Below are positions 1 to 64,000 of a DNA stretch of 64,000 bases, in pieces. This stretch comes from an uncultured Erythrobacter sp. Its GTDB lineage: Bacteria; Pseudomonadota; Alphaproteobacteria; Sphingomonadales; Sphingomonadaceae. Where the stretch lies: positions 496,001-560,000 of the forward strand of contig CANKYZ010000001.1 in the NCBI GenBank assembly GCA_947488325.1. Reading direction: 5' to 3'. A program made the translations under genes and the position numbers. How positions within the stretch are numbered: position 1 is the first letter of the stretch; each line of letters opens with the position of its first letter. The notes beneath the pieces are model-generated. The model was given only the letters and a program-made list of their open reading frames with translations. It was not told the origin of the DNA and did not search any database.

Positions 1-1125
1 ATCATCCATGACAGCGAAGACGGGGTTGATCCCGTTTGCCTTACACAGATCGAAATCGTCCTCGCCGTGATCGGGCGACATATGGACAAGGCCGGTGCCG
101 CTTTCGGTGGTGACGAAAGCGCCTTCGAGAAAGGGGCGAGGCTTGGTGTAGAATTCACTGTCGGGGAACTTGTCCGCCATTGGGTGCTTGGCGAGGGTTC
201 CGGCTAGGTCGGAGCCTTTGAATGATCTTTCGGCCACAAAATCGACTGATGAGTCAAAGGTCTTCACACGTGTCGCAAAATCACCAACTAGTTTGGATGC
301 TATTACGAATATCTTGCCCTTGTTTGACTTTAGAAGGTGATACTCAACATCCGCCCCATAGGCCAATGCTTGGTTCACCGGGATCGTCCAAGGCGTCGTC
401 GTCCAGATCACCGCATGCGCCCCGACCAAATCCGGAATCGGGCTTTCAGTGATCTCAAACGCCACATCAATCTGCGGCGAATCTGTCAGGTCTTCATACT
501 CAACCTCAGCCTCCGCCAGAGCGGTCTTTTCTACCGGCGACCACATGATCGGCTTTGATCCGCGATACAGGTTCCCTGCCTCGGCGAATTTCATCAGCTC
601 AGCGACAATTGTGCCCTCGGCCTGCGAATCCATGGTGAGATAGGGATTGTCCCAATCGCCCATAATGCCCAGCCGTTTCAGCTGCTCGCGCTGTGTATCA
701 ACCCATTGCTGCGCATAGGCGCGGCATTCGGCGCGGAATTCTTTGGCGGGAACTTCGTCTTTGTTGAGCTTTTTCTTGCGATATAGCTCTTCAACCTTCC
801 ATTCGATTGGAAGGCCGTGGCAATCCCAGCCGGGAACATAGGGTGCGTCTTTGCCCATCAGGTTCTGCGTGCGGCACACCATGTCTTTGAGTATGTGGTT
901 CAGCGCATGGCCGATATGCATATCGCCATTAGCATAAGGAGGGCCATCGTGGAGGATGAACTTCTCACGCCCAGCACGCGCCTCACGCAATTGTTTGTAA
1001 AGATCAATCTCGCGCCAGCGTGCCTCAATGCCCGGTTCCTTCTGTGGAAGGCTGGCTTTCATGGGAAACGCAGTCTTCGGCAGGAAGACGGTGTCTTTGA
1101 GGTCGCGTTTGGTGTCGTCAGTCAT
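1..1125 (-). CDS. ileS: Isoleucyl-tRNA synthetase, N-terminal part (cut by window edge)
   Basis: Charges tRNA-Ile with isoleucine in the cytoplasm. The 375 visible residues run from the start codon to the window edge and contain the class I HIGH signature at about residues 70-73 (within PPYANGDMHIGH), then part of the editing domain. The start is the ATG at 1125, which overlaps the ribF stop in an ATGA arrangement and points to translational coupling. It is the last visible gene of the minus-strand core run. The KMSKS motif and tRNA-binding domain lie outside the window. Confidence 0.96.
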   Translation of the reverse strand, partial: MTDDTKRDLKDTVFLPKTAFPMKASLPQKEPGIEARWREIDLYKQLREARAGREKFILHDGPPYANGDMHIGHALNHILKDMVCRTQNLMGKDAPYVPGWDCHGLPIEWKVEELYRKKKLNKDEVPAKEFRAECRAYAQQWVDTQREQLKRLGIMGDWDNPYLTMDSQAEGTIVAELMKFAEAGNLYRGSKPIMWSPVEKTALAEAEVEYEDLTDSPQIDVAFEITESPIPDLVGAHAVIWTTTPWTIPVNQALAYGADVEYHLLKSNKGKIFVIASKLVGDFATRVKTFDSSVDFVAERSFKGSDLAGTLAKHPMADKFPDSEFYTKPRPFLEGAFVTTESGTGLVHMSPDHGEDDFDLCKANGINPVFAVMDD

Positions 1126-2057
1126 ATCGGCTGCGCGCTTAGAAGCGTTCGCGCTTCCTCGCAATCTTTCTCCATCTGCGCCATCAACTCATCGAGGCTG
1201 TCAAACTTCGCCTCACTGCGCAAAAAGTGGTGAAAGGACACTTCGATTTCCTGCCCATACAGGTCGCCGGAAAAATCGAAGAAATAGGGCTCTAACAGTT
1301 CTTTGGGTGGTTCAAACTGCGGGCGGACGCCGATATTTGCCGCGCCTTTCAGCACTTCGCCGGTGGCCAAAATCTTGCCGGTGACTGCGTAAACCCCGTA
1401 TTTGGGGCGCAAATAACTGTCGATCGCGAGGTTCGCGGTCGGGTAGCCGAGTTTGCGACCGTTTTTATCGCCATGTTCGACAATGCCGCGAATGGAGAAG
1501 GCGCGCGTGAGCAGTTCTGCGGCGAGTCGCGGATCGCCTTCGCGCAAAGCATCGCGGATGCGGCTGGACGATACGATGCCGTCCTGCTTTACCGCCTCGA
1601 CCACCCGTGATTTTAGGCCAAGTTTGCTTCCATGTGACCGCAGTAGATCGATATTGCCCTTTGCGCCTTTGCCAAAGGTGAAGTCTGCGCCGGTCACAAT
1701 GCCGTGAACGCCAAATCGTTCAAGCAGGATTTTCGAAATGAAATCCTCCGCGCTTGTCCCTGCCAGATCAGCATCGAAATGGAACACCAACATCGCGGTC
1801 GCGCCAGCATCCAAATACAATTCTTGGCGTTGCTCCAATGTCGTCAGGCGAAACGGCGAGGCGTCCGGTTTGAACAAACGCACCGGATGCGGATCGAATG
1901 TCGCGATAATCGAAGGGCGGCCTTCGTCATGTGCCCATTTGATCGCTTCCCCCGCAACAGCCTGATGCCCGCGATGGAAGCCGTCGAAATTGCCAAGCGC
2001 GATGATCGCGCCGCGCAAGGCTTCGGTCACAGGTTCGCGGTGATCGAGCCAGCGCAT
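1122..2057 (-). CDS. ribF: Bifunctional riboflavin kinase / FAD synthetase
   Basis: Converts riboflavin to FMN and FMN to FAD. The 311-residue protein has the usual family length. The N-terminal nucleotidyltransferase half carries GNFDGFHRGHQ (residues 22-32, HxGH type) and a later SSSRIRDAL motif. The C-terminal flavokinase half carries GYPTANL. The open frame extends upstream to 2156, but the ATG at 2057 is chosen because the protein then begins just before the conserved domain and shares one base with the folA stop (TGATG). Its own stop overlaps the ileS start. Confidence 0.96.
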   Translation of the reverse strand: MRWLDHREPVTEALRGAIIALGNFDGFHRGHQAVAGEAIKWAHDEGRPSIIATFDPHPVRLFKPDASPFRLTTLEQRQELYLDAGATAMLVFHFDADLAGTSAEDFISKILLERFGVHGIVTGADFTFGKGAKGNIDLLRSHGSKLGLKSRVVEAVKQDGIVSSSRIRDALREGDPRLAAELLTRAFSIRGIVEHGDKNGRKLGYPTANLAIDSYLRPKYGVYAVTGKILATGEVLKGAANIGVRPQFEPPKELLEPYFFDFSGDLYGQEIEVSFHHFLRSEAKFDSLDELMAQMEKDCEEARTLLSAQPI

Positions 2058-2578
2058 CAGGTTGCCGGTACCGCATTGTCGCGCAGATAGGTCACGAAGG
2101 AATAGGCCGGCATATCGCCTTCTGCGCCATAATCCTGGCGCGAAGACACTTTCCATTCTCCACTGAGCGGCTTCATAAAGGTGTCACCGAGATAATCCGC
2201 GTGAATTTCGGTCACTTCGATCCTTTGCGCAATTGGGCGGAAGACATCGTAGATCGCTGCGCCGCCGACGACCGTGATTTCTGAGGCATCACCACCTGCT
2301 TCGCCGCGCTTTGCCATGGCCAAGGCTTCTTCGGCAGAATGCGCGATTTCAGCTCCTTCGCTTTCCCATCGCTCCTTCCGTGTCAGGACAATGTGGCGGC
2401 GTCCCGGCAATAGTCCTGGCAGGCTCTCAAATGTCTTGCGCCCCATGATCATCGGCTTGCCCATGGTAAGCGATTTGAATCGTTTGAGATCAGCGGGCAA
2501 ACGCCATGGCAACGTGCCTTCACGGCCAATCGCGCCGTTGGCAGCACGGGCATAGATGAGGGTGATTTCGTGGTTCAC
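2057..2578 (-). CDS. folA: Dihydrofolate reductase
   Basis: Reduces dihydrofolate to tetrahydrofolate with NADPH. The 173-residue protein starts ITLIYARAANGAIG and shows the substrate-binding segment PWRLPADLKRFK and the cofactor segment GRKTFESLPG, all in family order. The ATG at 2578 overlaps the purK stop by four bases (ATGA), so it is probably translated from the same message as purK and ribF. The length is normal and nothing is missing. Confidence 0.95.
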   Translation of the reverse strand: MNHEITLIYARAANGAIGREGTLPWRLPADLKRFKSLTMGKPMIMGRKTFESLPGLLPGRRHIVLTRKERWESEGAEIAHSAEEALAMAKRGEAGGDASEITVVGGAAIYDVFRPIAQRIEVTEIHADYLGDTFMKPLSGEWKVSSRQDYGAEGDMPAYSFVTYLRDNAVPAT

Positions 2579-3672
2579 GAATGCTCGTTTGGAGATTTCT
2601 CATGCGAAACACGGGTAACATGGCCCATTTTGCGGCCGGTGCGGGCTTCGCGTTTGCCATATAGGTGGAGGTGCGGTTCGCCGCTTTCCTCTAGAATTGC
2701 GTGAGCATTCAGCGCATCCTCGCCCACGATATTGCGCATATCGATACTGGCAAAGCGTGTTTCGGTCCCGCCCAATGGGAGGCCACAAATCGCCCGGATG
2801 TGATTTTCAAACTGGCTCGTGGCGGCACCTTCAATGGTCCAATGCCCTGAATTATGGACCCTAGGGGCCATTTCGTTGAACACCGGGCCACTACGCGTCG
2901 CAAAAAATTCCAGGGTAAGCACGCCGACATAGCCGAGCGCATCCGCAGTCTTCTGGGCAATTTTTCGGGCTGCTTCGACCTGACTTTCAACAATGGTATT
3001 TGCCGGAATAACGGATTTCACCAGCATACCGCCATCATGTGTGTTGGCAGAGGAGTCCCAGATGCGCGTTGTTCCGTCGCTTGCCCTTGCAAGGATTACC
3101 GAAAACTCGGTCTCAAAGCTGACCATGCCTTCATAGATGCAAGGGCGCCCGGGGAAGCGTACACCCTCGGCCTCATGCGCGGACGCAATCCACCATTGGC
3201 CTTTTCCATCATAGCCATCGCGCGCGGTTTTCAGAATACCGGGAGCGCCGACACGCTCCAGCGCTCGCGCAAAATCCTCATCGCTTTCAACCCGCATATA
3301 GGGTGCGCAAATTGCGCCAAGCTCTTCGACAAAGCGCTTTTCATTGAGGCGGTCTTGCGCAATTTCGAGCGCTTTGGGCTTCGCGGCAAGGAGGTGGCCG
3401 GGGATGGTCTGAACCGCAGAAAGCGGCACATTCTCAAATTCCCATGTCACCACGTCGCACCTGCTGGCAAACGCCGAGAGCGCGGCAGTATCGCCCCAAC
3501 CATTTTCAAAGAAATCGGCGCAGACATCTGAGGCTACATTATCCCCCGCAGGTGCATAGCCAATGCAGCGATAGCCAAGTTGCGACGCTGCCATAGCGAG
3601 CATCCGGCCCAGCTGACCGCCGCCCAGAATTCCGATTGTTGAACCGGTGGGAAGAGGAGTTCGATCTGCCAT
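2575..3672 (-). CDS. purK: 5-(carboxyamino)imidazole ribonucleotide synthase
   Basis: ATP-grasp enzyme of purine synthesis that carboxylates AIR to N5-CAIR, the substrate of PurE encoded just upstream. The 365-residue protein has the N-terminal GILGGGQLGRM nucleotide-fold motif (about residues 13-23) and an ATP-grasp body with FNEMAPRVHNSGHWT near the metal site. The start at 3672 is preferred over an in-frame ATG at 3720 because it shares one base with the purE stop (TGATG) and begins immediately before the conserved fold. Confidence 0.96.
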   Translation of the reverse strand: MADRTPLPTGSTIGILGGGQLGRMLAMAASQLGYRCIGYAPAGDNVASDVCADFFENGWGDTAALSAFASRCDVVTWEFENVPLSAVQTIPGHLLAAKPKALEIAQDRLNEKRFVEELGAICAPYMRVESDEDFARALERVGAPGILKTARDGYDGKGQWWIASAHEAEGVRFPGRPCIYEGMVSFETEFSVILARASDGTTRIWDSSANTHDGGMLVKSVIPANTIVESQVEAARKIAQKTADALGYVGVLTLEFFATRSGPVFNEMAPRVHNSGHWTIEGAATSQFENHIRAICGLPLGGTETRFASIDMRNIVGEDALNAHAILEESGEPHLHLYGKREARTGRKMGHVTRVSHEKSPNEHS

Positions 3673-4154
3673 CAATCGACCGGAGTCTCTCCCACATCGC
3701 CAGTGCGCGCAGCGCGCCAATCCTGAAGCCGTTCTGACAAATCCTCATCTGACAGCGCAAGAATCGCCGCTGCCATCAGTGCCGCGTTCTTTGCCCCCGC
3801 ATCGCCAATCGCGAGTGTTCCAACAGGAATACCTGCAGGCATTTGGACGATAGATAACAAGCTATCCATGCCCGAAAGCGCTTTTGATTGAACTGGAACG
3901 CCTAGCACGGGAAGATGTGTCATCGCAGCGATCATGCCAGGCAGATGCGCCGCACCGCCCGCGCCTGCAATAATGACGTCAAAGCCTTCGCCCTCTGCGC
4001 CTTTCGCAAACGCGCTAAGTCTATCAGGCGTCCGATGTGCAGAAACAATGCGCGCTTCGTGCTCCACTTCGAGTTCTTGGAGAATCTCGGTGGCGAGGCG
4101 CATGGTTGGCCAGTCTGATTGGCTGCCCATGACAATGGCTACTTTTCCGCCCAT
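3672..4154 (-). CDS. purE: N5-carboxyaminoimidazole ribonucleotide mutase
   Basis: Isomerises N5-CAIR to CAIR in purine synthesis, acting directly after PurK. The 160-residue class I PurE shows GSQSDWPTM near the N terminus and the SAHRTP segment with the catalytic histidine, then [12 protein letters not shown]. It lies between gpmA (8 bases upstream) and purK (one-base overlap), the usual purE-purK pairing. Confidence 0.96.
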
Positions 4155-4162
4155 GCGTATCC

Positions 4163-4849
4163 TCAGCTGTCTTTCAGATAGTACCGTTCACCTGGCACCA
4201 TATTATTGTCAAAGTCATAGATGATTGGTTGGCCGGTGGGAATCTCCAACCCGGTAATGTCCTCATCCGAAATCTGGGAAAGGTGCTTCACAAGCGCCCT
4301 CAAGGAATTTCCATGAGCTGAGATGATCACAGTTTCGCCGCTAGCGAGCACTGGCAAAATGTCGCTTACCCAATAGGGAAGCACACGTTCAATCGTCAGT
4401 TTTAGGCTTTCCGTATTGGGGACCTCGATCCCATCATAACGCGGATCGGCGCTGGGATCATATTCACTGCCCGCCTCCATCGGCGGCGGCGGCGTGTCAA
4501 AACTGCGGCGCCAGATATGGACTTGGGCCTCCCCATGCTTTTCACGGGTCTCTTGTTTGTTGAGCCCGGTTAACCCGCCATAATGCCGTTCATTCAAACG
4601 CCAGTCTTTCGTTACTGGCAACCAAAGGCGCTTCATCTCTTCCAGCGCAAGATTGAGCGTCTTGATCGCGCGTGTTTGCAGGCTTGTGAAACAGGTTGTG
4701 GGCAGCACGCGCTTTTCCACCATCAAGGCGCCAGCGGCTTTCGCCTCGGCTGTGCCTTTGTCGGTCAGGTCAACGTCCCACCAACCAGTAAAGCGGTTTT
4801 CGAGGTTCCACTGGCTTTGACCGTGGCGCACTAGGATCAATTTAGGCAC
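4163..4849 (-). CDS. gpmA: 2,3-bisphosphoglycerate-dependent phosphoglycerate mutase
   Basis: Interconverts 2- and 3-phosphoglycerate in glycolysis. The 228-residue protein opens with [12 protein letters not shown], whose histidine takes the phosphate, followed by [15 protein letters not shown] and a second catalytic region at [15 protein letters not shown]. The start codon is GTG (4849), with AGGAG about 11 bases upstream. It sits eight bases ahead of purE on the same strand. Confidence 0.94.
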
Positions 4850-4887
4850 GGGAGAATTCGCTCCTGCTGTAGGGGGAGCAGAGTGGG

Positions 4888-5067
4888 TTAGCTTTGGCCA
4901 TCGTCTTTGGGAACCCCGCTTTGCTTCGAATCGCTCGCTTGTGAGCGGCTTTGCGCTTTTCTGCGCCTCAAATTTTCGCGCAGTTTTGCTGCCAGGCGCT
5001 CTTCACGCGACAGATTTGTGCTAGCCATACCGTTTCCGGCCACTTTCTTGTTTGTCTCTTCACTCAC
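4888..5067 (-). CDS. Small basic conserved-looking protein of unknown function
   Basis: A 59-residue hydrophilic protein with a charged, probably helical core (SREERLAAKLRENLRRRKAQ) and no cysteines or membrane segment. I chose the GTG at 5067 because AAGGGG lies six bases upstream; an internal ATG at 5028 would give 46 residues and is the alternative. It lies 38 bases ahead of gpmA on the same strand and is probably co-transcribed. I recall similar short proteins in sphingomonads, but no function is known to me. Confidence 0.65.
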   Translation of the reverse strand: MSEETNKKVAGNGMASTNLSREERLAAKLRENLRRRKAQSRSQASDSKQSGVPKDDGQS

Positions 5068-5083
5068 GTGAAACCCCTTGCCG

Positions 5084-6790
5084 CTAAGTGCGAGTTTCTT
5101 CAAGCAGGGCTTCAAGCTTGGCTTGACAAGAGAGACGCACCCAACGATAGGCGCGCGTCTTGAACAGGAGCCGCGGTAGCTCAGTGGTAGAGCGCGTCAT
5201 TGGTAATGACGAGGCCGAGAGTTCAATTCTCTCTCGTGGCACCATTTCTGTTTTTTGACCCGAAAACCCCGCTAGTGCCTTGAAAGGCATGGCAAATTCG
5301 GTGTTCAATAAGCCCTCTTTCCTATTGAATGACATTGGCCCTGTAACAGCCAGTTTGAGCACCGTGCGGCGCAGTCCGTAATGCCCCGAATCCCACAGTT
5401 TTCTGGGATTTTCGAGAAATTGCAGCGAGAGTTCAATAAGTTCTCTGTAGCCCCTCGCTTTGGGCGGCTTCTTGTCCGCCTTTTCAGCCAGCACGAGCTT
5501 TTGCATTTCAAGCGATGCAATTCGCTTCTCATACGCGGTGATAACGCGAGAGCTCGTAGCTTCGACAGCACGTGCAACAAGGGCTTCCAACTCTTTATCG
5601 AGTGTTCGAACTTGGTCTCGAATTGACTCGCGCTGTGCCCCAGCCTGCGCAAGACGAGCACTCCACAGGTCATCGAACATCATTCTGGCAAGCTCAAAGA
5701 GCTCTTTTGTAGGTGTGAGCTGCGTCAGCAATTCCGCAAACGGTCCCTCGACCTTTTGACGCGGGATTGAGACGTTGCGCTCACTGCACGTGGTATTCTG
5801 ACACCGATAATAGGCGTAATGCTTGTATTTCCCCTTCGACCACGCGGCAGTCAGTAGGTCTCCGCATTCCGAGCAAGCCACCGCTCCGCGCAATGGGAAG
5901 TCTTCATTCAAGTCTTTGCGCATAGGCGCATAGGTGCGCTGATTGGCCTTGGCTTGAATGCGTTGGAAGGTTTCAAAACTGATGATCGGTTCGTGCTTCG
6001 CTTTGCGCAAAGGCACGCCCCAGCTAACCGCTTCGAGATAGCCGGCATAGAGCTTTTGCTTAAACATGCGCGGCACAGTTTGCTTGTGCAGTTCACCATT
6101 GGCTTTTTCGCCTGGGAACTCTGGCTGACGCTCTAAAAAACGCCGCACTTCAGTCGCCGATGAAAAGCGACCGTTTGCATATCCTTCAAGTGCTTCCTGA
6201 ACGATAGATGCGATGGGTTCGTCGCGAACCAACTCTTTGCCACCGCCCTTCGCGCGGACATATCTGTATCCACGAGGCGCGCGCCGTGTCCAATATCCCT
6301 GTTCGAGCCGCGCTTTGGTTTTGTCGTAAGACTGGCGCTTGTTTTGCTCGCGTTCCAATTGTGCTTGAGCAGCGAAGATAATCTCGGTGAAGCGGCCTTC
6401 TGGCGTGTCTTCTGTGTTCAGGTTGAGGAATTGAATGAGCGCTCCACGCTCGGCAAATTCGCGGCGTAGGCGCAAGTGCATTTCGGTTAGTCTGGCAAAA
6501 CGCTTGTGATCATCGAAGATCACTACATACCGTTTCTGGCTCAGGCGCTGGCTATCAAGATAGCACAGAATTTCATGCATGGCCGGGCGGTCGAATATGT
6601 CGTTCTTTCCGCCGGAGACGACATCGAGAAAAACTTTTTCGACTGGAATGCCCTGTGCCTCGGCGTGCTGGCGACCCCGATGCTCTTGGCTCTGCAAGCC
6701 GCTACCTTCGAGCTGCTTTCGGTCAGAGACGCGCGCATAAATCAACGCGACGACTTGGGCGGTGCTTTGTCTTGCTAAAGTGTCCTCCAT
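5084..6790 (-). CDS. Large serine recombinase (element integrase)
   Basis: Catalyses site-specific integration and excision. The N-terminal resolvase domain has ALIYARVSDRKQ with catalytic Ser22. It is followed by a recombinase domain (RRAPRGYRYV), a zinc-ribbon region with CSEC near residue 305 and CQNTTC near residue 327, and a long coiled-coil-like stretch. The start at 6790 is chosen because TGAGGT lies six bases upstream; an in-frame ATG at 6865 would overlap the preceding gene. The integrated gene gives 568 residues, but the last 50 are read antisense through tRNA-Thr and its flank. In the excised circle the frame would continue into 29358-29230 instead, giving 555 residues and an ATGA overlap with mobC. 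Confidence 0.93.
   Translation of the reverse strand: MEDTLARQSTAQVVALIYARVSDRKQLEGSGLQSQEHRGRQHAEAQGIPVEKVFLDVVSGGKNDIFDRPAMHEILCYLDSQRLSQKRYVVIFDDHKRFARLTEMHLRLRREFAERGALIQFLNLNTEDTPEGRFTEIIFAAQAQLEREQNKRQSYDKTKARLEQGYWTRRAPRGYRYVRAKGGGKELVRDEPIASIVQEALEGYANGRFSSATEVRRFLERQPEFPGEKANGELHKQTVPRMFKQKLYAGYLEAVSWGVPLRKAKHEPIISFETFQRIQAKANQRTYAPMRKDLNEDFPLRGAVACSECGDLLTAAWSKGKYKHYAYYRCQNTTCSERNVSIPRQKVEGPFAELLTQLTPTKELFELARMMFDDLWSARLAQAGAQRESIRDQVRTLDKELEALVARAVEATSSRVITAYEKRIASLEMQKLVLAEKADKKPPKARGYRELIELSLQFLENPRKLWDSGHYGLRRTVLKLAVTGPMSFNRKEGLLNTEFAMPFKALAGFSGQKTEMVPRERIELSASSLPMTRSTTELPRLLFKTRAYRWVRLSCQAKLEALLEETRT
5123..5151 (+). promoter_or_regulatory. Candidate promoter of tRNA-Thr
   Basis: A perfect -35 TTGACA (5123-5128) is followed after 17 bases by GATAGG (5146-5151), a weak -10 match, placing transcription start about ten bases before the mature tRNA. 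Spacing and position fit a tRNA promoter. The recombinase reading frame from the opposite strand ends inside this region. Confidence 0.5.
5170..5244 (+). tRNA. tRNA-Thr (anticodon GGT), 3' end used as attachment site
   Basis: The acceptor strand GCCGCGG pairs with the 3' TCGTGGC (with G-T pairs). The anticodon stem CGTCA/TGACG encloses the loop TTGGTAA, giving anticodon GGT (threonine). The T-arm contains GTTCAATTC, and the discriminator A and CCA are encoded. The last bases (from 5238) form the left copy of the element's direct repeat, so the mature tRNA is intact after integration. Confidence 0.95.
5238..5252. repeat. Left attachment repeat (tRNA side) of the integrated element
   Basis: The 15-bp sequence GGCACCATTTCTGTT occurs here, over the last bases of tRNA-Thr and just beyond, and again in the same orientation at 29345-29359. 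The flanking bases differ on both sides of the pair. A recombinase gene reading toward this point and mobilization genes at the other end support the two copies being the junctions of one integration event. Confidence 0.88.
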
Positions 6791-6797
6791 GGCGACC

Positions 6798-7175
6798 TCA
6801 CGTGGTTGAATTGCATTCGCTGCTTCGAGCAAAAGTTTGGTTGAGACTCTCATCTTTTGAGACAATCGATTTTATCACATTGCCGAGGGATTGGTCGGCT
6901 TGATTGATCTCTTGCTCGGTTTGCCCACAAGCAATGTGCTCGCTGCTAACGTGCTGCACAGGATTGAGGTCAAATCCGATATCCACGAAGGCAAACATGA
7001 TCTTGTAGAGCGCCTCGATAAGCTCGCGCTGTTCGCTCTCGCTCATGTCGAAATGCTTTGTGCATTCGAAATACTTCTCGAAGTCAATTTCGACCGTTGG
7101 CTTGTTTGCAACCTCGGAGGAGGCCTGACCTTTTCCGAAGTTGTCTGCGATATGTGTTTTGTCTTTGATCGACAC
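6798..7175 (-). CDS. Unknown 125-residue protein ahead of the recombinase
   Basis: Acidic soluble protein with no family I recognise. The start is GTG at 7175, supported by a strong AAAGGAGGTC site eight bases before it. The central part (SESEQRELIEALYKIMFAFV) looks helical. It ends seven bases before the recombinase start and was probably translated with it, so a role in recombination directionality or its regulation is possible but only inferred from position. Confidence 0.75.
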   Translation of the reverse strand: MSIKDKTHIADNFGKGQASSEVANKPTVEIDFEKYFECTKHFDMSESEQRELIEALYKIMFAFVDIGFDLNPVQHVSSEHIACGQTEQEINQADQSLGNVIKSIVSKDESLNQTFARSSECNSTT

Positions 7176-7216
7176 GATCTGACCTCCTTTCTTGGGTGAG
7201 ATGTCGGACCGCTTAA

Positions 7217-7585
7217 CTATGGCTGACGGTCTAAGTTTTGTTGTTGGCTTTGTGCTGTTTGCTGGCGCGACTGGCGGAATTCTTCGCGACCGTCAGAGAT
7301 GCGGCTTTGCTCGTCTGATTGCTGCTGACTCTGATCGCGATCAGTCTTTTTGAGCTGGCGGATCGTGTTACGGGCACGCGGGGTGAGGCTTGGCAAGCGC
7401 AGCAAATCATCATCACGTAAGTTACGGCTTTCCCGCACCTCGCCTGATTCCTTGTCGGTGTAGATATATCCTACCGTGCTTGTGTAACGCGGCGATCCGT
7501 CCTGAGCAGCATTGCGCCACACTTTGATAAAAGTTGATCCATCAAAATGAGCTTTTGCGGGTGCACTTTTCCTATTGGTCGACAT
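7217..7585 (-). CDS. Unknown 122-residue protein with Gln-rich tail
   Basis: The first half is an ordered-looking segment (STFIKVWRNAAQDGSPRYTS, then GYIYTDKESGEVRES). The second half is low complexity and rich in Q, S, R and D, probably disordered. AAGGAGG precedes the ATG at 7585. It lies in the minus-strand run between the coupling protein and the recombinase, so it may belong to the mobilization module. No function is recognised. Confidence 0.72.
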   Translation of the reverse strand: MSTNRKSAPAKAHFDGSTFIKVWRNAAQDGSPRYTSTVGYIYTDKESGEVRESRNLRDDDLLRLPSLTPRARNTIRQLKKTDRDQSQQQSDEQSRISDGREEFRQSRQQTAQSQQQNLDRQP

Positions 7586-7697
7586 GATACATGCCTCCTT
7601 TCGTTGGTTCGAAGTTGTCTGAAAGTAGTCTCGCTATGAAATCATAAACATGAGAACATAACAAGAACATATTTTCTTGATGTTTACTGCATCCACA

Positions 7698-7937
7698 TCA
7701 GAAACGCGGTTTCAAAGTTGGTGCAGGAGCGCGGCGTTTCCGTGAAGGTTTGGTCTGCGCGCTATGTTCGCCGTCATCTTGGTCGCCATCACGAGTTTGC
7801 CCTCGCGAATGCTCACGTATGTAAGGCGAGCAACGCACACGCTTGAACTCATCGCGAGACATCTCGCCGTTCTTGTGCATGTCTGGCGTTCCGCCAGGAA
7901 GCGTCGCGCGGTAACTGTAAGAGGTGCGGTCATTCAT
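7698..7937 (-). CDS. Small basic unknown protein in the mobilization run
   Basis: A 79-residue hydrophilic protein beginning with the ATG at 7937, with GGAG seven bases upstream. The tail is Arg/Lys/Pro rich (PSRKRRAPAPTLKPRF), the rest charged, with no membrane segment. It starts 23 bases after the coupling protein gene ends and is probably co-transcribed with it. No family recognised. Confidence 0.65.
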   Translation of the reverse strand: MNDRTSYSYRATLPGGTPDMHKNGEMSRDEFKRVRCSPYIREHSRGQTRDGDQDDGEHSAQTKPSRKRRAPAPTLKPRF

Positions 7938-7960
7938 GAGGTATCTCCAATCCTAAGCAA

Positions 7961-9574
7961 TCAATCACCGACGAATGACCAGCGGCCATCGCGGTATTGC
8001 GGGTAGTGTGAAAAGTTGGCTGGCACGGGCTCTTCGCGCACGTTGCGCCATTTGTGCCCGAGCAGCGTCTTCACACGGACGCGGTTCAGTGGCGGATGAT
8101 ATGGATTGGGATGGAAGCGCCCCGCCATAAAGCGTTGCTCGAAGTAAGGTTTGCGTGTTGCATAGATCGGTGCGCCGAGCCCATCCAGGAAGACATACAT
8201 TTTGTCTTCGGGCGTGTTCAAAACCTCATCTGGCGTGCGCAGCATTCGGTGCATCTTGGAGGATCGCTGCGCGCTCTCGCTTTGGTGACGATAGTTCAGC
8301 GCCGCTGCTAGTGGATCATCGCCATTCAACATTGATTGAATGGCCTGATTTTTGGCAAAGCGCGCAGCGGCTTGCGAATGCTCGTCATCGTATTCGAGAG
8401 TTTGGGCACCTAGCATCTGCGAGATTGAGTGCGCCGTGCCAATGTCGCGAACAGCGAAGTAGAGCCGCAGCGCCGCCGATGACGTGATGATGGTTTCGGC
8501 GTTCGGGCCGATATCCTCCATCTGCTTGGTGCTTTGAAACACCGCGACAGGTCGAATGCCGATGCCTGCGCCATACGTGAAGAGCTTAGTGACAAGCGGA
8601 AAGCCGCCGAGCTGGGCGCATTCGTCCAGTACCCAAGTCTGACGCGGCGCTTGAGGTGCGCGCGACTTATGGATCATTCCCGCCACAAACATGGATTTGA
8701 GCACGGGAGCCCAGGCGGAGACATATTCCGCAGGCGGCATGAGATAGACTTGATAGCGAAGATCTCCCTTGCACAGATCGCCGAAAGAGAAATCAAAAGG
8801 GGGCGAGAGAGATTCCATCAAAATGGGATCACTGAGCGCCGAGAATGCACGGAACAGTTCGCCAAGGATGCCTTGAAAGCCGCCGCCGTCACCTCGACTT
8901 TCGCGAGCCATCGCGATCTCTTCTTCGATACGTTTTGAAAGCGGATAACCGCAGGTATGCATCTCATATGCGAAGTCGAGCCACGCATCGTTGTTGGTGG
9001 GAATGAGATTGATGGTGTCGTAAAGCGCTGGATAGGTAAGAACGCCGTCCAGCTTTGTGCGTGTGGCAGCGATCCCCTCAAAAAATTCGCGGGCGCGGCC
9101 ACTGAAGTAAGGACTGTCCTTACTCCCCTTTTGGACGATCATGTTTTCGCATAAAACCTTGATGTCAGGGATCATGGTCGGGCTATCAGCCCTTATGTGA
9201 TCAAGCGGATTGATCCTGTTGCAGTCTTGGCCATTTAGCTCGCACGGATTCCAATAGATATTGAACTTGTTATCAGGCGTTTGGTCTTGACTGATCGCAG
9301 CCAGCTCGCCTTTCATGTCGAGCACAACCATTGTCTCGTCAGAGCAGATACCGTGGCATAAATTGTAGCCAAGATTTGTAGTGAGTTTGCCGCCACGAGC
9401 GCCTGCAATCAGCAGAACGCCGCCAGCCCCATCATACCAAATGGGTTTTCCATCATCATCAAAGGCGACAAACAGCGCGCTTGGTGTTTGCTTTTTGAGG
9501 TGCGCGCGCGCGATTGTTTGGCTATCTGCAAAGTGCGCGCTGCCATGGCGAAAAATTTCGTTTTCGAGGTTCAC
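7961..9574 (-). CDS. VirD4/TraG-like type IV coupling protein
   Basis: An ATPase that would hand the relaxase-DNA complex to a secretion channel. The 537-residue protein shows the TraG/VirD4 layout: a P-loop region GARGGKLTT (residues 58-66), then VVLDMKGELAA, a Walker B segment WVLDECAQLGG near residue 318, and AVFQSTKQMED as in motif III. Two oddities: the P-loop is degenerate (Ala at the first Gly position, Leu after the Lys), and the N-terminal membrane anchor usual in VirD4 is absent. The start is GTG at 9574 with GGAG seven bases upstream. A small membrane protein encoded just upstream could supply the anchor. Confidence 0.88.
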   Translation of the reverse strand: MNLENEIFRHGSAHFADSQTIARAHLKKQTPSALFVAFDDDGKPIWYDGAGGVLLIAGARGGKLTTNLGYNLCHGICSDETMVVLDMKGELAAISQDQTPDNKFNIYWNPCELNGQDCNRINPLDHIRADSPTMIPDIKVLCENMIVQKGSKDSPYFSGRAREFFEGIAATRTKLDGVLTYPALYDTINLIPTNNDAWLDFAYEMHTCGYPLSKRIEEEIAMARESRGDGGGFQGILGELFRAFSALSDPILMESLSPPFDFSFGDLCKGDLRYQVYLMPPAEYVSAWAPVLKSMFVAGMIHKSRAPQAPRQTWVLDECAQLGGFPLVTKLFTYGAGIGIRPVAVFQSTKQMEDIGPNAETIITSSAALRLYFAVRDIGTAHSISQMLGAQTLEYDDEHSQAAARFAKNQAIQSMLNGDDPLAAALNYRHQSESAQRSSKMHRMLRTPDEVLNTPEDKMYVFLDGLGAPIYATRKPYFEQRFMAGRFHPNPYHPPLNRVRVKTLLGHKWRNVREEPVPANFSHYPQYRDGRWSFVGD

Positions 9575-9690
9575 GAGAAGTCTCCAAAGTGCAGCCGTCC
9601 TCGCTCCGAGGCGCAGAACGTCTCGGCAGATTGAACTGCTAGGTTGTTTTGAGATTGTTTGAGAAGGCTCGCGCGCTGCCTTCCCAAGAC

Positions 9691-9707
9691 CGGGCTAGGT
9701 TAGCCCG
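9691..9707 (-). terminator. Stem-loop overlapping a stop codon
   Basis: Perfect 7-bp inverted repeat, read on the minus strand as CGGGCTA-ACC-TAGCCCG. It contains the stop codon of the small gene ending at 9700. There is no T-run, so it may be an attenuator or mRNA-stability element between that gene and the coupling protein gene rather than a full terminator. Confidence 0.4.
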
Positions 9708-9831
9708 CGCAGTTGCCAAGCAGGCCGATTCCAATGACGATCATGATAACCCACCCCCAAACAGGGATTTCAGGATCAGGATCGCGGCGATAAACCGTGC
9801 CTACTGGTGACCAATTACTCTTCTTTGCCAT
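9700..9831 (-). CDS. Small single-pass membrane protein (43 residues)
   Basis: An ATG at 9831 preceded by AAAGGAG opens a 43-residue frame: a charged N-terminal half (KKSNWSPVGTVYRRDPDPEI), then a hydrophobic segment (VWGWVIMIVIGIGLLGNC) long enough to span the membrane, ending CAG. It lies between another membrane protein and the anchorless coupling protein in one minus-strand run, so it could recruit mobilization proteins to the membrane. That role is inferred from position only. Confidence 0.65.
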   Translation of the reverse strand: MAKKSNWSPVGTVYRRDPDPEIPVWGWVIMIVIGIGLLGNCAG

Positions 9832-9858
9832 GTCAAATCTCCTTTATGGCGTTGGTGG

Positions 9859-10158
9859 TTAGAAAATGCGGGTCGCGAGCGTTAGCGCGCCCATCACAAG
9901 AGCAGTGCTGAGCGAGGCTCTTGCAACGAAGAATATGAAGGCAGCGCAGACGCATCCCCAGAGGATCGCGACGATATCGCCGCTCGCGCTGTAATGAGCC
10001 TGTGAGAAGCCTTGGACCCAGCCTACAGTCGCTGAGTACAGCGGGCCCGTGCCAAAGAACGTACAAGCCACGGCAAGCACATTTGAGAGTCCCTTCATCG
10101 AGCTCATGAAGATCGCTTCACTTGCCTTTGCTTGGCTCTGTTTCTGCTGTCCGAGCAT
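9859..10158 (-). CDS. Small polytopic membrane protein
   Basis: A 99-residue protein with a short hydrophilic N terminus and two or three hydrophobic segments (NVLAVACTFFGTGP, DIVAILWGCVCAAFIFF, then LSTALVMGALTLATRIF). The ATG at 10158 is chosen because GGAAGG lies seven bases upstream; the open frame extends to a GTG at 10263. It heads the minus-strand mobilization run. Size and hydropathy recall small type IV secretion membrane proteins, but I cannot assign a family. Confidence 0.6.
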   Translation of the reverse strand: MLGQQKQSQAKASEAIFMSSMKGLSNVLAVACTFFGTGPLYSATVGWVQGFSQAHYSASGDIVAILWGCVCAAFIFFVARASLSTALVMGALTLATRIF

Positions 10159-10266
10159 ACGGTTGCCTTCCATCGTTTGTGGTTTCGATGGAGTGAGTTT
10201 CCTCAAAACAGCCCAACCCGTCGCGGCATCTTGACTATTTGACAAGCAGATTAGAAATATCACTGT

Positions 10267-10929
10267 ATGTCAGAATATTACAGGCAGCGCGGCCCCTATC
10301 GCGGGGCCAAGATCAGCGCAGCAAAGCTTGAGCGCGTTGCGCGCTGTTTTGTCCGAGGTCTATCCGTGAGCGAGGCGACCCGTGAAACGCATGTTTCTCG
10401 GCCAACGATAGGTCGTCTATTTCGCGAACTCAGGCGGCGCGTCTTTCTGATGCCCGAGATTCATGGAGGTTTGTGGGATGCGGAGGCTTTCAGGCCCCCA
10501 GAGGCCTCATTTTGGGCAGAACTACAAAAGTGCGTTTACGATTGTCCGATGCAAAACGAATCAGGAGAATTCCGCACGAGTTTTTTACCGAATAATTTTC
10601 AGAGAAAGGCAGGAGCACGTATTCCACAAACTAGGCGGATTGCGATCAATCGACGAGGATCGTGCGATGATTGCCGCTTCAAGCTCAACTCCGAGAAACT
10701 TGATGCTGCGTATTTTCGGGAGCTTATCCAATTCCGCTGGAAGACTCGTAGGATTGATGCCTCAGACTTTCGCGACATCTATTTCACAATGATATTTCGA
10801 GCGAAGCGCCTTCGATCTGGTGTCTTCTCGGGCGCCGACACACTTGAAAGCAATCGAAAGATTGGACACGAGGAATGCGTGGGGCTTTTACTAGCATCAT
10901 TCACGAATGAACCAGAGTTTCTCACATGA
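10267..10929 (+). CDS. Putative HTH DNA-binding protein
   Basis: A 220-residue protein with an N-terminal helix-turn-helix-like stretch around residues 17-58 (AKLERVARCFVRGLSVSEAT, then HVSRPTIGRLFRELRRR), resembling the DNA-binding part of transposase-like regulators. A central CDDC and the rest of the chain are unfamiliar. It is divergent from the mobilization run, starting about 110 bases from the 10158 start, so it is a plausible regulator of that run. No catalytic transposase triad is evident. Confidence 0.65.
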   Translation: MSEYYRQRGPYRGAKISAAKLERVARCFVRGLSVSEATRETHVSRPTIGRLFRELRRRVFLMPEIHGGLWDAEAFRPPEASFWAELQKCVYDCPMQNESGEFRTSFLPNNFQRKAGARIPQTRRIAINRRGSCDDCRFKLNSEKLDAAYFRELIQFRWKTRRIDASDFRDIYFTMIFRAKRLRSGVFSGADTLESNRKIGHEECVGLLLASFTNEPEFLT

Positions 10930-10931
10930 GC

Positions 10932-11087
10932 TTAGCTAGGTTCATTTTCACTCGGGGGAGGGCTAGGGCGAGAACCACTACGCGTGAAGAAATCGTCTGC
11001 AATCAGTTCTTTTTCCGCATCAGTACAATCTTCCCAAGGCTTTTTGAGAAGCTCTTCTGATATCGTACCTTTCTTGTAATCTGACAA
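10932..11087 (-). CDS. Possible 51-residue acidic protein (TTG start)
   Basis: A short frame opens with TTG at 11087, preceded at close spacing by GAGGAAAT, directly after the gene ending at 11105. The product is acidic with a Pro/Ser-rich tail (SRPSPPPSENEPS). Evidence is only the frame, the upstream purine stretch and the position; it could be a non-coding stretch. Confidence 0.35.
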   Translation of the reverse strand: MSDYKKGTISEELLKKPWEDCTDAEKELIADDFFTRSGSRPSPPPSENEPS

Positions 11088-11104
11088 ATTTCCTCAAAAC
11101 TTTA

Positions 11105-11818
11105 TTATCCCTTATTGTAATATAATTTGTGCACACGTTCAAGTATTTGCGCATCAATATCGGTCGGGAACTGCTTTCTTAGGCCACCTGGAATCACCTC
11201 GTTCATGATGAACGAGAGAAATTCGATGGTGTGAAAATCCTGCTCGCAATCTTCATGCACCTTCTCTTTGGCAACATCCTGAAAATATTCCCGATGTTTT
11301 TGTGCTAGAAGCAGGAGTTGCTGTTCCGGACTTTCGGGCAATGGATAGAGATCGATATGCTTGGCTATCATCTCCATCTGTCCAGGCCAGTCGTCTGCAA
11401 ACTCAAGCGCCTTAGGATGGTTGATATGGCCGTCCTCTACCAGCAACAGATGACGCGCAATGATCTCGAGTTGCTGGAGATAGTCAGCCCACCAATAATT
11501 CCACTTCTCCATCAGTTCGTTCTCTTCAAGATCCCAGCGAGTGAACTTTCGGATGGCGTCAAACTGAAGGAACATGCCTCCAGGGCCGCTCTCTCCGTGC
11601 ATTTCGACCTCTTCTCGAAGGCTTTGTCGTTTGGCGTCCAGGCCTACGATGACGTTCGAAATGTCTCCAAGATTGCCTGCCGTGACGAGGACGTGTTTCA
11701 TTCTTGAGCGGGCACACCCACCCAGAAAGTAATCCACGATGTCCTGCCCGAAATAAAAGTTCTGACTGGACTGAGTGCCAGACAGTTTGAAGAAGTCATT
11801 TTCTGAATCGTCAGTCAT
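11105..11818 (-). CDS. Unknown 237-residue protein
   Basis: Soluble acidic protein rich in W, H, E and Q, mostly helical in appearance (segments EKWNYWWADYLQQLEIIARH and SPEQQLLLLAQKHREYFQD). No cysteine cluster, membrane segment or nucleotide motif seen. The start is either the ATG at 11818 or a GTG three codons upstream at 11827. No recognised family. It lies between the mobilization run and a resolvase gene inside the element. Confidence 0.7.
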   Translation of the reverse strand: MTDDSENDFFKLSGTQSSQNFYFGQDIVDYFLGGCARSRMKHVLVTAGNLGDISNVIVGLDAKRQSLREEVEMHGESGPGGMFLQFDAIRKFTRWDLEENELMEKWNYWWADYLQQLEIIARHLLLVEDGHINHPKALEFADDWPGQMEMIAKHIDLYPLPESPEQQLLLLAQKHREYFQDVAKEKVHEDCEQDFHTIEFLSFIMNEVIPGGLRKQFPTDIDAQILERVHKLYYNKG

Positions 11819-11911
11819 AGCGTGCACTTGCTCCCTAGACTCAAGCTAGCAATGCTAAGCCGAGTGAGAAAAGCGCCAATTTTCGCAGACACTAAAGCCT
11901 AATCTCTTCTT

Positions 11912-12388
11912 TCAGGTGGCGCGGGCTCCCGATTCAGACCGTTGTTTCGCAGGTTTCCTTGGTCTCCCAGGGTATCGCCCACGCTTTGCTGCCTCCGCGA
12001 GGCCAGCGAGCGTTCGTTCACTGATCATGCGTCGCTCAAGCTGAGCCACAGCCCCAAGAATATGAAACACGAATTCACCAGTCGGCGATGAGGTGTCGAT
12101 TTTGTCATTCAAGCTATCGAGATAGGCGCCTCGCTCGCCGAGCAGGTCATTGATCTCAATGAGGTGCTTGAGCGAACGGCCCATGCGGTCAAGCCGCCAG
12201 ATCACCAGCGTATCGCCTTCGCCAATATCGGCGAGCAACGCACCGAAAGCAGGGCGGTTTTTGACCGTTCCGCTGACCCCATGATCTTTGTATATTCTCG
12301 TGCAGCCCGCGTCTTTCAGCGCCGTGAGCTGTAATTCAAGGTTTTGATCAGCGGTGCTGACCCGCGCGTAGCCAAGTTTTTGCGACAT
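11912..12388 (-). CDS. Small serine resolvase / DNA invertase
   Basis: A 158-residue member of the Tn3 resolvase/invertase family. The N-terminal catalytic motif GYARVSTADQN carries the nucleophile serine, VIWRLDRMGRSLKHL follows, then QLERRMISERT and a short C-terminal DNA-binding part. The ATG at 12388 has GGAGGAG upstream. It is distinct from the large integrase. It may resolve or invert a local segment, and inverted repeats just upstream are candidate target sites. Confidence 0.9.
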   Translation of the reverse strand: MSQKLGYARVSTADQNLELQLTALKDAGCTRIYKDHGVSGTVKNRPAFGALLADIGEGDTLVIWRLDRMGRSLKHLIEINDLLGERGAYLDSLNDKIDTSSPTGEFVFHILGAVAQLERRMISERTLAGLAEAAKRGRYPGRPRKPAKQRSESGARAT

Positions 12389-12413
12389 TCTCTCCTCCAA
12401 GCAGTGCAATTTG

Positions 12414-12434
12414 CGCTGATCACAATGATCAGCG
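12414..12434. repeat. 9-bp perfect palindrome upstream of the resolvase
   Basis: CGCTGATCA-CAA-TGATCAGCG is a perfect inverted repeat with a 3-base spacer, 25 bases upstream of the resolvase start. It could be an autoregulatory operator or a res-like subsite bound by a recombinase dimer. Confidence 0.55.
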
Positions 12435-12455
12435 GTTTTCACACACCACTCGGAT

Positions 12456-12600
12456 AAAAGGATCGTTTTCGAAGCGCTTGTTTTCGCGCCCTTGGCTTCG
12501 ATCCTGCCGCTTGCACAAGTCTTATCACATCAATGACTTATGCTTCGAAACGAACAGTATCATATTCAGGATATTGAAATCAAGAAAAACGATCCTTTTC
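12456..12600. repeat. 14-bp inverted repeat pair flanking 116 bp, next to the resolvase
   Basis: AAAAGGATCGTTTT at 12456-12469 and its exact reverse complement AAAACGATCCTTTT at 12586-12599. Both copies are also followed by similar right flanks (TTTTCgAAGCG and TTTTCAAGCG, then GCGCC), so the two sites align directly with only the central GGATCG/CGATCC inverted. This pattern fits a pair of recombination sites for the neighbouring serine resolvase/invertase. Confidence 0.55.
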
Positions 12601-12645
12601 AAGCGTTTAATTCGCGCCGCCATAGAGATGAAAGGCAGGTGCGAC

Positions 12646-13140
12646 ATGGCACTCAGAGCTTTGAAAGACAGTTTTGCAGGAAAAGCCGCAGCCGCTGGAA
12701 TGGCAGCAGCATTGGCGATGACGCCGTTTGCTGGCGCAACCGCTCAGGACGCACAGCAACAGCAGCAGGCTGAGTTCACACAAGTCGCGGTAGGTGCCCC
12801 TTCACTAGCGGAAGCCGGACGGTTGGCAGGGCGTTACTCAGAAGAGAACGCAGGTGTTGGAGTAGCAGTTTACCTTGGCACTCATGCATCGACACCATCC
12901 CCTGAGCGCGTCCGCGAGGTTCTGATGGCTGAATTTCGTGAGGCAGGGATGACAGGCCCGGTTCAGTTCTTCTTCGCTCAGAATGATATTCCTGCGAGCG
13001 GAGCCTCATTCTTTCTCGACGGCACTATGGACGGCCCATACTCTTTGAGTGCCAGCCGCGATCAGGCCAGCGAGGTCGTAAGATCATACAATTTCAGGAA
13101 GGAGCGAGGGCTTCTTGCTTCGCTCGACTACAACAATTAG
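12646..13140 (+). CDS. Unknown exported protein
   Basis: A 164-residue protein with a signal peptide: basic start, a hydrophobic run (AAAAGMAAALAMTPFAGA), then a likely cleavage at ATAQ-DA. The mature part begins with a Gln-rich stretch and has no cysteine or recognised domain. The ATG at 12646 is chosen over frames starting upstream because AGGCAGG lies six bases before it. It is oriented toward the 13141 gene and the stops abut. No family recognised. Confidence 0.65.
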   Translation: MALRALKDSFAGKAAAAGMAAALAMTPFAGATAQDAQQQQQAEFTQVAVGAPSLAEAGRLAGRYSEENAGVGVAVYLGTHASTPSPERVREVLMAEFREAGMTGPVQFFFAQNDIPASGASFFLDGTMDGPYSLSASRDQASEVVRSYNFRKERGLLASLDYNN

Positions 13141-13956
13141 TTAAAAGCCAGCATTTCCAAGAGCGGCGTCGTTTGTAGCAATCTGGGTATCTAGCTCAGA
13201 TTCTATTCTTGCTGCTGCAACGTCCTCGGCAATCGCGCCAGTTTCGATGTTATTGAATAGCGCTTGAGCTTCGGAAACGTTTGATTTCTCCACAGCATCA
13301 GCGGTGCGTTGGTACTTTTCCTCAGTCGATAAACTTGGATCATTCTCAATCTCTCGCGTGGCATCAATGAGCTCATCGGTTTCGGCCTTGTCATACTCAG
13401 CCATTGCCCATTTCGCGTATTCAGCAGTTTCGGGATTGTTTGCATACTCTGGCCTGATCTCACCAGTTTGCGGGTCAATCATCTTCTCGATCAGCACATC
13501 TTCTAATCGCTCGCGGTAGTCGGCCATACTCTCGCCTTCGCGGCGCTGCGGTATCTCATCAGGATCAAGAATTTCATTCGCGATTGTTTCGCGCCATGCA
13601 TCTCCATGCTCGGCTTCGAAATTGGCCTCTAAATTGGCAATTTCGCGACCGAGCGCGGCGGATTGTTGTTGAAGAAGGTCGAGATAAAGCATGTTGTTTG
13701 CAGAGCGACGCGCTTTTTCGGACTTGGTGTTCTTTGTCTCGCTGACTGATCGAGCTGCCTGCGCGCTGCGCTCCATAACGCCAGCGACTGAACCATCATC
13801 GCCCGCAAGCAGAATTGCATTCTCTTTGAACGCCTCAATGCGGTGAATTCTGGAAACTTCAGCTTGATCGAGATTGGATTGCCCGAATTGCGATCCGAGA
13901 AAACCTTCCCTCAAGCTGTGCGCTGCTGCGCGATAATATTCTTCTGACTGAGCCAT
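13141..13956 (-). CDS. Unknown acidic protein, coiled-coil-like
   Basis: A 271-residue, strongly acidic, Ala/Glu-rich protein that looks largely helical (LYLDLLQQQSAALGREIANL and several Glu-rich segments). No catalytic motif or membrane segment. GGGGAG lies upstream of the ATG at 13956. Its composition recalls structural or DNA-mimic-like proteins, but nothing specific supports that. The 160 bases upstream (13957-14115) are AT-rich and hold no gene I can see. Confidence 0.68.
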   Translation of the reverse strand: MAQSEEYYRAAAHSLREGFLGSQFGQSNLDQAEVSRIHRIEAFKENAILLAGDDGSVAGVMERSAQAARSVSETKNTKSEKARRSANNMLYLDLLQQQSAALGREIANLEANFEAEHGDAWRETIANEILDPDEIPQRREGESMADYRERLEDVLIEKMIDPQTGEIRPEYANNPETAEYAKWAMAEYDKAETDELIDATREIENDPSLSTEEKYQRTADAVEKSNVSEAQALFNNIETGAIAEDVAAARIESELDTQIATNDAALGNAGF

Positions 13957-14115
13957 TGGCCCTGCTCCCCTATGTCTTTTTTCGTCTCTCGGTTCGCTCT
14001 TGTGGCAAACTTGAAGAAACGCTCACGTAGGAAATATTCTATAGTAAAATCATTAGGTTATTATGAAAATTCATTATAATTTAGTTCAAATTGTATCTAT
14101 CCCTGAAAGCGATGG

Positions 14116-14955
14116 TCAGTGGGCATCAGGGAGGATGGCGTAAGCTCGTAATACCCATTCGATCAGTTTGATTTCACCTGATCTGGTGACCAGTCGCATC
14201 CATTCGCTAATCCTGCGGGCGGGTAGTGAGGGTGGAGCGCTTTTGAAACGTTTAATCATAAGCGACGGTGAAACCCGTGTTCGCTGAACTTCTGCGTGTA
14301 AGCAATCAAAGGTTTCTTCATCGATCATTCTATATATGTCGGGATATGCCAGCACTTGGGGTGAGGTGGTCGGAGACGATTTCCATTTAGGTTTGCGCGG
14401 CAATCGCTCATTGCTAAGGTTTGGGAAGACTCTTGGCCCTTGCAGATCGCTTTTGCGTGGCATCACGATGGCGGGATCGGCAAGAACCAATTTGCGATCC
14501 TTTGTAATCGGTTCAGGCTCAATGACCGTTGCAGTTTTCTTCGGTTTTGCTGGAACAGGTGACGGGTTCACTCGCGCATTGTGGGAGGCATCAAGCGCAG
14601 CCTGACTAAAGGGTGATTGTGTGTCTGCAGCATCGGGTAGGCCAGCTAATATGCTAGTGACACATTCAATATGCTCAGGCCTTGCGGTTTTGGTCGTTCC
14701 GTTCACCCATCCTTTGACAATCTGCATCGTAATGTCAGAGAATGATGAAGGGATCAGCGAAATCAACGTTTTATAGCGAATGCCAGTTCGCTTTAGCGTT
14801 TCTACAATGTGCGCACGCTCTGTATCCGATATCGGCCTATATGGAGACAAAGTCCGAGTAACTTGAACTCGCCGCTCCAACCGCTTTTGCCTATCTAAAC
14901 GGAGATCGCATTCTAAGTCGTCAGGTGAATTCGGATCATCTACCATGAGAAGCAT
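14116..14955 (-). CDS. Unknown protein, possibly DNA-binding
   Basis: A 279-residue basic, Pro-rich protein. The N-terminal part (ISDTERAHIVETLKRTGIRY, then a segment ending IVKGWVNG) resembles a helix-turn-helix region, and the C-terminal part (MIKRFKSAPPSLPARRISEW) has a similar pattern, suggesting two related DNA-binding halves joined by a linker. The start could be the ATG at 14955 or the fourth codon. The 190 bases upstream hold no gene I can see. Confidence 0.55.
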   Translation of the reverse strand: MLLMVDDPNSPDDLECDLRLDRQKRLERRVQVTRTLSPYRPISDTERAHIVETLKRTGIRYKTLISLIPSSFSDITMQIVKGWVNGTTKTARPEHIECVTSILAGLPDAADTQSPFSQAALDASHNARVNPSPVPAKPKKTATVIEPEPITKDRKLVLADPAIVMPRKSDLQGPRVFPNLSNERLPRKPKWKSSPTTSPQVLAYPDIYRMIDEETFDCLHAEVQRTRVSPSLMIKRFKSAPPSLPARRISEWMRLVTRSGEIKLIEWVLRAYAILPDAH

Positions 14956-15145
14956 TCTATCAAGGATTAAGCAGGGGGTTCACGCACCTGTTCATGCAGC
15001 CTCCAATTCATCCCCAATCTTTCCAGACTTCACGTTTCGCAAAGGCTTGGTTTCCACTCATACGACTCAGTAGAAAGCTTGAAGTGGAGCGTGAAAGACT
15101 GACTGTTCCCTTAAAGATCATCCCATAGTCTGTCGGTATTGCAAA

Positions 15146-15757
15146 CTATGGCGCTTCAAGGTGAAGTTCATCTCGTTGCAGCGCTTCTGGGCTGTAGCGA
15201 TCATCGTTTTCATCATAGGCAAAATGCAGCGGATGAGCGGGCGGATGCCTGAAGAATGCGAGGCACTCGTCCTTGCTCTCAAATGGAGCTTCGCCACAGC
15301 AAAAAGCGGCCAGATACAGGCTCGCGATCTCAGGCGTGACCTCTACTACGCCGTCTTGCAGTAGCTGATTTAGCAACTCCTGACCTTCTGGCGAGCGGTT
15401 CAAGTAGTCGCTTGGCGCTGATTGGTCGCACTCGGCGGAAGCCGAAAATTGCGCGAATGTCGGATCGATCAATAGCAAGCTCGTTTGACTCTCGATAACC
15501 AGGGCTGCGTGGCCGTGCCACCACCCATTGAGGCTTTGGGTTGCTAGAGGTTTTGCCAGATAGTTGCTTTCTTCTGCGAGATGATAACCAATAATACATT
15601 GAGCAAGCCCGCATTTGCCCGAAAAGTGTAGCGCATCAAAAGTGGTGCTGTCCTCCACAAATGCCAAATTTGGCACGACCTCAACCGACGTGCGCAATAA
15701 TTCTCGCGTTCGCTCAACAATTTCCCTGAAGTATTCCTTATCACTATCAATCAACAA
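15146..15757 (-). CDS. Putative transglutaminase-fold (Cys-His-Asp) protein
   Basis: A 203-residue soluble protein with Cys49 in GKCGLAQCII, His83 in WWHGHAALVI and Asp98 in LLIDPTFAQF. The order and spacing match the catalytic triad of transglutaminase-like enzymes, the fold also used by lasso-peptide leader peptidases. The family call is an inference from the triad. The start appears to be TTG at 15757, without a clear ribosome site. It is divergent from the radical SAM gene at 15877 across a 119-base region containing a dyad, so the two may be co-regulated and act on one substrate. Confidence 0.55.
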   Translation of the reverse strand: MLIDSDKEYFREIVERTRELLRTSVEVVPNLAFVEDSTTFDALHFSGKCGLAQCIIGYHLAEESNYLAKPLATQSLNGWWHGHAALVIESQTSLLLIDPTFAQFSASAECDQSAPSDYLNRSPEGQELLNQLLQDGVVEVTPEIASLYLAAFCCGEAPFESKDECLAFFRHPPAHPLHFAYDENDDRYSPEALQRDELHLEAP

Positions 15758-15773
15758 ACATAGCTTATCATAA

Positions 15774-15793
15774 TATTACGGAATTATGTAATA
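15774..15793. promoter_or_regulatory. Dyad between the divergent protease-like and radical SAM genes
   Basis: Perfect 6-bp inverted repeat TATTAC-(8)-GTAATA in very AT-rich DNA, with an outer pair CTTAT (15764-15768) and ATAAG (15799-15803). It is the only clear structure in the divergent intergenic region and is a candidate operator. Confidence 0.4.
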
Positions 15794-15876
15794 AAATAAT
15801 AAGTGTTTTCTAAAGTTCTCTATTGCCAGAATCAGAAACGAAGGGCAGCTTTAGCTAACAAGCAACGGAGGGCGGT

Positions 15877-16803
15877 ATGGGATTTCAGAATGATGCAGTG
15901 ACGTTCGAGGCAAAAGCCGATTTATCGTTTCTTTGGATTGAATTGACTAATCGGTGCAACTTGGAATGCCTGCATTGCTACGCTGGTTCTTCACCCAGCG
16001 TTGTTGATGAAAATCCACTCGATTTCTCTCAATACGAAGACGTTTTAACAGACGCGCGACTTGCGGGCTGTCGATCAATTCAGTTTATCGGGGGCGAACC
16101 CACACTTAACCGACAACTGCCCGATCTGATCGATCTAGCCGACCAGCTAGGCTATCAGGACATTGAGGTTTTCACGAACCTAGTGAGTTTGCCAGGGTCG
16201 CTTCTTGCCAAGTTCGTCGAGAAGGGCGTGAATATCGCTACGTCGGTTTATTCGGACGAGCCTGTGATCCATGATCAAATCACAACGCGAGTTGGCAGTT
16301 GGGAAAAGATCCGTGCCAATTTGATCAAGGTCTTGGATAGTAACCTCAGCCTTAGAGCTTCGATCATTATACGTGATGAGAATCGGTCGACAGTTGAGGC
16401 GACGATCAAGTGGCTTGAGGAACTTGGCGTTTCGAACGTCGGTACAGATGATCAGAGAGAGTTCGGCAGAGCGGCTGACGAACAGCAATGCTCAATGGGT
16501 GAACTGTGCGGACAATGTGCGCACGGGACGCTTTGTGTTGGCCCTGATGGCGAAGTCAGCCCGTGCATCATGTCGAAGAACTGGTCGGTGGGGTCTACCC
16601 ACGTCAATTCAATTGCTGATATTGCAGCATCCGAAAAGTTGGCCAAAGTTCGGGCTGACATATTTGAGGCTACAAATTTGCAGCTCGAAACGATGGGTGG
16701 ATGTCAACCAGACAATAACAACCCATGCGGCCCAGATAGCGGCAACTGCAATCCGTGCTCGCCAAATGGGCACTGTGGACCCAACTCCTGTCGTCCGAAG
16801 TAG
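15877..16803 (+). CDS. Radical SAM/SPASM enzyme (peptide maturase type)
   Basis: A 308-residue enzyme. The N-terminal radical SAM cluster motif is C27xxxC31xxC34 in TNRCNLECLHCYAG, and a SAM-binding GGEP follows at residues 72-75. The SPASM part carries C205, C211, C214, C220 and C230 (CGQCAHGTLCVGPDGEVSPC) and a C-terminal cluster C276, C284, C291, C294, C300, C305, whose C-x2-C-x5-C-x4-C matches the second SPASM half. SPASM enzymes typically modify ribosomal peptides. GGAGGG precedes the ATG. No precursor peptide is obvious nearby. Flanked by a Cys-His-Asp protein and a GNAT-like protein. Confidence 0.88.
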   Translation: MGFQNDAVTFEAKADLSFLWIELTNRCNLECLHCYAGSSPSVVDENPLDFSQYEDVLTDARLAGCRSIQFIGGEPTLNRQLPDLIDLADQLGYQDIEVFTNLVSLPGSLLAKFVEKGVNIATSVYSDEPVIHDQITTRVGSWEKIRANLIKVLDSNLSLRASIIIRDENRSTVEATIKWLEELGVSNVGTDDQREFGRAADEQQCSMGELCGQCAHGTLCVGPDGEVSPCIMSKNWSVGSTHVNSIADIAASEKLAKVRADIFEATNLQLETMGGCQPDNNNPCGPDSGNCNPCSPNGHCGPNSCRPK

Positions 16804-16807
16804 ATTG

Positions 16808-17281
16808 TCACTCTGAAAGGTTACTCGGTAATTCGTAAGCGCCAGACTTGGTGCTGAATCTGACCGTATCTTGGTTAGAGTTCAAGGCTTCAAATTCGAC
16901 TTCCCGGATGCCCTGATCAAGTAAGCGGTCTAGGCCGCCATACTTAACGAACGGCGTGGCCCAACCAAGTCGGAGTTGAGGAGACACGAACAGCCCATAA
17001 ATAAAGGTGCGAGCTGGATTGCTTGTTGCAGCGCAGATCAAAAAGGCTCGCACTTCATTTTCCACGAGCAAGACTGATGAGAGTTGCGGATCATAATTGA
17101 TGGATCGGCTGCATTGCTTCAGGCGACGATAGACCTCGGTTGTCTCCACATCAAACGCGCTACTATGCAGCGTTGCGACGCTGTCGATATTAGCATCGGC
17201 CAGCGCAACAAGATCAAATGAGACAGGCAATGGTCTGCGATCCTTAGCTCGGTCCCAGACTCGTTTTGCCGCCTCCATCAT
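16808..17281 (-). CDS. GNAT-like N-acetyltransferase
   Basis: A 157-residue protein whose C-terminal half fits the GNAT fold: a beta strand ending GLFVSPQLRLGWA (acetyl-CoA loop region, not a perfect RxxGxG/A), then GGLDRLLDQGIREVEFEALN and DTVRFSTKSGA, the usual late element. It is convergent with the radical SAM gene (four bases apart). The substrate is unknown; it may modify the same product or be unrelated. Confidence 0.6.
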   Translation of the reverse strand: MMEAAKRVWDRAKDRRPLPVSFDLVALADANIDSVATLHSSAFDVETTEVYRRLKQCSRSINYDPQLSSVLLVENEVRAFLICAATSNPARTFIYGLFVSPQLRLGWATPFVKYGGLDRLLDQGIREVEFEALNSNQDTVRFSTKSGAYELPSNLSE

Positions 17282-17329
17282 GTCGCGGGTGTTGCCGACG
17301 AAGCGTGGACTATGAATGCTTCACCATAG

Positions 17330-17617
17330 GTGACCGATAACAGATCAAATCCGATTTACAAAAACGCTTTGCGCAAGCTGTGCGCTGTCTGCCCGACAGC
17401 GCGCTTGTGCTTCGGTGCTGACACACCTTCGGCAAGGGAGACATGCTGTCTCCCGTTGCATCCCTCTGGCTTAATTCAGGATTTTGTGGATTTCCCTGCG
17501 CGCGATTTGCTATCTTTGTTTGATGAAATTCACAGTTCTACCAGATCGAAAATCGACACCTCGGATCAAGACCCAATATGCCCTGAAAAGGAGCGACTGG
17601 GACGATTTTGGATTTAG
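17330..17617 (+). CDS. Doubtful Cys-rich 95-residue frame
   Basis: A frame beginning with GTG at 17330 and overlapping the ptuA start by 95 bases. It contains C-x2-C-x5-C (LCAVCPTARLCFGAD) and a CC pair, a spacing like that in the radical SAM enzyme at 16.5 kb. There is no ribosome site. It may be a Cys-rich peptide or iron-sulfur protein linked to the neighbouring radical SAM gene, or a chance frame in the region before ptuA. Confidence 0.25.
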   Translation: MTDNRSNPIYKNALRKLCAVCPTARLCFGADTPSARETCCLPLHPSGLIQDFVDFPARDLLSLFDEIHSSTRSKIDTSDQDPICPEKERLGRFWI

Positions 17618-19169
17618 AATCTTCTATCAACTCTTTCGACGGAATGAGGATCGCGACGAAGAACCCGATCTTATTGGTAGCGTCAGGATACTCTTCCCTG
17701 GTGGCTCAACAAAGAACCGGATGGAGATCACCGAAGATTTTACGTCTTTACCTTTGGAGGCACGGTCAGTCGGCACCTCTTTGGATTATTACGAACGATT
17801 GTCGGCGTTGCCGGACAAAGAGAGGGCGGCTCTTATGGCTGCACTTAATGACCTTGTCGCCAGTCCTGAATTGCGATCTGAAACCTCCGAATACGATGGC
17901 TATGGCAAATCAATGTTTCGAGATGTGGAGGACATTGAAGACTTCTTCGAAGATGCAGATGCAGTTCTCCGTAGTGATTTTTCGCAACTCCCGGATTTGT
18001 CCGAGCCATTCACGTTTCAGCCTGGAGGCTGGGATGATCCGTTGGAATTCAACTTTGATGGGCCAGCTGATCCGTTGAGTATGTGGCGCGCTGAGCGAAT
18101 GGGGACCAATGGCCCGCGCGTAATCGTTCCACGAAGAGTCGCCGTGCTTATAGGAAGGAATGGTTGCGGAAAGAGCACATTGCTTTCCCGCCTCGCGAGG
18201 GTTGCCTTCGCAAGCCCGAGTGATCGCAAGACAGAAAAGATAGCTCAGTTAGGCAAGATCAGTCCGCCAGAATTTGGCTTCACCCGTATTGTGAGCATTT
18301 CCTACAGCGCGTTCGACAGCTTTCAGATACCTGGCCTGCACGGTGAAGAGCGGGCACAGATATCACGTGATATAAAGAATGGGCAAGGTCGCTTTATCTT
18401 TTGCGGCCTCAGAGACATTGCCGCCGAGTACGGCGATCAATTGGATGAGTTGGCGAGTGAAGAGGATGACGCCGAACGCCGCTCCAGTACCAAACTGAAA
18501 GACCTCAATGATCTGGCGAGCGAATTCGCCGAGCTCCTCAAGATGATCGAAAAGAAGGACCGCCTCCCAGTCTTCCAAGACGGACTGAAAGTGATTTTGT
18601 CGGATGCATCATTCGGAGATTTTGAGGAGCAAACCGTCGCCGACCTCGTGGGCGATGATCCGGCTAGAGCGTTCATGCAATGGAGCACAGGCCATAAAAT
18701 TGCGATCCACGTGCTCGCTTGCATCACCGCGCACTGCCAACGCAAATCAATCGTCTTGTTCGATGAGCCTGAGACACACTTGCATCCGCCATTGATCGCA
18801 GCGCTGATGCGTGCCCTTCGCATAGTGTTAGAACAAACGAACGCATTCTGCATTGTCGCCACACACTCTCCTGTCATTCTGCAAGAGACCTTAGCCCGCC
18901 ATGTCTTCATCATTGAGCGGGATGGCGAAATCGTATCCGTTCGCCAACCGCAGCTTGAAACCTTTGGTGAGAGCATTGGTGCGCTGACATACGACAGTTT
19001 TGGACTCACGGCTGAAAACACCTATTTCAGTCGTACACTCAAGCGCCTCGCGAATTCGGCCGATGAGCCGGATGAGCTTGAGGCGTTGTTCCCACTTGGC
19101 CTGTCTGCGCAAGCTGAGGCTCTTGTGATGTCGTTCTTCGCCAGAAAGAGGCAAGACGACGATGGATAG
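17523..19169 (+). CDS. ptuA: Septu-type ATPase
   Basis: ATPase subunit of a two-gene Septu anti-phage system. The 548-residue protein has an N-terminal segment RSDWDDFGFRIFYQLF typical of these ATPases, Walker A IGRNGCGKST near residue 211, a signature-like QWSTGHKIA, Walker B IVLFDEPETHLHPP near residue 410, and ATHSPVI as the switch histidine. The start at 17523 keeps the conserved N terminus; the open frame reaches 17484. The last eight bases overlap ptuB, indicating coupled translation. Confidence 0.85.
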   Translation: MKFTVLPDRKSTPRIKTQYALKRSDWDDFGFRIFYQLFRRNEDRDEEPDLIGSVRILFPGGSTKNRMEITEDFTSLPLEARSVGTSLDYYERLSALPDKERAALMAALNDLVASPELRSETSEYDGYGKSMFRDVEDIEDFFEDADAVLRSDFSQLPDLSEPFTFQPGGWDDPLEFNFDGPADPLSMWRAERMGTNGPRVIVPRRVAVLIGRNGCGKSTLLSRLARVAFASPSDRKTEKIAQLGKISPPEFGFTRIVSISYSAFDSFQIPGLHGEERAQISRDIKNGQGRFIFCGLRDIAAEYGDQLDELASEEDDAERRSSTKLKDLNDLASEFAELLKMIEKKDRLPVFQDGLKVILSDASFGDFEEQTVADLVGDDPARAFMQWSTGHKIAIHVLACITAHCQRKSIVLFDEPETHLHPPLIAALMRALRIVLEQTNAFCIVATHSPVILQETLARHVFIIERDGEIVSVRQPQLETFGESIGALTYDSFGLTAENTYFSRTLKRLANSADEPDELEALFPLGLSAQAEALVMSFFARKRQDDDG

Positions 19170-20001
19170 ATTGCCCGCTCCTTCGCGAGACGATGATTTG
19201 TCAGATCTCGCAATTGCTCTCGCGGTTGCCGAGCGCAAGGGCGTGGTTTCTGGCTATGAAGCTTCAGAAGAAGAGCGTCAGGCTATTTTGCAGCTGTACA
19301 ACGACTACGATGCGTGCGGCGGGCTCGGTGGCGGAGTGGATTTTTCAGACCTCGATGGTGACCTGCTCAAGACCATCAAAAGTGGCTTCGGCAAGACCTA
19401 TGTTGGGGGAGCCTTAAATCACATAAGAGATCGGCTCAAAGCCTCGGTAACACGCTGTCCGATATGTGCCATCGGCGCAGCGAAGGAGCTAGATCATTAT
19501 CTTGCGAAAACTGGATTTGAAGTCTTCGCGATATATGTGCGCAACCTTGTTCCTATCTGCCATGATTGCAACAATTCCAAAGGAACACATGGCACAGACG
19601 TACCGCATGAACGCTTCATCCATGCCTACTTCGACGATCTTCCTGATGAGCATCTTGCGGTTGAGCTAAGCCTGAATGATGGCGGACTAGTCACCAATTT
19701 CGGCGTTGCTGATCTTGGGCCGGAAAACGCCGAGATGGAGCAACGCATCGGGTTTCAAATCGGTCGTTTGAAACTGAGTGAACGCTGGTCAGATGAAGTC
19801 ATAATCTACATGTCGGCGCACGAAACTGCGCTGGAAGACGCCTTTGAAGCGGAAGGTGCAGATGGTGTTTCAGCCTTTTTGGAGAAACAGGCAGAGAAGG
19901 AAGAGCGTCGCTTTGGGAAGAGTTCTTGGAGACCCGTATTGCTTAGGGCCTTATCAATCGATGAGGACTTTTGTGACGAGGGGTTTCGGACCGTTTTGTG
20001 A
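19162..20001 (+). CDS. ptuB: Septu-type HNH endonuclease
   Basis: Nuclease partner of the upstream ATPase. The 279-residue protein has a zinc-supported HNH motif: C99-P-I-C102, D111-H112, N128 and C133-H-D-C136-N137 (from TRCPICAIG to PICHDCNNSKG). In Septu the ATPase and HNH proteins form a complex that cuts nucleic acid during infection. The ATG at 19162 lies inside the end of ptuA, the typical arrangement. It is followed by a 166-base operator-rich gap before the Fic gene. Confidence 0.84.
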   Translation: MDRLPAPSRDDDLSDLAIALAVAERKGVVSGYEASEEERQAILQLYNDYDACGGLGGGVDFSDLDGDLLKTIKSGFGKTYVGGALNHIRDRLKASVTRCPICAIGAAKELDHYLAKTGFEVFAIYVRNLVPICHDCNNSKGTHGTDVPHERFIHAYFDDLPDEHLAVELSLNDGGLVTNFGVADLGPENAEMEQRIGFQIGRLKLSERWSDEVIIYMSAHETALEDAFEAEGADGVSAFLEKQAEKEERRFGKSSWRPVLLRALSIDEDFCDEGFRTVL

Positions 20002-20044
20002 TTCAATGACATGTAGCTGCTTGGGTACGGAACAAAGGCATGCA

Positions 20045-20138
20045 GACCCAATCGAATACCCAATTGGACCCGATATAGATAAACTGGCAGCAATCAGAAA
20101 GTTGATGCAAATTTGGGTCTAATCGGGTATTATTGGGT
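20045..20138. promoter_or_regulatory. Phased ACCC/GGGT repeat array upstream of the Fic gene
   Basis: Three GGGT units at 20115, 20125 and 20135 are exactly 10 bases apart (GGGTCTAATC, GGGTATTATT, GGGTATGAAA), one helical turn each. About 60 bases upstream three ACCC units (20046, 20058, 20068) occur in opposite orientation. This looks like a cooperative operator, possibly for the Fic protein's own C-terminal winged-helix domain. Confidence 0.55.
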
Positions 20139-20167
20139 ATGAAATTGGATATCAGGACATTCTGGAG

Positions 20168-21226
20168 ATGAAAGAGCCGAACATCATCATCGGCTCTGAC
20201 CTTGTGAAACTCATCGCGGAAATCGATGAGTTCAAAGGGCGTTGGGAAGCCCTCAAGACGCTTTCGCCTGATCGCTTGAGCGCCATGCGCAAAGTGGCGA
20301 CTATCGAAAGCGTCGGCTCTTCCACGCGCATCGAAGGGGCGAAGCTCAGCGATGCCGAAGTGGAGGAGTTGCTCTCGCAGGCCTTGTCATCGACGCCATT
20401 CAAATCACGTGATGAGCAGGAGGTCGCGGGTTACGCCGAAGCAATGGACCTGGTGTTCGAAGCCTTTGGCGACATGGCGCTTACCGAAAACCACATCCGT
20501 CAGCTCCACCAGACACTCTTGCGTCACAGCGCCAAGGATGAGCGTCATCGTGGATCATACAAAACGCTCTCGAACAATGTCGTGGCCTTTGATGCCGAGG
20601 GCAACGAAATCGGGATCATTTTCGAAACCACCTCGCCCTTCGATACGCCGCGCGAGATGGAGGAGCTTGTCGCCTGGACGCGCAAGGCCATTGACGAAGA
20701 GGCGCACCATCCGCTTCTCATCACGGCGATCTTCATCGTGACGTTTCTGGCCATCCATCCGTTTCAGGATGGTAATGGCAGGCTTTCGCGTGTTCTCACC
20801 ACTATGCTGCTGTTGCGCGCGGACTATGTCTATGTGCCTTACGCCTCGCTTGAGCGCGTAATCGAGGAGAACAAAGACCTCTACTACAAGGCGCTGCGCC
20901 GCACGCAGACCTCGCTCAAGACCGACAAGCCTGACTGGCAGCCGTGGGCCGGCTTTTTTCTGCGTTGCCTGAAGAAGCAAAAGGACTCGCTCGCCGCCAA
21001 GCTGGAGCGAGAACACGCCAAGCAAGGCGATGATGCTGCGTTGCCTGAACTCTCTGTTCAAGTGCTCAAGCTGCTAGGAGCTAGTGAGCGCCTGACAATT
21101 GCACAGATCGTTGAACAAACGGGCGCGAACCGTAACACGCTCAAAAAGCGGCTTCGTGAGCTAGTCGATGCGCAGCGCATTCGCCAGCACGGCAAGGCAC
21201 GTGCGACTTGGTATTCTCTGCCGTGA
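20168..21226 (+). CDS. Fic-domain protein (AMP transferase) with C-terminal HTH
   Basis: A 352-residue protein. The Fic motif HPFQDGNGRLSR has its catalytic His at residue 197. An N-terminal inhibitory motif, S-T-R-I-E-G around residues 52-57 with Glu56, marks it as an auto-inhibited class II Fic. The C-terminal 70 residues (SERLTIAQIVEQTGANRNTL) form a winged-helix-like domain. Such enzymes transfer AMP from ATP to target proteins. It stands alone between two defence operons. The upstream phased repeats suggest autoregulation. Confidence 0.9.
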   Translation: MKEPNIIIGSDLVKLIAEIDEFKGRWEALKTLSPDRLSAMRKVATIESVGSSTRIEGAKLSDAEVEELLSQALSSTPFKSRDEQEVAGYAEAMDLVFEAFGDMALTENHIRQLHQTLLRHSAKDERHRGSYKTLSNNVVAFDAEGNEIGIIFETTSPFDTPREMEELVAWTRKAIDEEAHHPLLITAIFIVTFLAIHPFQDGNGRLSRVLTTMLLLRADYVYVPYASLERVIEENKDLYYKALRRTQTSLKTDKPDWQPWAGFFLRCLKKQKDSLAAKLEREHAKQGDDAALPELSVQVLKLLGASERLTIAQIVEQTGANRNTLKKRLRELVDAQRIRQHGKARATWYSLP

Positions 21227-21307
21227 CGAAGAGCGACCCTTTGGATTATGCATCCCCTTCGGCTTGCTCGAGCTAGGGCCCGAACCATCGCGTCGTCACA
21301 TACTTAT

Positions 21308-21341
21308 TGTCTACATCGAATTGACTATGCGAAAGTAGACA
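21308..21341. promoter_or_regulatory. Inverted repeat upstream of the SIR2/Argonaute operon
   Basis: TGTCTAC (21308-21314) and GTAGACA (21335-21341) form a perfect 7-bp inverted repeat separated by 20 bases, with TTGACT between them. It lies 30 bases before the SIR2 start and is a candidate operator. Confidence 0.4.
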
Positions 21342-21371
21342 GACGTGCCTGTAAAATCATATCATTCGTAA

Positions 21372-23138
21372 ATGGAACAATCTGACTTTATTAGAAGAGT
21401 TACGGAATCCCCTAACCATTTCGCTTGGTTCTTGGGCGCAGGGGCATCACAGAGCGCGGGCCTTCCGACAGCTTGGGATATCATATGGGACTTGAAGCGG
21501 CGTTATTATACGACCGAAGAGGACCAGATTGTTCCCCCAAACGACATTCAAAATGCGGCGGTTCGTGAAAAAATCCAATCCTATATGGTGTCCAAGGGCT
21601 TTCCTGAAGATGGCTCACCAGACGAATATACGACCTATTTCGGACTCATCTTCGGCGATGATAGAGAGCGCCAAAGGCGATATGTCAGCGCGATCCTCGC
21701 CGATGACAAAGCCTCGCTTTCGCTAGGCCATCGCGTACTGGCCGCGCTCATTTGTTCAAAGATTACCAAGGCCGTTTTCACAACCAACTTTGATAACATT
21801 GTCGAACGCGCGGTTGCAGAGGTGGGTGGGCAAAGCCTCGCACCTTTTCACATAGAAGGAGCCTACGCTGCGAATGAAGCGATCAACTCCGAACAGTACC
21901 CTGTCTACTGCAAGCTACACGGCGATTTCCGCTATCAGAGTATCAAAAACTTGGCCGACGATTTGCGCGAGCAAAACGCAGAGCTAAGCAAAGGGTTCTT
22001 GAACGCCTGTAATCGATTCGGCTTGATCGTCGCCGGCTACAGCGGTCGCGACGAAAGTGTCATGACGCTGCTTGAAGAGGCTCTCCAGACCGCAAACCCA
22101 TTTCCCTACGGCTTGTATTGGACCAAGCTGAAGGGATCGGAGCCCCTCCCGATCGTCACAAACTTGATAGCCACGGCGCAGAGCCGAGGCGTTTCAGCGC
22201 ACCTAGTGGATATCGAGACATATGACTCGATGATGTCCCGCATCTGGCGTCAAATTGAAAATCCCAATCCGGAGTTGGACGCTAAAGTTCGCAAAGCCGC
22301 TAGGCAGGAAGTTGACATTCCGCTTCCATCGGCTGGAAAATCCAACCCAATCATTAGGTCAAATGGGCTCCCCATCACGCGTCTCCCGACGATGTGCCAA
22401 GCACTCAATTTTAAGGCTGACAAGGACTGGCAGGACCTGCGCGATGCTGAAAGCAAGAGCGGTGATACTATCATTTGTGCTAAAGCCGAACGCACCTTGG
22501 CGTGGGGCACCAGCAAGGCTCTTGAGCAGGCATTTGGAAGTGATCTGACCAGCACGGAGGCAATCGATCTGTCAGGTCAACTCGAAGAGATAGAGAGCAA
22601 TCTCTACCTCAAGGCACTACTGGAAAAAGCAATCTGCCTTTCACTTAAGCGAGATAAGCCACTGGTCGTGAGGCCTTGGCGCGGTGGGTACACCTTGATT
22701 GCAACGGCACAGGCACAATCTCATCAGGCATTTGCTTCTTTAAGGAGCGCTCTCCAATCTACTCTAACTGGTGATGTGCAGGGTCTTTTGACTTCAGCGA
22801 CGGAAGAGCATCCGAAGCGCAAGCAGATATCTTGGGCAGAAGCGGTCCAAATCGATATCGAAATGCGCGATGGTAAGGCCTGGCTACAGCTACAGCCAGA
22901 TATCTGGATATGGCCCAGATGGGGGCGTGATGAGGCAATAGATATCCTCGATAAACGCAAGGGCGGTCGTTTCAATCACAAAGCTGATCGCATTTTGAGC
23001 GCATGGATAAAAGCCTTGCTGCCGACCGATGGAAAGGCAGCCGACTGCGAGATCAGTCCATTTGCATCGGGTGAGTCAGATGAAAACCCTGTGTTCGTGG
23101 TCAATAGCCGCACCGCATTCAGTCGAAGGAGCGGATGA
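21372..23138 (+). CDS. SIR2-APAZ NADase of a short-Argonaute (SPARSA) system
   Basis: Effector half of a SIR2-APAZ/short pAgo defence pair, expected to deplete NAD when the Argonaute senses invading nucleic acid. The 588-residue protein has an N-terminal SIR2 domain with [16 protein letters not shown] (residues 20-35), TTNFDN (137-142) and the catalytic His183 in KLHGDF. The C-terminal half, from about residue 340, is consistent in place and size with an APAZ domain. The four-base overlap (ATGA) with the next gene supports a complex of both products. Length and pairing match known SPARSA systems; the APAZ call rests mainly on context. Confidence 0.85.
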
Positions 23139-24547
23139 TGGCAACAGAGCATTCTCAATTACCTGGATATTCGACCACAGCTGAGCCTTCCTTGGTCTTT
23201 GCCGAAGGGCAATTGGACAAGCATCCGCTGCGCGGCATATTGAGATTTGGTCCCTATTCTCACTCCCTCGGGGTGCCCGCCCGCGTTCGCGTCGCACTCT
23301 TATACCCAGAAGGCCAATCAGCAAAGCTTGAGGGAATTTGTCGCGAGCTCACTCAAGCGGCTACCCCAAGAGAAGCAAAGAACTACTACCCTGCCTATCC
23401 TGGCTTCGAACAGGCCTTTCGTATTCCGTTCGAAGGTGGAGGGGCAAACCTCTCCTTCACATTGCCAAGCGACATGGACGCGCTGGCGCAGCGTTTCGAC
23501 AGGGCAGGCCTTGCTAAGCGATTGTTCGAAGTCATCGGTGGAATCGGAAGCCAACGATCCAACTTTGACGTGTTGCTAGTCTACCTCCCCGATACTTGGG
23601 AGCGGTGTTTTGAAGCGCCTGGCTTCGATCTACACGATTATCTCAAGGCGTTTTGCGCCCCATCGAACATTCCAATTCAGATCATACGAGAAGGAGCCTT
23701 GCGGCGAACTTGTCGTGCGCAGGTTATGTGGGGTCTGAGCGTTGCGCTCTATGCGAAAGCGAATGGCATTCCATGGAAGCTGTCTGGCCTTAACAAGGAA
23801 GAAGCATTCATCGGCATCAGCTATGCCATGAAGCCCGTCAATGAAGGCGCAGAATACACAACTTGCTGTAGTCAGGTTTTCGATCCTGACGGCACTGGAT
23901 TCCAGTTTGTCGCTTATGACGCGCGAGAATTCACCAAAGATCGGCGGGACAACCCCTATTTATCGTATCACGAGATGTACAGCGTGATGTCCCGCAGTCT
24001 GGAGATATATCAGCGTGGCCATTTTGGGCGGTCGCCGAAGAAAGTTACGATTCACAAGAACACGCCATTCAGAGATGATGAAGCTCTTGGAGCGCTGGAC
24101 GCTTTTAACGAGGGAACCGAGATCGAGCTGGTTCAAATCGTGCAAAGCACCGACTGGTCGTTTACAAAATACGGTATCAAAAAGGCCGAAGCCGAAGGAT
24201 ATCCGGTTGATCGCGGAACCGTGCTGCCGATCTCGCACAAAGAGGCCTTGTTGTGGACTCAAGGCAGCGTGCGAGGCGTTCACATGGAAAGCGACTACTA
24301 CAACGTCTACAAAGAAGGGGCACTCAAGCCCGTTCCAACACCTCTTCTTATTCGCCGCTTCAGTGGAGCAGGAGGATGGCACGACACCTGCTCAGGAATT
24401 CTCGGCCTGACAAAGATGGATTGGAACAACAACACGCTCTATAAGAAGCTTCCCGTCACACTTGAATACTCTCAACGGTTCGCTCGCATAATTCAGCAGA
24501 ATCCCGCTTTGGTTGATGACCTCTTTGACTTCCGCAACTTCATGTAG
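23135..24547 (+). CDS. Short prokaryotic Argonaute (MID-PIWI, catalytically inactive)
   Basis: Guide-binding partner of the SIR2-APAZ protein. The 470-residue length fits a short pAgo of MID and PIWI domains only. The PIWI catalytic positions look lost: the first aspartate position reads FIGISYAM (Ser229 region) and the later one VTIHKNTPF (Asn309 region). This is expected for short pAgos, which sense rather than cut. The start overlaps the SIR2 gene by four bases. About 216 bases without a recognisable gene follow before the nuclease gene. Confidence 0.85.
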
Positions 24548-24763
24548 CCAAACAGATGGCACTGCATTGCGTATCCGAGAAGCTGTCAGAAACCAGCTCG
24601 GTCAGACAAACTGCAAATTAGCTACCGTTACAAAACCCATTCGAGGCCTGATCTCGACTACCTTTAAGAGATTGATTATATTATCTAAAAAGTTCAACTC
24701 CGACGAGATTGAAAAACAGACGGTGTCCCTGTAGTATATATTATAAATAGCGCAGTGTGACAT

Positions 24764-26293
24764 ATGACCAGACAGTTCAAGAACGTGGAGCAGATTCTCA
24801 AGCTTAAAGGCGCAATGCTGTCCAGTAAGGTGTCTCAAATATTCCAGGATCAAGGCCTGAGTGCTGCTGCCGCTCGACAGCGTGTCTTCCGTAGGTCAGC
24901 GTCTGTAAGGACGTTGCATGGCCTCCCATTCACCAAGAATGCCAAATTCCTATATCTCGAAGGTGAGTTCGGAACGCCAAAGTTCTTCGACAATCTTCTC
25001 GCAGAGCTGGAGGACTCAGCTCCTGGCTATGCAGCAGCGCTCTACGGTTTGGCGGCCCGTGGAGGCATTTGCCTACTCAAAGATTGGAATATCGTTTCCG
25101 GATCGCCCGTTCTGCAAAAGGGGCATGTATCCAGCGAGGAAGTGCTTAGGCGCCTCAAAAGCGTGAAGCTACTGGACGAGCGAACAATCGCTGGGATTGG
25201 CGATTGCGTTGTCTTGGCCCCTTGGGTGGGGAGCATAAATTTTGCGGCATTCCGAGCACGCTTGACGCTTGAGCGCATTGCTATTGAAACGGTGAGGCAA
25301 TGGGCGGTGCGAATGGGCTATTCCTCGAAGGACACGATCAAGACTCGATTTGATCATGAGCTTCCGAAATTCTCGACGTTCAGCTTCGACATCGTTGGCC
25401 CGTCCTACCTCAAGGCCTTGCTGGTTCAGACCAAGAACGGCCCTAAGAACGGATTTTTCGTAGCGGATGTCGTCTGGTTAGGCGAGCTCAGAGAACAGGA
25501 TGCCAAGTCATTCTTGCGAAAGGTCGCGACACTTTCCTCGCTGAAAAATCTTGGGCGATTTCAGCCCATGCTGGTGTCTGATGGTTTTACGCGGGACGCA
25601 ATAATGGCATGCCGAGCCAAAGGCGTGATGGCGGTCACCGTCGATACATTGCTTGGCCGTGATGTTGCGATTGCGTTGCGTGAATTGCTCGACGTGCTGA
25701 CGCGTGCCGCACAGGTGGCAATCGGCAATCCAGCCAAGATCGATGAGATTTTCGACAAACTTTCAACGGTCGAAGGTCTCTCCGGAAATCTACGCGGAGC
25801 CATGTTTGAGTTGATTGTCGGTCATATCGCCAAAGACCTGCTGGGCGGTTCTATCGATATCGGAGAAATCGCGACCAACCCTGCCGACAATAGCCGAGCA
25901 GACATTGATGTCCGGCAGGTCGGGCAGGATCAGGTGGTGTGCATCGAGTGCAAAGGCTATGATGCGGCCAACGATGTTTCACTCGAAGATGTCAAATACT
26001 GGCTGGAAAAACAGGTCCCGATTATCAGGGCATCCCACGCCTATCAGCAGCGTTTTGATCAGAAGGCTGAAATCTTCGAGTTCTGGACTACAGCCAAATT
26101 CTCGAAAGAGGCAAAGGTTTATTTGAAAGAGCGAAAAGCAGCTATCAAGAAGTATCAGATTGGCTGGAAGGCAGGCCCAGAGGTACTTGCTGAGGCGCGT
26201 CGGCTGTCTTCCCCGATGATTCTGAAGACTCTAAAAACGCACTATTTCGAAAAAACGCCGACTATGGTTCTTGGATTGGCAGAGGCTCAATAG
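24764..26293 (+). CDS. PD-(D/E)xK nuclease of unrecognised family
   Basis: A 509-residue protein. The C-terminal part carries a restriction-endonuclease-like core: Glu349 in GAMFELIVGHI, Asp380/Asp382 in RADIDV and Glu395-Cys-Lys397 in VVCIECKGY. The N-terminal 190 residues look like winged-helix DNA-binding segments (LSSKVSQIFQDQGLSAAAAR). The middle part (residues 228-295, from NGFFVADVVWLGEL) resembles a second, degenerate nuclease-like fold; this is a visual impression. It directly follows SPARSA and precedes ardA. It may be a stand-alone defence nuclease, and no methyltransferase partner is visible. I do not recognise the full architecture. Confidence 0.72.
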   Translation: MTRQFKNVEQILKLKGAMLSSKVSQIFQDQGLSAAAARQRVFRRSASVRTLHGLPFTKNAKFLYLEGEFGTPKFFDNLLAELEDSAPGYAAALYGLAARGGICLLKDWNIVSGSPVLQKGHVSSEEVLRRLKSVKLLDERTIAGIGDCVVLAPWVGSINFAAFRARLTLERIAIETVRQWAVRMGYSSKDTIKTRFDHELPKFSTFSFDIVGPSYLKALLVQTKNGPKNGFFVADVVWLGELREQDAKSFLRKVATLSSLKNLGRFQPMLVSDGFTRDAIMACRAKGVMAVTVDTLLGRDVAIALRELLDVLTRAAQVAIGNPAKIDEIFDKLSTVEGLSGNLRGAMFELIVGHIAKDLLGGSIDIGEIATNPADNSRADIDVRQVGQDQVVCIECKGYDAANDVSLEDVKYWLEKQVPIIRASHAYQQRFDQKAEIFEFWTTAKFSKEAKVYLKERKAAIKKYQIGWKAGPEVLAEARRLSSPMILKTLKTHYFEKTPTMVLGLAEAQ

Positions 26294-26531
26294 CGCGTCC
26301 CTACGGGTCGGGCTTTCGTGAACCGAACTCGCTAGGCGGTTTCGACCATTCGGCTTCAATCCCTCGCGTTACTTAGGGACCAGCCCCTCAGCGCACTTCA
26401 CGTAATATAGACGGTCTCCCGAGGCTCGCCTTCGGCTGCGCCCGCCGTCGATTTTCCGTTCCGTTTGCACACCCCGCTCTCGCCGATGGGCAAGGTTGCA
26501 TGAGCAACCCCTAACCCCATTGGAGGGAGAA
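26294..26531. other. Non-coding leader region upstream of ardA (candidate ssDNA promoter/oriT area)
   Basis: No gene is seen in these 238 bases. They hold several short GC-rich inverted stretches and one perfect hairpin, GGTTGC-ATGA-GCAACC (26494-26509), just ahead of the ardA ribosome site. In conjugative plasmids ardA lies in the leading region near the transfer origin and can be expressed from single-stranded promoters. Whether this region has such a role is inference. Confidence 0.3.
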
Positions 26532-27059
26532 ATGACTAAAGAACCAATTCAAATCCCAGTTCGCATCTATGTGGCCTGTCTGGCTGCCTACAATAATGGC
26601 TATCTGCACGGGCGCTGGATTGATGCCAAGCAAGACGCACGGGCGATCCATGATGCCATCCGCGCCATGCTGAACACTTCACCAATTGCGGATGCGGAAG
26701 AATGGGCCATTCACGACTATGAGGGTTTTGGCTCTCTTTCGATCTCGGAATATGAGGGGATTGAGTATGTTGCCCAGCTCGCGGCCTTTATCGCCGAGCA
26801 TGGCGAGTTAGGCGCGGAGCTGATCAATCACTTCGGTGATATAGAGCAGGCCAGCGAAGCGCTTGAAGATGGCTATCATGGCAGTTTCGAAAGCCTTGCC
26901 GATTATGTGCAGAGCTTGACCGAAGACACAGGCCAAATCCCAGAACATCTGCGTTTCTACATCGATTGGGATGCGATGGCGCGTGATGCGGAAATGAGCG
27001 GCGATCTCTTTACCGTTCAAACAGCGCACGATGAAGTCCATGTGTTTGCGGGATGCTGA
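26532..27059 (+). CDS. ardA: ArdA-family antirestriction protein
   Basis: A DNA-mimic protein that inhibits type I restriction enzymes on entry to a new host. The 175-residue acidic protein shows the ArdA start (PVRIYVACLAAYNNGYLHGR, then WIDA), the EWAIHDYEGF segment, and a Glu/Asp-rich C-terminal half. The ATG at 26532 has GGAGGGAG immediately upstream; the open frame extends to 26496. Adjacent to the relaxase end of the element, as expected for a leading-region gene. Confidence 0.92.
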   Translation: MTKEPIQIPVRIYVACLAAYNNGYLHGRWIDAKQDARAIHDAIRAMLNTSPIADAEEWAIHDYEGFGSLSISEYEGIEYVAQLAAFIAEHGELGAELINHFGDIEQASEALEDGYHGSFESLADYVQSLTEDTGQIPEHLRFYIDWDAMARDAEMSGDLFTVQTAHDEVHVFAGC

Positions 27060-27061
27060 TC

Positions 27062-27475
27062 ATGAAAAGCATTCCAAAAACTTTTGCGGTTGATCCACAG
27101 CGCTTCGCTTGGGGCCACTGGTGCCACAAGCGTAATCGCCAGATCGGTGAAGGGGATATTGGTGCAAGCTACAGTGCAGATCGGATTGGAGGTGAGGGGG
27201 CGGTCCGACGACCGTTTCGCCACGAAGGTGTTGATTGGGTTGCCACCAGCACGTTCAGCAATTCTGCGAGAGCATATCGGCTTGTTCATCCATCACAGTT
27301 CGAAGGGGGAACGCTTTCTTACGTCGAGCGCGTCAGCGATGGTCACCGAGGCAGATGCGCTCCAGAGGGTTTCTATCACGGAATGCGGGTGAAGCGTGGG
27401 CGCGAAGAGATGGTCTTGTGCGGTCCAGAGACAAAATTCATCGCAGGAGAGCCTGAGCAAGGCTCGCTCTTTTAG
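27062..27475 (+). CDS. Unknown protein downstream of ardA
   Basis: A 137-residue basic protein with several His, Trp and Arg residues (AWGHWCHKRNRQIGEGD) and no recognised motif. The ATG at 27062 follows the ardA stop by two bases; an ATG at 27053 overlapping the ardA end is the alternative. It is convergent with the relaxase gene, their ends overlapping by four bases. Probably co-expressed with ardA during transfer. Confidence 0.65.
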   Translation: MKSIPKTFAVDPQRFAWGHWCHKRNRQIGEGDIGASYSADRIGGEGAVRRPFRHEGVDWVATSTFSNSARAYRLVHPSQFEGGTLSYVERVSDGHRGRCAPEGFYHGMRVKRGREEMVLCGPETKFIAGEPEQGSLF

Positions 27476-28875
27476 CGCGAAGGATCGAAGCCGCGTGTTG
27501 GGCCGCGTTCGACAGTACGTTCTTGCACCTGCTTCCGCCGCTTCCTCTTGAATTCTTCTCGTGCCGCGCTGTGCTTGAAGTCTTCCGATACGCTTGCCTT
27601 TGGTGCATCGGGAATTGACACCTTCTTGAACGATGCAGCAGCCTTAGAGCGTTCGAGCGTGGACTCTGGAACGTCTGACAGACGCCTGACGTCAGAAGCC
27701 AGCTCTCGCCGTTGTTCGACGCTCCGTCTCCTAGCGGCCTTGAACCGTTCCAAAACGACGCGTCGTTCGCTCAAATGTTGAAAGACAAGCGCGTCTTTTT
27801 CCCTTCGATCTCGCAGCACGGCTCGATATGCCTCTGCCATATTCTCTTCGCGGATACGTTTCACCCGTCCCGAGAAATGATCCATGAGGCCTCGCCAACC
27901 GCGATTGAAACGCTCTTGGCGCATGGCCGTCTCGCGCTTCCATCGCGCCTGTATGGCTGCATTCTGCCTCGCTCGCTCTTGTGCTTGCGTGGTGGCGAGT
28001 GCTTTGCGTGCTGTCTCTTGCTGCTCTCGAAGCTTCAGCGCATTGCGCGCCTCTTCTTCCTGTATCTCGCGCAAGCGTTGTGATGTCTCGCTGACGAACT
28101 CAGCTTTGCGCTGCTCTACAGACGGCAAGGTGCCATCTATTTCCCCAAGCCGCATACGAACATCTTTTGTCTTAACTCCTGTCCATCGCGCAACAGCATA
28201 GACTTCGCCTTGCCTGTCTACCGCGACGAAGCCACGCCTATCACCGCGCGCCAGCTTGTAGCCCCGCGTTTCGAGGGCATTGGCAAAGGCTGCGCGGGAG
28301 TCTGATACGGCCCAGCAATCCTGAAACACTGTTTTGATCGCCTTAGGGTCTTTTTCGGCGCGTTTGGCCTGTTGCCATTCCTCCAATGTGAAATTGCGTG
28401 GATCGCGCTCCTCACTCTTCATCAGGCCACGCGGCATTTTGAAGCCGTGCTCTATGAAGAGTTCGCGCGATAGCTCGGTCAGTTTTCGCTTTGTGTGCGA
28501 AAGCTGGACCGCTTTCATTTCGTTAGAGTCGATACGGCTCCACACGGCATGCGCATGGCGACGACCTTGCTTTTCATGAAAGACGATAGCGCGCGGCTGG
28601 CCGCTTAAACCGAGACGCTCCTCCACCTGCTTGATCGCTGCCTCGAAAGCCTCGGTTGAGACTTCCTGATCAGGCGGCGGATTAGCGCTGAGCGAGAACA
28701 GGTGTTGCTTACATCGTGTTGCACGGCTGATCGCGTAGCTCTCGTTGAGTGCGGACATCAGATTGTCCGACACGAACCCGCGCAGATCGTGCACCTGTAC
28801 GTGATCGTTCTCCTCTTTGAGGAGATGGATTGCGAGGTCTTTGGCTCCTCCACGTTGATTGCCGACTAAGATCAT
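27472..28875 (-). CDS. Relaxase (MOBP/VirD2-like mobilization nuclease)
   Basis: Nicks the transfer origin and pilots the strand. The 467-residue protein has an N-terminal relaxase domain with a metal-binding motif H100-E-K-Q-G-R-R-H107-A-H109, then AVWSRID; ESYAIS (residues 45-50) offers a candidate catalytic tyrosine. The C-terminal half is a long Arg/Glu/Gln-rich helical stretch. It starts seven bases after mobC. With the coupling protein it makes the element mobilizable. Confidence 0.9.
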   Translation of the reverse strand: MILVGNQRGGAKDLAIHLLKEENDHVQVHDLRGFVSDNLMSALNESYAISRATRCKQHLFSLSANPPPDQEVSTEAFEAAIKQVEERLGLSGQPRAIVFHEKQGRRHAHAVWSRIDSNEMKAVQLSHTKRKLTELSRELFIEHGFKMPRGLMKSEERDPRNFTLEEWQQAKRAEKDPKAIKTVFQDCWAVSDSRAAFANALETRGYKLARGDRRGFVAVDRQGEVYAVARWTGVKTKDVRMRLGEIDGTLPSVEQRKAEFVSETSQRLREIQEEEARNALKLREQQETARKALATTQAQERARQNAAIQARWKRETAMRQERFNRGWRGLMDHFSGRVKRIREENMAEAYRAVLRDRREKDALVFQHLSERRVVLERFKAARRRSVEQRRELASDVRRLSDVPESTLERSKAAASFKKVSIPDAPKASVSEDFKHSAAREEFKRKRRKQVQERTVERGPTRGFDPSR

Positions 28876-28882
28876 GCTCGCC

Positions 28883-29233
28883 TCATTGCGGTTTGATGCC
28901 GAGAGCGGTGGTCAGATCATGGCGAATTTTTTCGATGGTTAGGCAGGCCGCACGGAGGTTGAGCAGCAAGTCCCCGCCTTGAGCGACCGTGCCTTCTTGC
29001 GTTGCATCAGCGATAGTTCGCATCGACTTCGGCAATTCGGATTGACCAAGTGTGGCGAGAATTTGCGCAAGAAGGATTTCGTCAGCCTTGGGGCGGCGAT
29101 GCGCTTTCCGAGGTTTCGCATCACCACCAAGCAATTGCTCGCGGGCATAAGTGCTTAGCGGACGGTCGCGAGCCTTGCGCTCCAGTGCCTCCCATTCGGA
29201 ACCAGTAAGGCGGATCGTTAGGCGCTTGCTCAT
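28883..29233 (-). CDS. mobC: MobC-like ribbon-helix-helix accessory protein
   Basis: A 116-residue basic protein beginning SKRLTIRLTGSEWEALERKA, the beta strand and first helix of a ribbon-helix-helix DNA-binding domain, with a C-terminal helical part (LLLNLRAACLTIEKIRHDL) typical of relaxosome accessory proteins. The ATG at 29233 overlaps, as ATGA, the stop of the reading frame at 29230-29358 that forms the recombinase tail in the excised circle. In the integrated state that upstream coupling is broken. Confidence 0.86.
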   Translation of the reverse strand: MSKRLTIRLTGSEWEALERKARDRPLSTYAREQLLGGDAKPRKAHRRPKADEILLAQILATLGQSELPKSMRTIADATQEGTVAQGGDLLLNLRAACLTIEKIRHDLTTALGIKPQ

Positions 29234-29358
29234 GGTTCAAGCGCCTCCCAATCAATGTTCTCAGCCTCTAAGACTTTGTTCCAGCGTTCCAGCTCATCGA
29301 ACAATTCATCGGGTGGAATTGTGTTCGATGAAATGATCCCGTTGGGCACCATTTCTGT
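29230..29358 (-). other. Detached 3' part of the recombinase gene (joined in the excised circle)
   Basis: Forty-two codons plus overlap in the same frame as the recombinase when the two direct-repeat copies are merged: TEMVP from the repeat, then an acidic tail ending NIDWEALEP and a TGA that overlaps the mobC ATG. In the integrated state this segment is separated from the recombinase by the chromosome and could be read only from chromosomal DNA. The frame match, acidic helical character and ATGA overlap argue that it is the native C terminus. Confidence 0.78.
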
Positions 29359-29359
29359 T
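29345..29359. repeat. Right attachment repeat of the integrated element
   Basis: The second copy of GGCACCATTTCTGTT, identical to 5238-5252. To its right the DNA (29360-29509) should be the original flank of tRNA-Thr. That flank begins CCTGTCATTTTTGACC and so partly resembles the element's left end (TTTTTTGACC or similar), as expected of related attB and attP half-sites. Confidence 0.86.
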
Positions 29360-29509
29360 CCTGTCATTTTTGACCGCGATAGCCGCGTCGAACGCAGGCT
29401 GTCGGATTTCCTCAAAAAAAGACCCTCCTACCCCCACTTTTGACGATACGCCTTGGCTCTAGGCTCCGCTATCCCATGCTCTGTAACAACGCAGCTTGGA
29501 GAGTGAACG

Positions 29510-30274
29510 ATGGATCTGGGACTTAAAGGCAAGAAAGTCATCATGAATGGCGGAGCGCATGGGCTAGGCCTCGCTTCACTGCGTCACTTCGCAGCGGAAG
29601 GCGCGGATGTGGCCTTTTTCAGTCGCAAAGAAGACAAGATCGAAGCAGCAAAGAAAGAGATCGAAGCTGCTGGACCGGGTAAGGTGCACGGTGAAGTCTT
29701 TGATATGGGCAGCGGTGCCGATGCTTATAAGAAATGGATCGTCGATGCGGTAGATGCCTTGGGCGGCTGCGATATCTTCGTCCATATGGCAAGTTCATCG
29801 GGCACCGGCGGCACAGGCGACTGGCAGCAGGGCCTCGACATGGATATTATGGGCGCGGTGAACGCTATCGAAGTGCTGACCCCTCATTTGGAGACTTCAG
29901 ACAGCGGCTCCATCGTTCTAATGTCATCGACTGCCGCGCTAGAAACCTTTGTCGCACCGCAGGCCTTCAATGCATTGAAGGCGGCATTGATCACTCATGG
30001 TTCGCAGCTTGCTCAGGCATTGGCACCGCAAGGTATCAAAGTGAACTGCGTTTCACCCGGCGCGATCTATTATCCCGGCGGCAACTGGGAAATGATCAAG
30101 GACGCGGTTCCACCGCTATACGAAGGCACTCTAGCAAAAATGCCGATGGGCCGCTTTGGCGAACCCGAAGAAGTTGCCAAGACCGTGGTGTTCGTGGCCA
30201 GCCCTGCCTGCCCATATATGACCGGCGCGAATGTCGTCGTCGATGGCGGCTTTACCCAGCGGGTACAGTTCTAA
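29510..30274 (+). CDS. Short-chain dehydrogenase/reductase with Phe at the catalytic Tyr position
   Basis: A 254-residue SDR-fold protein: nucleotide motif GGAHGLGL (residues 14-21), SSTAALETF around the catalytic serine, and a C-terminal MTGANVVVDGGF. At the YxxxK position it reads FNALK, so the catalytic tyrosine is replaced by phenylalanine and normal SDR chemistry is doubtful. GGAGAG precedes the ATG. First gene right of the element, 47 bases ahead of the E1 alpha gene on the same strand, so probably the first gene of that operon. Confidence 0.85.
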   Translation: MDLGLKGKKVIMNGGAHGLGLASLRHFAAEGADVAFFSRKEDKIEAAKKEIEAAGPGKVHGEVFDMGSGADAYKKWIVDAVDALGGCDIFVHMASSSGTGGTGDWQQGLDMDIMGAVNAIEVLTPHLETSDSGSIVLMSSTAALETFVAPQAFNALKAALITHGSQLAQALAPQGIKVNCVSPGAIYYPGGNWEMIKDAVPPLYEGTLAKMPMGRFGEPEEVAKTVVFVASPACPYMTGANVVVDGGFTQRVQF

Positions 30275-30321
30275 GGCGCGTTCAATTCTAATCCAATCTT
30301 CTCATAGGAAGGCCCAGCTCC

Positions 30322-31290
30322 ATGGCTGAAATCGATCGTGACAAGTTGCTCGATATTTACACCCGCACGATGAAGGTAAATCGCACCGACGAAAAGTTCC
30401 GTGAACTGCTGATGCAGGGCAAGGTCGCAGTAATGTACTACTGTGTGCGCGGACAAGAACTGGTTTCGGCCGCTGCCATGGCTGCGTTGGAGCAAGACGA
30501 TTACGTCGTCTGCACCTATCGTGGTCAGGGAGAACAAACTGCCAAAGGTATTCCGATTGAGAAGTGGTGGGGCGAATGCCTTGGCAAGGCAACTGGCACC
30601 TGTAAAGGCAAAGGCGGCACCATGCATATCACCGATCCCGCCACTGGGATTATGGTGACAACCGGTGTCGTGGGATCGGGCATTCCAATTGCGAACGGGC
30701 TTGGCATCGCGAGCCAGAATAACGGCGATGGCCGAGTGACTCTGGTCAGCTTTGGTGACGGCGCGGCCAATATTGGCGGCTTTCACGAAGCAATGAATAT
30801 GGCTCAACTGTATAAACTGCCGGTCATCTTCCTGTGTCAGAACAACCGCTATGGCGAACACACCGCCTATGCCGATCACACTGACAGCCCGGACATTTCC
30901 AGCCGCGCCGCAGGCTATGGCATGAAATCGCTCAAAGTTGATGGAAACAACGTCAACGAGGTTTATCCAGCGATGGTAGAAGCGGTCGAGTATGCTCGAT
31001 CAGGCAAGGGCCCCGTTCTGGTGGAGGCAATGTGTTACCGCATGATGGGTCACTTCTTTGGGTCTGACTTTTCCTACATGCCAGAAGAGCACCTTGCGGA
31101 GATGACAGCGGAAGACCCACTTCCCAAGTTGCGCAAAGTGATGCTCGAAAGACAATTCACCGAAGAAGAGCTCGACAAAATTGTCGCCGATATCAATGCG
31201 GAAATAGATGTTGCTGTTCAGCATGCTCTCGACGCGCCGCTGCCAGATACTGACGAAATCTATAAAGACGTGCTTGAGGAGACTGCCTGA
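30322..31290 (+). CDS. TPP-dependent 2-oxo acid/acetoin-type dehydrogenase E1, alpha subunit
   Basis: A 322-residue E1 alpha of the pyruvate/acetoin dehydrogenase family. The thiamine diphosphate motif runs from GDGAAN (145-150) to QNN (173-175), with GGFHEAMNMA between; the earlier CKGKGGTMHI region is also typical. It would decarboxylate a 2-oxo acid or cleave an acyloin and pass the acyl group to a lipoyl arm. Its stop overlaps the beta-subunit start (TGATG). The short length fits the acetoin-type rather than the branched-chain type. Confidence 0.9.
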   Translation: MAEIDRDKLLDIYTRTMKVNRTDEKFRELLMQGKVAVMYYCVRGQELVSAAAMAALEQDDYVVCTYRGQGEQTAKGIPIEKWWGECLGKATGTCKGKGGTMHITDPATGIMVTTGVVGSGIPIANGLGIASQNNGDGRVTLVSFGDGAANIGGFHEAMNMAQLYKLPVIFLCQNNRYGEHTAYADHTDSPDISSRAAGYGMKSLKVDGNNVNEVYPAMVEAVEYARSGKGPVLVEAMCYRMMGHFFGSDFSYMPEEHLAEMTAEDPLPKLRKVMLERQFTEEELDKIVADINAEIDVAVQHALDAPLPDTDEIYKDVLEETA

Positions 31291-32276
31291 TGGCTGAGAT
31301 TACCATGACGCAGGCCCTCAACCTCGCAATTGACGAGGCGATGGCCGAAGATGATGGCGTATTTTGCTTGGGTGAAGATGTTGCTGCCAAACAAGGCGGC
31401 GGCGTGTTCAAGATCACGTCTGGATTGACGGAGAAATATGGCGAAAACCGCATTCGTGCGACGCCAATCTCCGAAACAGCGATCATCGGTGCCGCTATCG
31501 GTGCGGCGCTTGCCGGACAACGTCCGATTGCAGAGATCATGCTGATGAATTTCGTCGGCGTCTGTATGGATCAGATCGTCAATCACGCTGCGAAATTGCG
31601 GTTTATGTCAGGCGGTCAAACCCCGTGCCCGATCGTGATCCGCACTACGACTGGTGTGGGTGTCGGTTTTGGGGGACAGCATTCTGATATGCTTGAGGCG
31701 TGGTTTGCTCACGTTGCAGGTATTCACGTGGTCACACCGTCTAACGCGGCTGATGCGCGCGGCCTGATGCGGTCTGCCATCGATGCGAATGACCCGGTGA
31801 TCTTTATCGAGAACATCCTGTGTTACGGCTTATCGTCTAAAGATCCCGGCCCTGACTACCGCGTACCGCTCGGCAAAGCAGCAGTGGCAAAGCAGGGGAC
31901 TGATATCTCAATCATCACATATGGCCGGACAGTGCTTGACGCACTGGAAGTCGCTGGTGAGCTTGAAAAAGAAGGCATCAGTGTCGAGGTCGTCGATCTA
32001 CGCACAATCGCGCCGTATGATGAGGAAACGGTTCTGGCTTCGGTGCGGAAAACTGGCCGGGCGATTACTTTGCATGAAGCGGTTCGGCCGTTCGGTGCAG
32101 GTGCTGAAATCGCCGCGAATATTCAGGAAAAATGCTGGGATAGTCTAAAAGGCCCCGTAGGCCGGATCGGTGGAACATTCTCCGCCGTACCATTCGCTTC
32201 CCATCTTGAGCAGGCATGGATTCCGAACAAGAGCGAGATTGTCGAACAGATCAAGGCATCGGTGGGCAAAGCATAA
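31290..32276 (+). CDS. TPP-dependent dehydrogenase E1, beta subunit
   Basis: A 328-residue partner of the alpha subunit: the N-terminal TMTQALNLAIDEAMAED and LGEDVA are typical, then RATPISETAIIGAAIGAAL, GFGGQHSD and the C-terminal transketolase domain (VVDLRTIAPYDEETV). The two chains form an alpha2beta2 heterotetramer with TPP at the interface. The stop directly abuts the ATG of the lipoyl-domain gene, so all three are probably expressed together. Confidence 0.9.
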   Translation: MAEITMTQALNLAIDEAMAEDDGVFCLGEDVAAKQGGGVFKITSGLTEKYGENRIRATPISETAIIGAAIGAALAGQRPIAEIMLMNFVGVCMDQIVNHAAKLRFMSGGQTPCPIVIRTTTGVGVGFGGQHSDMLEAWFAHVAGIHVVTPSNAADARGLMRSAIDANDPVIFIENILCYGLSSKDPGPDYRVPLGKAAVAKQGTDISIITYGRTVLDALEVAGELEKEGISVEVVDLRTIAPYDEETVLASVRKTGRAITLHEAVRPFGAGAEIAANIQEKCWDSLKGPVGRIGGTFSAVPFASHLEQAWIPNKSEIVEQIKASVGKA

Positions 32277-32507
32277 ATGGCTGAAGAAATTCGCATCCCA
32301 AAACTCGGTATGAGCGCAACAGAAGTCATTCTGGCGGAATGGATGTTCGGCGATGGTGAAGAGGTAGCAAAGGGCGACATCATCTACACCGCCGAAACAG
32401 ACAAAACGACGGTTGAGATTGAGGCTCAGGCCGCAGGCGTGATTCATCCGACGGGTGAAGAAGGCGTCAAATACAAGGTCGGCGAAGTTATCGGCACGAT
32501 TGGATGA
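32277..32507 (+). CDS. Free-standing lipoyl-domain carrier protein
   Basis: A 76-residue protein that is a complete lipoyl domain and nothing else: KLGMSATEVILAEWM, GDGEEVAKGD and the lipoylation hairpin ETDKTTVEIEA with Lys43. An E2 of this family normally continues into an E1/E3-binding domain and a catalytic acyltransferase; both are absent, and the gene stops cleanly at 32507. The E1 pair may use a separate acyltransferase or transfer to a different acceptor. Translationally adjacent to the beta subunit. Confidence 0.88.
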   Translation: MAEEIRIPKLGMSATEVILAEWMFGDGEEVAKGDIIYTAETDKTTVEIEAQAAGVIHPTGEEGVKYKVGEVIGTIG

Positions 32508-32511
32508 TCAA

Positions 32512-32898
32512 TTGAGCACTCCGCGTGAAATGTTGGCGGCGGTTTATGCGGCGGCTGGCGCACAAGATTGGGAATTGGTTGAGAGCCTGATCCATCCGGA
32601 TTTTGTGCTCTACGAAGCTGAATGCTTGCCCTTTGGCGGCGAGTGGCGCGGCAAAGACGCGCTGCAACGCTGTGCCGCGGCAATGTATGGAGCTTGGGCT
32701 GGAGCCGAAGTTGACATTCACGACATTGCTGGCGGTGATAGCCATGCCGTCACTGTGCTTACGCTAACTATGACATCGAAGCGGACAGGCGAGACTTTCA
32801 GTCAGACAGTCAATGAATGCGGGACATTTGAGGACGGTCTGCTGAAGGAGCTTCGCATCCATTATTTCGACGCAGCAGAGGTGGCCGCAAAGGCCTGA
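32512..32898 (+). CDS. SnoaL-like (NTF2-fold) protein
   Basis: A 128-residue protein of the small polyketide-cyclase/NTF2-like fold: an N-terminal helix (REMLAAVYAAAGAQDWELVE), IHPDFVLYEAE, GGEWRGKDALQR and a beta-rich second half. The start is either TTG at 32512 (weak GGATGA upstream) or ATG at 32530; TTG gives the more complete fold. It lies four bases after the lipoyl gene and probably belongs to the same operon. Its reaction is unknown. Confidence 0.72.
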   Translation: MSTPREMLAAVYAAAGAQDWELVESLIHPDFVLYEAECLPFGGEWRGKDALQRCAAAMYGAWAGAEVDIHDIAGGDSHAVTVLTLTMTSKRTGETFSQTVNECGTFEDGLLKELRIHYFDAAEVAAKA

Positions 32899-32903
32899 AA
32901 CCC

Positions 32904-33824
32904 ATGACAATTGAGAATATCTGCGTGCTCGGCGCGCAGGCCGATCAGGGCCAGCCTTTGGTAACACAGCTGCTGGAGGAAGGCTTTTCGGTCACAGCCG
33001 GGGTGCGGCGCAAGGAGGCTTTGGCGGACACGCCGTTTCCCAATTTGCCCAATGTGCAGGCTGATATCACCGACGCCAACGCTATGGCCCATGCTTTTGC
33101 GGGGCAGGATGCAGCGGCGTTTCACTTGCCGTTTGAATTTGATCGTGATCGCGCGGCGTCTTTTGGCCGCGCAATAGCCGAAGGGGCCAAACGAGCAGGT
33201 CTGAAGAAAATCGTTTTCAACACAGCTTGTTTTGTCGCAGATCACGATCTTGGTCTGTCTGCGCATGATGGCAGACGCGATATCGAACGGTCATTGAAAG
33301 AGACCGGCATCCCTTGCGTGTTTATCGAGCCGACCGTATTCATGGATAACCAATATCGCATTTGGTCGCGTCCATTGATCATGCGCGATGGCATCTTTGC
33401 CTACCCAGCTAAGCCTGACTTAAAGATCAATTGGGTGTGCCTTGAGGATGTTGCGCAAGCGATGGTCCGAGCTTTGCAAACAGATGCCGCCGACGGCCAA
33501 CATGTGCCCATTGGCGGCACAGAGGCCTTGTTGGGGGATGAAGTTGCAGCCAATTTGGCCGAAGCAGTGGGCAAGCCGGTGCGTTTTCAAAGCTTGGCCC
33601 CAGAAGAATTCGCCGCCCGGATGAGCGAACTGGTAACAGGCTCACGCGAGGTTCAACCACTCAGCATTTATGACGGGATGGCGAAGTTCTACGCATTCTA
33701 TAACTCGCAGCGGACATCTCCGTTGGTGGTGGACCCAGATAACGCACGTGATTTGCTTGGCATGAAGCCTACAAGCCATCTCGATTGGGCGAAGTCGAAA
33801 GATTGGAATGCTGGGTTGATGTAA
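32904..33824 (+). CDS. NmrA-like NAD(P)-binding protein
   Basis: A 306-residue atypical SDR of the NmrA type: beta-alpha start NICVLGAQADQGQPLVTQLL (a changed GxxGxxG), NTACFVADHDLG where classical enzymes have the active-site loop, and IEPTVFMDNQ, typical of NmrA-like proteins. It could be a reductase or a redox-sensing protein. Last gene of the plus-strand run from 29510, convergent with the SDR ending at 33827. Confidence 0.8.
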   Translation: MTIENICVLGAQADQGQPLVTQLLEEGFSVTAGVRRKEALADTPFPNLPNVQADITDANAMAHAFAGQDAAAFHLPFEFDRDRAASFGRAIAEGAKRAGLKKIVFNTACFVADHDLGLSAHDGRRDIERSLKETGIPCVFIEPTVFMDNQYRIWSRPLIMRDGIFAYPAKPDLKINWVCLEDVAQAMVRALQTDAADGQHVPIGGTEALLGDEVAANLAEAVGKPVRFQSLAPEEFAARMSELVTGSREVQPLSIYDGMAKFYAFYNSQRTSPLVVDPDNARDLLGMKPTSHLDWAKSKDWNAGLM

Positions 33825-33826
33825 AA

Positions 33827-34579
33827 TTAGAGCGTCTGCCCATCATCCAGCACAAAATCGGTCCCGGTTACGAATTCCGCTGCGTCAGAGCATAGGAACA
33901 AGACTGGCCCATCGAGACCTTCCTCGCCCATCAATCGCCGTTTTGGGAAACGGGCGATTTGTTTCCGGCCCAGGTCGGTTTGGAACCATTCATCGTTGAT
34001 GGCCGTGCGAATATAGCCCGGTGAGATCGTGTTCACACAAATCCCTGCGCGCGCCCATTCGCGCGCCATGCTCCTTGCCGCTTGGACAACGCCTGCTTTG
34101 CTCGCTGCATAGGCGACCAAACCGGGCGATGGCTCAAACGCGGTGATCGACGCGACCATTACGATCCGTCCGTTCTTCACCCCATTGGCAATCATTCGCC
34201 TTGCACCCTCTCGAGCGGTTAGAATCGCGCCTTTAAGATTGATCGATAATGTGTGTTCGATCTCTTCTTCGGAAATGGTCGTCATCATGCCCGCGCCGTC
34301 GACTCCGGCATTGGCAATGACAGTATCGACGGGGCCGAAAGCTCTCTCGGCAGCGTCAAACCCTGCGATTATGTCGGCTTCGCGTGCGACGTCTATGGTA
34401 ATCGCCAGTGCCTCGCTGCCAATCTCGCTTGCGAGTGCTTGCAAGCGGTCCTTGCGTCGTGCGCCTAAAGCGACCTGCGCGCCATTCGCCGCAAGGATTC
34501 GGCCAAACCGCGAGCCTAGCCCCGAAGATGCACCAGTGATGAGCGCCGTGCGCCCCGAAAGATCGACAAATAGGCTCAT
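33827..34579 (-). CDS. Short-chain dehydrogenase/reductase
   Basis: A 250-residue classical SDR: TGASSGLGSRFG (cofactor), NAGVDG, catalytic SITAFEPSPGLVAYAASK (Ser, Tyr and Lys all present) and C-terminal VTGTDFVLDDG. The residues after the second strand (ARRKDRL) suggest NADP(H). Nine bases downstream of the Rieske gene and on its strand, so it may oxidise that enzyme's alcohol or diol product. Confidence 0.9.
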   Translation of the reverse strand: MSLFVDLSGRTALITGASSGLGSRFGRILAANGAQVALGARRKDRLQALASEIGSEALAITIDVAREADIIAGFDAAERAFGPVDTVIANAGVDGAGMMTTISEEEIEHTLSINLKGAILTAREGARRMIANGVKNGRIVMVASITAFEPSPGLVAYAASKAGVVQAARSMAREWARAGICVNTISPGYIRTAINDEWFQTDLGRKQIARFPKRRLMGEEGLDGPVLFLCSDAAEFVTGTDFVLDDGQTL

Positions 34580-34588
34580 GCTGAAAAA

Positions 34589-36013
34589 TTACTTTGTTGC
34601 TGGCAGTTCGCCGTCGATATACTTCTTCAACGTCGTTTGGAAATGCCGGACGCGGCTGTCTTGATAAGACCCCAGCTCCATCTTTCCTTCCTTCATTGAT
34701 TTCATACCGGTCTGCACATGCGGCAGGTTGGCCATGTCTTGATCGAAAACATTGGCCAGTTGCGGACCCATTATGTCCGCCGCCCAAGAGAATGGCTCAT
34801 CATCCGGGATAAAAGTCGGTTCCACCGCGCGCGGTCGGTCCTCTCCCTTAGGAGTCGGGAACAGCAGTCGAATTTCCATAACGCACGAATCAGGCGTGTC
34901 ATCAGGTAGCCAGCGATAGACCAGCGTTGGTAAGAACCCGATCCAAGGAGCGAAATTGGGGAAGATATTATAGGTGAAATTGTCGAGAATTTCGCTGTCA
35001 GAGGCTTCTGAATAATCATAGCCATAAGCTTCTGCAAAGCCCTGACGCCCAGCTTCGGCAAGCACTTTGCGCGCTCCCAATGGATCGGCTGGATCATAAT
35101 CCTGATCGCCATCACTAGCGGCAAAGCGTCGGTTGGTGTCCGCATCTGCTCCGCCAGAGAATTCATTCATTTTTTCCAGCACATAGGTTGAATCCTTACC
35201 CTTCATATGTGGGCTTAGAACTCCGGAAGGCGTAATCGCGCGATTGAAGTGATCGCCGATCAAGTCATAACGTGTGTTCGCATCGCCCAAGAATGGCAGC
35301 AATTGTGGGTGTGTAACGATTGAATGCCATGCCTCCATAAAGGCCTCGGCAGTTGCTTTCCAATTGGCTGGGATACGTTTTTGAATCCACATACCGGTAT
35401 AGCGATTTTCAAAATCATACCGTTCATAATGCGACGCTGCTGGGCCCAGCCATGTTTTGAAATCAGGCACATCGTGGTTTTCCGTAAGCATAACAAAGCC
35501 CTGCCACAGCTCAATGCGAGCTTCAGGCAGGCACATGTCTTTACCCTCCAGATGTCTGAAATCCCACGCGGACGGAATTTCTTTCAAAGAACCATCATTG
35601 CGCCATGTAAAGCCATGGAAGGGGCAGCGCAGTTGAATCGAATTGCCACTTTCCGTGCGCAGTTTGCGGCCGCGATGAAGGCAGGCATTGTAGAATGCTC
35701 TAACTCCGCCATCTTTTTGTCGGATCAGCAGAAAGCTCTTGCCAGCGATCTCGAAAACTACTGTGTCGCCGGTATCGGGCATTTCATCTTCGCGCGCTGC
35801 GAATAGCCAAACATTGGGCCACAACCTCTCGCGCTCAGCCTTCGCGAAGTCTTCGCTGATATACGGATCGACCGACAGGGGGTCATTGCCCATTTCGATG
35901 TTGGATTCTTCAAATAGGTAATCAGGCGGTGTGCGCGTGTCCCCATTCAACATGTCTGTGTAGCTGATGCCTGGGCAGCGACCTTCACGGGCAATATCTT
36001 TAATCTCGTTCAT
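34589..36013 (-). CDS. Rieske non-heme iron oxygenase, alpha subunit
   Basis: A 474-residue ring-hydroxylating or demethylating oxygenase. The Rieske [2Fe-2S] ligands are C111-L-H113 and C130-P-F-H133. The mononuclear iron site is formed by H230 and H235 (EAWHSIVTH) with a C-terminal Asp. No ferredoxin, reductase or beta subunit is encoded nearby, so electrons must come from elsewhere. Divergent from the VOC-family gene across about 100 bases. Confidence 0.92.
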   Translation of the reverse strand: MNEIKDIAREGRCPGISYTDMLNGDTRTPPDYLFEESNIEMGNDPLSVDPYISEDFAKAERERLWPNVWLFAAREDEMPDTGDTVVFEIAGKSFLLIRQKDGGVRAFYNACLHRGRKLRTESGNSIQLRCPFHGFTWRNDGSLKEIPSAWDFRHLEGKDMCLPEARIELWQGFVMLTENHDVPDFKTWLGPAASHYERYDFENRYTGMWIQKRIPANWKATAEAFMEAWHSIVTHPQLLPFLGDANTRYDLIGDHFNRAITPSGVLSPHMKGKDSTYVLEKMNEFSGGADADTNRRFAASDGDQDYDPADPLGARKVLAEAGRQGFAEAYGYDYSEASDSEILDNFTYNIFPNFAPWIGFLPTLVYRWLPDDTPDSCVMEIRLLFPTPKGEDRPRAVEPTFIPDDEPFSWAADIMGPQLANVFDQDMANLPHVQTGMKSMKEGKMELGSYQDSRVRHFQTTLKKYIDGELPATK

Positions 36014-36113
36014 CTGCGGCCTCTATCCGTTACTCGCAAATTGTGCAGTGTTCGTGGGACCGAATATCACACAGGTTGGCCGCAGGGTCACCCTAGCGGA
36101 TTGGAGAGGACAT

Positions 36114-36647
36114 ATGGCGCGCAAAACAGGCATCGCAGCATTGGGTGAGGTGATGCAACTCGCCTTTGTGCCCGATGATTTCGACGCTGCGGTGAAGCAC
36201 TGGACGCAGGTTATGGGCGTCGGTCCGTTCTTTCTCATGGAGGGGCTGCACCTTGAAGGTATGAAATATAAAGGCGAACCAACCGATGCATTGTTCGACC
36301 TCGCGCTGGCATATTGGGGGGACATTCAGATCGAATTGATCCGTCCGCGAGACAACCATCCGTCGATCTATTCAGGCGAATATGGTGCCGTCAGCGGATT
36401 GCATCATGTTTGTATTCTGGTTGACGATATCGAGGACGCCTATCGAGTTTGCCGTGAGCAAAATGCCGAAATCGTGATCGAAGGATCGCTCGGAGATAGC
36501 CGGGTCATTTATGCAGACCCTGGACAGGGGCCGGGATCGCTAGTGGAAATCCTGCAACAGGGCGAAGGCGGCCCGGGCCTGTTCGCGATGATTAAGCAAG
36601 CCGGCGAAGGTTGGGACGGCACGGAGCCGCTCCGAACCCTCGGTTAG
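36114..36647 (+). CDS. VOC-superfamily (glyoxalase-fold) protein
   Basis: A 177-residue protein with the paired beta-alpha-beta-beta-beta modules of the vicinal oxygen chelate fold: QLAFVPDDFDAAVKHWTQVM and SGLHHVCILVDDIEDAYRVC start the two halves, and PGSLVEILQ carries the late acidic ligand position. The ATG at 36114 is chosen because GGAGAGGA lies just upstream. It could be a lyase, epimerase or dioxygenase; the metal ligands are only partly clear. Confidence 0.82.
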   Translation: MARKTGIAALGEVMQLAFVPDDFDAAVKHWTQVMGVGPFFLMEGLHLEGMKYKGEPTDALFDLALAYWGDIQIELIRPRDNHPSIYSGEYGAVSGLHHVCILVDDIEDAYRVCREQNAEIVIEGSLGDSRVIYADPGQGPGSLVEILQQGEGGPGLFAMIKQAGEGWDGTEPLRTLG

Positions 36648-36664
36648 CGTCTAACTGCCAGAGA

Positions 36665-37474
36665 TTAGCTACTGGCGCCAAGATATCCCAATTGCCCGGC
36701 TTTAAAGATCGTTTGAGCGCGGTTTACGCTATCCAACTTCTCTCCAGCTCGGTGGATGTGGTAGCGAATTGTTGCATGGCTCCGTTCAAGGATCATACTT
36801 ATTTCCTTGTCGGTTTTGCCAATCGCGGCCCAGCGTAAACACTCAACTTCGCGCTTTGACAGCACGCAGTCTGACGGAATGCGGCGCTTTGTCCGGATCG
36901 CCTGCGCATATCCCGCGACAAATCGCCGAACGAGCTGCGCAAACAGATTCGCATACTGCGCAAATTCTTCTGTGAGATCTTCTTTTGCGCGATCTATCGG
37001 AATGAAGCTGCTCGCCGAAATTTGGCCAAACGGAAGATGCACAGGGATTACAATCGCCGCCCTGCAAAGTGCGCGTTTCTCAAAATCGCCTAAGTCCAAC
37101 TCATCAAGGTAGGAATTGGGCCATCTAAGGTTAAATCCGTCCTTGTTGACCCAGAAAGGCTCACTTTCATATCGGCAAGCACGAGGTATGGGCGAATGCA
37201 GTGCAAGGCGGTGATCTTCCCACCAGCGCGCGCCATCATTAAGCCAACGGAATATGTCAGCGTTGAGGATTGTGCCATCGGCATCAGTCATTGGTTCTTT
37301 TGACGAAATGTCATCACAGACTGCGGCCTGCATCCCACGTTCTTGAGCGATTCGCGCAAGATTTTCTGCGGCATCATGGATGTCTTCGGGACATGTGATG
37401 GTCACTTGCTCCAGCAATTGCTCGAGATTCTCAGTGCCATTCGGCGTGCGAAGTTCGACGACGTTAGCGGTCAT
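36665..37474 (-). CDS. LuxR-type transcriptional regulator
   Basis: A 269-residue regulator. The N-terminal two-thirds resemble an autoinducer-binding-type sensor domain (W, Y and D residues in the RWWEDHRLALHSPIPRACRY region). The C-terminal HTH reads LSKREVECLRWAAIGKTDKE, then ISMILERSHATIRYH, the LuxR/FixJ signature. The start is ATG at 37474 with AGGAG 11 bases upstream, or ATG at 37495. Divergent from the acyl-CoA ligase gene, with a dyad between them. It may respond to a pathway intermediate rather than a quorum signal; no synthase is visible. Confidence 0.85.
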   Translation of the reverse strand: MTANVVELRTPNGTENLEQLLEQVTITCPEDIHDAAENLARIAQERGMQAAVCDDISSKEPMTDADGTILNADIFRWLNDGARWWEDHRLALHSPIPRACRYESEPFWVNKDGFNLRWPNSYLDELDLGDFEKRALCRAAIVIPVHLPFGQISASSFIPIDRAKEDLTEEFAQYANLFAQLVRRFVAGYAQAIRTKRRIPSDCVLSKREVECLRWAAIGKTDKEISMILERSHATIRYHIHRAGEKLDSVNRAQTIFKAGQLGYLGASS

Positions 37475-37505
37475 AGGCTGACTCACTCCTCTCATGATGC
37501 TTCCC

Positions 37506-37523
37506 TAGGGACACTGTACCCTA
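37506..37523. promoter_or_regulatory. Dyad upstream of the LuxR-type regulator
   Basis: TAGGG-ACACTGTA-CCCTA, a perfect 5-bp inverted repeat over 18 bases, close to the size of a lux box. It lies in the 137-base divergent region between the regulator and the acyl-CoA ligase and could serve both promoters. Confidence 0.4.
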
Positions 37524-37611
37524 TTTACTCCTGATTCGCCTCATATTTTGCGTAGGGGTGCAAAAGACCACTGAGCGGTAGGCCCGAAAAGCCTCAATGG
37601 AGAATGTGAGT

Positions 37612-39246
37612 ATGGAAAAACTGGATGAATCCTGGCTGGGAGAGAACTTTGGTGTGGCGCTTAAAGCGCTTGCGAAGGGAATCGATTCGGAACGTCTGGC
37701 GTTGATCCATGGCGCGCGGATTGTCACCTGGGGCGAGCTGGATGCGCAGACTGATTCGATTGCCGCAGCGTTGGTTGAGCGCGGGTTCAAGCCTGGTGAC
37801 GTCGCTGGCCAGATGCTGCGGAATAGCCCTGATTACGTGCTCGCATATTTTGGCTGCATCAAAGCGGGTCTCGTGCCGGTCAACGTAAACTACCATTATC
37901 AGGCGCGCGAATTGATGGATATTTTTGCGCGATTCGAAGTGAAGGTGCTGTTCACTGAAAGTGACTTTGCTGATGTGGGTGCGCAGGCAATGGCAGGCGG
38001 AGCACCTATCATTGATGTTGGAAGCGCAGGTTGGGCGGAGTTACGCATGCATGATCTGCCCGACAATTTCGCGATCCATGATGACCCGCAGGCCTTGTTC
38101 CTCACTGCAACCGGCGGAACTACAGGGATGCCAAAGGCGGTCATGTGGCCGATGGCCGAGGCATGGCAAGCATTCAGTGTTTCCGCCTGGCAACGCGGGA
38201 TGGCTGAGCCGCCTTTTGTTGCGTCATCACTGGAAGCGCAAGTTAGAGAGGCTGCGAAAATCGGCCCGGGTCATTCGGCAAGCACCTCGCCGATGTTGCT
38301 GCTCAGCCCTCTAATGCATGGCGCAGGACAGTTCACCGGAATGATACATCTGCTGAAAGGCGGAACATTAGCGTTTCTCCCAGGAGAAAAGTTTAACGCT
38401 GATGCCGCGCTTGAAGAGATCAAGCGTGTGGCTGTGCGTAGCGCCTTCATTGTGGGCGATGCTTTTGCCCTACCATTGGCTGATCGTCTGGATGCGCGGG
38501 ATGATGGCGGCGAGCTGATCGCAAGTCTCCGCACAATTGCCAGCTCGGGCGCGGTATTTTCTGAACGTCAAAAAATGCGAATGATTGCGCACAACCCATC
38601 CTTGATCGTGGTCGATGCGCTCGGCTCCTCTGAGAGTGCGGGCACCGCTCTCGTCATTACCACCGCACAAGGCTCCACCGGTGGTGGTAAATTCGCTGCT
38701 ATACCTGGGCGAGAGACCACCCTGCTCGATGAGAACCTGAAGGAAATTACCAAAGGCAGTGATGCGGTTGGGATCGTCGCGCGCACCGGACCTTTACCGC
38801 TTGGTTATCTGGGGGAGGACGAAAAGAACGCGCAGACCTTCCCTGAAATTGACGGCAAGCGTTGGCTAATGACTGGCGACCGCGCTCGCTGGGCGTCTGA
38901 CGGCAGTATGGAGTTCATCGGCCGTGACAATATGTGCATAAACACCGGTGGAGAGAAGGTCTTTCCCGAAGAAGTCGAAGCCATTTTACAGGGCCATCCC
39001 GGTGTCCACGATGTTAGGGTCGTAAGCCTGCCTGACCCGCGCTTTGGCCGCAAAATTGTCGCGGTGGTGCAGCCAAATGGCGAAGTGGGCGAGTTGGAAC
39101 AGACCCTCGACAAGCAAGCCCGGTTAGGGCTCGCCGGGTACAAAATCCCGCGCCTCTATGTGATGACCGATCGCTCATTGCGGCTCAACAATGGCAAGCC
39201 TGATTACAAAACCGCGCAAAATTGTGCAGATGCGACTTTGACATAG
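37612..39246 (+). CDS. AMP-forming acyl-CoA synthetase (ligase)
   Basis: Activates a carboxylic acid as its CoA thioester through an acyl-adenylate. The 544-residue protein has the P-loop-like TATGGTTGMPKAVM, LGSSESAG in the adenylate site, MTGDRARW, and GRDNMCINTGGEKVFPEEVE before the C-terminal domain, with the catalytic lysine in NNGKPDYK. The ATG at 37612 is chosen because GGAG precedes it. It faces the LuxR-type gene and is likely an entry enzyme of the pathway. Confidence 0.92.
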   Translation: MEKLDESWLGENFGVALKALAKGIDSERLALIHGARIVTWGELDAQTDSIAAALVERGFKPGDVAGQMLRNSPDYVLAYFGCIKAGLVPVNVNYHYQARELMDIFARFEVKVLFTESDFADVGAQAMAGGAPIIDVGSAGWAELRMHDLPDNFAIHDDPQALFLTATGGTTGMPKAVMWPMAEAWQAFSVSAWQRGMAEPPFVASSLEAQVREAAKIGPGHSASTSPMLLLSPLMHGAGQFTGMIHLLKGGTLAFLPGEKFNADAALEEIKRVAVRSAFIVGDAFALPLADRLDARDDGGELIASLRTIASSGAVFSERQKMRMIAHNPSLIVVDALGSSESAGTALVITTAQGSTGGGKFAAIPGRETTLLDENLKEITKGSDAVGIVARTGPLPLGYLGEDEKNAQTFPEIDGKRWLMTGDRARWASDGSMEFIGRDNMCINTGGEKVFPEEVEAILQGHPGVHDVRVVSLPDPRFGRKIVAVVQPNGEVGELEQTLDKQARLGLAGYKIPRLYVMTDRSLRLNNGKPDYKTAQNCADATLT

Positions 39247-39249
39247 AGC

Positions 39250-40164
39250 CTAGCTTGTTGAGCGCTGTGATTTGTCCTTGGCATTGGTGCCTTTGATCAT
39301 GTCGCGCATTTGATCCCATTCGACATCACCCAGCCCCTGCAGAACCGGATAGAACGTCCCACCATTGGCTTTCGCACCGGCCCCGTCGATTGCGATAGTC
39401 TGGCCGTTCACATATTCTGCACCGGGTCCCATCAGGAACACGGCGAGATTTGCAAGCTCATGCATTTCGCCTGCGCGGCCCATCGGATTGAGGTCATTTT
39501 TCGAATTACCTCCACTACCGCCGGGCGAAAGTCGCGCGCTCATACCTTTGGTTGGGAACAGTCCCGGAGCAATAGCGTTGAAGCGCAGACCATAGCGGCC
39601 CCATTCGGTCGAGAGACTTTGCGTCATTGAGTTGATTGCGGTCTTTGACATGGCGCTGGGAACAACGAACGCACTGCCGGTCCATACCCAAGTGGTAAGG
39701 ATCGAGAGAAAGCTAGCCTTCTTACCCTCCGCAATCAGACGCTTGCCGATATCAAGTGTCACATAGAAAGTGCCGCGAAAGACGATGTCTGAAATCGCGT
39801 TGAATCCGTTGACGGTCAAATCTTCAGTTCGGCTTATAAAGTTGCCTGCAGCGTTGTTGACCACTCCGGTTAGCGCGCCGCCATCGGCCCAAATCTTGTC
39901 GACCATCTCATGGATCGCATCGGCGTCGCGGATGTCGCAGGCATGGGCGACGACTTTGCCGCCCGATTCTTGGCCATGTTCAGCCATCAACTCTGCTGCG
40001 GTCTCATCGATTTTGTTCTGTCGCCGCCCGCAAATATAGACGGTCGCGCCAAGCTTCAGAAAACCCTCGGTCATTTCTCGGCCCAGCCCGGTTCCGCCGC
40101 CAGTAACCAGAATACGCTCGCCTTGCATTAGGCCGTCGCGGAACATGAGCTTTGAGGTATCCAT
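39250..40164 (-). CDS. 2,4-dienoyl-CoA reductase-like SDR
   Basis: A 304-residue SDR: TGGGTGLGREM, then NNAAGNFISRTEDLTVNGFN, the pattern of 2,4-dienoyl-CoA reductases, PSAMSKTAIN in place of YxxxK as in that subfamily, and VNGQTIAIDG. It would reduce a dienoyl-CoA with NADPH, or act as a related beta-oxidation auxiliary. Convergent with the ligase (three bases apart) and 25 bases downstream of an acyl-CoA dehydrogenase gene on the same strand. Confidence 0.87.
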   Translation of the reverse strand: MDTSKLMFRDGLMQGERILVTGGGTGLGREMTEGFLKLGATVYICGRRQNKIDETAAELMAEHGQESGGKVVAHACDIRDADAIHEMVDKIWADGGALTGVVNNAAGNFISRTEDLTVNGFNAISDIVFRGTFYVTLDIGKRLIAEGKKASFLSILTTWVWTGSAFVVPSAMSKTAINSMTQSLSTEWGRYGLRFNAIAPGLFPTKGMSARLSPGGSGGNSKNDLNPMGRAGEMHELANLAVFLMGPGAEYVNGQTIAIDGAGAKANGGTFYPVLQGLGDVEWDQMRDMIKGTNAKDKSQRSTS

Positions 40165-40189
40165 GAATTCAGTATCCTAGAAAAGGGTG

Positions 40190-41398
40190 TCAGAGTCCGA
40201 GCACGGTCTTTGCAATAATGTTCTTTTGAACTTCGTCCGATCCGCCAAAGATCGTGGCGGCACGGTTATTGAGATAACGACCCATCGCAGTTTGTGCGAT
40301 TTCGCTGCCTACGGGTTCCGGTGCTTCATTGCCGTAGAGCGGACGTTCCAGCGGCAGTTGCAAAGCATCATGTCCGAGCAATTCGAGCCGCAAGGTGTCA
40401 ATCTCTTGCCCGATATTGGAACCCAGCAATTTAACTAATGACGTCTGCGGGCCCGGCTCGCGTCCCCTGGCGAGTGCCGCCAAAATGCGCAGTTCGGTAA
40501 ATTCCAGTGCTTCCGCTTCTAATCGCGCACGTGCAAGTCGGTCACGGAAACGCGGGTCATGCGCCATCGCGCCGTTAACGCCGGAAGGTTGATCTTTCGC
40601 GAGCGTCTCAAGTTTATGGATGCTCTGAAGCAGGCGCGGGGCAAAGCACGATCCGCCGCGTTCGTTTTCAAGCAGGAATTTCGCAATCGCCCAACCCGCG
40701 CCCTCATCGCCGATGCGGTTCTCAACGCCGGTCTTTGCATCGGTGAAGAACACCGCATTGACCTCGTGGTCGCCGGACATCGAGTGGATTGGCGTGACCT
40801 CAATTCCCCTTTGGTCCATCGGGAGCAGCAAGAAGGTGATCCCGGCCTGTTTTTTTACAGTCGTATCGGTGCGAACCAACGCGAAAATCCAATTCGCATG
40901 ATGGGCGTGGGTCGTCCAAATCTTCGATCCGTTCACGGCATATTCGCTGTCTTCCAGCACCGCAGTGGTTTTTAGCGATGCGAGATCAGACCCGCTGCCC
41001 GGTTCAGAATAGCCTTGGCACCAGTAATCTTCGCCAGATAAGATTTTGGGGAGAAAGCGTGCCTTTTGTTCCGGCGTGCCGAATGCGCAAATCACGGGAC
41101 CGACCAGCCGCAGTCCCAAGATGGCTAGTGCAGGGGCTCCTGCAAGCGCGCATTCCTTCTCAAAAATGAACTTTTGAGTTGGCGTCCAGCCTGTTCCACC
41201 GTCTTCCTTGGGCCAATGTGGGGCAACCCAACCTTGTTTATTCAGGATGCGATGCCACTCCATCCCAATGTCGGGTTCGACAAAGACGCCGGGCGTACGG
41301 CGCGCACCATCGCGCAAATGTTCGGACAAGTTCGCCGTAAGAAAATCACGTACCTCTTCGCGAAAGGCGATGTCTGCTGGGGAGAATGTCATGTCCAT
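40190..41398 (-). CDS. Acyl-CoA dehydrogenase (large, FadE-like)
   Basis: A 402-residue FAD enzyme that would introduce a 2,3-double bond into an acyl-CoA. FAD-binding segments GYSEPGSGSDLASL and KIWTTHAHHANW are intact, and the C terminus RAATIFGGSDEVQKNIIAKT has the usual GGSxEVQ element. With the shorter dehydrogenase at 44558-45646 it could form one of the alpha2beta2 heterodimers known from steroid side-chain breakdown; the partnership is inferred. Confidence 0.92.
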   Translation of the reverse strand: MDMTFSPADIAFREEVRDFLTANLSEHLRDGARRTPGVFVEPDIGMEWHRILNKQGWVAPHWPKEDGGTGWTPTQKFIFEKECALAGAPALAILGLRLVGPVICAFGTPEQKARFLPKILSGEDYWCQGYSEPGSGSDLASLKTTAVLEDSEYAVNGSKIWTTHAHHANWIFALVRTDTTVKKQAGITFLLLPMDQRGIEVTPIHSMSGDHEVNAVFFTDAKTGVENRIGDEGAGWAIAKFLLENERGGSCFAPRLLQSIHKLETLAKDQPSGVNGAMAHDPRFRDRLARARLEAEALEFTELRILAALARGREPGPQTSLVKLLGSNIGQEIDTLRLELLGHDALQLPLERPLYGNEAPEPVGSEIAQTAMGRYLNNRAATIFGGSDEVQKNIIAKTVLGL

Positions 41399-41410
41399 GG
41401 CTTGCGTTCC

Positions 41411-42178
41411 TTACTCGCCTGAATCCGCTTCATCCCGCATCGCCCAGCCAATGGAACGTCGCAACATGTCGTAATAAACGTCGTAATTCCACGCGCACAT
41501 TTCTTTGTGTGGATAGAAATCTTGCATCTCCGGCAGATCGTAATGACCCCGGCAGTGGCCTAGCGCGTTGTAGACGATGCGGCCCTTCCCGATATCGCGC
41601 GTGTATAGGATCGGCACCGAAGTCTGTTCCCACTTTTCTGCAACGAAGCCAGTCGCATCGCCTTCGAAAGTGGTTTGCATCAATGTGTCGATTTTGGCCG
41701 TAGTGTTTGACAGATAAAGCTCATCCACGACTTCGAAATCTTCGATTCCGCGCGTCAGCTCATGATCTTTATTGATCACTTCCACTTCAAACGGGCCGAT
41801 CGGTGGATGTGCTTTGAATTGGGTGCCGAGCATTTCGAATACATCCGGGCGGTTTTCGGGTGTGTCGACCAAACCTTCTTCGGTGAAGACCAGGATCGAA
41901 TTGGTCCCATGCAGCGCCAGCCATTTGCCCCCGCCTTCGACCCATGCACGCAGCTGCTTGGTCTGTTCTTCGGTAGGCATAAGATCGCAGGTATAGGTAA
42001 TGAGGAACCGGCATTGATCCAGCCGCTCTAACCCCGAATAATCTGCTGCAACGGTGGTTCGAATATGCGGATGCTCAGCCAACAATTTGAGCATTTCGAG
42101 TCGAGGGTAATCGATATCATGATACTTGCCCGCCGCGATGAAATGCGCGTCGATGCGAGTGGCAGGTGGTTTGCTCAT
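41411..42178 (-). CDS. ThuA-like protein (amidotransferase-fold), copy 1
   Basis: A 255-residue protein of the ThuA family: EMLKLLAEHPHIRTTVAAD, GGKWLALHGTNSI, ELYLSN, and GKGRIVYNALGHCRGHYD with conserved histidines. The reaction is not established for this group. It sits between an acyl-CoA dehydrogenase and an SDR on the same strand (two bases from the SDR gene). A second ThuA-like gene lies at 47393-48166; the two are distant in sequence. Confidence 0.8.
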   Translation of the reverse strand: MSKPPATRIDAHFIAAGKYHDIDYPRLEMLKLLAEHPHIRTTVAADYSGLERLDQCRFLITYTCDLMPTEEQTKQLRAWVEGGGKWLALHGTNSILVFTEEGLVDTPENRPDVFEMLGTQFKAHPPIGPFEVEVINKDHELTRGIEDFEVVDELYLSNTTAKIDTLMQTTFEGDATGFVAEKWEQTSVPILYTRDIGKGRIVYNALGHCRGHYDLPEMQDFYPHKEMCAWNYDVYYDMLRRSIGWAMRDEADSGE

Positions 42179-42180
42179 AA

Positions 42181-42951
42181 TCAGCTCCTAATCGACCCGC
42201 CACCATCGACGGTGAAATCGCAACCGGTTGTAAAGCTGGCTTCATCGCTGGCCAGGAAAACCACGGCTTTGGCAACTTCATCTGGCTCGCCGATGCGGTT
42301 CATCGGGTGGGTGGCCGCAAAATTGGTTTCGATATTCTCGGGCGTGTCTGCGCCAGAATATTTGTAGCGATCATACATTGGCGTGCGGATTGCGCCGGGA
42401 TGCACCATGTTTGCGCGAATAGGGACGCCCCGTTCTGCACAATCAAGTGCGATAGATCGGGTAAGGCCAAGCAGACCAGCCTTGGAAGCGCTATAGGCTG
42501 CAACGAACGCAGCAGCGCGAATTGCGATCATCGAACCGATGTTAACGATCGCACCTGGCTCGCCGCTTGCTTCCATCGCCGGAATCGCGGCGCGGCATCC
42601 GTGGAAGGGGCCTGCAAGGTTGATGTCGATAGTCCGCCGCCAGCTATCGAGATCGACATCGACGACGTTTCCGGGTTCAGAAATTCCGGCGATGTTGCAC
42701 AGAACGGTGAGTTTGCCGAAATGGTTCTGCGCGGCCTTCACCGCCGTGTGCCATTGGTCAAGATCGCGCACATCCAGCTCAAAAGCTTCGGCATTTTCAC
42801 CCAGTTCATCTGCGAGCGCGCGAGTTTTGTCGATTTGGATATCGCAGAGAAGCACCTTGCCACCTTCAGCCACGATCATGCGGCCAACGGTGGCGCCTAT
42901 CCCCTCAGCTCCGCCTGTAACGAGCGCGACTTTGCCTTGCATCTTACCCAT
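42181..42951 (-). CDS. NAD-dependent short-chain dehydrogenase
   Basis: A 256-residue classical SDR: TGGAEGIGATVG, CDIQ with an acidic residue after the second strand (favouring NAD), NIAGISEPG, NIGSMIAIRAAAFVAAYSASK (complete Ser-Tyr-Lys) and TTGCDFTVDGGG. It probably oxidises a 3-hydroxyacyl-CoA or cyclic alcohol. It begins at the base next to the thiolase stop, so it is probably translated with the thiolase and DUF35 genes. Confidence 0.9.
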   Translation of the reverse strand: MGKMQGKVALVTGGAEGIGATVGRMIVAEGGKVLLCDIQIDKTRALADELGENAEAFELDVRDLDQWHTAVKAAQNHFGKLTVLCNIAGISEPGNVVDVDLDSWRRTIDINLAGPFHGCRAAIPAMEASGEPGAIVNIGSMIAIRAAAFVAAYSASKAGLLGLTRSIALDCAERGVPIRANMVHPGAIRTPMYDRYKYSGADTPENIETNFAATHPMNRIGEPDEVAKAVVFLASDEASFTTGCDFTVDGGGSIRS

Positions 42952-44124
42952 TTAGCGCTCCAAAATAGCGACTGCGGAAAGACCCGGAGCGCCATAGACG
43001 TGTGAATACCCAGTCTTGGGGCCAGTCCCATCGGCACCAGGAACCTGCCGTTCGCCGGCGCGCCCACGCAATTGCTCCACATTTTCATAAACCTGGCGCA
43101 GGCCGGATGCGCCAACAGGCTCTCCGCAAGCGAGGCAGCCGCCATCTGTGTTGATCGGCAGTTTGCCGCTGGACTCGGACCAGCCATTGGCAAGCCATTC
43201 TTCCTGCTCGCCGTCTTTGCAAAAGCCGTTTTCGGCCATGTGCATGATCTCCGCGCCGGATTCTGTGTCCTGCAATTGCGCAACATCGATATCATCCGGC
43301 CCGATGCCTGCGCCTTCAAAGGCGGCTCTCGATGCAAGGACGGTGGGCTTACCACCCTCTTTCACGCTAACGCCGGGCTGGAACACTTCAAAACTGTCAG
43401 GTGGGCGAGTGCGCACCGCGATATTGGCGATTTTGACTGACCCCTTGTTTCCCAGAGCGCCAAGTTCGCGTGCCTTCTTCTCGCTCGCCAAGATCAGCGC
43501 GACGCCGCCCTCCGCGGGCGCACAAAACATATATTTGGTCAGCGGATCATTGATCATTGGCGCATTCATGATGGTCTCCAGATCAATTTCGCTCCGCCGC
43601 CAAGCGTGTGGGGTCACCGTGCCATTGCGAAAGGCCTTTTCTGCCACCCGGCCCAGTGTTTCCCGGCTGATCCCGTAAAGTTGCATGTAACGCTGAATTT
43701 TCAGTGCGAAGAACTGTGTCGTCAGCATCATCCCGGTTTTGCCGTACCATTCAGGTAAGCCGTAATCCGCTGGTTTTGCGTTAAATGCACCGCGCGGATG
43801 CTTGTCAAAGCCCACTGCTAGGGCAAGATCGTACATACCGCTTGCAATGGCTTGCTGAGCTGCGACGAGTGCGCTGCCGCCGGTTGCGCAGCCATTGGCG
43901 ACATTGGTGAACGGGAGCGAGGTTAGCCCCAGCTCATTGACCATGATGTCTGCATTGCCAGCTGCTGCCGATCCGCCATAGGCGCATTCCATATCGGTCC
44001 AGTCGAGTCCCGCATCAGCGAGCGCTTGGCGAACGGCAAACACACCTTGTTCGCGGCCAGAGCGTTCTTCTGTTCGGCCAAAAGGGTGGATGCCAGCGCC
44101 GACAATATAGACATTCTCAGTCAT
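42952..44124 (-). CDS. SCP2-type thiolase / aldolase-like enzyme
   Basis: A 390-residue thiolase-fold protein of the lipid-transfer-protein class: N-terminal VYIVGAGIHPFGR, the nucleophile-site NGCATGGSAL with Cys79, NTDGGCLACGEPVGASG, and a C-terminal GxSAVAILER. Pairing with a DUF35 protein is typical of Ltp2-type aldolases that remove side chains, or of thiolases needing a small partner. It overlaps the DUF35 gene by four bases (ATGA). Confidence 0.88.
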   Translation of the reverse strand: MTENVYIVGAGIHPFGRTEERSGREQGVFAVRQALADAGLDWTDMECAYGGSAAAGNADIMVNELGLTSLPFTNVANGCATGGSALVAAQQAIASGMYDLALAVGFDKHPRGAFNAKPADYGLPEWYGKTGMMLTTQFFALKIQRYMQLYGISRETLGRVAEKAFRNGTVTPHAWRRSEIDLETIMNAPMINDPLTKYMFCAPAEGGVALILASEKKARELGALGNKGSVKIANIAVRTRPPDSFEVFQPGVSVKEGGKPTVLASRAAFEGAGIGPDDIDVAQLQDTESGAEIMHMAENGFCKDGEQEEWLANGWSESSGKLPINTDGGCLACGEPVGASGLRQVYENVEQLRGRAGERQVPGADGTGPKTGYSHVYGAPGLSAVAILER

Positions 44125-44546
44125 GCGGCTTGCTCCTTGGATTGAGTGATTGGCCGGAATGCAAATGTGTCATGCGTCGCGTTGAACGGCACAATGCAAA
44201 ACTCCATCGGCATATTCAATTTGAGATCTTCGAGCACTGCATCGACGATACGGCTTTCAACGATCACTTCGCCGGGTAGTTCAATATAGCCGAGCAGGAA
44301 CGACTGAAAATCGGGCGGACCTTCGCCCGGGGCTGATCCGGGGCCTTCATAGGGTTCTTTCGGAAGGAAACCTTGTGTGGTCCAAGACCAAAGCGTACCT
44401 TGGCGTGCCAATTTGTAGGGTTCAACATCTTTGGCGGCATCACCTTGCGGCATCGGGAACACCACCTTGCCATTGGGAAGCTTGCCACCCATCAAATGTG
44501 GCTGCGCTTCATCACTCCACAGCTCCGGGTCGATCTTGTGTCCCAT
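44121..44546 (-). CDS. DUF35 OB-fold partner of the thiolase, without zinc-ribbon cysteines
   Basis: A 141-residue protein matching the DUF35 pattern: LMGGKLPNGKVVFPMP, TLWSWTTQGFLPKEPY and a C-terminal OB-fold with IELPGEVIVESRI. The N-terminal zinc ribbon usually has four cysteines; here the equivalent residues are not cysteine, so the ribbon cannot bind zinc in the normal way. It overlaps the thiolase gene (ATGA) and should form a complex with it. Confidence 0.82.
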   Translation of the reverse strand: MGHKIDPELWSDEAQPHLMGGKLPNGKVVFPMPQGDAAKDVEPYKLARQGTLWSWTTQGFLPKEPYEGPGSAPGEGPPDFQSFLLGYIELPGEVIVESRIVDAVLEDLKLNMPMEFCIVPFNATHDTFAFRPITQSKEQAA

Positions 44547-44557
44547 ACCTGTCCCCC

Positions 44558-45646
44558 TCAGGCCGCTCTTGCGTATTCAGCGAGCGCACTGTCGACATCG
44601 CCAAACAGCTTTGTCAGCACCATCACGCGCTTCATCGCGTGGCCAATTGCCAATTCATCTGTGATGCCCATCCCGCCATGCATCTGCACTGCTTCGCGGG
44701 CGACAACGTCAACATTCTCGCCAATAAAGGCCTTTGCTCCGGCCGCGGCTCGGTGCCAGCCATCTGCATCTGTGCGGTCAGTCAGGGCAGCGCGGTACAG
44801 CATTGAACGGCATTGCTCGATCCGGGCATAGGCTTCGACCAAACGGTGTTGGAGCGCCTGAAAACCGCCAATAGCTTTTCCGAACTGCTCGCGTTCTTTG
44901 ACATAGACCAGTGTGTCATCGAGCAGCCTTTGCCCGAGACCAACCATTTCCGCTGCGGCAAGCAAACGCGCTTTGGCGGCGATGTCGGAAATTGTGGTCG
45001 GTTCAAGATCAAGCTTTGCCGCAGTGCCAATTTTCACGCGGTTTAGCCGCAATTCGCCTGCAATACTGCCATCTGTGAGCCGGTATGCGCGAACATCGAC
45101 TCCGTCGGGATCACGCGGGACCAGAAAGCACGCCGTGACCCCATCAAGATTCGCAGAAACGACAAACATGTCGGTCAGCAGCGCGCCCATCACGAATGTC
45201 TTCTCGCCCGCGAGCGTAAAGCCATCTGCTGATTTTTCAGCCTTCATTCCAGCTGCCTTAAGGCTGTATCTTTGTGCTCGCTCTGCCCAGGCAAAGCTGG
45301 CCAATTGCTCTCCGCTGAGCACTTTCTCGAGTGCGTCTTCCGCCCCGCCTGCTGCCAGCAATAGTGAAGGAACAACGCCATGTTCGAGCCACGGATCAGG
45401 TGAATTTGCTTTGCCAATGGATTCTGCCACCAAAGCCAAGTCCACCAGTGATCCCCCCATTCCGCCTGACCCTTCAGGTGCGGCAAGTGCGATCAAGCCA
45501 AGTTCTGCGATCTGCGTCCAGCGTCCGCGATCATAGCCGGAGGCCGAGAGGCGCAGCTTGCGCCGGGCCTCTACATCGATCGGTGCGGAAAAGCGCTCAA
45601 CCGAATTGCAGAACATTTCCTGCTCTTCGCTTAGATCAAAGTTCAT
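44558..45646 (-). CDS. Acyl-CoA dehydrogenase (short form)
   Basis: A 362-residue acyl-CoA dehydrogenase: SEEQEMFCNSVERF at the N terminus, APEGSGGMGGSLVDLALV, KEREQFGKAIGGFQALQH and a C-terminal QMHGGMGITDELAIGHAMKR. It is shorter than the family norm and lacks the TxGSD element in the FAD loop, as in the non-catalytic or partner subunits of heteromeric dehydrogenases. Eleven bases from DUF35 and 15 from the P450 gene, all on one strand. Confidence 0.88.
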   Translation of the reverse strand: MNFDLSEEQEMFCNSVERFSAPIDVEARRKLRLSASGYDRGRWTQIAELGLIALAAPEGSGGMGGSLVDLALVAESIGKANSPDPWLEHGVVPSLLLAAGGAEDALEKVLSGEQLASFAWAERAQRYSLKAAGMKAEKSADGFTLAGEKTFVMGALLTDMFVVSANLDGVTACFLVPRDPDGVDVRAYRLTDGSIAGELRLNRVKIGTAAKLDLEPTTISDIAAKARLLAAAEMVGLGQRLLDDTLVYVKEREQFGKAIGGFQALQHRLVEAYARIEQCRSMLYRAALTDRTDADGWHRAAAGAKAFIGENVDVVAREAVQMHGGMGITDELAIGHAMKRVMVLTKLFGDVDSALAEYARAA

Positions 45647-45661
45647 CGCGCGCGCCTCCCC

Positions 45662-46912
45662 TCAGCCCGCTTTAGAAAATGTGATCGGCAGACGGGTCAC
45701 ACCGCGCAGCAGAATATTCGGGAGGACCTCGATCCCGCCTTCATCAGCAATCGCAAAATCATCGAGCCGCTCGAGCAATTCATCGAATGCCACCAGCATT
45801 TCCTTGCGGCTCAGCATGTTGCCCACGCACATATGCGGCCCTTTGCCAAATGCCTGATGGGCACGTGCATTCTTGCGCTCGATATCGAATGTATCGGGGT
45901 TCTCGAACTTCTTGGGGTCGCGATTGGCCGCGGCATAGCGTAGCTGCACAACTGCTCCGGCAGGCATGGAAATGCCACCGAGTTCGGTGTCCTCTTTAAC
46001 AATCCGCCACATTCCCGCTGTTGGCGTTTCGTAGCGCAGCGCTTCCTCAACCAGATTGCCGATCAGTTTCGGATCGCGCCCACCGGCTGCGGTTTTTGCT
46101 TTTGCCATTTGATCGGGATTGCGGATCAGTTGAAGCAATCCACCAGCCAGCGTTGATGTCGTCGTTTCGTTACCGGCGACCATGAATTGCTGCATGATCG
46201 ACATAATTTCTTCGTCTGTGAGCGGAGTTTCACCCTCAACCCGCGCTTCGACCAGATCGGTGAGAAGATCGTCACCGCCATTGACGCGGCGATCTTCCAC
46301 CTTGGATTTCATGTATTTTTGATATTCGACGAAAGCATGCGCGCATTCCAATTGACGTTCACGCGTGATCATTTGGCTGAACCGATCAACAGCCGCATCA
46401 GACCATTCCTTGACCTGTTTTGGATCGTTATCGAGCCCGATTTGCTGCGCAATCATCGTCACAGGCAACGGAATCGCAAAATCTTTTACAAATTCGCATT
46501 CACCCTTTGCCTCCATCGCTTTGATAAGGTCGATGGATTTTGCGCGCATATCCGCTTCAATTGCGTTCACGCGCGGTGCGGAAAAAGCAAGGTTCACCAA
46601 TTTGCGATTGCGAGTGTGAACCGGCGCATCGGCGGTCAAAAGCGTTGGCGGATTGTCCCAGCCATCTTTGAGGATTTTCTGAATCTCTTCGTCTTCAGAC
46701 CCCATTAAAACTGTGAAATCGTTGGAAAAAACCTCTGGCTTTCTATTTGCTTCGTTGCACAGATCATAGCTGTAAACGACGTAAGTGTTCATTTCCGGCA
46801 GGTGTTCGATCGTGATCCCAGCATCGTGGATCGCGCGGTAATAGCCGAACGGGTCCAGCAATGTTTCGGGCGCAAATACGCTCGTATCCTTGATTGCTTC
46901 AGGCTTGTTCAT
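45662..46912 (-). CDS. Cytochrome P450 (first)
   Basis: A 416-residue soluble bacterial P450 that inserts oxygen into an unactivated C-H bond. The I-helix motif is AGNETT (246-251), the ExxR pair is E290/R293, and the heme ligand is Cys362 in FGKGPHMCVG. The ATG at 46912 follows GGGAG; an in-frame start at 46948 is less likely. It heads the minus-strand run into the beta-oxidation genes, so it may start attack on an alkyl side chain. Redox partners are not in the window. Confidence 0.93.
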   Translation of the reverse strand: MNKPEAIKDTSVFAPETLLDPFGYYRAIHDAGITIEHLPEMNTYVVYSYDLCNEANRKPEVFSNDFTVLMGSEDEEIQKILKDGWDNPPTLLTADAPVHTRNRKLVNLAFSAPRVNAIEADMRAKSIDLIKAMEAKGECEFVKDFAIPLPVTMIAQQIGLDNDPKQVKEWSDAAVDRFSQMITRERQLECAHAFVEYQKYMKSKVEDRRVNGGDDLLTDLVEARVEGETPLTDEEIMSIMQQFMVAGNETTTSTLAGGLLQLIRNPDQMAKAKTAAGGRDPKLIGNLVEEALRYETPTAGMWRIVKEDTELGGISMPAGAVVQLRYAAANRDPKKFENPDTFDIERKNARAHQAFGKGPHMCVGNMLSRKEMLVAFDELLERLDDFAIADEGGIEVLPNILLRGVTRLPITFSKAG

Positions 46913-47015
46913 CGCGGCGGCTCCCACTCGTAGGAATGTCGTATTCAATTCCTAGCGAATGGGGTGGGCATGGCGCGATGCGCGAATGTGTTAGGACTTA
47001 GGACAATAGGCCGCC

Positions 47016-47396
47016 TTATCCTGCGGCCAGATCACCAAATTCGCGCACAAACTCCGCGCTGTCGAAATAATCGCGCCATTTCGCGATCTTTCCATCAGAG
47101 TTCAGCTCGAATGTACCCATAACGCGAATCGTTCGCCGTCGGCCCTTCATCTCGAACCAATCGGTGCGTTCGGTTAGGACGACATTGGCGCTGGCAGCGA
47201 TGTGGTGCATCTCAAACCCGCATGCCTCGACGCCGGGAAAGCCATCCATCTTTGCGCGGACTTCGCCGACGCCATTTACCGTAGAAAGTGGAATATCGGT
47301 CCACTCGACATCATCGGCCATGAAGGAGTAGATTTTTTCCAAATCATATTCGTCCCATGCGGCGATAAAGGCCATGATGGTTTCAATCGGTGTCAT
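47016..47396 (-). CDS. Limonene-1,2-epoxide-hydrolase-like protein
   Basis: A 126-residue protein with the small alpha+beta fold of limonene epoxide hydrolases. The key residues are in place: VVLTERTDWF (the Arg-x-Asp pair) and KWRDYFDS (the second Asp), with a typical N-terminal IETIMAFIAAWDEYDLEKIY. It would open an epoxide with water. The ATG at 47396 overlaps the ThuA-like stop (ATGA); the longer open frame to 47558 runs inside that gene. Confidence 0.83.
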   Translation of the reverse strand: MTPIETIMAFIAAWDEYDLEKIYSFMADDVEWTDIPLSTVNGVGEVRAKMDGFPGVEACGFEMHHIAASANVVLTERTDWFEMKGRRRTIRVMGTFELNSDGKIAKWRDYFDSAEFVREFGDLAAG

Positions 47397-48166
47397 GGTG
47401 ATTCTCCGGCAATAAAATTCAGTGATTGCGCAAGCATTTGTCGCACGTGCGGATTGGCATAGGTCTGCGGTGCATCGCCGAATTGTAGATAAACGAGCGG
47501 CGCATTGCCTACTCGTTTGTGCCAAGCGACGAGATTGCTTGCGGGTGGGTGATCCCAACCTTCATTGGAGTAGAGTGTCCCTGATATTCCCAACGCTGCT
47601 GAATAGAAGTTGTCGCGGGTGAAAGCATAATCTGAGCGGACCAGCGGTTCGACATTGTCTTCGAAAACTTCGGCGAGATACAGTTCATCACAAATCGGGA
47701 ATTCAGCTGGAAGGCCAGCGGTCACCGGATGATCGGCTACGACCTTGGCGAAGTAATCGACATCATGCCGATAACCGGAATCGAGTACCTTTTCCCCGCG
47801 CACTTCCCCCGGAGTGTAAAGGAACCGGCCACCCAGCATTTCATGCCATTCGGGCCAATCCGCCCATCCGGCTAGTGCGTGGTGCATGGCAACCGCACCG
47901 CGCCCGCAGTCAAAGCGTTCTATGATCGCGCGGCGGAAAGCCTGTGATGGGGGGCGCGAAGTTACCCAGTCATCAGCAAAAGTGTAGCCGCCCATATCGT
48001 AAAACAAGACGGCATCGGAATCGCGGGCTGCGCCCTTCGCTACCGCGTCTTCGGCCTCAGGATGTATTAGGTGAGTGATCTCCCAATCGCTCAAATGGTT
48101 CAGCAATTCGGCAAAGGGCTCGCTTTCATAAGGATGACCTCCTGAAAGAGCGAGCAGTGACTTCAT
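47393..48166 (-). CDS. ThuA-like protein, copy 2
   Basis: A 257-residue ThuA-type protein: LLALSGGHPYESEPFAELLN, VLFYDMGGYTF, GRGAVAMHHALAGWADWPEW, DELYLAEVFEDN and NAPLVYLQFGDAPQTYANPHV. It shares a domain type but little sequence with the copy at 41.4-42.2 kb. The start overlaps the MDR stop (TAATG), and its stop overlaps the epoxide-hydrolase-like gene, giving a tight three-gene unit. Confidence 0.78.
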   Translation of the reverse strand: MKSLLALSGGHPYESEPFAELLNHLSDWEITHLIHPEAEDAVAKGAARDSDAVLFYDMGGYTFADDWVTSRPPSQAFRRAIIERFDCGRGAVAMHHALAGWADWPEWHEMLGGRFLYTPGEVRGEKVLDSGYRHDVDYFAKVVADHPVTAGLPAEFPICDELYLAEVFEDNVEPLVRSDYAFTRDNFYSAALGISGTLYSNEGWDHPPASNLVAWHKRVGNAPLVYLQFGDAPQTYANPHVRQMLAQSLNFIAGESP

Positions 48167-49176
48167 TAAGCGATTTTCAAGATCATCTTGCCGTCGTTGG
48201 TTCCGGCAAAAAGACGCATGAAACTGTCAAAAGCGTTCTCTAACCCCTCATCGATATGTTCATCAATCATGAGGTTTCCGGCTGCGGCAAATTCGCCCAT
48301 TTTGACTGCGCCCTCGCCAAAACGTTCAACATAATCAGCGACCAGCAGGCCGCGGATCGAGGCACGCTTTACGATCAACTGCCACAGATTGCGCGCGCCC
48401 CGCGGATCGGTGTTGTATTCACTGATCAATCCGCACAATCCGACACGAGCATAGAGGTTGAGGTTCATCAGGCCTGCATCAAGGATTGCACCGCCGACAT
48501 TTTCAAAGATCACATCCACACCATCTGGCGCAGCTCTAGCAATTGCGGTGGTGAGGGCAGCTTGGTCTTTTCCGCGATAATCAATGGCAGCGTCAAAACC
48601 GTATTTCTCGGTTAGCCGTGCGCATTTTTCTGGACCGCCAGCAATACCCACCGCGCGGCATCCATGGATTTTTGCAAGTTGCCCGACAAGTGAGCCCACC
48701 GCACCGGCAGCGCCTGATACCAGAACGGTTTCACCTGCCTTTGGCTCGCACACTTCGAGAAACCCGAAATAGGCCGTCATCCCAACCGCACCGAAGATCG
48801 ACAGATAGTTGGTCACTTCTGGCACCAAGGTGGCGTCGATTGGCTGCGTGAAGCCGCCGACCGCGCTGACGGAATAATCTTCCAGTGCGTTGAGGCCCAT
48901 GACCCATTGGCCTTTTTCAAAGCTTTCCGCGCGGCTTTCTTCAACCACGCCGATTGTGCTGGCGCGCATTGCATCGCCCAGCGCGACTGGCGGCATATAA
49001 TTTCCGCCTGCATCCATCCATCCGCGCATCGCCGGATCGAGCGAAGCGTAGTGATTGCGGATCAGAAATTCGCCCTCGACCAGTGCAGGAGTTGGTTCTG
49101 TGATAAAATCAAAATCTTCACGCACAGGTTCGCCATCTGGGCGACGTTGCAAGAGAAAGCGCCGGTTGTCGGGCAT
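48166..49176 (-). CDS. Zinc-independent MDR NADP-dependent oxidoreductase (first)
   Basis: A 336-residue medium-chain reductase of the prostaglandin-reductase/YncB type: SLDPAMRGWMD near the N terminus, GMTAYFGFLEVCEPKAGETV, cofactor loop VSGAAGAVGSLVGQLAK and GIAGGPEKC. No zinc-ligand cysteines. It would reduce an enone double bond. The ATG at 49176 is chosen because AAGGAATTCTA lies upstream. Two paralogues are at 51.5 and 62.5 kb. Confidence 0.9.
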   Translation of the reverse strand: MPDNRRFLLQRRPDGEPVREDFDFITEPTPALVEGEFLIRNHYASLDPAMRGWMDAGGNYMPPVALGDAMRASTIGVVEESRAESFEKGQWVMGLNALEDYSVSAVGGFTQPIDATLVPEVTNYLSIFGAVGMTAYFGFLEVCEPKAGETVLVSGAAGAVGSLVGQLAKIHGCRAVGIAGGPEKCARLTEKYGFDAAIDYRGKDQAALTTAIARAAPDGVDVIFENVGGAILDAGLMNLNLYARVGLCGLISEYNTDPRGARNLWQLIVKRASIRGLLVADYVERFGEGAVKMGEFAAAGNLMIDEHIDEGLENAFDSFMRLFAGTNDGKMILKIA

Positions 49177-49221
49177 TAGAATTCCTTTGACCAAAAAATA
49201 CCTTGGATGGGCGGTGTCTAA

Positions 49222-51360
49222 TCAAGCTGCGACCAACTTGACCGGGATTGCGCTTTGCAGAGTCATCCCCGTGATGGGGTCAAAATCGACCACTTCACTG
49301 GTTAGCCTGTTGGTCGAAGATCCGCGCTCGCGCACATTTTCTTTCGACGCGTCAGCATCGCCGTAAGCGTGTGCCATGGAAACGAGGCCCCGGCGCACTT
49401 TGTCGCTGGCTTTGACTACGCCATGGATCGTCGCATGCGGGCTAGTGATCTCGACGATCCCGCCCTCTTCGAGGCCCAGTTTGGCAATGTCTTCTGGATG
49501 AATGTAAGCGGGATTGGTGGTGGTTTTACCCTGAAGTTTCTTCAACGGATGACCGATCGAATTGAATCGCGTCTTTGATCGACGGCTGATCAGTTTGAAT
49601 TCAAATCCAGCGACGCTCGGTGTGTCTTCGGCATAACGTAGAATTTCACCCGGCATATCGCCGACGGCAAGGTCGAAACGGTGAAATTCATCCTCTTCGA
49701 TCGGCTCTACGTCGGGGTGAAGTTCGGAATAAACCACTGCCGCACCGCCTGCTGCTTGGGCATCTTTGCGCACTTGGCTCGGCTTCATTAAGGAACCTTC
49801 GACCATCAGATCAAGGAACTCTTCTTTGCTCGGTTTGCGATCCACTGGTAGCGGACCACCCGCCAGTTGCATTGTGATCCCCAGATGTTTGGCGAGCGTC
49901 CAGAACATCTCATATTCGTCAATCACATCACCCGGCGGCGTCGCAACCGCTTCGACATAACGAGCATAGGGCGTTTCGTGCCACCATTCGGACAGGTTGG
50001 TGATGTCTTCACGTTCAAGGCATTGCGACGGGGCAAGCACAACATCGGCGCGTTTCGCGCTGGCGCTCATCCATGGATCAATCTGGACGAACAGTTCCAG
50101 ATCATCGAGCGCGCGAACCATCTTAGCCTGATCGGGAAAGCCGACCACGGGGTTGCCGCCAACAGATATGAATGCACGCACTTGGCCTGCACCGGAAGTG
50201 AGGATTTCATCGGCTAGCACGTTGCACGGCATTTCCACACCGAGGTGACCCAGCCCGCGAAAGCGTGATTTCGGCATGCCTTCTGCGCCGAACATTGGCA
50301 CAGGCGGCGCGACCTGCGCACGGCGCGGGCCCTGCGGCGTGGTGAACACACCGGGGATCGAGGCTTGTTCGCCCTCTTGCTTGAATCGTGCGCAAATCGT
50401 GTTCAGACAGGTGACAAGATACTCAGTCAGCGTTCCATTGCCTGCCATTTCGGGGCCGGTTCCTGTGACCGCGCAACCTTTTGATCCGCCTGCAAACATG
50501 CGAGCGGCGGCAATCAACTGATCGGTTTCCACTCCTGCGCGGGTCGCAGCAATTTCGGGAGTCATGGATTTTACCGCCGATACGAGTTCATCAAACCCAT
50601 CGACATGGGCGGAGACGAAATTGCGATCATACAGCCCCTCTTCGATGATGATATTCAGCATCCCGGCGAGTAGTGCCGGATCCTCACCCGGCTTAACAGG
50701 CAAGTAAACATCGGCGAGCCGCGCGACATCGCTTTCACGCGGGTCCGCAACAATCAGCTTCAATCCTTCTTCCTGACGGTCGCGGATGCGGCGCGATGGG
50801 CTGAAGGGCGGCACTCCGCCAACTGGAGCATAATGCGAAACAATCGGATTGTTGCCGATGAACATCGCAACGTCGCTTTCGCTGAACGTGTTCGGACCGG
50901 CCAACCATTTGCCGTATCGCATAGTGGTAAAGACCTTGGCTGGCTGATCCAGAGTAACCGAAGTATAGAAATTGCGGGTGCCGATTGCTTGCGCAAAGCT
51001 CATCGAAGCAGCCATCGCGGCGCTGTTTTGGAAACCGCCGGAACCCATGAATACAGCGACCGAGTCCGGGCCATGTTCGTCAATGATACGTCGCAGCTTG
51101 TCTGCAACGTGTTTAAGCGCCTCGGGCATGGGCGTGTCTTGAAACTCACCGTCCTCACCGCGCACTTGACTGTGATGCAGGCGATGATCGGCATTGTGTG
51201 AATCGGGAAGCTCTCGCCCCTTCATGCAGGTGTAGCCGCCATATTCGGGATCATCTGGATCGCCGCGCACTTCGACAACCTTGCCATTGTCTACGTCGAC
51301 CAACATTGCGCAATTTGCGTGGCAGAACCGGCAGAACGTTTTGTGTGTCTCTACACCCAT
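49222..51360 (-). CDS. Molybdopterin-dependent oxidoreductase (DMSO-reductase family)
   Basis: A 712-residue bis-MGD enzyme. The N-terminal 4Fe-4S motif is C10-x2-C13-x3-C17-x27-C45 (from KTFCRFCHANCAM to YTCMKGR). FMGSGGFQNSAA, GNNPIVSHYAP and the C-terminal NPAYIHPEDIAKLGLEEG, a substrate- and cofactor-channel domain, follow. The frame stays open to 51795, but the ATG at 51360 has AAGGAG upstream. No twin-arginine signal is seen, so it is cytoplasmic. The substrate is unknown. A MobA-like cofactor enzyme is encoded nearby. Confidence 0.92.
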   Translation of the reverse strand: MGVETHKTFCRFCHANCAMLVDVDNGKVVEVRGDPDDPEYGGYTCMKGRELPDSHNADHRLHHSQVRGEDGEFQDTPMPEALKHVADKLRRIIDEHGPDSVAVFMGSGGFQNSAAMAASMSFAQAIGTRNFYTSVTLDQPAKVFTTMRYGKWLAGPNTFSESDVAMFIGNNPIVSHYAPVGGVPPFSPSRRIRDRQEEGLKLIVADPRESDVARLADVYLPVKPGEDPALLAGMLNIIIEEGLYDRNFVSAHVDGFDELVSAVKSMTPEIAATRAGVETDQLIAAARMFAGGSKGCAVTGTGPEMAGNGTLTEYLVTCLNTICARFKQEGEQASIPGVFTTPQGPRRAQVAPPVPMFGAEGMPKSRFRGLGHLGVEMPCNVLADEILTSGAGQVRAFISVGGNPVVGFPDQAKMVRALDDLELFVQIDPWMSASAKRADVVLAPSQCLEREDITNLSEWWHETPYARYVEAVATPPGDVIDEYEMFWTLAKHLGITMQLAGGPLPVDRKPSKEEFLDLMVEGSLMKPSQVRKDAQAAGGAAVVYSELHPDVEPIEEDEFHRFDLAVGDMPGEILRYAEDTPSVAGFEFKLISRRSKTRFNSIGHPLKKLQGKTTTNPAYIHPEDIAKLGLEEGGIVEITSPHATIHGVVKASDKVRRGLVSMAHAYGDADASKENVRERGSSTNRLTSEVVDFDPITGMTLQSAIPVKLVAA

Positions 51361-51477
51361 CGAATTTCTCCTTGCGAGTACGATACCAGAGCGACGCCGG
51401 ACAGCGACTGACACTTTTGTCCGTAGAGGCTGCGCCGCACTGCCCGCATTAGGGATGTGAAAAGAGGAGGATTCCTG

Positions 51478-52479
51478 ATGCCCACCACTACTCGCCAATG
51501 GCTTTTGAACGGACACCCGCGCGGCAGGGGGATCGGAGAGGGTGATTTCAAATTGGCCACCACCGAATTGCCCGATCCCGGCCCAGGGGAGATGCTGCTT
51601 GCCACCCGCTACCTTGGCTTTGATCCGGCGCAGAAAGGTTGGATGGAAAACATCGCCGATTATGTCGCACCGATGGCAATTGGCGATGTAATGCGCGGCA
51701 GCGGCATTGCCGAAGTTGTCGAGAGCAATGGAGGGCAATTTGCGGTTGGTGACTTTGTGTTCGGCACGACTGGATGGACTGAATATCTTATCCATAACGG
51801 AAAAGAGCTGACCAAGGTTGAGACGGAACTGTCGCCGACAGCTGTGCTTTCTGTACTCGGAACGACCGGCCTCACTGCCTATTGCGGGTTGTTTAAGGTT
51901 GGAAAGCCTGTTGCAGGCGACACCGTTCTGGTTTCAGGCGCTGCGGGCGCGACGGGCAGTGTCGTCGGGCAGCTCGCCAAATTGGCTGGATGCCGTGCAG
52001 TTGGTATCGCTGGCGGTCCGGAAAAGTGCGATTGGTTGGTCAAGGAAGCCGGCTATGATGCAGCAATTGATTACAAAGCTGGCGATGTGAAAGCGCAAAT
52101 CCGCGAGCATTGCCCTGGCGGCGCGGATGTCATTTACGACAATGTCGGCGGCACCATTCTCGACGCCATGCTTGCTAATATCGCAACCGGCGCGCGCGTA
52201 GTGATTTGCGGTGGTATCTCTCGTTATGAATCGGGCGGGTTGCCAACTGGGCCGGGCAATTACTTCAATCTGATCTTCCGCCGTGCCACTATGGCGGGCT
52301 TTATAGTGCTCGATTGGGCAAGCGAATTCCCTGCTATTCGCAAGCGGCTTGAGGGATTCGTGGCCGATGGCAGTCTGAAATATCAGGAAGACATTCAGCA
52401 AGGATTTGAAAATGCACCTGATACTTTGCAGCGATTGTTCGTTGGCAAAAATCGCGGGAAACAAATGCTGAAGCTTTAA
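51478..52479 (+). CDS. Zinc-independent MDR NADP-dependent oxidoreductase (second)
   Basis: A 333-residue paralogue of the 48.2-kb gene: LGFDPAQKGWMENIADYV, GTTGLTAYCGLFKVGKPVAGD, VSGAAGATGSVVGQLAK and GIAGGPEKCDWL. The ATG at 51478 has a clean AGGAGG seven bases upstream. It is divergent from the molybdopterin gene and convergent with the MobA-like gene, ending three bases before that gene's stop. Confidence 0.9.
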   Translation: MPTTTRQWLLNGHPRGRGIGEGDFKLATTELPDPGPGEMLLATRYLGFDPAQKGWMENIADYVAPMAIGDVMRGSGIAEVVESNGGQFAVGDFVFGTTGWTEYLIHNGKELTKVETELSPTAVLSVLGTTGLTAYCGLFKVGKPVAGDTVLVSGAAGATGSVVGQLAKLAGCRAVGIAGGPEKCDWLVKEAGYDAAIDYKAGDVKAQIREHCPGGADVIYDNVGGTILDAMLANIATGARVVICGGISRYESGGLPTGPGNYFNLIFRRATMAGFIVLDWASEFPAIRKRLEGFVADGSLKYQEDIQQGFENAPDTLQRLFVGKNRGKQMLKL

Positions 52480-52482
52480 AGC

Positions 52483-52998
52483 TTAACCGCCTTTCAGGTC
52501 TGTTGGCCTGTTCACATTCATAAGCGGCGGGTCGAAGGTGATCCGCCGCGCTTTGACGCTTTCTGCAAAGCCATAAAGCGCGCGGTCATCGCGGCAAAGA
52601 AATGCCTCAATATCACCAACCAAAGATACGGGCCAAAGCCCGATAACCGGCTGACTTTCTACAATGGCAGGCCCTTCGCCCGCCAATGCCTCCGCCAAAT
52701 GTTGCGGCAAATTGGGCGCATCGACACCTGCTGAAAGCACATGGCTAAACCCTTCGCCGAGAGCATAGTGCAAGGCCGCATTCAGACCGCCAAGCGGACC
52801 AAGATCGGCATGCGGAAGGTCTGGGATGCAAGTGAAGCCAGGCTCTTCCCGGCCGCACAGTATTACCTGTTTGCATTGATCCTCCATTGCAGCCGCAACG
52901 ATGTCGATCAGGCGCTCACTCATATAGAGGGCATGCGCTTTGTCGCTGCCAAAACGGCGCGCCTGCCCTCCGGCAAGGATTGCTCCAAGAATTTTCAG
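52483..52998 (-). CDS. mobA: MobA-like molybdenum cofactor guanylyltransferase, apparent CTG start
   Basis: Would attach GMP to molybdopterin, giving the MGD form required by the enzyme at 49-51 kb. The nucleotidyltransferase signature LAGGQARRFGSDKA (residues 8-21) lies upstream of the first ATG (52923), so the gene must start earlier. The frame is closed by TGA just before a CTG at 52998. CTG shares the stop of the preceding gene as CTGA, like the ATGA overlaps elsewhere here. It gives 171 residues. DLGPLGGLNAALHYA and SAGVDAPNLP also fit MobA. Confidence 0.82.
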   Translation of the reverse strand: MKILGAILAGGQARRFGSDKAHALYMSERLIDIVAAAMEDQCKQVILCGREEPGFTCIPDLPHADLGPLGGLNAALHYALGEGFSHVLSAGVDAPNLPQHLAEALAGEGPAIVESQPVIGLWPVSLVGDIEAFLCRDDRALYGFAESVKARRITFDPPLMNVNRPTDLKGG

Positions 52999-53336
52999 TC
53001 AAACGCCTCGGTCGCTTCGCCTGCGGCATTATAGACCGGGCTTTCTGCATCGACGCGGTATTTTTTACTGGCCGCTGCGGTCAGTCCAAACGTACCGATA
53101 TGGTCGCGCATACCTGCATAGGCTGGTCCAGCGAAGTGACGAGCAAGCGCTCCTTCGCTTTCCCATTCTTCAAACACGTTGACGCGTGTAGGGTTGCTCC
53201 CGTCTGCGCTCCACTCATAATGGTTGCACCCATCCTGTGCGAGCGCAGCGTCGATATGCGGCTTTGCACTAGTGAGAGCGTCAGCACGCTGGGCTGGATC
53301 AAGGTCAATCTGGGCAGCAATAACGATCTTGGCCAT
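52995..53336 (-). CDS. Antibiotic-biosynthesis-monooxygenase (ABM) domain protein
   Basis: A 113-residue ferredoxin-like-fold protein: KIVIAAQIDLDPAQRADALT, HYEWSADGSNPTRVNVFEEW and ARHFAGPAYAGMRDHI match the ABM pattern of cofactor-free monooxygenases or dimeric stress proteins. The start overlaps the SnoaL-like stop by one base and its stop overlaps the apparent MobA start, so three genes are translationally linked. Confidence 0.82.
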   Translation of the reverse strand: MAKIVIAAQIDLDPAQRADALTSAKPHIDAALAQDGCNHYEWSADGSNPTRVNVFEEWESEGALARHFAGPAYAGMRDHIGTFGLTAAASKKYRVDAESPVYNAAGEATEAFD

Positions 53337-53755
53337 CAGGCGCTCTCCTCTGCGGGGTTATATTCAGCAACAACTTTAAAAGCGCGTTTTGTATAGACCC
53401 ATTGGCCGCCGCGCTTTTCCAACTCATCTGTGTAGAGACCGCCAAGCATGCGGGTAGAACCGTCTTTGCCCTTCAGCACCTCTTGAGTCTGGCAACGCGA
53501 AGTTGCTTTATCGCCATCGACCTCAATCGAAGCAGGGACGCATTGGAAACTCACGGCATCAAAATTGGACATCGCGCCAAGCCAAAGCTCGACGATGGCT
53601 TCGCGGCCCTTCAACTCCATCCCCATGAAATCCCAATCGGCATCGTCTGCCCATACTGATCCCCACGTTTCAGCGTCAAAGCGAACAACCCCGTCGCCAT
53701 AGGTTTCGTGCAATTCGCGGATAGCGAGCCGGTCTTCAATCGGTCCTGCAAACAT
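53336..53755 (-). CDS. SnoaL-like protein (nuclear-transport-factor-2 fold)
   Basis: A 139-residue protein: EDRLAIRELHETYGDGVVRF, TWGSVWADDADWDF, GREAIVELW and a C-terminal GGQWVYTKRAFKVV. This is the small dehydratase/hydroxylase-like group that is frequent in sphingomonad catabolic clusters. First gene of the SnoaL-ABM-MobA run and divergent from an SDR. Confidence 0.82.
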   Translation of the reverse strand: MFAGPIEDRLAIRELHETYGDGVVRFDAETWGSVWADDADWDFMGMELKGREAIVELWLGAMSNFDAVSFQCVPASIEVDGDKATSRCQTQEVLKGKDGSTRMLGGLYTDELEKRGGQWVYTKRAFKVVAEYNPAEESA

Positions 53756-53848
53756 GATGCGTGTTTCCTCTCGTTATATGGCCGCTATCGGATCGCGCGA
53801 GTGATCGGACAATGAACACTTTTGGGAAGGGTGTGAGAGGTGGGAAGC

Positions 53849-53869
53849 GTGTTACCCATGAAGTAACAC
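53849..53869. promoter_or_regulatory. Perfect palindrome before an SDR gene
   Basis: GTGTTAC-(7)-GTAACAC, a perfect 7-bp inverted repeat over 21 bases, immediately before the AGGAG site of the SDR at 53883 and in the divergent region shared with the SnoaL-like gene. The size fits a TetR- or MarR-type operator; no such regulator is in the window. Confidence 0.5.
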
Positions 53870-53882
53870 ATAGGAGATCACA

Positions 53883-54695
53883 ATGGGCCAACTCGAAGGT
53901 AAGACCGCAGTTGTACTGGGCGCGGCTAGCGCTGGGAACATGGGGCAGGTCATCGCAAAGCTGTTTGCCAGTGAAGGGGCCAAGGTAATGGTCGCAGGCC
54001 GCAAGAAGGAACCGCTCGCCGCCATCGCGGATGAGATCGGCGGTTCCTATGCTTTGTGCGATATCACCGATCATGCGCAGGTCCATGCGCTTGCGGGTAA
54101 GGCCAAGACGGAGTTTGGGCGCGTCGATGCGGCGATCAACTGCACGGGATGGGGCCTACTTTCGAACCTCTTGGAAACCACCCAAGAGGATCTCGACGCG
54201 ATCACCGATTTGCAATTCAAAGGCGTTCACCATTTCCTCCAAGCCTTCGTCAAAGTGATGAGCGAACAAACGCCGAGCGGCGGCTCCATCATCTCCCTCA
54301 GCTCCGCGACCACCAAGGCTCTTATCAATAACCACGCAGCCTATATCGGCACAAAGCGTGCCGGTGAGGCAATGATCGAATGCGTCGCCAACGATTTTGG
54401 CCACCTCGGCATCCGCGCGAATAGCGTGTCTCCGGCCTTTACTGAAAGTCCGATGACCGAAGGTGCGTTCGCTACCCCCGGTCTCGTCGATGCATTCTTG
54501 CCGCGCTACCCGCTCGCGCGGCTCAACACTTCTGATGATGTTGCGCATGCATGCCTTTGGCTCAGCGGCGATCACGCTTTCGTCACCGGTCAGAACATCC
54601 AGCCCAATGGCGGAGTTACGATCCGCGGCAATCCGCAAGCCACCGATATCGAAGCCGCTGTCGGCGCAGCAATGGCTAAGATGCAAAAGAATTAA
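53883..54695 (+). CDS. Short-chain dehydrogenase/reductase
   Basis: A 270-residue SDR: LGAASAGNMGQVIAKLF (a variant cofactor loop), AGRKKEPL (basic, favouring NADP), NCTGWGLLSN, SLSSATTKALINNHAAYIGTK with Ser-Tyr-Lys and VTGQNIQPNGG. AGGAG precedes the ATG, and a palindrome lies directly upstream. Convergent with the SDR ending at 54717. Confidence 0.9.
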   Translation: MGQLEGKTAVVLGAASAGNMGQVIAKLFASEGAKVMVAGRKKEPLAAIADEIGGSYALCDITDHAQVHALAGKAKTEFGRVDAAINCTGWGLLSNLLETTQEDLDAITDLQFKGVHHFLQAFVKVMSEQTPSGGSIISLSSATTKALINNHAAYIGTKRAGEAMIECVANDFGHLGIRANSVSPAFTESPMTEGAFATPGLVDAFLPRYPLARLNTSDDVAHACLWLSGDHAFVTGQNIQPNGGVTIRGNPQATDIEAAVGAAMAKMQKN

Positions 54696-54716
54696 GGCGG
54701 TACCCGAACCGGGCCG

Positions 54717-55505
54717 CTAAAACTGCGCTGTTCCTCCGTCGACACTCAGCATCGCGCCGGTAATCCCGGCTCCTTCTTTTGATGCCAGCAGCAGCGCCAT
54801 CGCCGCTATTTCTTCAACCGTGTTTGGACGTTTGATTGCGGCCTCTGACGCAAACATCGCGATCATCTCATCGAACTCCACCCCCATTGCTTTGGCGGTT
54901 TCGGGGCCGTTGTTCTTAATGATGTCTGTGACCACCAAACCAGGGCAGATGGAGTTCACCGTTACCCCAGCTTCACCCACTTCGCGAGCAAGCGATTTGG
55001 TGATCCCGTTCACCGCATGTTTGGCCGCAGTATAGGCAGTGAAGACCGGCTTCCCATGCTTGCCTTCCATCGACGACATATTGATGATCCGCCCGTCACC
55101 TTTGGCCAGCATCGGCGGCAGAGCGCGGCGGCAGGCCCAGAATGTCGAATAGACATTCCACTTCATCGCTTCATCGAATGCCGCATCAGATAGGTTCACC
55201 AGGGGTTGTAAATCGCCCGCGCCTCCTGCGTTGTTCACGAGGATGTCGATCGTGCCGTATGTCTCAATAACCTGATCGACGAAGCCTTCGACATCACCCT
55301 GTTTCATTACATCACCGGCGACAAACACAACCCGGTCCTTGCTGCCGCGCCCGACACGCAATTCTTCGACCACTCGCGCGCCTTTCTCGGGATTGCGGGC
55401 GAATAGGGCGACCTTTGCGCCTTCTGCCAAGAATGCCTCTGCAATTCCGCGCCCCAATCCTGCGGTCCCGCCCGTGATTGCTGCGACTTTTCCTTCGAGT
55501 TTCAT
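54717..55505 (-). CDS. Short-chain dehydrogenase/reductase
   Basis: A 262-residue classical SDR: TGGTAGLGRGIAEAFL, NNAGGAGDLQ, NMSSMEGKHGKPVFTAYTAAKHA (complete catalytic set) and ITGAMLSVDGG. The residues after strand two (ARNPEKG) suggest NADP. The 280 bases upstream, to the flavoprotein gene, hold no gene I can see and probably contain both divergent promoters. Confidence 0.9.
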   Translation of the reverse strand: MKLEGKVAAITGGTAGLGRGIAEAFLAEGAKVALFARNPEKGARVVEELRVGRGSKDRVVFVAGDVMKQGDVEGFVDQVIETYGTIDILVNNAGGAGDLQPLVNLSDAAFDEAMKWNVYSTFWACRRALPPMLAKGDGRIINMSSMEGKHGKPVFTAYTAAKHAVNGITKSLAREVGEAGVTVNSICPGLVVTDIIKNNGPETAKAMGVEFDEMIAMFASEAAIKRPNTVEEIAAMALLLASKEGAGITGAMLSVDGGTAQF

Positions 55506-55785
55506 GGCTTTTCTCCTTTGTGGCCAACCTTAGCGTCGCACGGCATCGCGGGCACCTTGTTAAAGTGAGGGCGTGAATTCACCGACAGACATGGACTGCT
55601 TTGCCAAATAATAAAAACCAAAGAACCTCTGATTTCCGGGCGCCACGGGCATTTTAGTATGACTTTCCGATTTTGCGAAACTTACTGCTACACTCATACG
55701 CAGGATCATGGCGGGCCGCCGCGAGAAGTAGGAAACGCAAAAATGTGAGTTGCAGGCCGCGCCTCGCTGCGTCCTTATGCTGTGC

Positions 55786-57405
55786 ATGGACACTGTGGAT
55801 ATCATCATTCTGGGTTGCGGGCCTGCGGGCATGACCGCAGCATTGGCCGCACATGAAACGGGTGCGTCGGTCGCCCTGATTGAGCGGTTCGATCGCATCG
55901 GCGGGACCGGTGCAATATCAGGCGGTGTCATCTGGGTTGCGGGCAATCCGCGCCAACGCGCAGCCGGAATGGCTGACAGCCGCGAAGAAGCGCTCGCCTA
56001 TTTCCGCAGTCTTGACCATGGTGATCTGGTCGATGAGACGCTGGAGGCATTCGTTGACAATGGCCCAGAAGCACTGGCGTTTCTGGAAGATACAGGTGCG
56101 ATGAAGGTCGCGTTGCTCGAAGGTTATCCCGATTATTATCTAGACCGTCCCGGTGCAAAGCCCAAAGGGGGCCGTGCGCTCGACCATGACCTGTTTGCTT
56201 TGGGCGAATTAGGAGATTGGGCAGGGCGCATCACAGCCATCGAAGAGCCCAAACCGATGATGCTGCGTGAAACCCCTTTGGGTGGCGGCACCGGAATAGT
56301 CCCACCCGAAGAGTTGGGTCGGCGCATGGCAAATAATGAGCGCGGTTTCGGGCAGGCGATGATTGGACGTCTGCTCAAAGCGTGTTTGGACCGTGGGATT
56401 GAGCCGGTCCTGAGTGTTGAGACAAAGCGGCTGGTCAAACAAGGTGAGCGTGTCACCGGCATTGAAGGCCTGCGTGATGGCGCACCATTCAGCCTGACCG
56501 CGCGCAACGGTGTCGTCATAACAACCGGCGGATTTGAGTGGGACGAAGACAAGCGCCAGACTTTCCTGCGCGGCCCAATGGATGCCCCTGCCAGCGCGCC
56601 AACAGCACGCGGCGAAGGTTTAACGCTGGCGATGGAGAGCGGCGCAAAGCTCGGCAATATGACGCAGGGCTGGTGGGCGCCCACTCTGGTGACGCCTGAT
56701 GCCCCTTGGCCCGGCGGCGAGCAACGCGCACAGCCCGTGCTGATTGAGCGTACTGTGCCGCATTCGATCATGGTCAACCGCATGGGAGAGCGATTTTGCA
56801 ACGAAGCGGCGAATTACTCTGCGCTGGCCGGAGCATTCCACCAATTTGATCCGCAGACCTATGATTACCCGAACCTGCCAGCATGGCTGATATTCGATGA
56901 GGATTATGTCGAGCGCTATCCGATCGGTCCTCGCCTGCCGGGGCAGCCTGTGCCAGACTGGGTGATGCAGGCGGAAACATTGGGCGAATTGGCGGGAAAG
57001 ATCGGCGTTTCCGCTGATGGTTTGAACCAGACGATCACCCGGTTCAACGCTCACGCCGATGCGAGCCATGATCCCGACTTTGCACGCGGAACCAGCGCCT
57101 ATGACCATTTCTACGGCGACCGCAGCCGCGAAGGCACCGCCGTTACCTTGGGCCCAATCGCGCGCGGTCCGTTCTATGCAGTTGAAATCCGCATGGGTCT
57201 GCTCGGCACCAATGGCGGCGCGCGCACGGATGGTGCAGCGCGCATCCTTGGCCATGATGGAGAGCCGATTGTGGGCCTTTATGGTGCAGGCAATGCCATC
57301 GCCTGTCCAACTGGCGGGATCTATGCAGGTGCAGGCGGGACATTGGGGCCAGCTCTGACCTTCGGTTATCTAGCTGGGCGGACAGCAGCGCGCGCCAACG
57401 CTTAA
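55786..57405 (+). CDS. FAD-dependent oxidoreductase, KstD-like
   Basis: A 539-residue flavoprotein of the 3-ketosteroid dehydrogenase/fumarate-reductase family. FAD loop ILGCGPAGMTAALAAHETG is followed by IGGTGAISGGVIW, VVITTGGFEWDE, and the C-terminal PTGGIYAGAGGTLGPALTFGY, whose tyrosine and Gly-rich segment match the KstD active site. It would desaturate a cyclic ketone next to the carbonyl. The ATG at 55786 is favoured because the FAD loop follows at once. The true substrate is unknown. Confidence 0.87.
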   Translation: MDTVDIIILGCGPAGMTAALAAHETGASVALIERFDRIGGTGAISGGVIWVAGNPRQRAAGMADSREEALAYFRSLDHGDLVDETLEAFVDNGPEALAFLEDTGAMKVALLEGYPDYYLDRPGAKPKGGRALDHDLFALGELGDWAGRITAIEEPKPMMLRETPLGGGTGIVPPEELGRRMANNERGFGQAMIGRLLKACLDRGIEPVLSVETKRLVKQGERVTGIEGLRDGAPFSLTARNGVVITTGGFEWDEDKRQTFLRGPMDAPASAPTARGEGLTLAMESGAKLGNMTQGWWAPTLVTPDAPWPGGEQRAQPVLIERTVPHSIMVNRMGERFCNEAANYSALAGAFHQFDPQTYDYPNLPAWLIFDEDYVERYPIGPRLPGQPVPDWVMQAETLGELAGKIGVSADGLNQTITRFNAHADASHDPDFARGTSAYDHFYGDRSREGTAVTLGPIARGPFYAVEIRMGLLGTNGGARTDGAARILGHDGEPIVGLYGAGNAIACPTGGIYAGAGGTLGPALTFGYLAGRTAARANA

Positions 57406-57409
57406 CCGC

Positions 57410-58741
57410 TCACGGCTTCTTAGGTTCAAATTCGATATACAATTCTTTTAAGGACCGCAGCAGGAAGTGAGGGTGGTATTCGAAGTGATTCTTGCCTTCG
57501 GCGAACCACATGTCATCGAACCGGTCGACTACAGCAGTGAAGCCCCAAATCAGTTCTCGCCGGGCGAGCGGTGCGCCCAGACAATGATGCGTGCCTGACC
57601 CAAACCCCATATGAGAACCCGCTTTGGGCCGGTCGAGGTTGAGTTTTTCCGGGCATTCAAACGCTCGTTCATCACGGTTCGCAGCGGCGAAACGGATATT
57701 CACCATCGCCCCTGCCGGGATCGCAACCCCGGCCAATTCAATGTCCTCCCGGACAAACCGCATCAGCGATTGCACCGGGCTTTCCAGCCGAACGACCTCT
57801 TCGACAAAGGTCTTCATATATTTGCCGGGATCGGATTTTAACTGCTGCCAAACATCTTTGTTCTCAATCAGCAGCTTCATCCCAGCGGCCAGAGCATTGG
57901 TGGTGGTTTCGCTGCCGCCCACAAATGTATCGGCCATCATTTCGGCGTGAAGTTCATTATCGGTAAGCGGGCGGCCCCATTCCTCGATCACGGTGTTGAC
58001 GAGAACACTGATCAGGCTGTCATCGGGATTTTCGCGCAAACGATCAAAGATAGGCTGGAAATATTGCTGCGCTTCAATCTCTCGGTCAACCATTTCCATA
58101 TGCTGGTCTTCAGGCAGCATCAGCGAAATGCGCTGGAAGAAGGCGTCCGTCCAACGCTTAATCCGCCACATATCTTCGCGCTGCGCGCCCATCTGTTCGC
58201 CAATGATGAATAGCGGTAGCGGCACGCAGAATTGTTTGACCCATTCGCATCGCCCTTCCTCCATAAATCCGTCGATCAATTCATAAGCTAACCCTTCGAC
58301 CTGTGGATCGATCTCTTTGATCTTTGACGGTTTGAAAGCCTGATTGAACATGGCCCGCATCTGTTTGTGGTTCGGATCATCGCGGCCATTCAGAGTCGGC
58401 GCGGGCACCCAGCCTTTTTCTGCAAAGCGCGCTGCGACCATCTCACCGCGTTCGATATTGCCCGCGCTGGCGCGAAACGGAGTATCTGCGGCAGAGCTGG
58501 GAAAGCGCTGCGGGTCCATCAACACTTCGCGGACATGGTCATAGCGGCTGATGACGAACATGTCGGTCCCAGGGATTTGATAGGCCGGGGCCTCATCACG
58601 CAACTGCTGATACGCGTCATAAGGGCATTGCTGGAGCGCGGGATCAAACAGGTTGATACCCAGCGTTTCGGATTTACTAGCGATAATGTCCTCCCGAATT
58701 TGTGTATGGCGCAGGCGGCATGATCGGACCGATAGCGGCAC
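57410..58741 (-). CDS. Cytochrome P450 (second), start uncertain
   Basis: A 416-residue class or longer P450: I-helix GGSETT (275-280), ExxR (E315, R318), heme Cys387 in FGSGTHHCLG. The longest frame begins at GTG 58741 without a ribosome site. A strong GGGAGG lies at about 58694, and five bases after it the in-frame codon is ATC (58684), giving a product starting ASKSETLG as in related P450s; there is no in-frame ATG until deep in the protein. Either a rare non-AUG start is used or translation begins at the GTG. Confidence 0.9.
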   Translation of the reverse strand: MPLSVRSCRLRHTQIREDIIASKSETLGINLFDPALQQCPYDAYQQLRDEAPAYQIPGTDMFVISRYDHVREVLMDPQRFPSSAADTPFRASAGNIERGEMVAARFAEKGWVPAPTLNGRDDPNHKQMRAMFNQAFKPSKIKEIDPQVEGLAYELIDGFMEEGRCEWVKQFCVPLPLFIIGEQMGAQREDMWRIKRWTDAFFQRISLMLPEDQHMEMVDREIEAQQYFQPIFDRLRENPDDSLISVLVNTVIEEWGRPLTDNELHAEMMADTFVGGSETTTNALAAGMKLLIENKDVWQQLKSDPGKYMKTFVEEVVRLESPVQSLMRFVREDIELAGVAIPAGAMVNIRFAAANRDERAFECPEKLNLDRPKAGSHMGFGSGTHHCLGAPLARRELIWGFTAVVDRFDDMWFAEGKNHFEYHPHFLLRSLKELYIEFEPKKP

Positions 58742-58772
58742 ACAACAACTGGCGGATTGGGGAGGGAGTCAC

Positions 58773-59297
58773 ATGGACCCGAAATTGCAGAAAGTGATCG
58801 ACAAGCAGGAAATTGGCGATGTGATCCAGCGCTATTGCCGCACGCTCGACTGGCTTGATGCAGAGGGGCAGGCGAGTTGTTACTGGCCCGATGCCGCCGT
58901 CAATTATGGCTTTTTCACAGGAAGCGCAGCGGAGTTTTTGCCCGTTGTAATGGAGACAGAGCGGTCGCTGGCACGGCGCTGGCACATGCTCTCAAACCCT
59001 CTGATCCGCTTTCACTCGCCCACATCTGCTAGCAGCGAATGTTACGGCATTTTTGGTGGTGGGCGATTGCAGGATGATGGTAGCATCGCTGGCGATATGA
59101 TCGGAGGACGCTATCTAGACGAGTGGGAAAAACGGAACGGAGAAGGCGGCGCGCAATGGCGCATTTCTGCCAGAACTTATATCGTCGATTGGAAGAGCCC
59201 GCTCACCGATCAGCCGCAATTTGAACCAGACCCAAGCTTTCCGCTGCCCACGCTCAAGATCGAAAACGGCGAACACCCGCTCTATCGCAAGCTTTAG
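58773..59297 (+). CDS. SnoaL-like protein
   Basis: A 174-residue NTF2-fold protein: KQEIGDVIQRYCRTLDWLD, GQASCYWPDAAVNYGFFTG, HMLSNPLIRFHS and WRISARTYIVDWKS. GGAGGGAG lies just before the ATG at 58773. Related in pattern to the 62-kb gene. Divergent from the second P450, so the two probably share a promoter region. Confidence 0.85.
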   Translation: MDPKLQKVIDKQEIGDVIQRYCRTLDWLDAEGQASCYWPDAAVNYGFFTGSAAEFLPVVMETERSLARRWHMLSNPLIRFHSPTSASSECYGIFGGGRLQDDGSIAGDMIGGRYLDEWEKRNGEGGAQWRISARTYIVDWKSPLTDQPQFEPDPSFPLPTLKIENGEHPLYRKL

Positions 59298-59330
59298 GAC
59301 GGTCTGCCCATTTTGGGGAGTGATGTCAGA

Positions 59331-59699
59331 TCATGCGTTTTCGGGAGCGCCCAGTTCGGGAGGGTCCAGATAGTCGCGGTAATAGGTCAACTGCCCGCCA
59401 ACGACTTTGTAAATGCCAACGCCGCCGCGTGATCCTTCGGGAGAGTGCATGGTCCAGCGCGCCCAAACGGCATGGTCATCGCCGCAAATTTCATCCACGG
59501 TAAAGTGAATTTCTCTCTCCTCCATCTCTTTGACCATCGTGGTCATAAAGTCGAGAATGGCGCCGCGACCCTCATATCGACCCCAGATAGGGTCTTCTAA
59601 CAGGGCATCTTCAGCAAAGAGCGGCGCCAGTTTTGTATAGTCGCCTCCATCCTGAATTTGCCAGAACCGTTCTATAACCTCTTGGGTTTTGCCAGACAT
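59331..59699 (-). CDS. SnoaL-like / ketosteroid-isomerase-fold protein
   Basis: A 122-residue protein: EVIERFWQIQDGGDYTKLAPL, ALLEDPIWGRYEGR, GDDHAVWARWTMH and LTYYRDYLDPPE. The compact NTF2 fold recalls delta-5-3-ketosteroid isomerase and LEH-type enzymes, but the key acidic residues cannot be assigned with confidence. Downstream of the acyl-CoA ligase on the same strand after 83 bases. Confidence 0.8.
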   Translation of the reverse strand: MSGKTQEVIERFWQIQDGGDYTKLAPLFAEDALLEDPIWGRYEGRGAILDFMTTMVKEMEEREIHFTVDEICGDDHAVWARWTMHSPEGSRGGVGIYKVVGGQLTYYRDYLDPPELGAPENA

Positions 59700-59782
59700 G
59701 TTTTGTTCCCTAAGCTGTCACGAAATAGGCCGCTTGCTGGACCGGGAAACCGTCAAATGCGTTCATTGCTGAATGGACGACA

Positions 59783-61387
59783 TCAATTCACAGCCCGATC
59801 TTTGCCTTCCCAATAAGGTGCGCGCAATTCGCGGCGCAGGATCTTACCCGATGGGTTGCGCGGCAATGCTTCAATGAAATCGACCGATTTGGGGCATTTA
59901 TATCCAGCGATATGGTCGCGTGAATGGGTGATGATCTCGGCTTCGCTTAAACTCTCGCCGTCCTTCAAAACGACACAGGCCTTTACCGCCTCGCCCCATT
60001 TCTGATCGGGCACCCCGATCACCGCGACATCCGCGACTTTTGGGTGTGCATAGACGGCGTTCTCTACCTCAGCTGGGTAGATATTCTCTCCACCAGAAAT
60101 GATCATGTCCTTTACCCGGTCGTGAATATAGAGATAGCCGTCATCGTCGAGATAGCCGGCATCTCCGGTGCGCAGCCAGCCATCAGCGTCGATGGCTTCT
60201 GCAGTGGCATCAGGATTGTTCCAATATCGGCTCATATTCTTGGATGATCGTGTGGCGATCTCACCCACTTCATTGGCCGCGACCTCTGCACCCTCTTCAT
60301 CGACAATTTTAATCTCAACCCCCGGCAAAGGCGTGCCGACGCTGCGCATTTTGGGAGAGCCTTCGGGAACGTGATCCTCTGGGTTGAGCGCTACGATTGT
60401 ACCGCTAGTCTCCGTCATTCCGTACATCTGCACAAATCCGCAGCCGAGCACTTCCATGGCTTGTTTCATCAATTCGAGCGGAATGGGGGAGGCACCATAG
60501 GTGATATATTGCAGGCGGCTGAAATCAACTTCCTTCGCGCGCGGATGATTGAGCAAGATCTGGATCGCCGCCGGCACCAGGAAAATCTTCGATATGTTGA
60601 AATTTTCAATCAGATCGAGCGCTTTTGTGGGGTCATATTCGGGCAATACGATGGAGTTGGACCCAGCCAACATAGTGGTGAGTCCGCCGCCCGTGCCGCT
60701 GATGTGGAAACACGGCATCGCCAGCAGGCTGACATCGCCTTCGACGGGTTCCTGCCATTTGCGTTTGGGCGGTTCGGGGCCGTCCGTACCCGCATCAGGT
60801 AGGATCGACCTATGCGTCAAAACTGCGCCTTTGGGCCGACCAGTCGTGCCAGAGGTGTAAAGCTGCAAGGCATCGTCATCCAGGCCGATTTCATGGCTCA
60901 CCGGATCAGAGGAGTAATCATCGCGCCAGCTGCGGTAATCGGTCCCTGCATGGTCTGAGGCATCAAAGCCAATGACCTCCTCAACCAAAGGCGTTTCACT
61001 GCGTACTTTGGCAAGCATTTCGGCAAAGCCATTTCCAATAAACACGATCCGGGCTTCACAATTGCCAAGTATATAGGCGACCTCTGGTGCAGCAAGTCGC
61101 CAGTTCACCGGCGTCATAACCGCGCCGATTTTGGCCGCGCCGAGAAACGCCTCGAAATAAAATGGATGGTTCTTGCCTAGGAACGATACGCGCTCCCCCG
61201 GTTTCACACCCTTCGCCGTCAGAGCATGGGCGACCCGGTTGCTGCCCGCCTCCAATCCGGCAAATGTGATCACTTGATCGCCAAATGTGAAGGCCGCAAT
61301 ATCAGGCGTGGCCACCGCATGTTCGCGAACGACTTCGCAAAAAGAGCTGGCGGTTTCGATGCCGGTGTTTGTTGAATCATGTCCCAT
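59783..61387 (-). CDS. AMP-forming acyl-CoA synthetase (second)
   Basis: A 534-residue ligase: YTSGTTGRPKGAVLTH (P-loop), MYGMTETSG (adenylate site), GWLRTGDAGYLDDDGYLYIHDR, IISGGENIYPAEVE and the catalytic lysine in PRNPSGKILRRELR. It is fully canonical, unlike the variant at 37.6 kb. The ATG at 61387 fits the conserved start, though its ribosome site is weak. It is divergent from the thioesterase gene 89 bases away. Confidence 0.93.
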   Translation of the reverse strand: MGHDSTNTGIETASSFCEVVREHAVATPDIAAFTFGDQVITFAGLEAGSNRVAHALTAKGVKPGERVSFLGKNHPFYFEAFLGAAKIGAVMTPVNWRLAAPEVAYILGNCEARIVFIGNGFAEMLAKVRSETPLVEEVIGFDASDHAGTDYRSWRDDYSSDPVSHEIGLDDDALQLYTSGTTGRPKGAVLTHRSILPDAGTDGPEPPKRKWQEPVEGDVSLLAMPCFHISGTGGGLTTMLAGSNSIVLPEYDPTKALDLIENFNISKIFLVPAAIQILLNHPRAKEVDFSRLQYITYGASPIPLELMKQAMEVLGCGFVQMYGMTETSGTIVALNPEDHVPEGSPKMRSVGTPLPGVEIKIVDEEGAEVAANEVGEIATRSSKNMSRYWNNPDATAEAIDADGWLRTGDAGYLDDDGYLYIHDRVKDMIISGGENIYPAEVENAVYAHPKVADVAVIGVPDQKWGEAVKACVVLKDGESLSEAEIITHSRDHIAGYKCPKSVDFIEALPRNPSGKILRRELRAPYWEGKDRAVN

Positions 61388-61476
61388 GATTGCAAATCTA
61401 CGCGCGTGATCGCTCTGGGGGCATTGGCACAATTCATAGCGGGCCAATATGGGTCTAGCGGTGTAGGATTGCCCGG

Positions 61477-61890
61477 ATGACTGATCTTGCACCGCCTGAA
61501 GGCTTCATTCCAGCCGAATTCACGCCTGGTTTTCTGGATCATGGGGGGCCATATTTTCTTAAGAAAAACGGTGGCGCACCGCTATTGTTGGGTCTGCGCA
61601 TCTGTTCGCACCACATCAATTATCGAGATGCGGCCCATGGCGGGGTTATCTCAACATTTGCCGATGTTGCCTTAAGTCATGCGGTCTACGATGCGGAGCG
61701 GCCCCGGGTGGCACCATCAACGATCACGTTGCAGATCAATTACCTGAAGGGCGCAAAATTGGGCGATTGGTTAGAGGCACGAGTGCGGATTGATCGGATC
61801 GGCGGGCGCACCGCCTACACTTCGGGAGAGATCGTGCGAGGCGAAGAGCCGATTGCCACGATGAATGGTGTTTTCGCAATCAAGCGTTAG
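61477..61890 (+). CDS. PaaI-type hotdog thioesterase
   Basis: A 137-residue hotdog-fold protein: INYRDAAHGGVISTFADVAL with the HGG-D signature, and TITLQINYLKGAKLGDWLEA. It hydrolyses an acyl-CoA, possibly to release CoA from dead-end products. Divergent from the second CoA ligase, so ligase and thioesterase may be expressed together. Confidence 0.88.
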   Translation: MTDLAPPEGFIPAEFTPGFLDHGGPYFLKKNGGAPLLLGLRICSHHINYRDAAHGGVISTFADVALSHAVYDAERPRVAPSTITLQINYLKGAKLGDWLEARVRIDRIGGRTAYTSGEIVRGEEPIATMNGVFAIKR

Positions 61891-61924
61891 GCCGTTCTTA
61901 TGAAGGCGAGCAGGAGCGCCGAGC

Positions 61925-62476
61925 TCAGGGTAAAAAGCGCGTGATGGCTGGTGTCGATGGATCGCGCTCACCGTGATATCCGCATACACCTTCTGGTAAT
62001 TCGGACAGGTCTATACCGTCGGCTTCGCGGAATTCGCGCCAGTCATACAGGCCAGTGCGCTGCGCAATCCGCCACTCGCCCTCCCTTTTCTCAAACCGGT
62101 CCACATAGCGGCCAGCAATGACCGCTGAGTAAATTTTACCCGTAACCGGGAAAATGTGCGGAATTTCGTGATCGGCGGGGACTGTGTGCATCGCAGTCAT
62201 ATAAGTTTCTGTGTGGCAGATAGTGTCGCTTTCAAACCCGAACATCACCTGACCAAGCTGGTGCTGCGTCGCCAGGCATGGTTCAATAACACCGCGCGCC
62301 TGTTCGACAAATTCGTGCCAATCGCCAGCGACTGGGCCGAACTGAAATGTCGCATCATCATGGAACAATTGGCCCATCATCTGCCAACAACGGCGATCAA
62401 TTGCGTGAGTATAAGCGTTGATGACATCCTGAATCGCGGTGCGATCTTCCAAACGCATATTACTGTTGGCGGTCAT
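61925..62476 (-). CDS. SnoaL-like protein
   Basis: A 183-residue NTF2-fold protein: EDRTAIQDVINAYTHAIDRR, LFHDDATFQFGPVAGDW, IAGRYVDRFEKREGEWRIAQ and RTGLYDWRE. Two bases from the MDR gene at 62479 on the same strand and probably co-transcribed with it. Function unassigned. Confidence 0.84.
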   Translation of the reverse strand: MTANSNMRLEDRTAIQDVINAYTHAIDRRCWQMMGQLFHDDATFQFGPVAGDWHEFVEQARGVIEPCLATQHQLGQVMFGFESDTICHTETYMTAMHTVPADHEIPHIFPVTGKIYSAVIAGRYVDRFEKREGEWRIAQRTGLYDWREFREADGIDLSELPEGVCGYHGERDPSTPAITRFLP

Positions 62477-62478
62477 AT

Positions 62479-63489
62479 CTAAAGCTCCACGATTACTTTG
62501 CCGATATTGCCGCCGGTAAACAGTTTTGCATAGGCGAAAAGCGTGTTTTCAAGGCCGCTGGTGACGTCATAGGGCATCGTCAGTTGACCGGCATCGTGCC
62601 AGTGTTTTAGCTGCGCGGTGAGGCGTTCGCCCTGATCCATGAAGTCGGGACTAAAGAACCCCTCAACCCGCAGGCGGCGCATCAGGATCTGATCAAATTC
62701 GCGCGGCGCGGTGCGTGTGCCGCTGCCATAATCACTTAGCAATCCGCACACGGCGATGCGCCCGTAATGGTTCATCCGGGTGAGCACGTCATCAAGCACT
62801 GGACCGCCAACATTATCGAAAAAGACATCGAAGCCGCCACCTTCGCCCGCGCATGCCGAATCGAGCTGCCCACCAACTCGGCCCGCTTTGTAATCCACCG
62901 CGCCTGCAATCCCGATCTCTTTGGTGAGGAAGCGGCATTTTTCTGCGCCGCCCGCAATGCCCCATACCTCACATCCGAGCAGTTTTGCGATTTGAACCGC
63001 AAGGATTCCGGTCGCTCCCGCAGCGGCAGACACGAGCACTTTCTCATCCGGTTTTGCTGCGCCGGTCTGTTCGATACCCCACAATGCCGTCCAACCATTC
63101 ATGCCAAGCGGCCCGAGCCATGCGCGTTTGTCGGCGACGCTTGGATCAAGTCTCATCGCGCCGCTCATCAATGCATCGACCTGACTGAATTCGCCCCACA
63201 TACCAAAGGTCCGGACCAGGTCACCTTCCGCGAAACCATCGGCACGCGATGCGATCACTTCTCCCACGACAAGCCCGGTCATCGGCGCGCCTACGGGCAG
63301 CGGAGGTTGGTATCCATCCTCGCGGTCGGTTAGCCACAGCCGCGTTCCGGCATCCATCGAAAGCATGAAATTGCGAATCCGGATTTCACCAGGACCAAGA
63401 TCAGGCAAAGGTTCCTTCACCAGCGCCAGCGCGCTTGAAAAGTCGGTGCCGTCGGGCCTGCTATGGATGCGCCAATAATGATTGTTCAT
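62479..63489 (-). CDS. Zinc-independent MDR NADP-dependent oxidoreductase (third)
   Basis: A 336-residue member of the same group as the genes at 48.2 and 51.5 kb: MLSMDAGTRLWLTDREDGYQ, GPLGMNGWTALWGIEQ, VSAAAGATGILAVQIAK and GIAGGAEKC. The ATG at 63489 starts at the conserved NNHYWRI; the open frame extends to 63564. The three copies differ enough to suggest separate substrates rather than recent duplicates. Confidence 0.9.
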   Translation of the reverse strand: MNNHYWRIHSRPDGTDFSSALALVKEPLPDLGPGEIRIRNFMLSMDAGTRLWLTDREDGYQPPLPVGAPMTGLVVGEVIASRADGFAEGDLVRTFGMWGEFSQVDALMSGAMRLDPSVADKRAWLGPLGMNGWTALWGIEQTGAAKPDEKVLVSAAAGATGILAVQIAKLLGCEVWGIAGGAEKCRFLTKEIGIAGAVDYKAGRVGGQLDSACAGEGGGFDVFFDNVGGPVLDDVLTRMNHYGRIAVCGLLSDYGSGTRTAPREFDQILMRRLRVEGFFSPDFMDQGERLTAQLKHWHDAGQLTMPYDVTSGLENTLFAYAKLFTGGNIGKVIVEL

Positions 63490-63628
63490 GGCGTTCTTGT
63501 CTTGCGGCGGCAAGGCTGCGGCAAGGCGCGCTTTTGCTAGTCGTATTTCTTGGGTTGCTATCACTTTGGCGCGGTGCGCGGACGAGTTCGGTTTCGTAGT
63601 CTTTGCGGGACAGATAGGGAGAGACTAC

Positions 63629-64000
63629 ATGGCACTCATAACAGTGATCGGCGCATCAGGACGCCAAGGCATGGCGCAAGTCAGACAAGCATTGAAAGCT
63701 GGATATGATGTGCGCGCGATCTCACGCCAAGAAGACCCGTTCGCAGGCTCCAAGATTGAAGGCGTTGAGAAGGTCGAAGTGCGCGGCATGGATCTCTATG
63801 ACCCCGCTTCGTTCAAACCGGCGCTTGTGGGGTCAGATTACGTCTTTTACACCCACCCACTTCAGGCGCGAGCAGATCGGGCAGTACTTATCGGTGATCT
63901 GGGAAAAGCGGGCGCAGAGCTTGGTATAAAGCGGCTGGTCTGGAACACGTCGAGCTGGATTCCTGATCGTCCGGGCGACCCGTTCACCTATGGTGAGAAC
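63629..64000 (+). CDS. NmrA-like NAD(P)-binding protein, N-terminal part (cut by window edge)
   Basis: The first 124 residues are visible: ITVIGASGRQGMAQVRQAL (GxxGxxG loop), then AISRQEDPF and VWNTSSWIPDRPGD where NmrA-like proteins have their active-site loop. A GGGAGA site precedes the ATG. It resembles, but is not identical to, the NmrA-like protein at 32.9 kb. The C-terminal half lies beyond the window. Confidence 0.85.
   Translation, partial: MALITVIGASGRQGMAQVRQALKAGYDVRAISRQEDPFAGSKIEGVEKVEVRGMDLYDPASFKPALVGSDYVFYTHPLQARADRAVLIGDLGKAGAELGIKRLVWNTSSWIPDRPGDPFTYGEN

Follow-up and report, generated by a model that had tools for sequence, protein, structure and literature searches.

The 64,000-nucleotide stretch of DNA analyzed in this study (hereafter the window) carries a 24.1-kb integrative mobilizable element (IME) that extends from a tRNA-Thr gene (5170-5244) to position 29359. 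Its genes include those of a large serine recombinase (LSR) and, for transfer, of a coupling protein, a relaxase and MobC (Table 1). The element combines a recombinase and a relaxase with defined ends at a specific site and an incomplete transfer apparatus, as is typical of IMEs; a Pfam scan covering 20 ORFs found no type IV secretion components besides the coupling protein and the relaxase. The ends are marked by a core repeat; no longer exact match was found when the two end regions were compared, and in the 3.27-Mb genome exact copies of it occur only at these two places. The attL copy overlaps the final 7 nt of tRNA-Thr(GGT), and the 3′ half of this tRNA gene may be read as the attB half-site. 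Moreover, an element-free site with matching flanks was present in all four of the same-genus genomes fetched for the comparison, which had been drawn from 11 relatives having the right-flank gene.

Table 1. Features of the element and its tRNA target, with positions in the window.
Feature	Position	Strand	Basis or remark
Large serine recombinase, integrated form	5084..6865	-	Pfam Resolvase, Recombinase, Zn_ribbon_recom
Host tRNA-Thr (GGT)	5170..5244	+	ARAGORN
attL core repeat GGCACCATTTCTGTT (15 bp)	5238..5252	.	Within recombinase frame
Small ORF overlapping recombinase start	6798..7175	-	No Pfam match
Small ORF upstream of recombinase	7217..7585	-	No Pfam match
VirD4/TraG-type coupling protein, upstream of recombinase, same strand	7961..9574	-	Pfam PF02534, E 8e-35
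ORF at start of minus-strand block	9859..10263	-	Homologue adjoins coupling protein in G127
MobA/VirD2-type relaxase	27472..28875	-	Pfam PF03432, E 8e-15
MobC/NikA-like accessory protein	28883..29233	-	Sub-threshold Pfam NikA-like match, E 5e-4
Native recombinase C-terminal tail NGIISSNTIPPDELFDELERWNKVLEAENIDWEALEP, stop TGA	29230..29344	-	In-frame join; similar far-end tails in relatives
GTTCGAT, T-loop-like attP half-site motif inside tail coding sequence	29323..29329	+	Offset comparison
attR core repeat GGCACCATTTCTGTT	29345..29359	.	Second copy, in frame with recombinase

The Pfam domain matches of the recombinase were all above the cut-off and together give the domain composition of an LSR, and Foldseek returned whole-LSR matches to the SPbeta, Bxb1 and phiC31 integrases. 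Residue S43, which we take to be the catalytic serine, was unvaried across 48 aligned sequences. Candidate starts of the gene are TTG 6865, ATG 6853 and ATG 6790. The sequence-only reading had placed the attachment site inside this gene, and the frames confirmed it at both ends, since the recombinase frame crosses the repeat with in-frame copies at 5238-5252 and 29345-29359. Counted from Met 6790, the integrated form (frame 5084-6865) has 568 aa, of which 518 are shared with the joined form and the final 50 are read antisense through tRNA-Thr and its flank. Merging the two ends yields, as that reading had also claimed, an uninterrupted 555-residue recombinase (518 + 37; 576 aa if the start is ATG 6853 and 580 aa if it is TTG 6865) followed by mobC and the relaxase, with the stop of the far-end frame (TGA 29230-29232) overlapping the mobC ATG as ATGA. 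The tail ends in EALEP. Every recognized LSR domain is placed before the att point, and an inactive integrated recombinase would not be expected because the catalytic and DNA-binding domains stay in one ORF. The one structural model predicted for the integrated form was of moderate confidence (pTM 0.54), with residues 534-589 at pLDDT <50.

The family to which this recombinase belongs is large, and a scan of genome contigs returned 495 stretches encoding a relative (best 80 of 495 viewed). Among 41 regions analyzed, 27 had a relaxase, and in 25 of these the far end holds a conserved tail, [SN]xLFexLxxWexxL; in the two exceptions, the tail lies farther out (G157) or the contig ends too early. 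The 14 regions left out of this count (remnants, short contigs, G383, G247, G536, G524 and others) lacked a relaxase, and their omission biases it toward intact elements. The tail pattern was composed after the first tails had been seen and is hence not blind, while the −25 motif described below and the phase test are less dependent on it. For the latter, ends were paired through relaxase-anchored tails and a CCA-anchored core, which replaced the longest repeat alone because that had failed for several elements with cores of 6-8 bp. The joining phase was equal at both ends in 21/21 pairs with a CCA-anchored core of at least 6 bp, with no excision point seen to shift the frame, and in 21/22 when G252, whose sole match is 3 bp, was included; for the tails of G133, G538, G534 and G252, a core match that could be used was lacking, and they stand outside the 21. 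In random 105-nt windows, a CCA-anchored match of at least 8 bp occurred in 1.45% of cases. The arrangement in the window exceeds chance, as many elements that have diverged from one another share it. The 21 same-phase pairs are not 21 independent events, since the elements share descent, and the tails of two region pairs (G273/G252 and G531b/G532) are near-identical.

Across the 25 tails, entropy at the three codon positions was 1.08/0.75/1.61, and at the L, F, L and L of the pattern the residue is near-invariant with a free wobble base. In addition, the frames of homologues extend through the att point and none was seen ending before it, and no conserved tail was found on the tRNA side, where the tails vary with the tRNA used. 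A search of the regions for motif and core recovered 19 of the 21 known far ends together with 10 other candidates, and it exposed the tails of G157 and of G383; in the 13.8 kb examined of the latter, a relaxase was not found. No tail follows the candidate in G247, and a far end was found neither in this region nor in G536, each with at least 44 kb of sequence.

The near end was compared at 116 loci, namely those with a recombinase C terminus among the 122 analyzed (113 distinct, as three duplicate pairs are counted; the copy in the window is one of the 116). At 95 of the 116, the end of the recombinase ORF runs antisense into a tRNA 3′ end, and the tRNAs at these 95 loci represent nine amino acids. 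In the window, the T-loop of tRNA-Thr (TTCAAT, 5222-5227) starts 20 nt before CCA, and TTCGAT in the tail DNA starts 25 nt before the core CCA; the same 5-bp shift, −25 in tail DNA versus −20 in the tRNA, was present in 20/21 elements. A 5-bp offset between attP and attB is described for the zinc-domain motif of LSRs (PMC3783163), and the shift equals this known offset; therefore, attP is built into the recombinase gene. This 5-bp displacement in attP was seen on a single side, and neither the attP recombinase side nor the attR chromosomal side showed a motif to match. T-loop mimicry offers a possible reason why one enzyme family uses tRNAs of nine amino acids, and it would aid in finding new integrases and attachment sites.

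A contiguous native tail was found at none of the 116 recombinase loci by a regular-expression motif scan, which could miss diverged tails. Among plasmids, 43 records had a match and none covered 80% of the joined query at one place, while in viral contigs (80 loci kept of 132) no intact recombinase gene was found in the best 12 of 132 matching loci. The 30,620-bp contig C10 of genome G133, which starts within the recombinase and ends within the tail, was considered as an excised circle and rejected: no terminal overlap of at least 15 bp was found, and two tRNA-Arg contigs of that genome both enter the same left end, which makes two element copies collapsed into one contig the likelier origin. 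Since the motif scan found the intact form in none of the 116 genes, annotations would show a C terminus made by the host tRNA gene.

The stop of the tail overlaps the start of the next MobC-like gene in 19 of the 25 elements, and overlaps it or lies at most 14 nt from it in 22. Gaps of 103 nt (G268) and 109 nt (G045) separate the tail from mobC in two others, about 4 kb lie between them in G157, and a hairpin was seen by eye between the non-adjacent tail and mobC of G127. In a simple scan of the minus strand, neither the stretch between 10.4 kb and attL nor that between attR and the end of the relaxase gene contained a terminator-like site. No sigma-70-like promoters were found in 5100-10400 or 27300-29700, a consensus scan being uninformative for this host; mobC may have independent expression, because promoters were sought by the sigma-70 consensus only.

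Taken together, these observations strongly support the predicted anatomy of the gene, with the att site inside it, the native tail at the far end, and the order recombinase-mobC-relaxase after excision. As read from the two ends, integration at the tRNA 3′ end cuts the gene 37 codons before its stop and adds an antisense-tRNA tail at the near end, leaving the native tail with mobC and the relaxase at the far end; the family as a whole appears to lose the recombinase end in this way at every insertion next to a tRNA gene. In the inferred circle, the coupling-protein gene lies upstream of one series of recombinase, mobC and relaxase genes in which a stop and a start overlap. The tail is conserved as protein, and its DNA holds in addition an attP half-site that mimics the tRNA T-loop with a shift of 5 bp. 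We are nearly certain that the far-end tail is the native recombinase C terminus and that attP lies inside the gene, and an IME whose LSR holds its own attP in coding sequence is a likely explanation of the whole.

The recombinase gene and the transfer genes could thus share a switch, thrown by a single recombination event. That the transfer genes are tied to excision is somewhat favored by our analysis, as inferred from the gene order and the translational overlap. Control by excision cannot, on the sequences compared, hold unchanged in all relatives, in view of the hairpin of G127, the gaps of G268 and G045, the 4 kb of G157, and G383, in which no relaxase was found within 13.8 kb. In the donor, the truncated recombinase would excise the element, probably with a directionality factor, for which the ORF overlapping the recombinase start is our guess as a possible place. 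Excision would restore the full-length gene and join mobC and the relaxase to the minus-strand transcript, so that DNA processing would be favored only after circularization. Full-length protein expressed from the circle in a recipient would integrate the element and thereby end its own synthesis. It is a tentative suggestion that the two protein forms differ in direction or stability. Equally tentative is the fuller proposal that recombination makes two isoforms, a full-length integrating enzyme only from the circle and a truncated, tRNA-ended one only when integrated, with the tail as a switch of direction or stability and the relaxase genes switched along with it. If this two-isoform reading is true, the tail, whose codons also serve as the attP half-site, would be a built-in switch. 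A recombinase gene split by its att site would give an element a simple means of making DNA transfer depend on excision and of holding its recombinase in check after integration.

Four other explanations were considered. The split may be real and serve only to save space, with mobC and the relaxase under their own promoter, both protein forms alike and no switch; in agreement with this, some relatives have gaps, a hairpin or further DNA that separates the tail from mobC, and all recognized LSR domains precede the att point, but the start/stop overlap in 19/25 and the conservation of the tail favor use of the joined state, and we consider it unlikely. Conservation of the tail solely as attP half-site DNA, with the protein sequence as a by-product, would account for the conserved Ser-Asn codons, which fall on the GTTCGA motif (−26 to −21). 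This is quite improbable given that LF..L..W...L continues beyond the motif and that the third bases of the leucine codons vary while the residue is constant. Likewise, the overlap of the tail with mobC in most elements, and the far-end frame of the window that stays open past the core, might indicate a separate small gene or a mobC leader peptide expressed when integrated; this is highly improbable, as an in-frame start codon between core and motif is absent in 17/21, the join with the recombinase is in phase in 21/21, and G383 has the tail with no relaxase found nearby. Finally, an accident in which attP merely overlaps the recombinase 3′ end and the frame beyond is meaningless is hardly credible: attP sites often adjoin integrase genes and a 37-codon open frame is on its own weak evidence, but the residues are alike in 25 tails with free wobble positions, the phase is equal in 21/21, and the tail is kept in G383 and G157, where mobC was not found in the examined stretch or lies far off.

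Compared with known systems, an IME whose recombinase gene holds its own attP would bring bacteria, and serine recombinases, into the range of self-splitting integrase genes; in a literature search with limited coverage of subscription papers and preprints, no bacterial serine recombinase was found described as being split by the att site it carries. In SSV1, attP lies within the integrase gene. Integration likewise splits the integrase gene in archaeal suicidal (SSV-type) systems such as SSV1, pTN3 and pT26-2, and self-splitting integrase genes are described as exclusively archaeal (PMC8371274). The archaeal enzymes are divided into an N-terminal portion and a catalytic C-terminal one and described as inactive (PMC8371274), whereas here a short C-terminal tail is lost and the catalytic domain kept. 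An attP in the integrase gene that is split on integration is thus the common trait; the archaeal integrases are tyrosine recombinases, and the window enzyme is a bacterial serine recombinase whose joined gene is followed by mobC and the relaxase.

In the integration-dependent immunity of mycobacteriophages, attP also lies in coding sequence, integration is often at a tRNA gene, and the 3′ end is removed and the protein altered; there, a repressor is split and an ssrA-like degradation tag removed (PMC9934374, PMC9262239). In the window, the split gene is that of the recombinase, not of a repressor with an ssrA-like tag.

To our knowledge, Tn916 uses a tyrosine recombinase, and no gene is split by its att site. 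The principle that transfer genes can be expressed in step with excision is already established for this element, in which they are described as having no promoter when integrated and as being transcribed across the circle junction, with an antiterminator RNA, canT (PMC11658703). The gene order of the window fits such circularization-dependent expression. In ICEKp1, the integration state sets the promoter serving the integrase gene at a tRNA site, which, as described in the cited text, affects int transcription and neither the int coding sequence nor the transfer genes (PMC13023037). In the mobilizable pPDL2 of Sphingobium fuliginis, an attP at the int1 3′ end recombines with a seryl tRNA gene, likewise at its 3′ end; in the cited portion of that report, attP is predicted among intergenic sites, int follows copG, a split int is not described and the type of recombinase is not named (PMC3516476). 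The serine integrases A118/LI, Bxb1, phiC31 and SPbeta share domains and fold with the window enzyme, and also the 5-bp attP/attB offset (PMC3783163). Compared with these, the recombinase of the window matches the tRNA T-arm on one side only, and its attP spans its own 3′ coding end.

The integrative mobilizable element spans 24.1 kb, from tRNA-Thr(GGT) to position 29359 of the window, and the longest match between its two end regions is a 15-bp direct repeat. The two copies, at the places given in the sequence-only reading, are exact, and they are the only ones genome-wide. Close homologues of the right-flank gene were found in 11 same-genus genomes, with tRNA-Thr(GGT) upstream of it in 6 of the 11 (short flanks), while the left-flank genes, the tRNA and the right-flank gene occurred together in all four same-genus genomes compared with longer flanks. 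Since these flanks lie together in the four, the tRNA and the right-flank gene being 0.3 to 2.7 kb apart, the window shows an insertion at the 3' end of tRNA-Thr.

Features of the element and its borders (window coordinates)
Feature	Position	Strand	Remark
Large serine recombinase ORF	5084-6865	minus	Resolvase, Recombinase and zinc-ribbon domains
tRNA-Thr(GGT)	5170-5244		left border of element
Direct repeat, 15 bp	5238-5252 and 29345-29359		exact copies
Small serine resolvase	11912-12442		separate gene within element
Radical SAM/SPASM protein	15877-16803		C-terminal stretch rich in Cys, Asn and Pro
Defence-like cargo	17484-26293
ArdA antirestriction protein	26496-27059		adjoins relaxase end
TGA of joined frame	29230-29232
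Right-flank gene	29510		SDR-like protein by eye

The structural model of the recombinase, of moderate quality (mean pLDDT 75.7, pTM 0.54), matches the whole serine integrases of SPbeta, Bxb1 and phiC31. All recognised domains end upstream of the repeat, and the segment past it, an antisense reading of the tRNA, is part of residues 534-589, where pLDDT is below 50. When the two element ends were merged in silico, the joined frame remained open through one repeat copy to the TGA at the far, relaxase-side end. This TGA and the ATG of a MobC/NikA-like gene overlap, and a MobA/VirD2-type relaxase comes next. This bears out the in-frame join proposed earlier, and the accompanying residue counts (518 + 37 joined, 518 + 50 integrated) are correct provided that the Met at 6790 is the start.

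Of 149 host-family genomes searched with the joined protein, 50 had matches, the majority weak and distant. Six of the seven strongest matches in other genomes (E <1e-100) stop at query residues 536-539 of 576, which is the att point, and the seventh (G023, with two stops) ends at residue 551. Scanning of genome contigs gave 495 stretches encoding a relative, from which the best 80 were kept, and in a class-level search 23 of 385 genomes, own genome included, had matches at E 1e-60 or better. Among the 122 loci analysed (L042-L163), the recombinase C terminus was present in 116, a number that counts the copy in the window itself and three pairs of duplicates. An antisense tRNA lies at the end of the recombinase ORF in 95 of these 116 loci (93/113 by distinct C terminus), with Thr (26), Arg (18), Leu (16), Ala (15), Val (7), Ser (5), Tyr (4), Met (3) and Phe (1) as targets; five loci sit at the edge of a contig, and among the others without a called tRNA several resemble antisense tRNA by eye. 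A regular-expression scan found a contiguous native tail in the recombinase gene at none of the 116 loci, in a sampling that favours relatives of the window's recombinase and intact elements. The window's own genome also carries a remnant recombinase C terminus ending at tRNA-Ser(GGA) (L040, G000:C4:223276-223548), probably the trace of another insertion by the same family. In genome G133, two tRNA-Arg genes, TCT and CCT, each adjoin the same left end of the element (L314, L317), which suggests two element copies or recent movement.

The far ends were analysed in 41 regions including the window, using stretches of up to 60 kb around the elements. A same-family relaxase on the same strand was present in 27, and 25 of these carry, on the minus strand, a frame that fits the pattern LFxxLxxWxxxL (variants allowed; fixed after the first tails had been seen) and whose end lies 1 to 544 bp upstream of the open frame of the relaxase. 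In G139, where no tail was found, the contig stops inside the relaxase, and in G157 the tail lies about 4 kb from the relaxase with other sequence between. G383 has the tail and no relaxase in the 13.8-kb stretch analysed, and the far end was not found in G247 and G536 despite 44 and 60 kb of sequence. In total, tails with or without adjoining mobC occur in 27 regions. Codon-position entropy across the 25 tails, which contain two pairs of nearly identical regions, was 1.08, 0.75 and 1.61, and codons of the conserved leucines differ in their wobble base, so the tail is evidently conserved at the protein level.

In 21 elements the two ends could be matched through a CCA-anchored core repeat of 6-15 bp, and the recombinase and tail frames are in equal phase in 21/21, although these are not independent draws because the elements are related; adding G252, whose sole match is 3 bp, gives 21/22. 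The claim that the frame is kept across the excision point holds in this set. Among the paired elements only G535 (L295-L297) has a different core phase, the same at its two ends (0/0 vs 1/1), and it is an in-frame variant of the arrangement. The next gene start is MobC-like in 25/25 (loose pattern and by eye); the tail stop overlaps it in 19/25 (ATGA in 13) and is no more than 14 nt away in 22/25, the larger gaps being 52 nt in G127 (with a hairpin by eye), 103 nt in G268 and 109 nt in G045. That the tail is an independent small gene is argued against by 17 of the 21 elements, which have no in-frame start codon between core and tail motif.

In the tRNAs, the T-loop motif, TTCGAA or a close variant, begins 20 nt ahead of CCA, whereas in the tail DNA its start is 25 nt ahead of the core CCA. 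An offset of 25 gave the best match in 21/21, with at least 5/6 bases in 16 and 4/6 in the other five; at random places, a fixed offset gives 5/6 or better with a chance of 0.43%. Tail and tRNA positions differ by 5 bp in 20/21, the exception being G539a, without a called tRNA. All 21 tails have GTT at -26 to -24 and A at -21, and C at -23 and G at -22 each reach 81%. No comparable motif was found on the chromosomal side of attR, the far end, and none was clear on the recombinase side. For A118/LI-type serine integrases, the zinc-domain motif of attP lies 5 bp farther out than that of attB, an offset that holds for most of the other systems compared (PMC3783163). The motif marks the tail DNA, by an independent criterion, as half of attP, which goes beyond the original claim. 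It overlaps the conserved Ser-Asn codons, so the tail DNA is read in two ways.

Altogether, the sequences show that the att site lies inside the recombinase gene, and that integration removes the conserved tail and separates mobC and relaxase from the recombinase. The joined order, on one strand, would be coupling protein, recombinase, mobC and relaxase, and a simple scan of the window found no minus-strand terminator-like site inside the element from the block start to attL, the tRNA-side end, or from attR to the relaxase end. We propose that the truncated recombinase of the integrated element would carry out excision, that the circle would restore the full recombinase gene and the operon, and that the full-length enzyme would integrate the element in the recipient, ending production of both full-length recombinase and relaxase. 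The operon part is not universal in the family, as shown by relatives in which tail and mobC are set apart by a gap, a hairpin or other sequence.

The cargo comprises a PDC-M01A/B pair (PtuA-like ATPase and partner), a SoFic-like Fic protein, a SIR2 protein with a short prokaryotic Argonaute, a pair we take to be SPARSA-like, and one ORF without match. The position of ArdA would fit early expression after transfer. The radical SAM/SPASM protein, possibly a peptide-modifying enzyme, also has weaker pVip-type matches in a defence library.

Related switches are described in several reports: attP lies inside the repressor gene in mycobacteriophage integration-dependent immunity (PMC9934374, PMC9262239), transfer genes of Tn916 are read across the junction following excision (PMC11658703), and the int promoter of ICEKp1 changes with integration state (PMC13023037). 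A review of mobilizable elements covers serine-recombinase elements in Firmicutes and integration disrupting dispensable genes (PMC5704250). In the Sphingobium element pPDL2, attP sits at the 3' end of int1 and the target is a seryl tRNA; its account, in the portion available, gives no split gene (PMC3516476). This family would be a bacterial, serine-recombinase counterpart of the archaeal suicidal (SSV-type) integrases, whose gene contains attP and is split on integration (PMC8371274), and a milder one, because only the C-terminal tail is lost.
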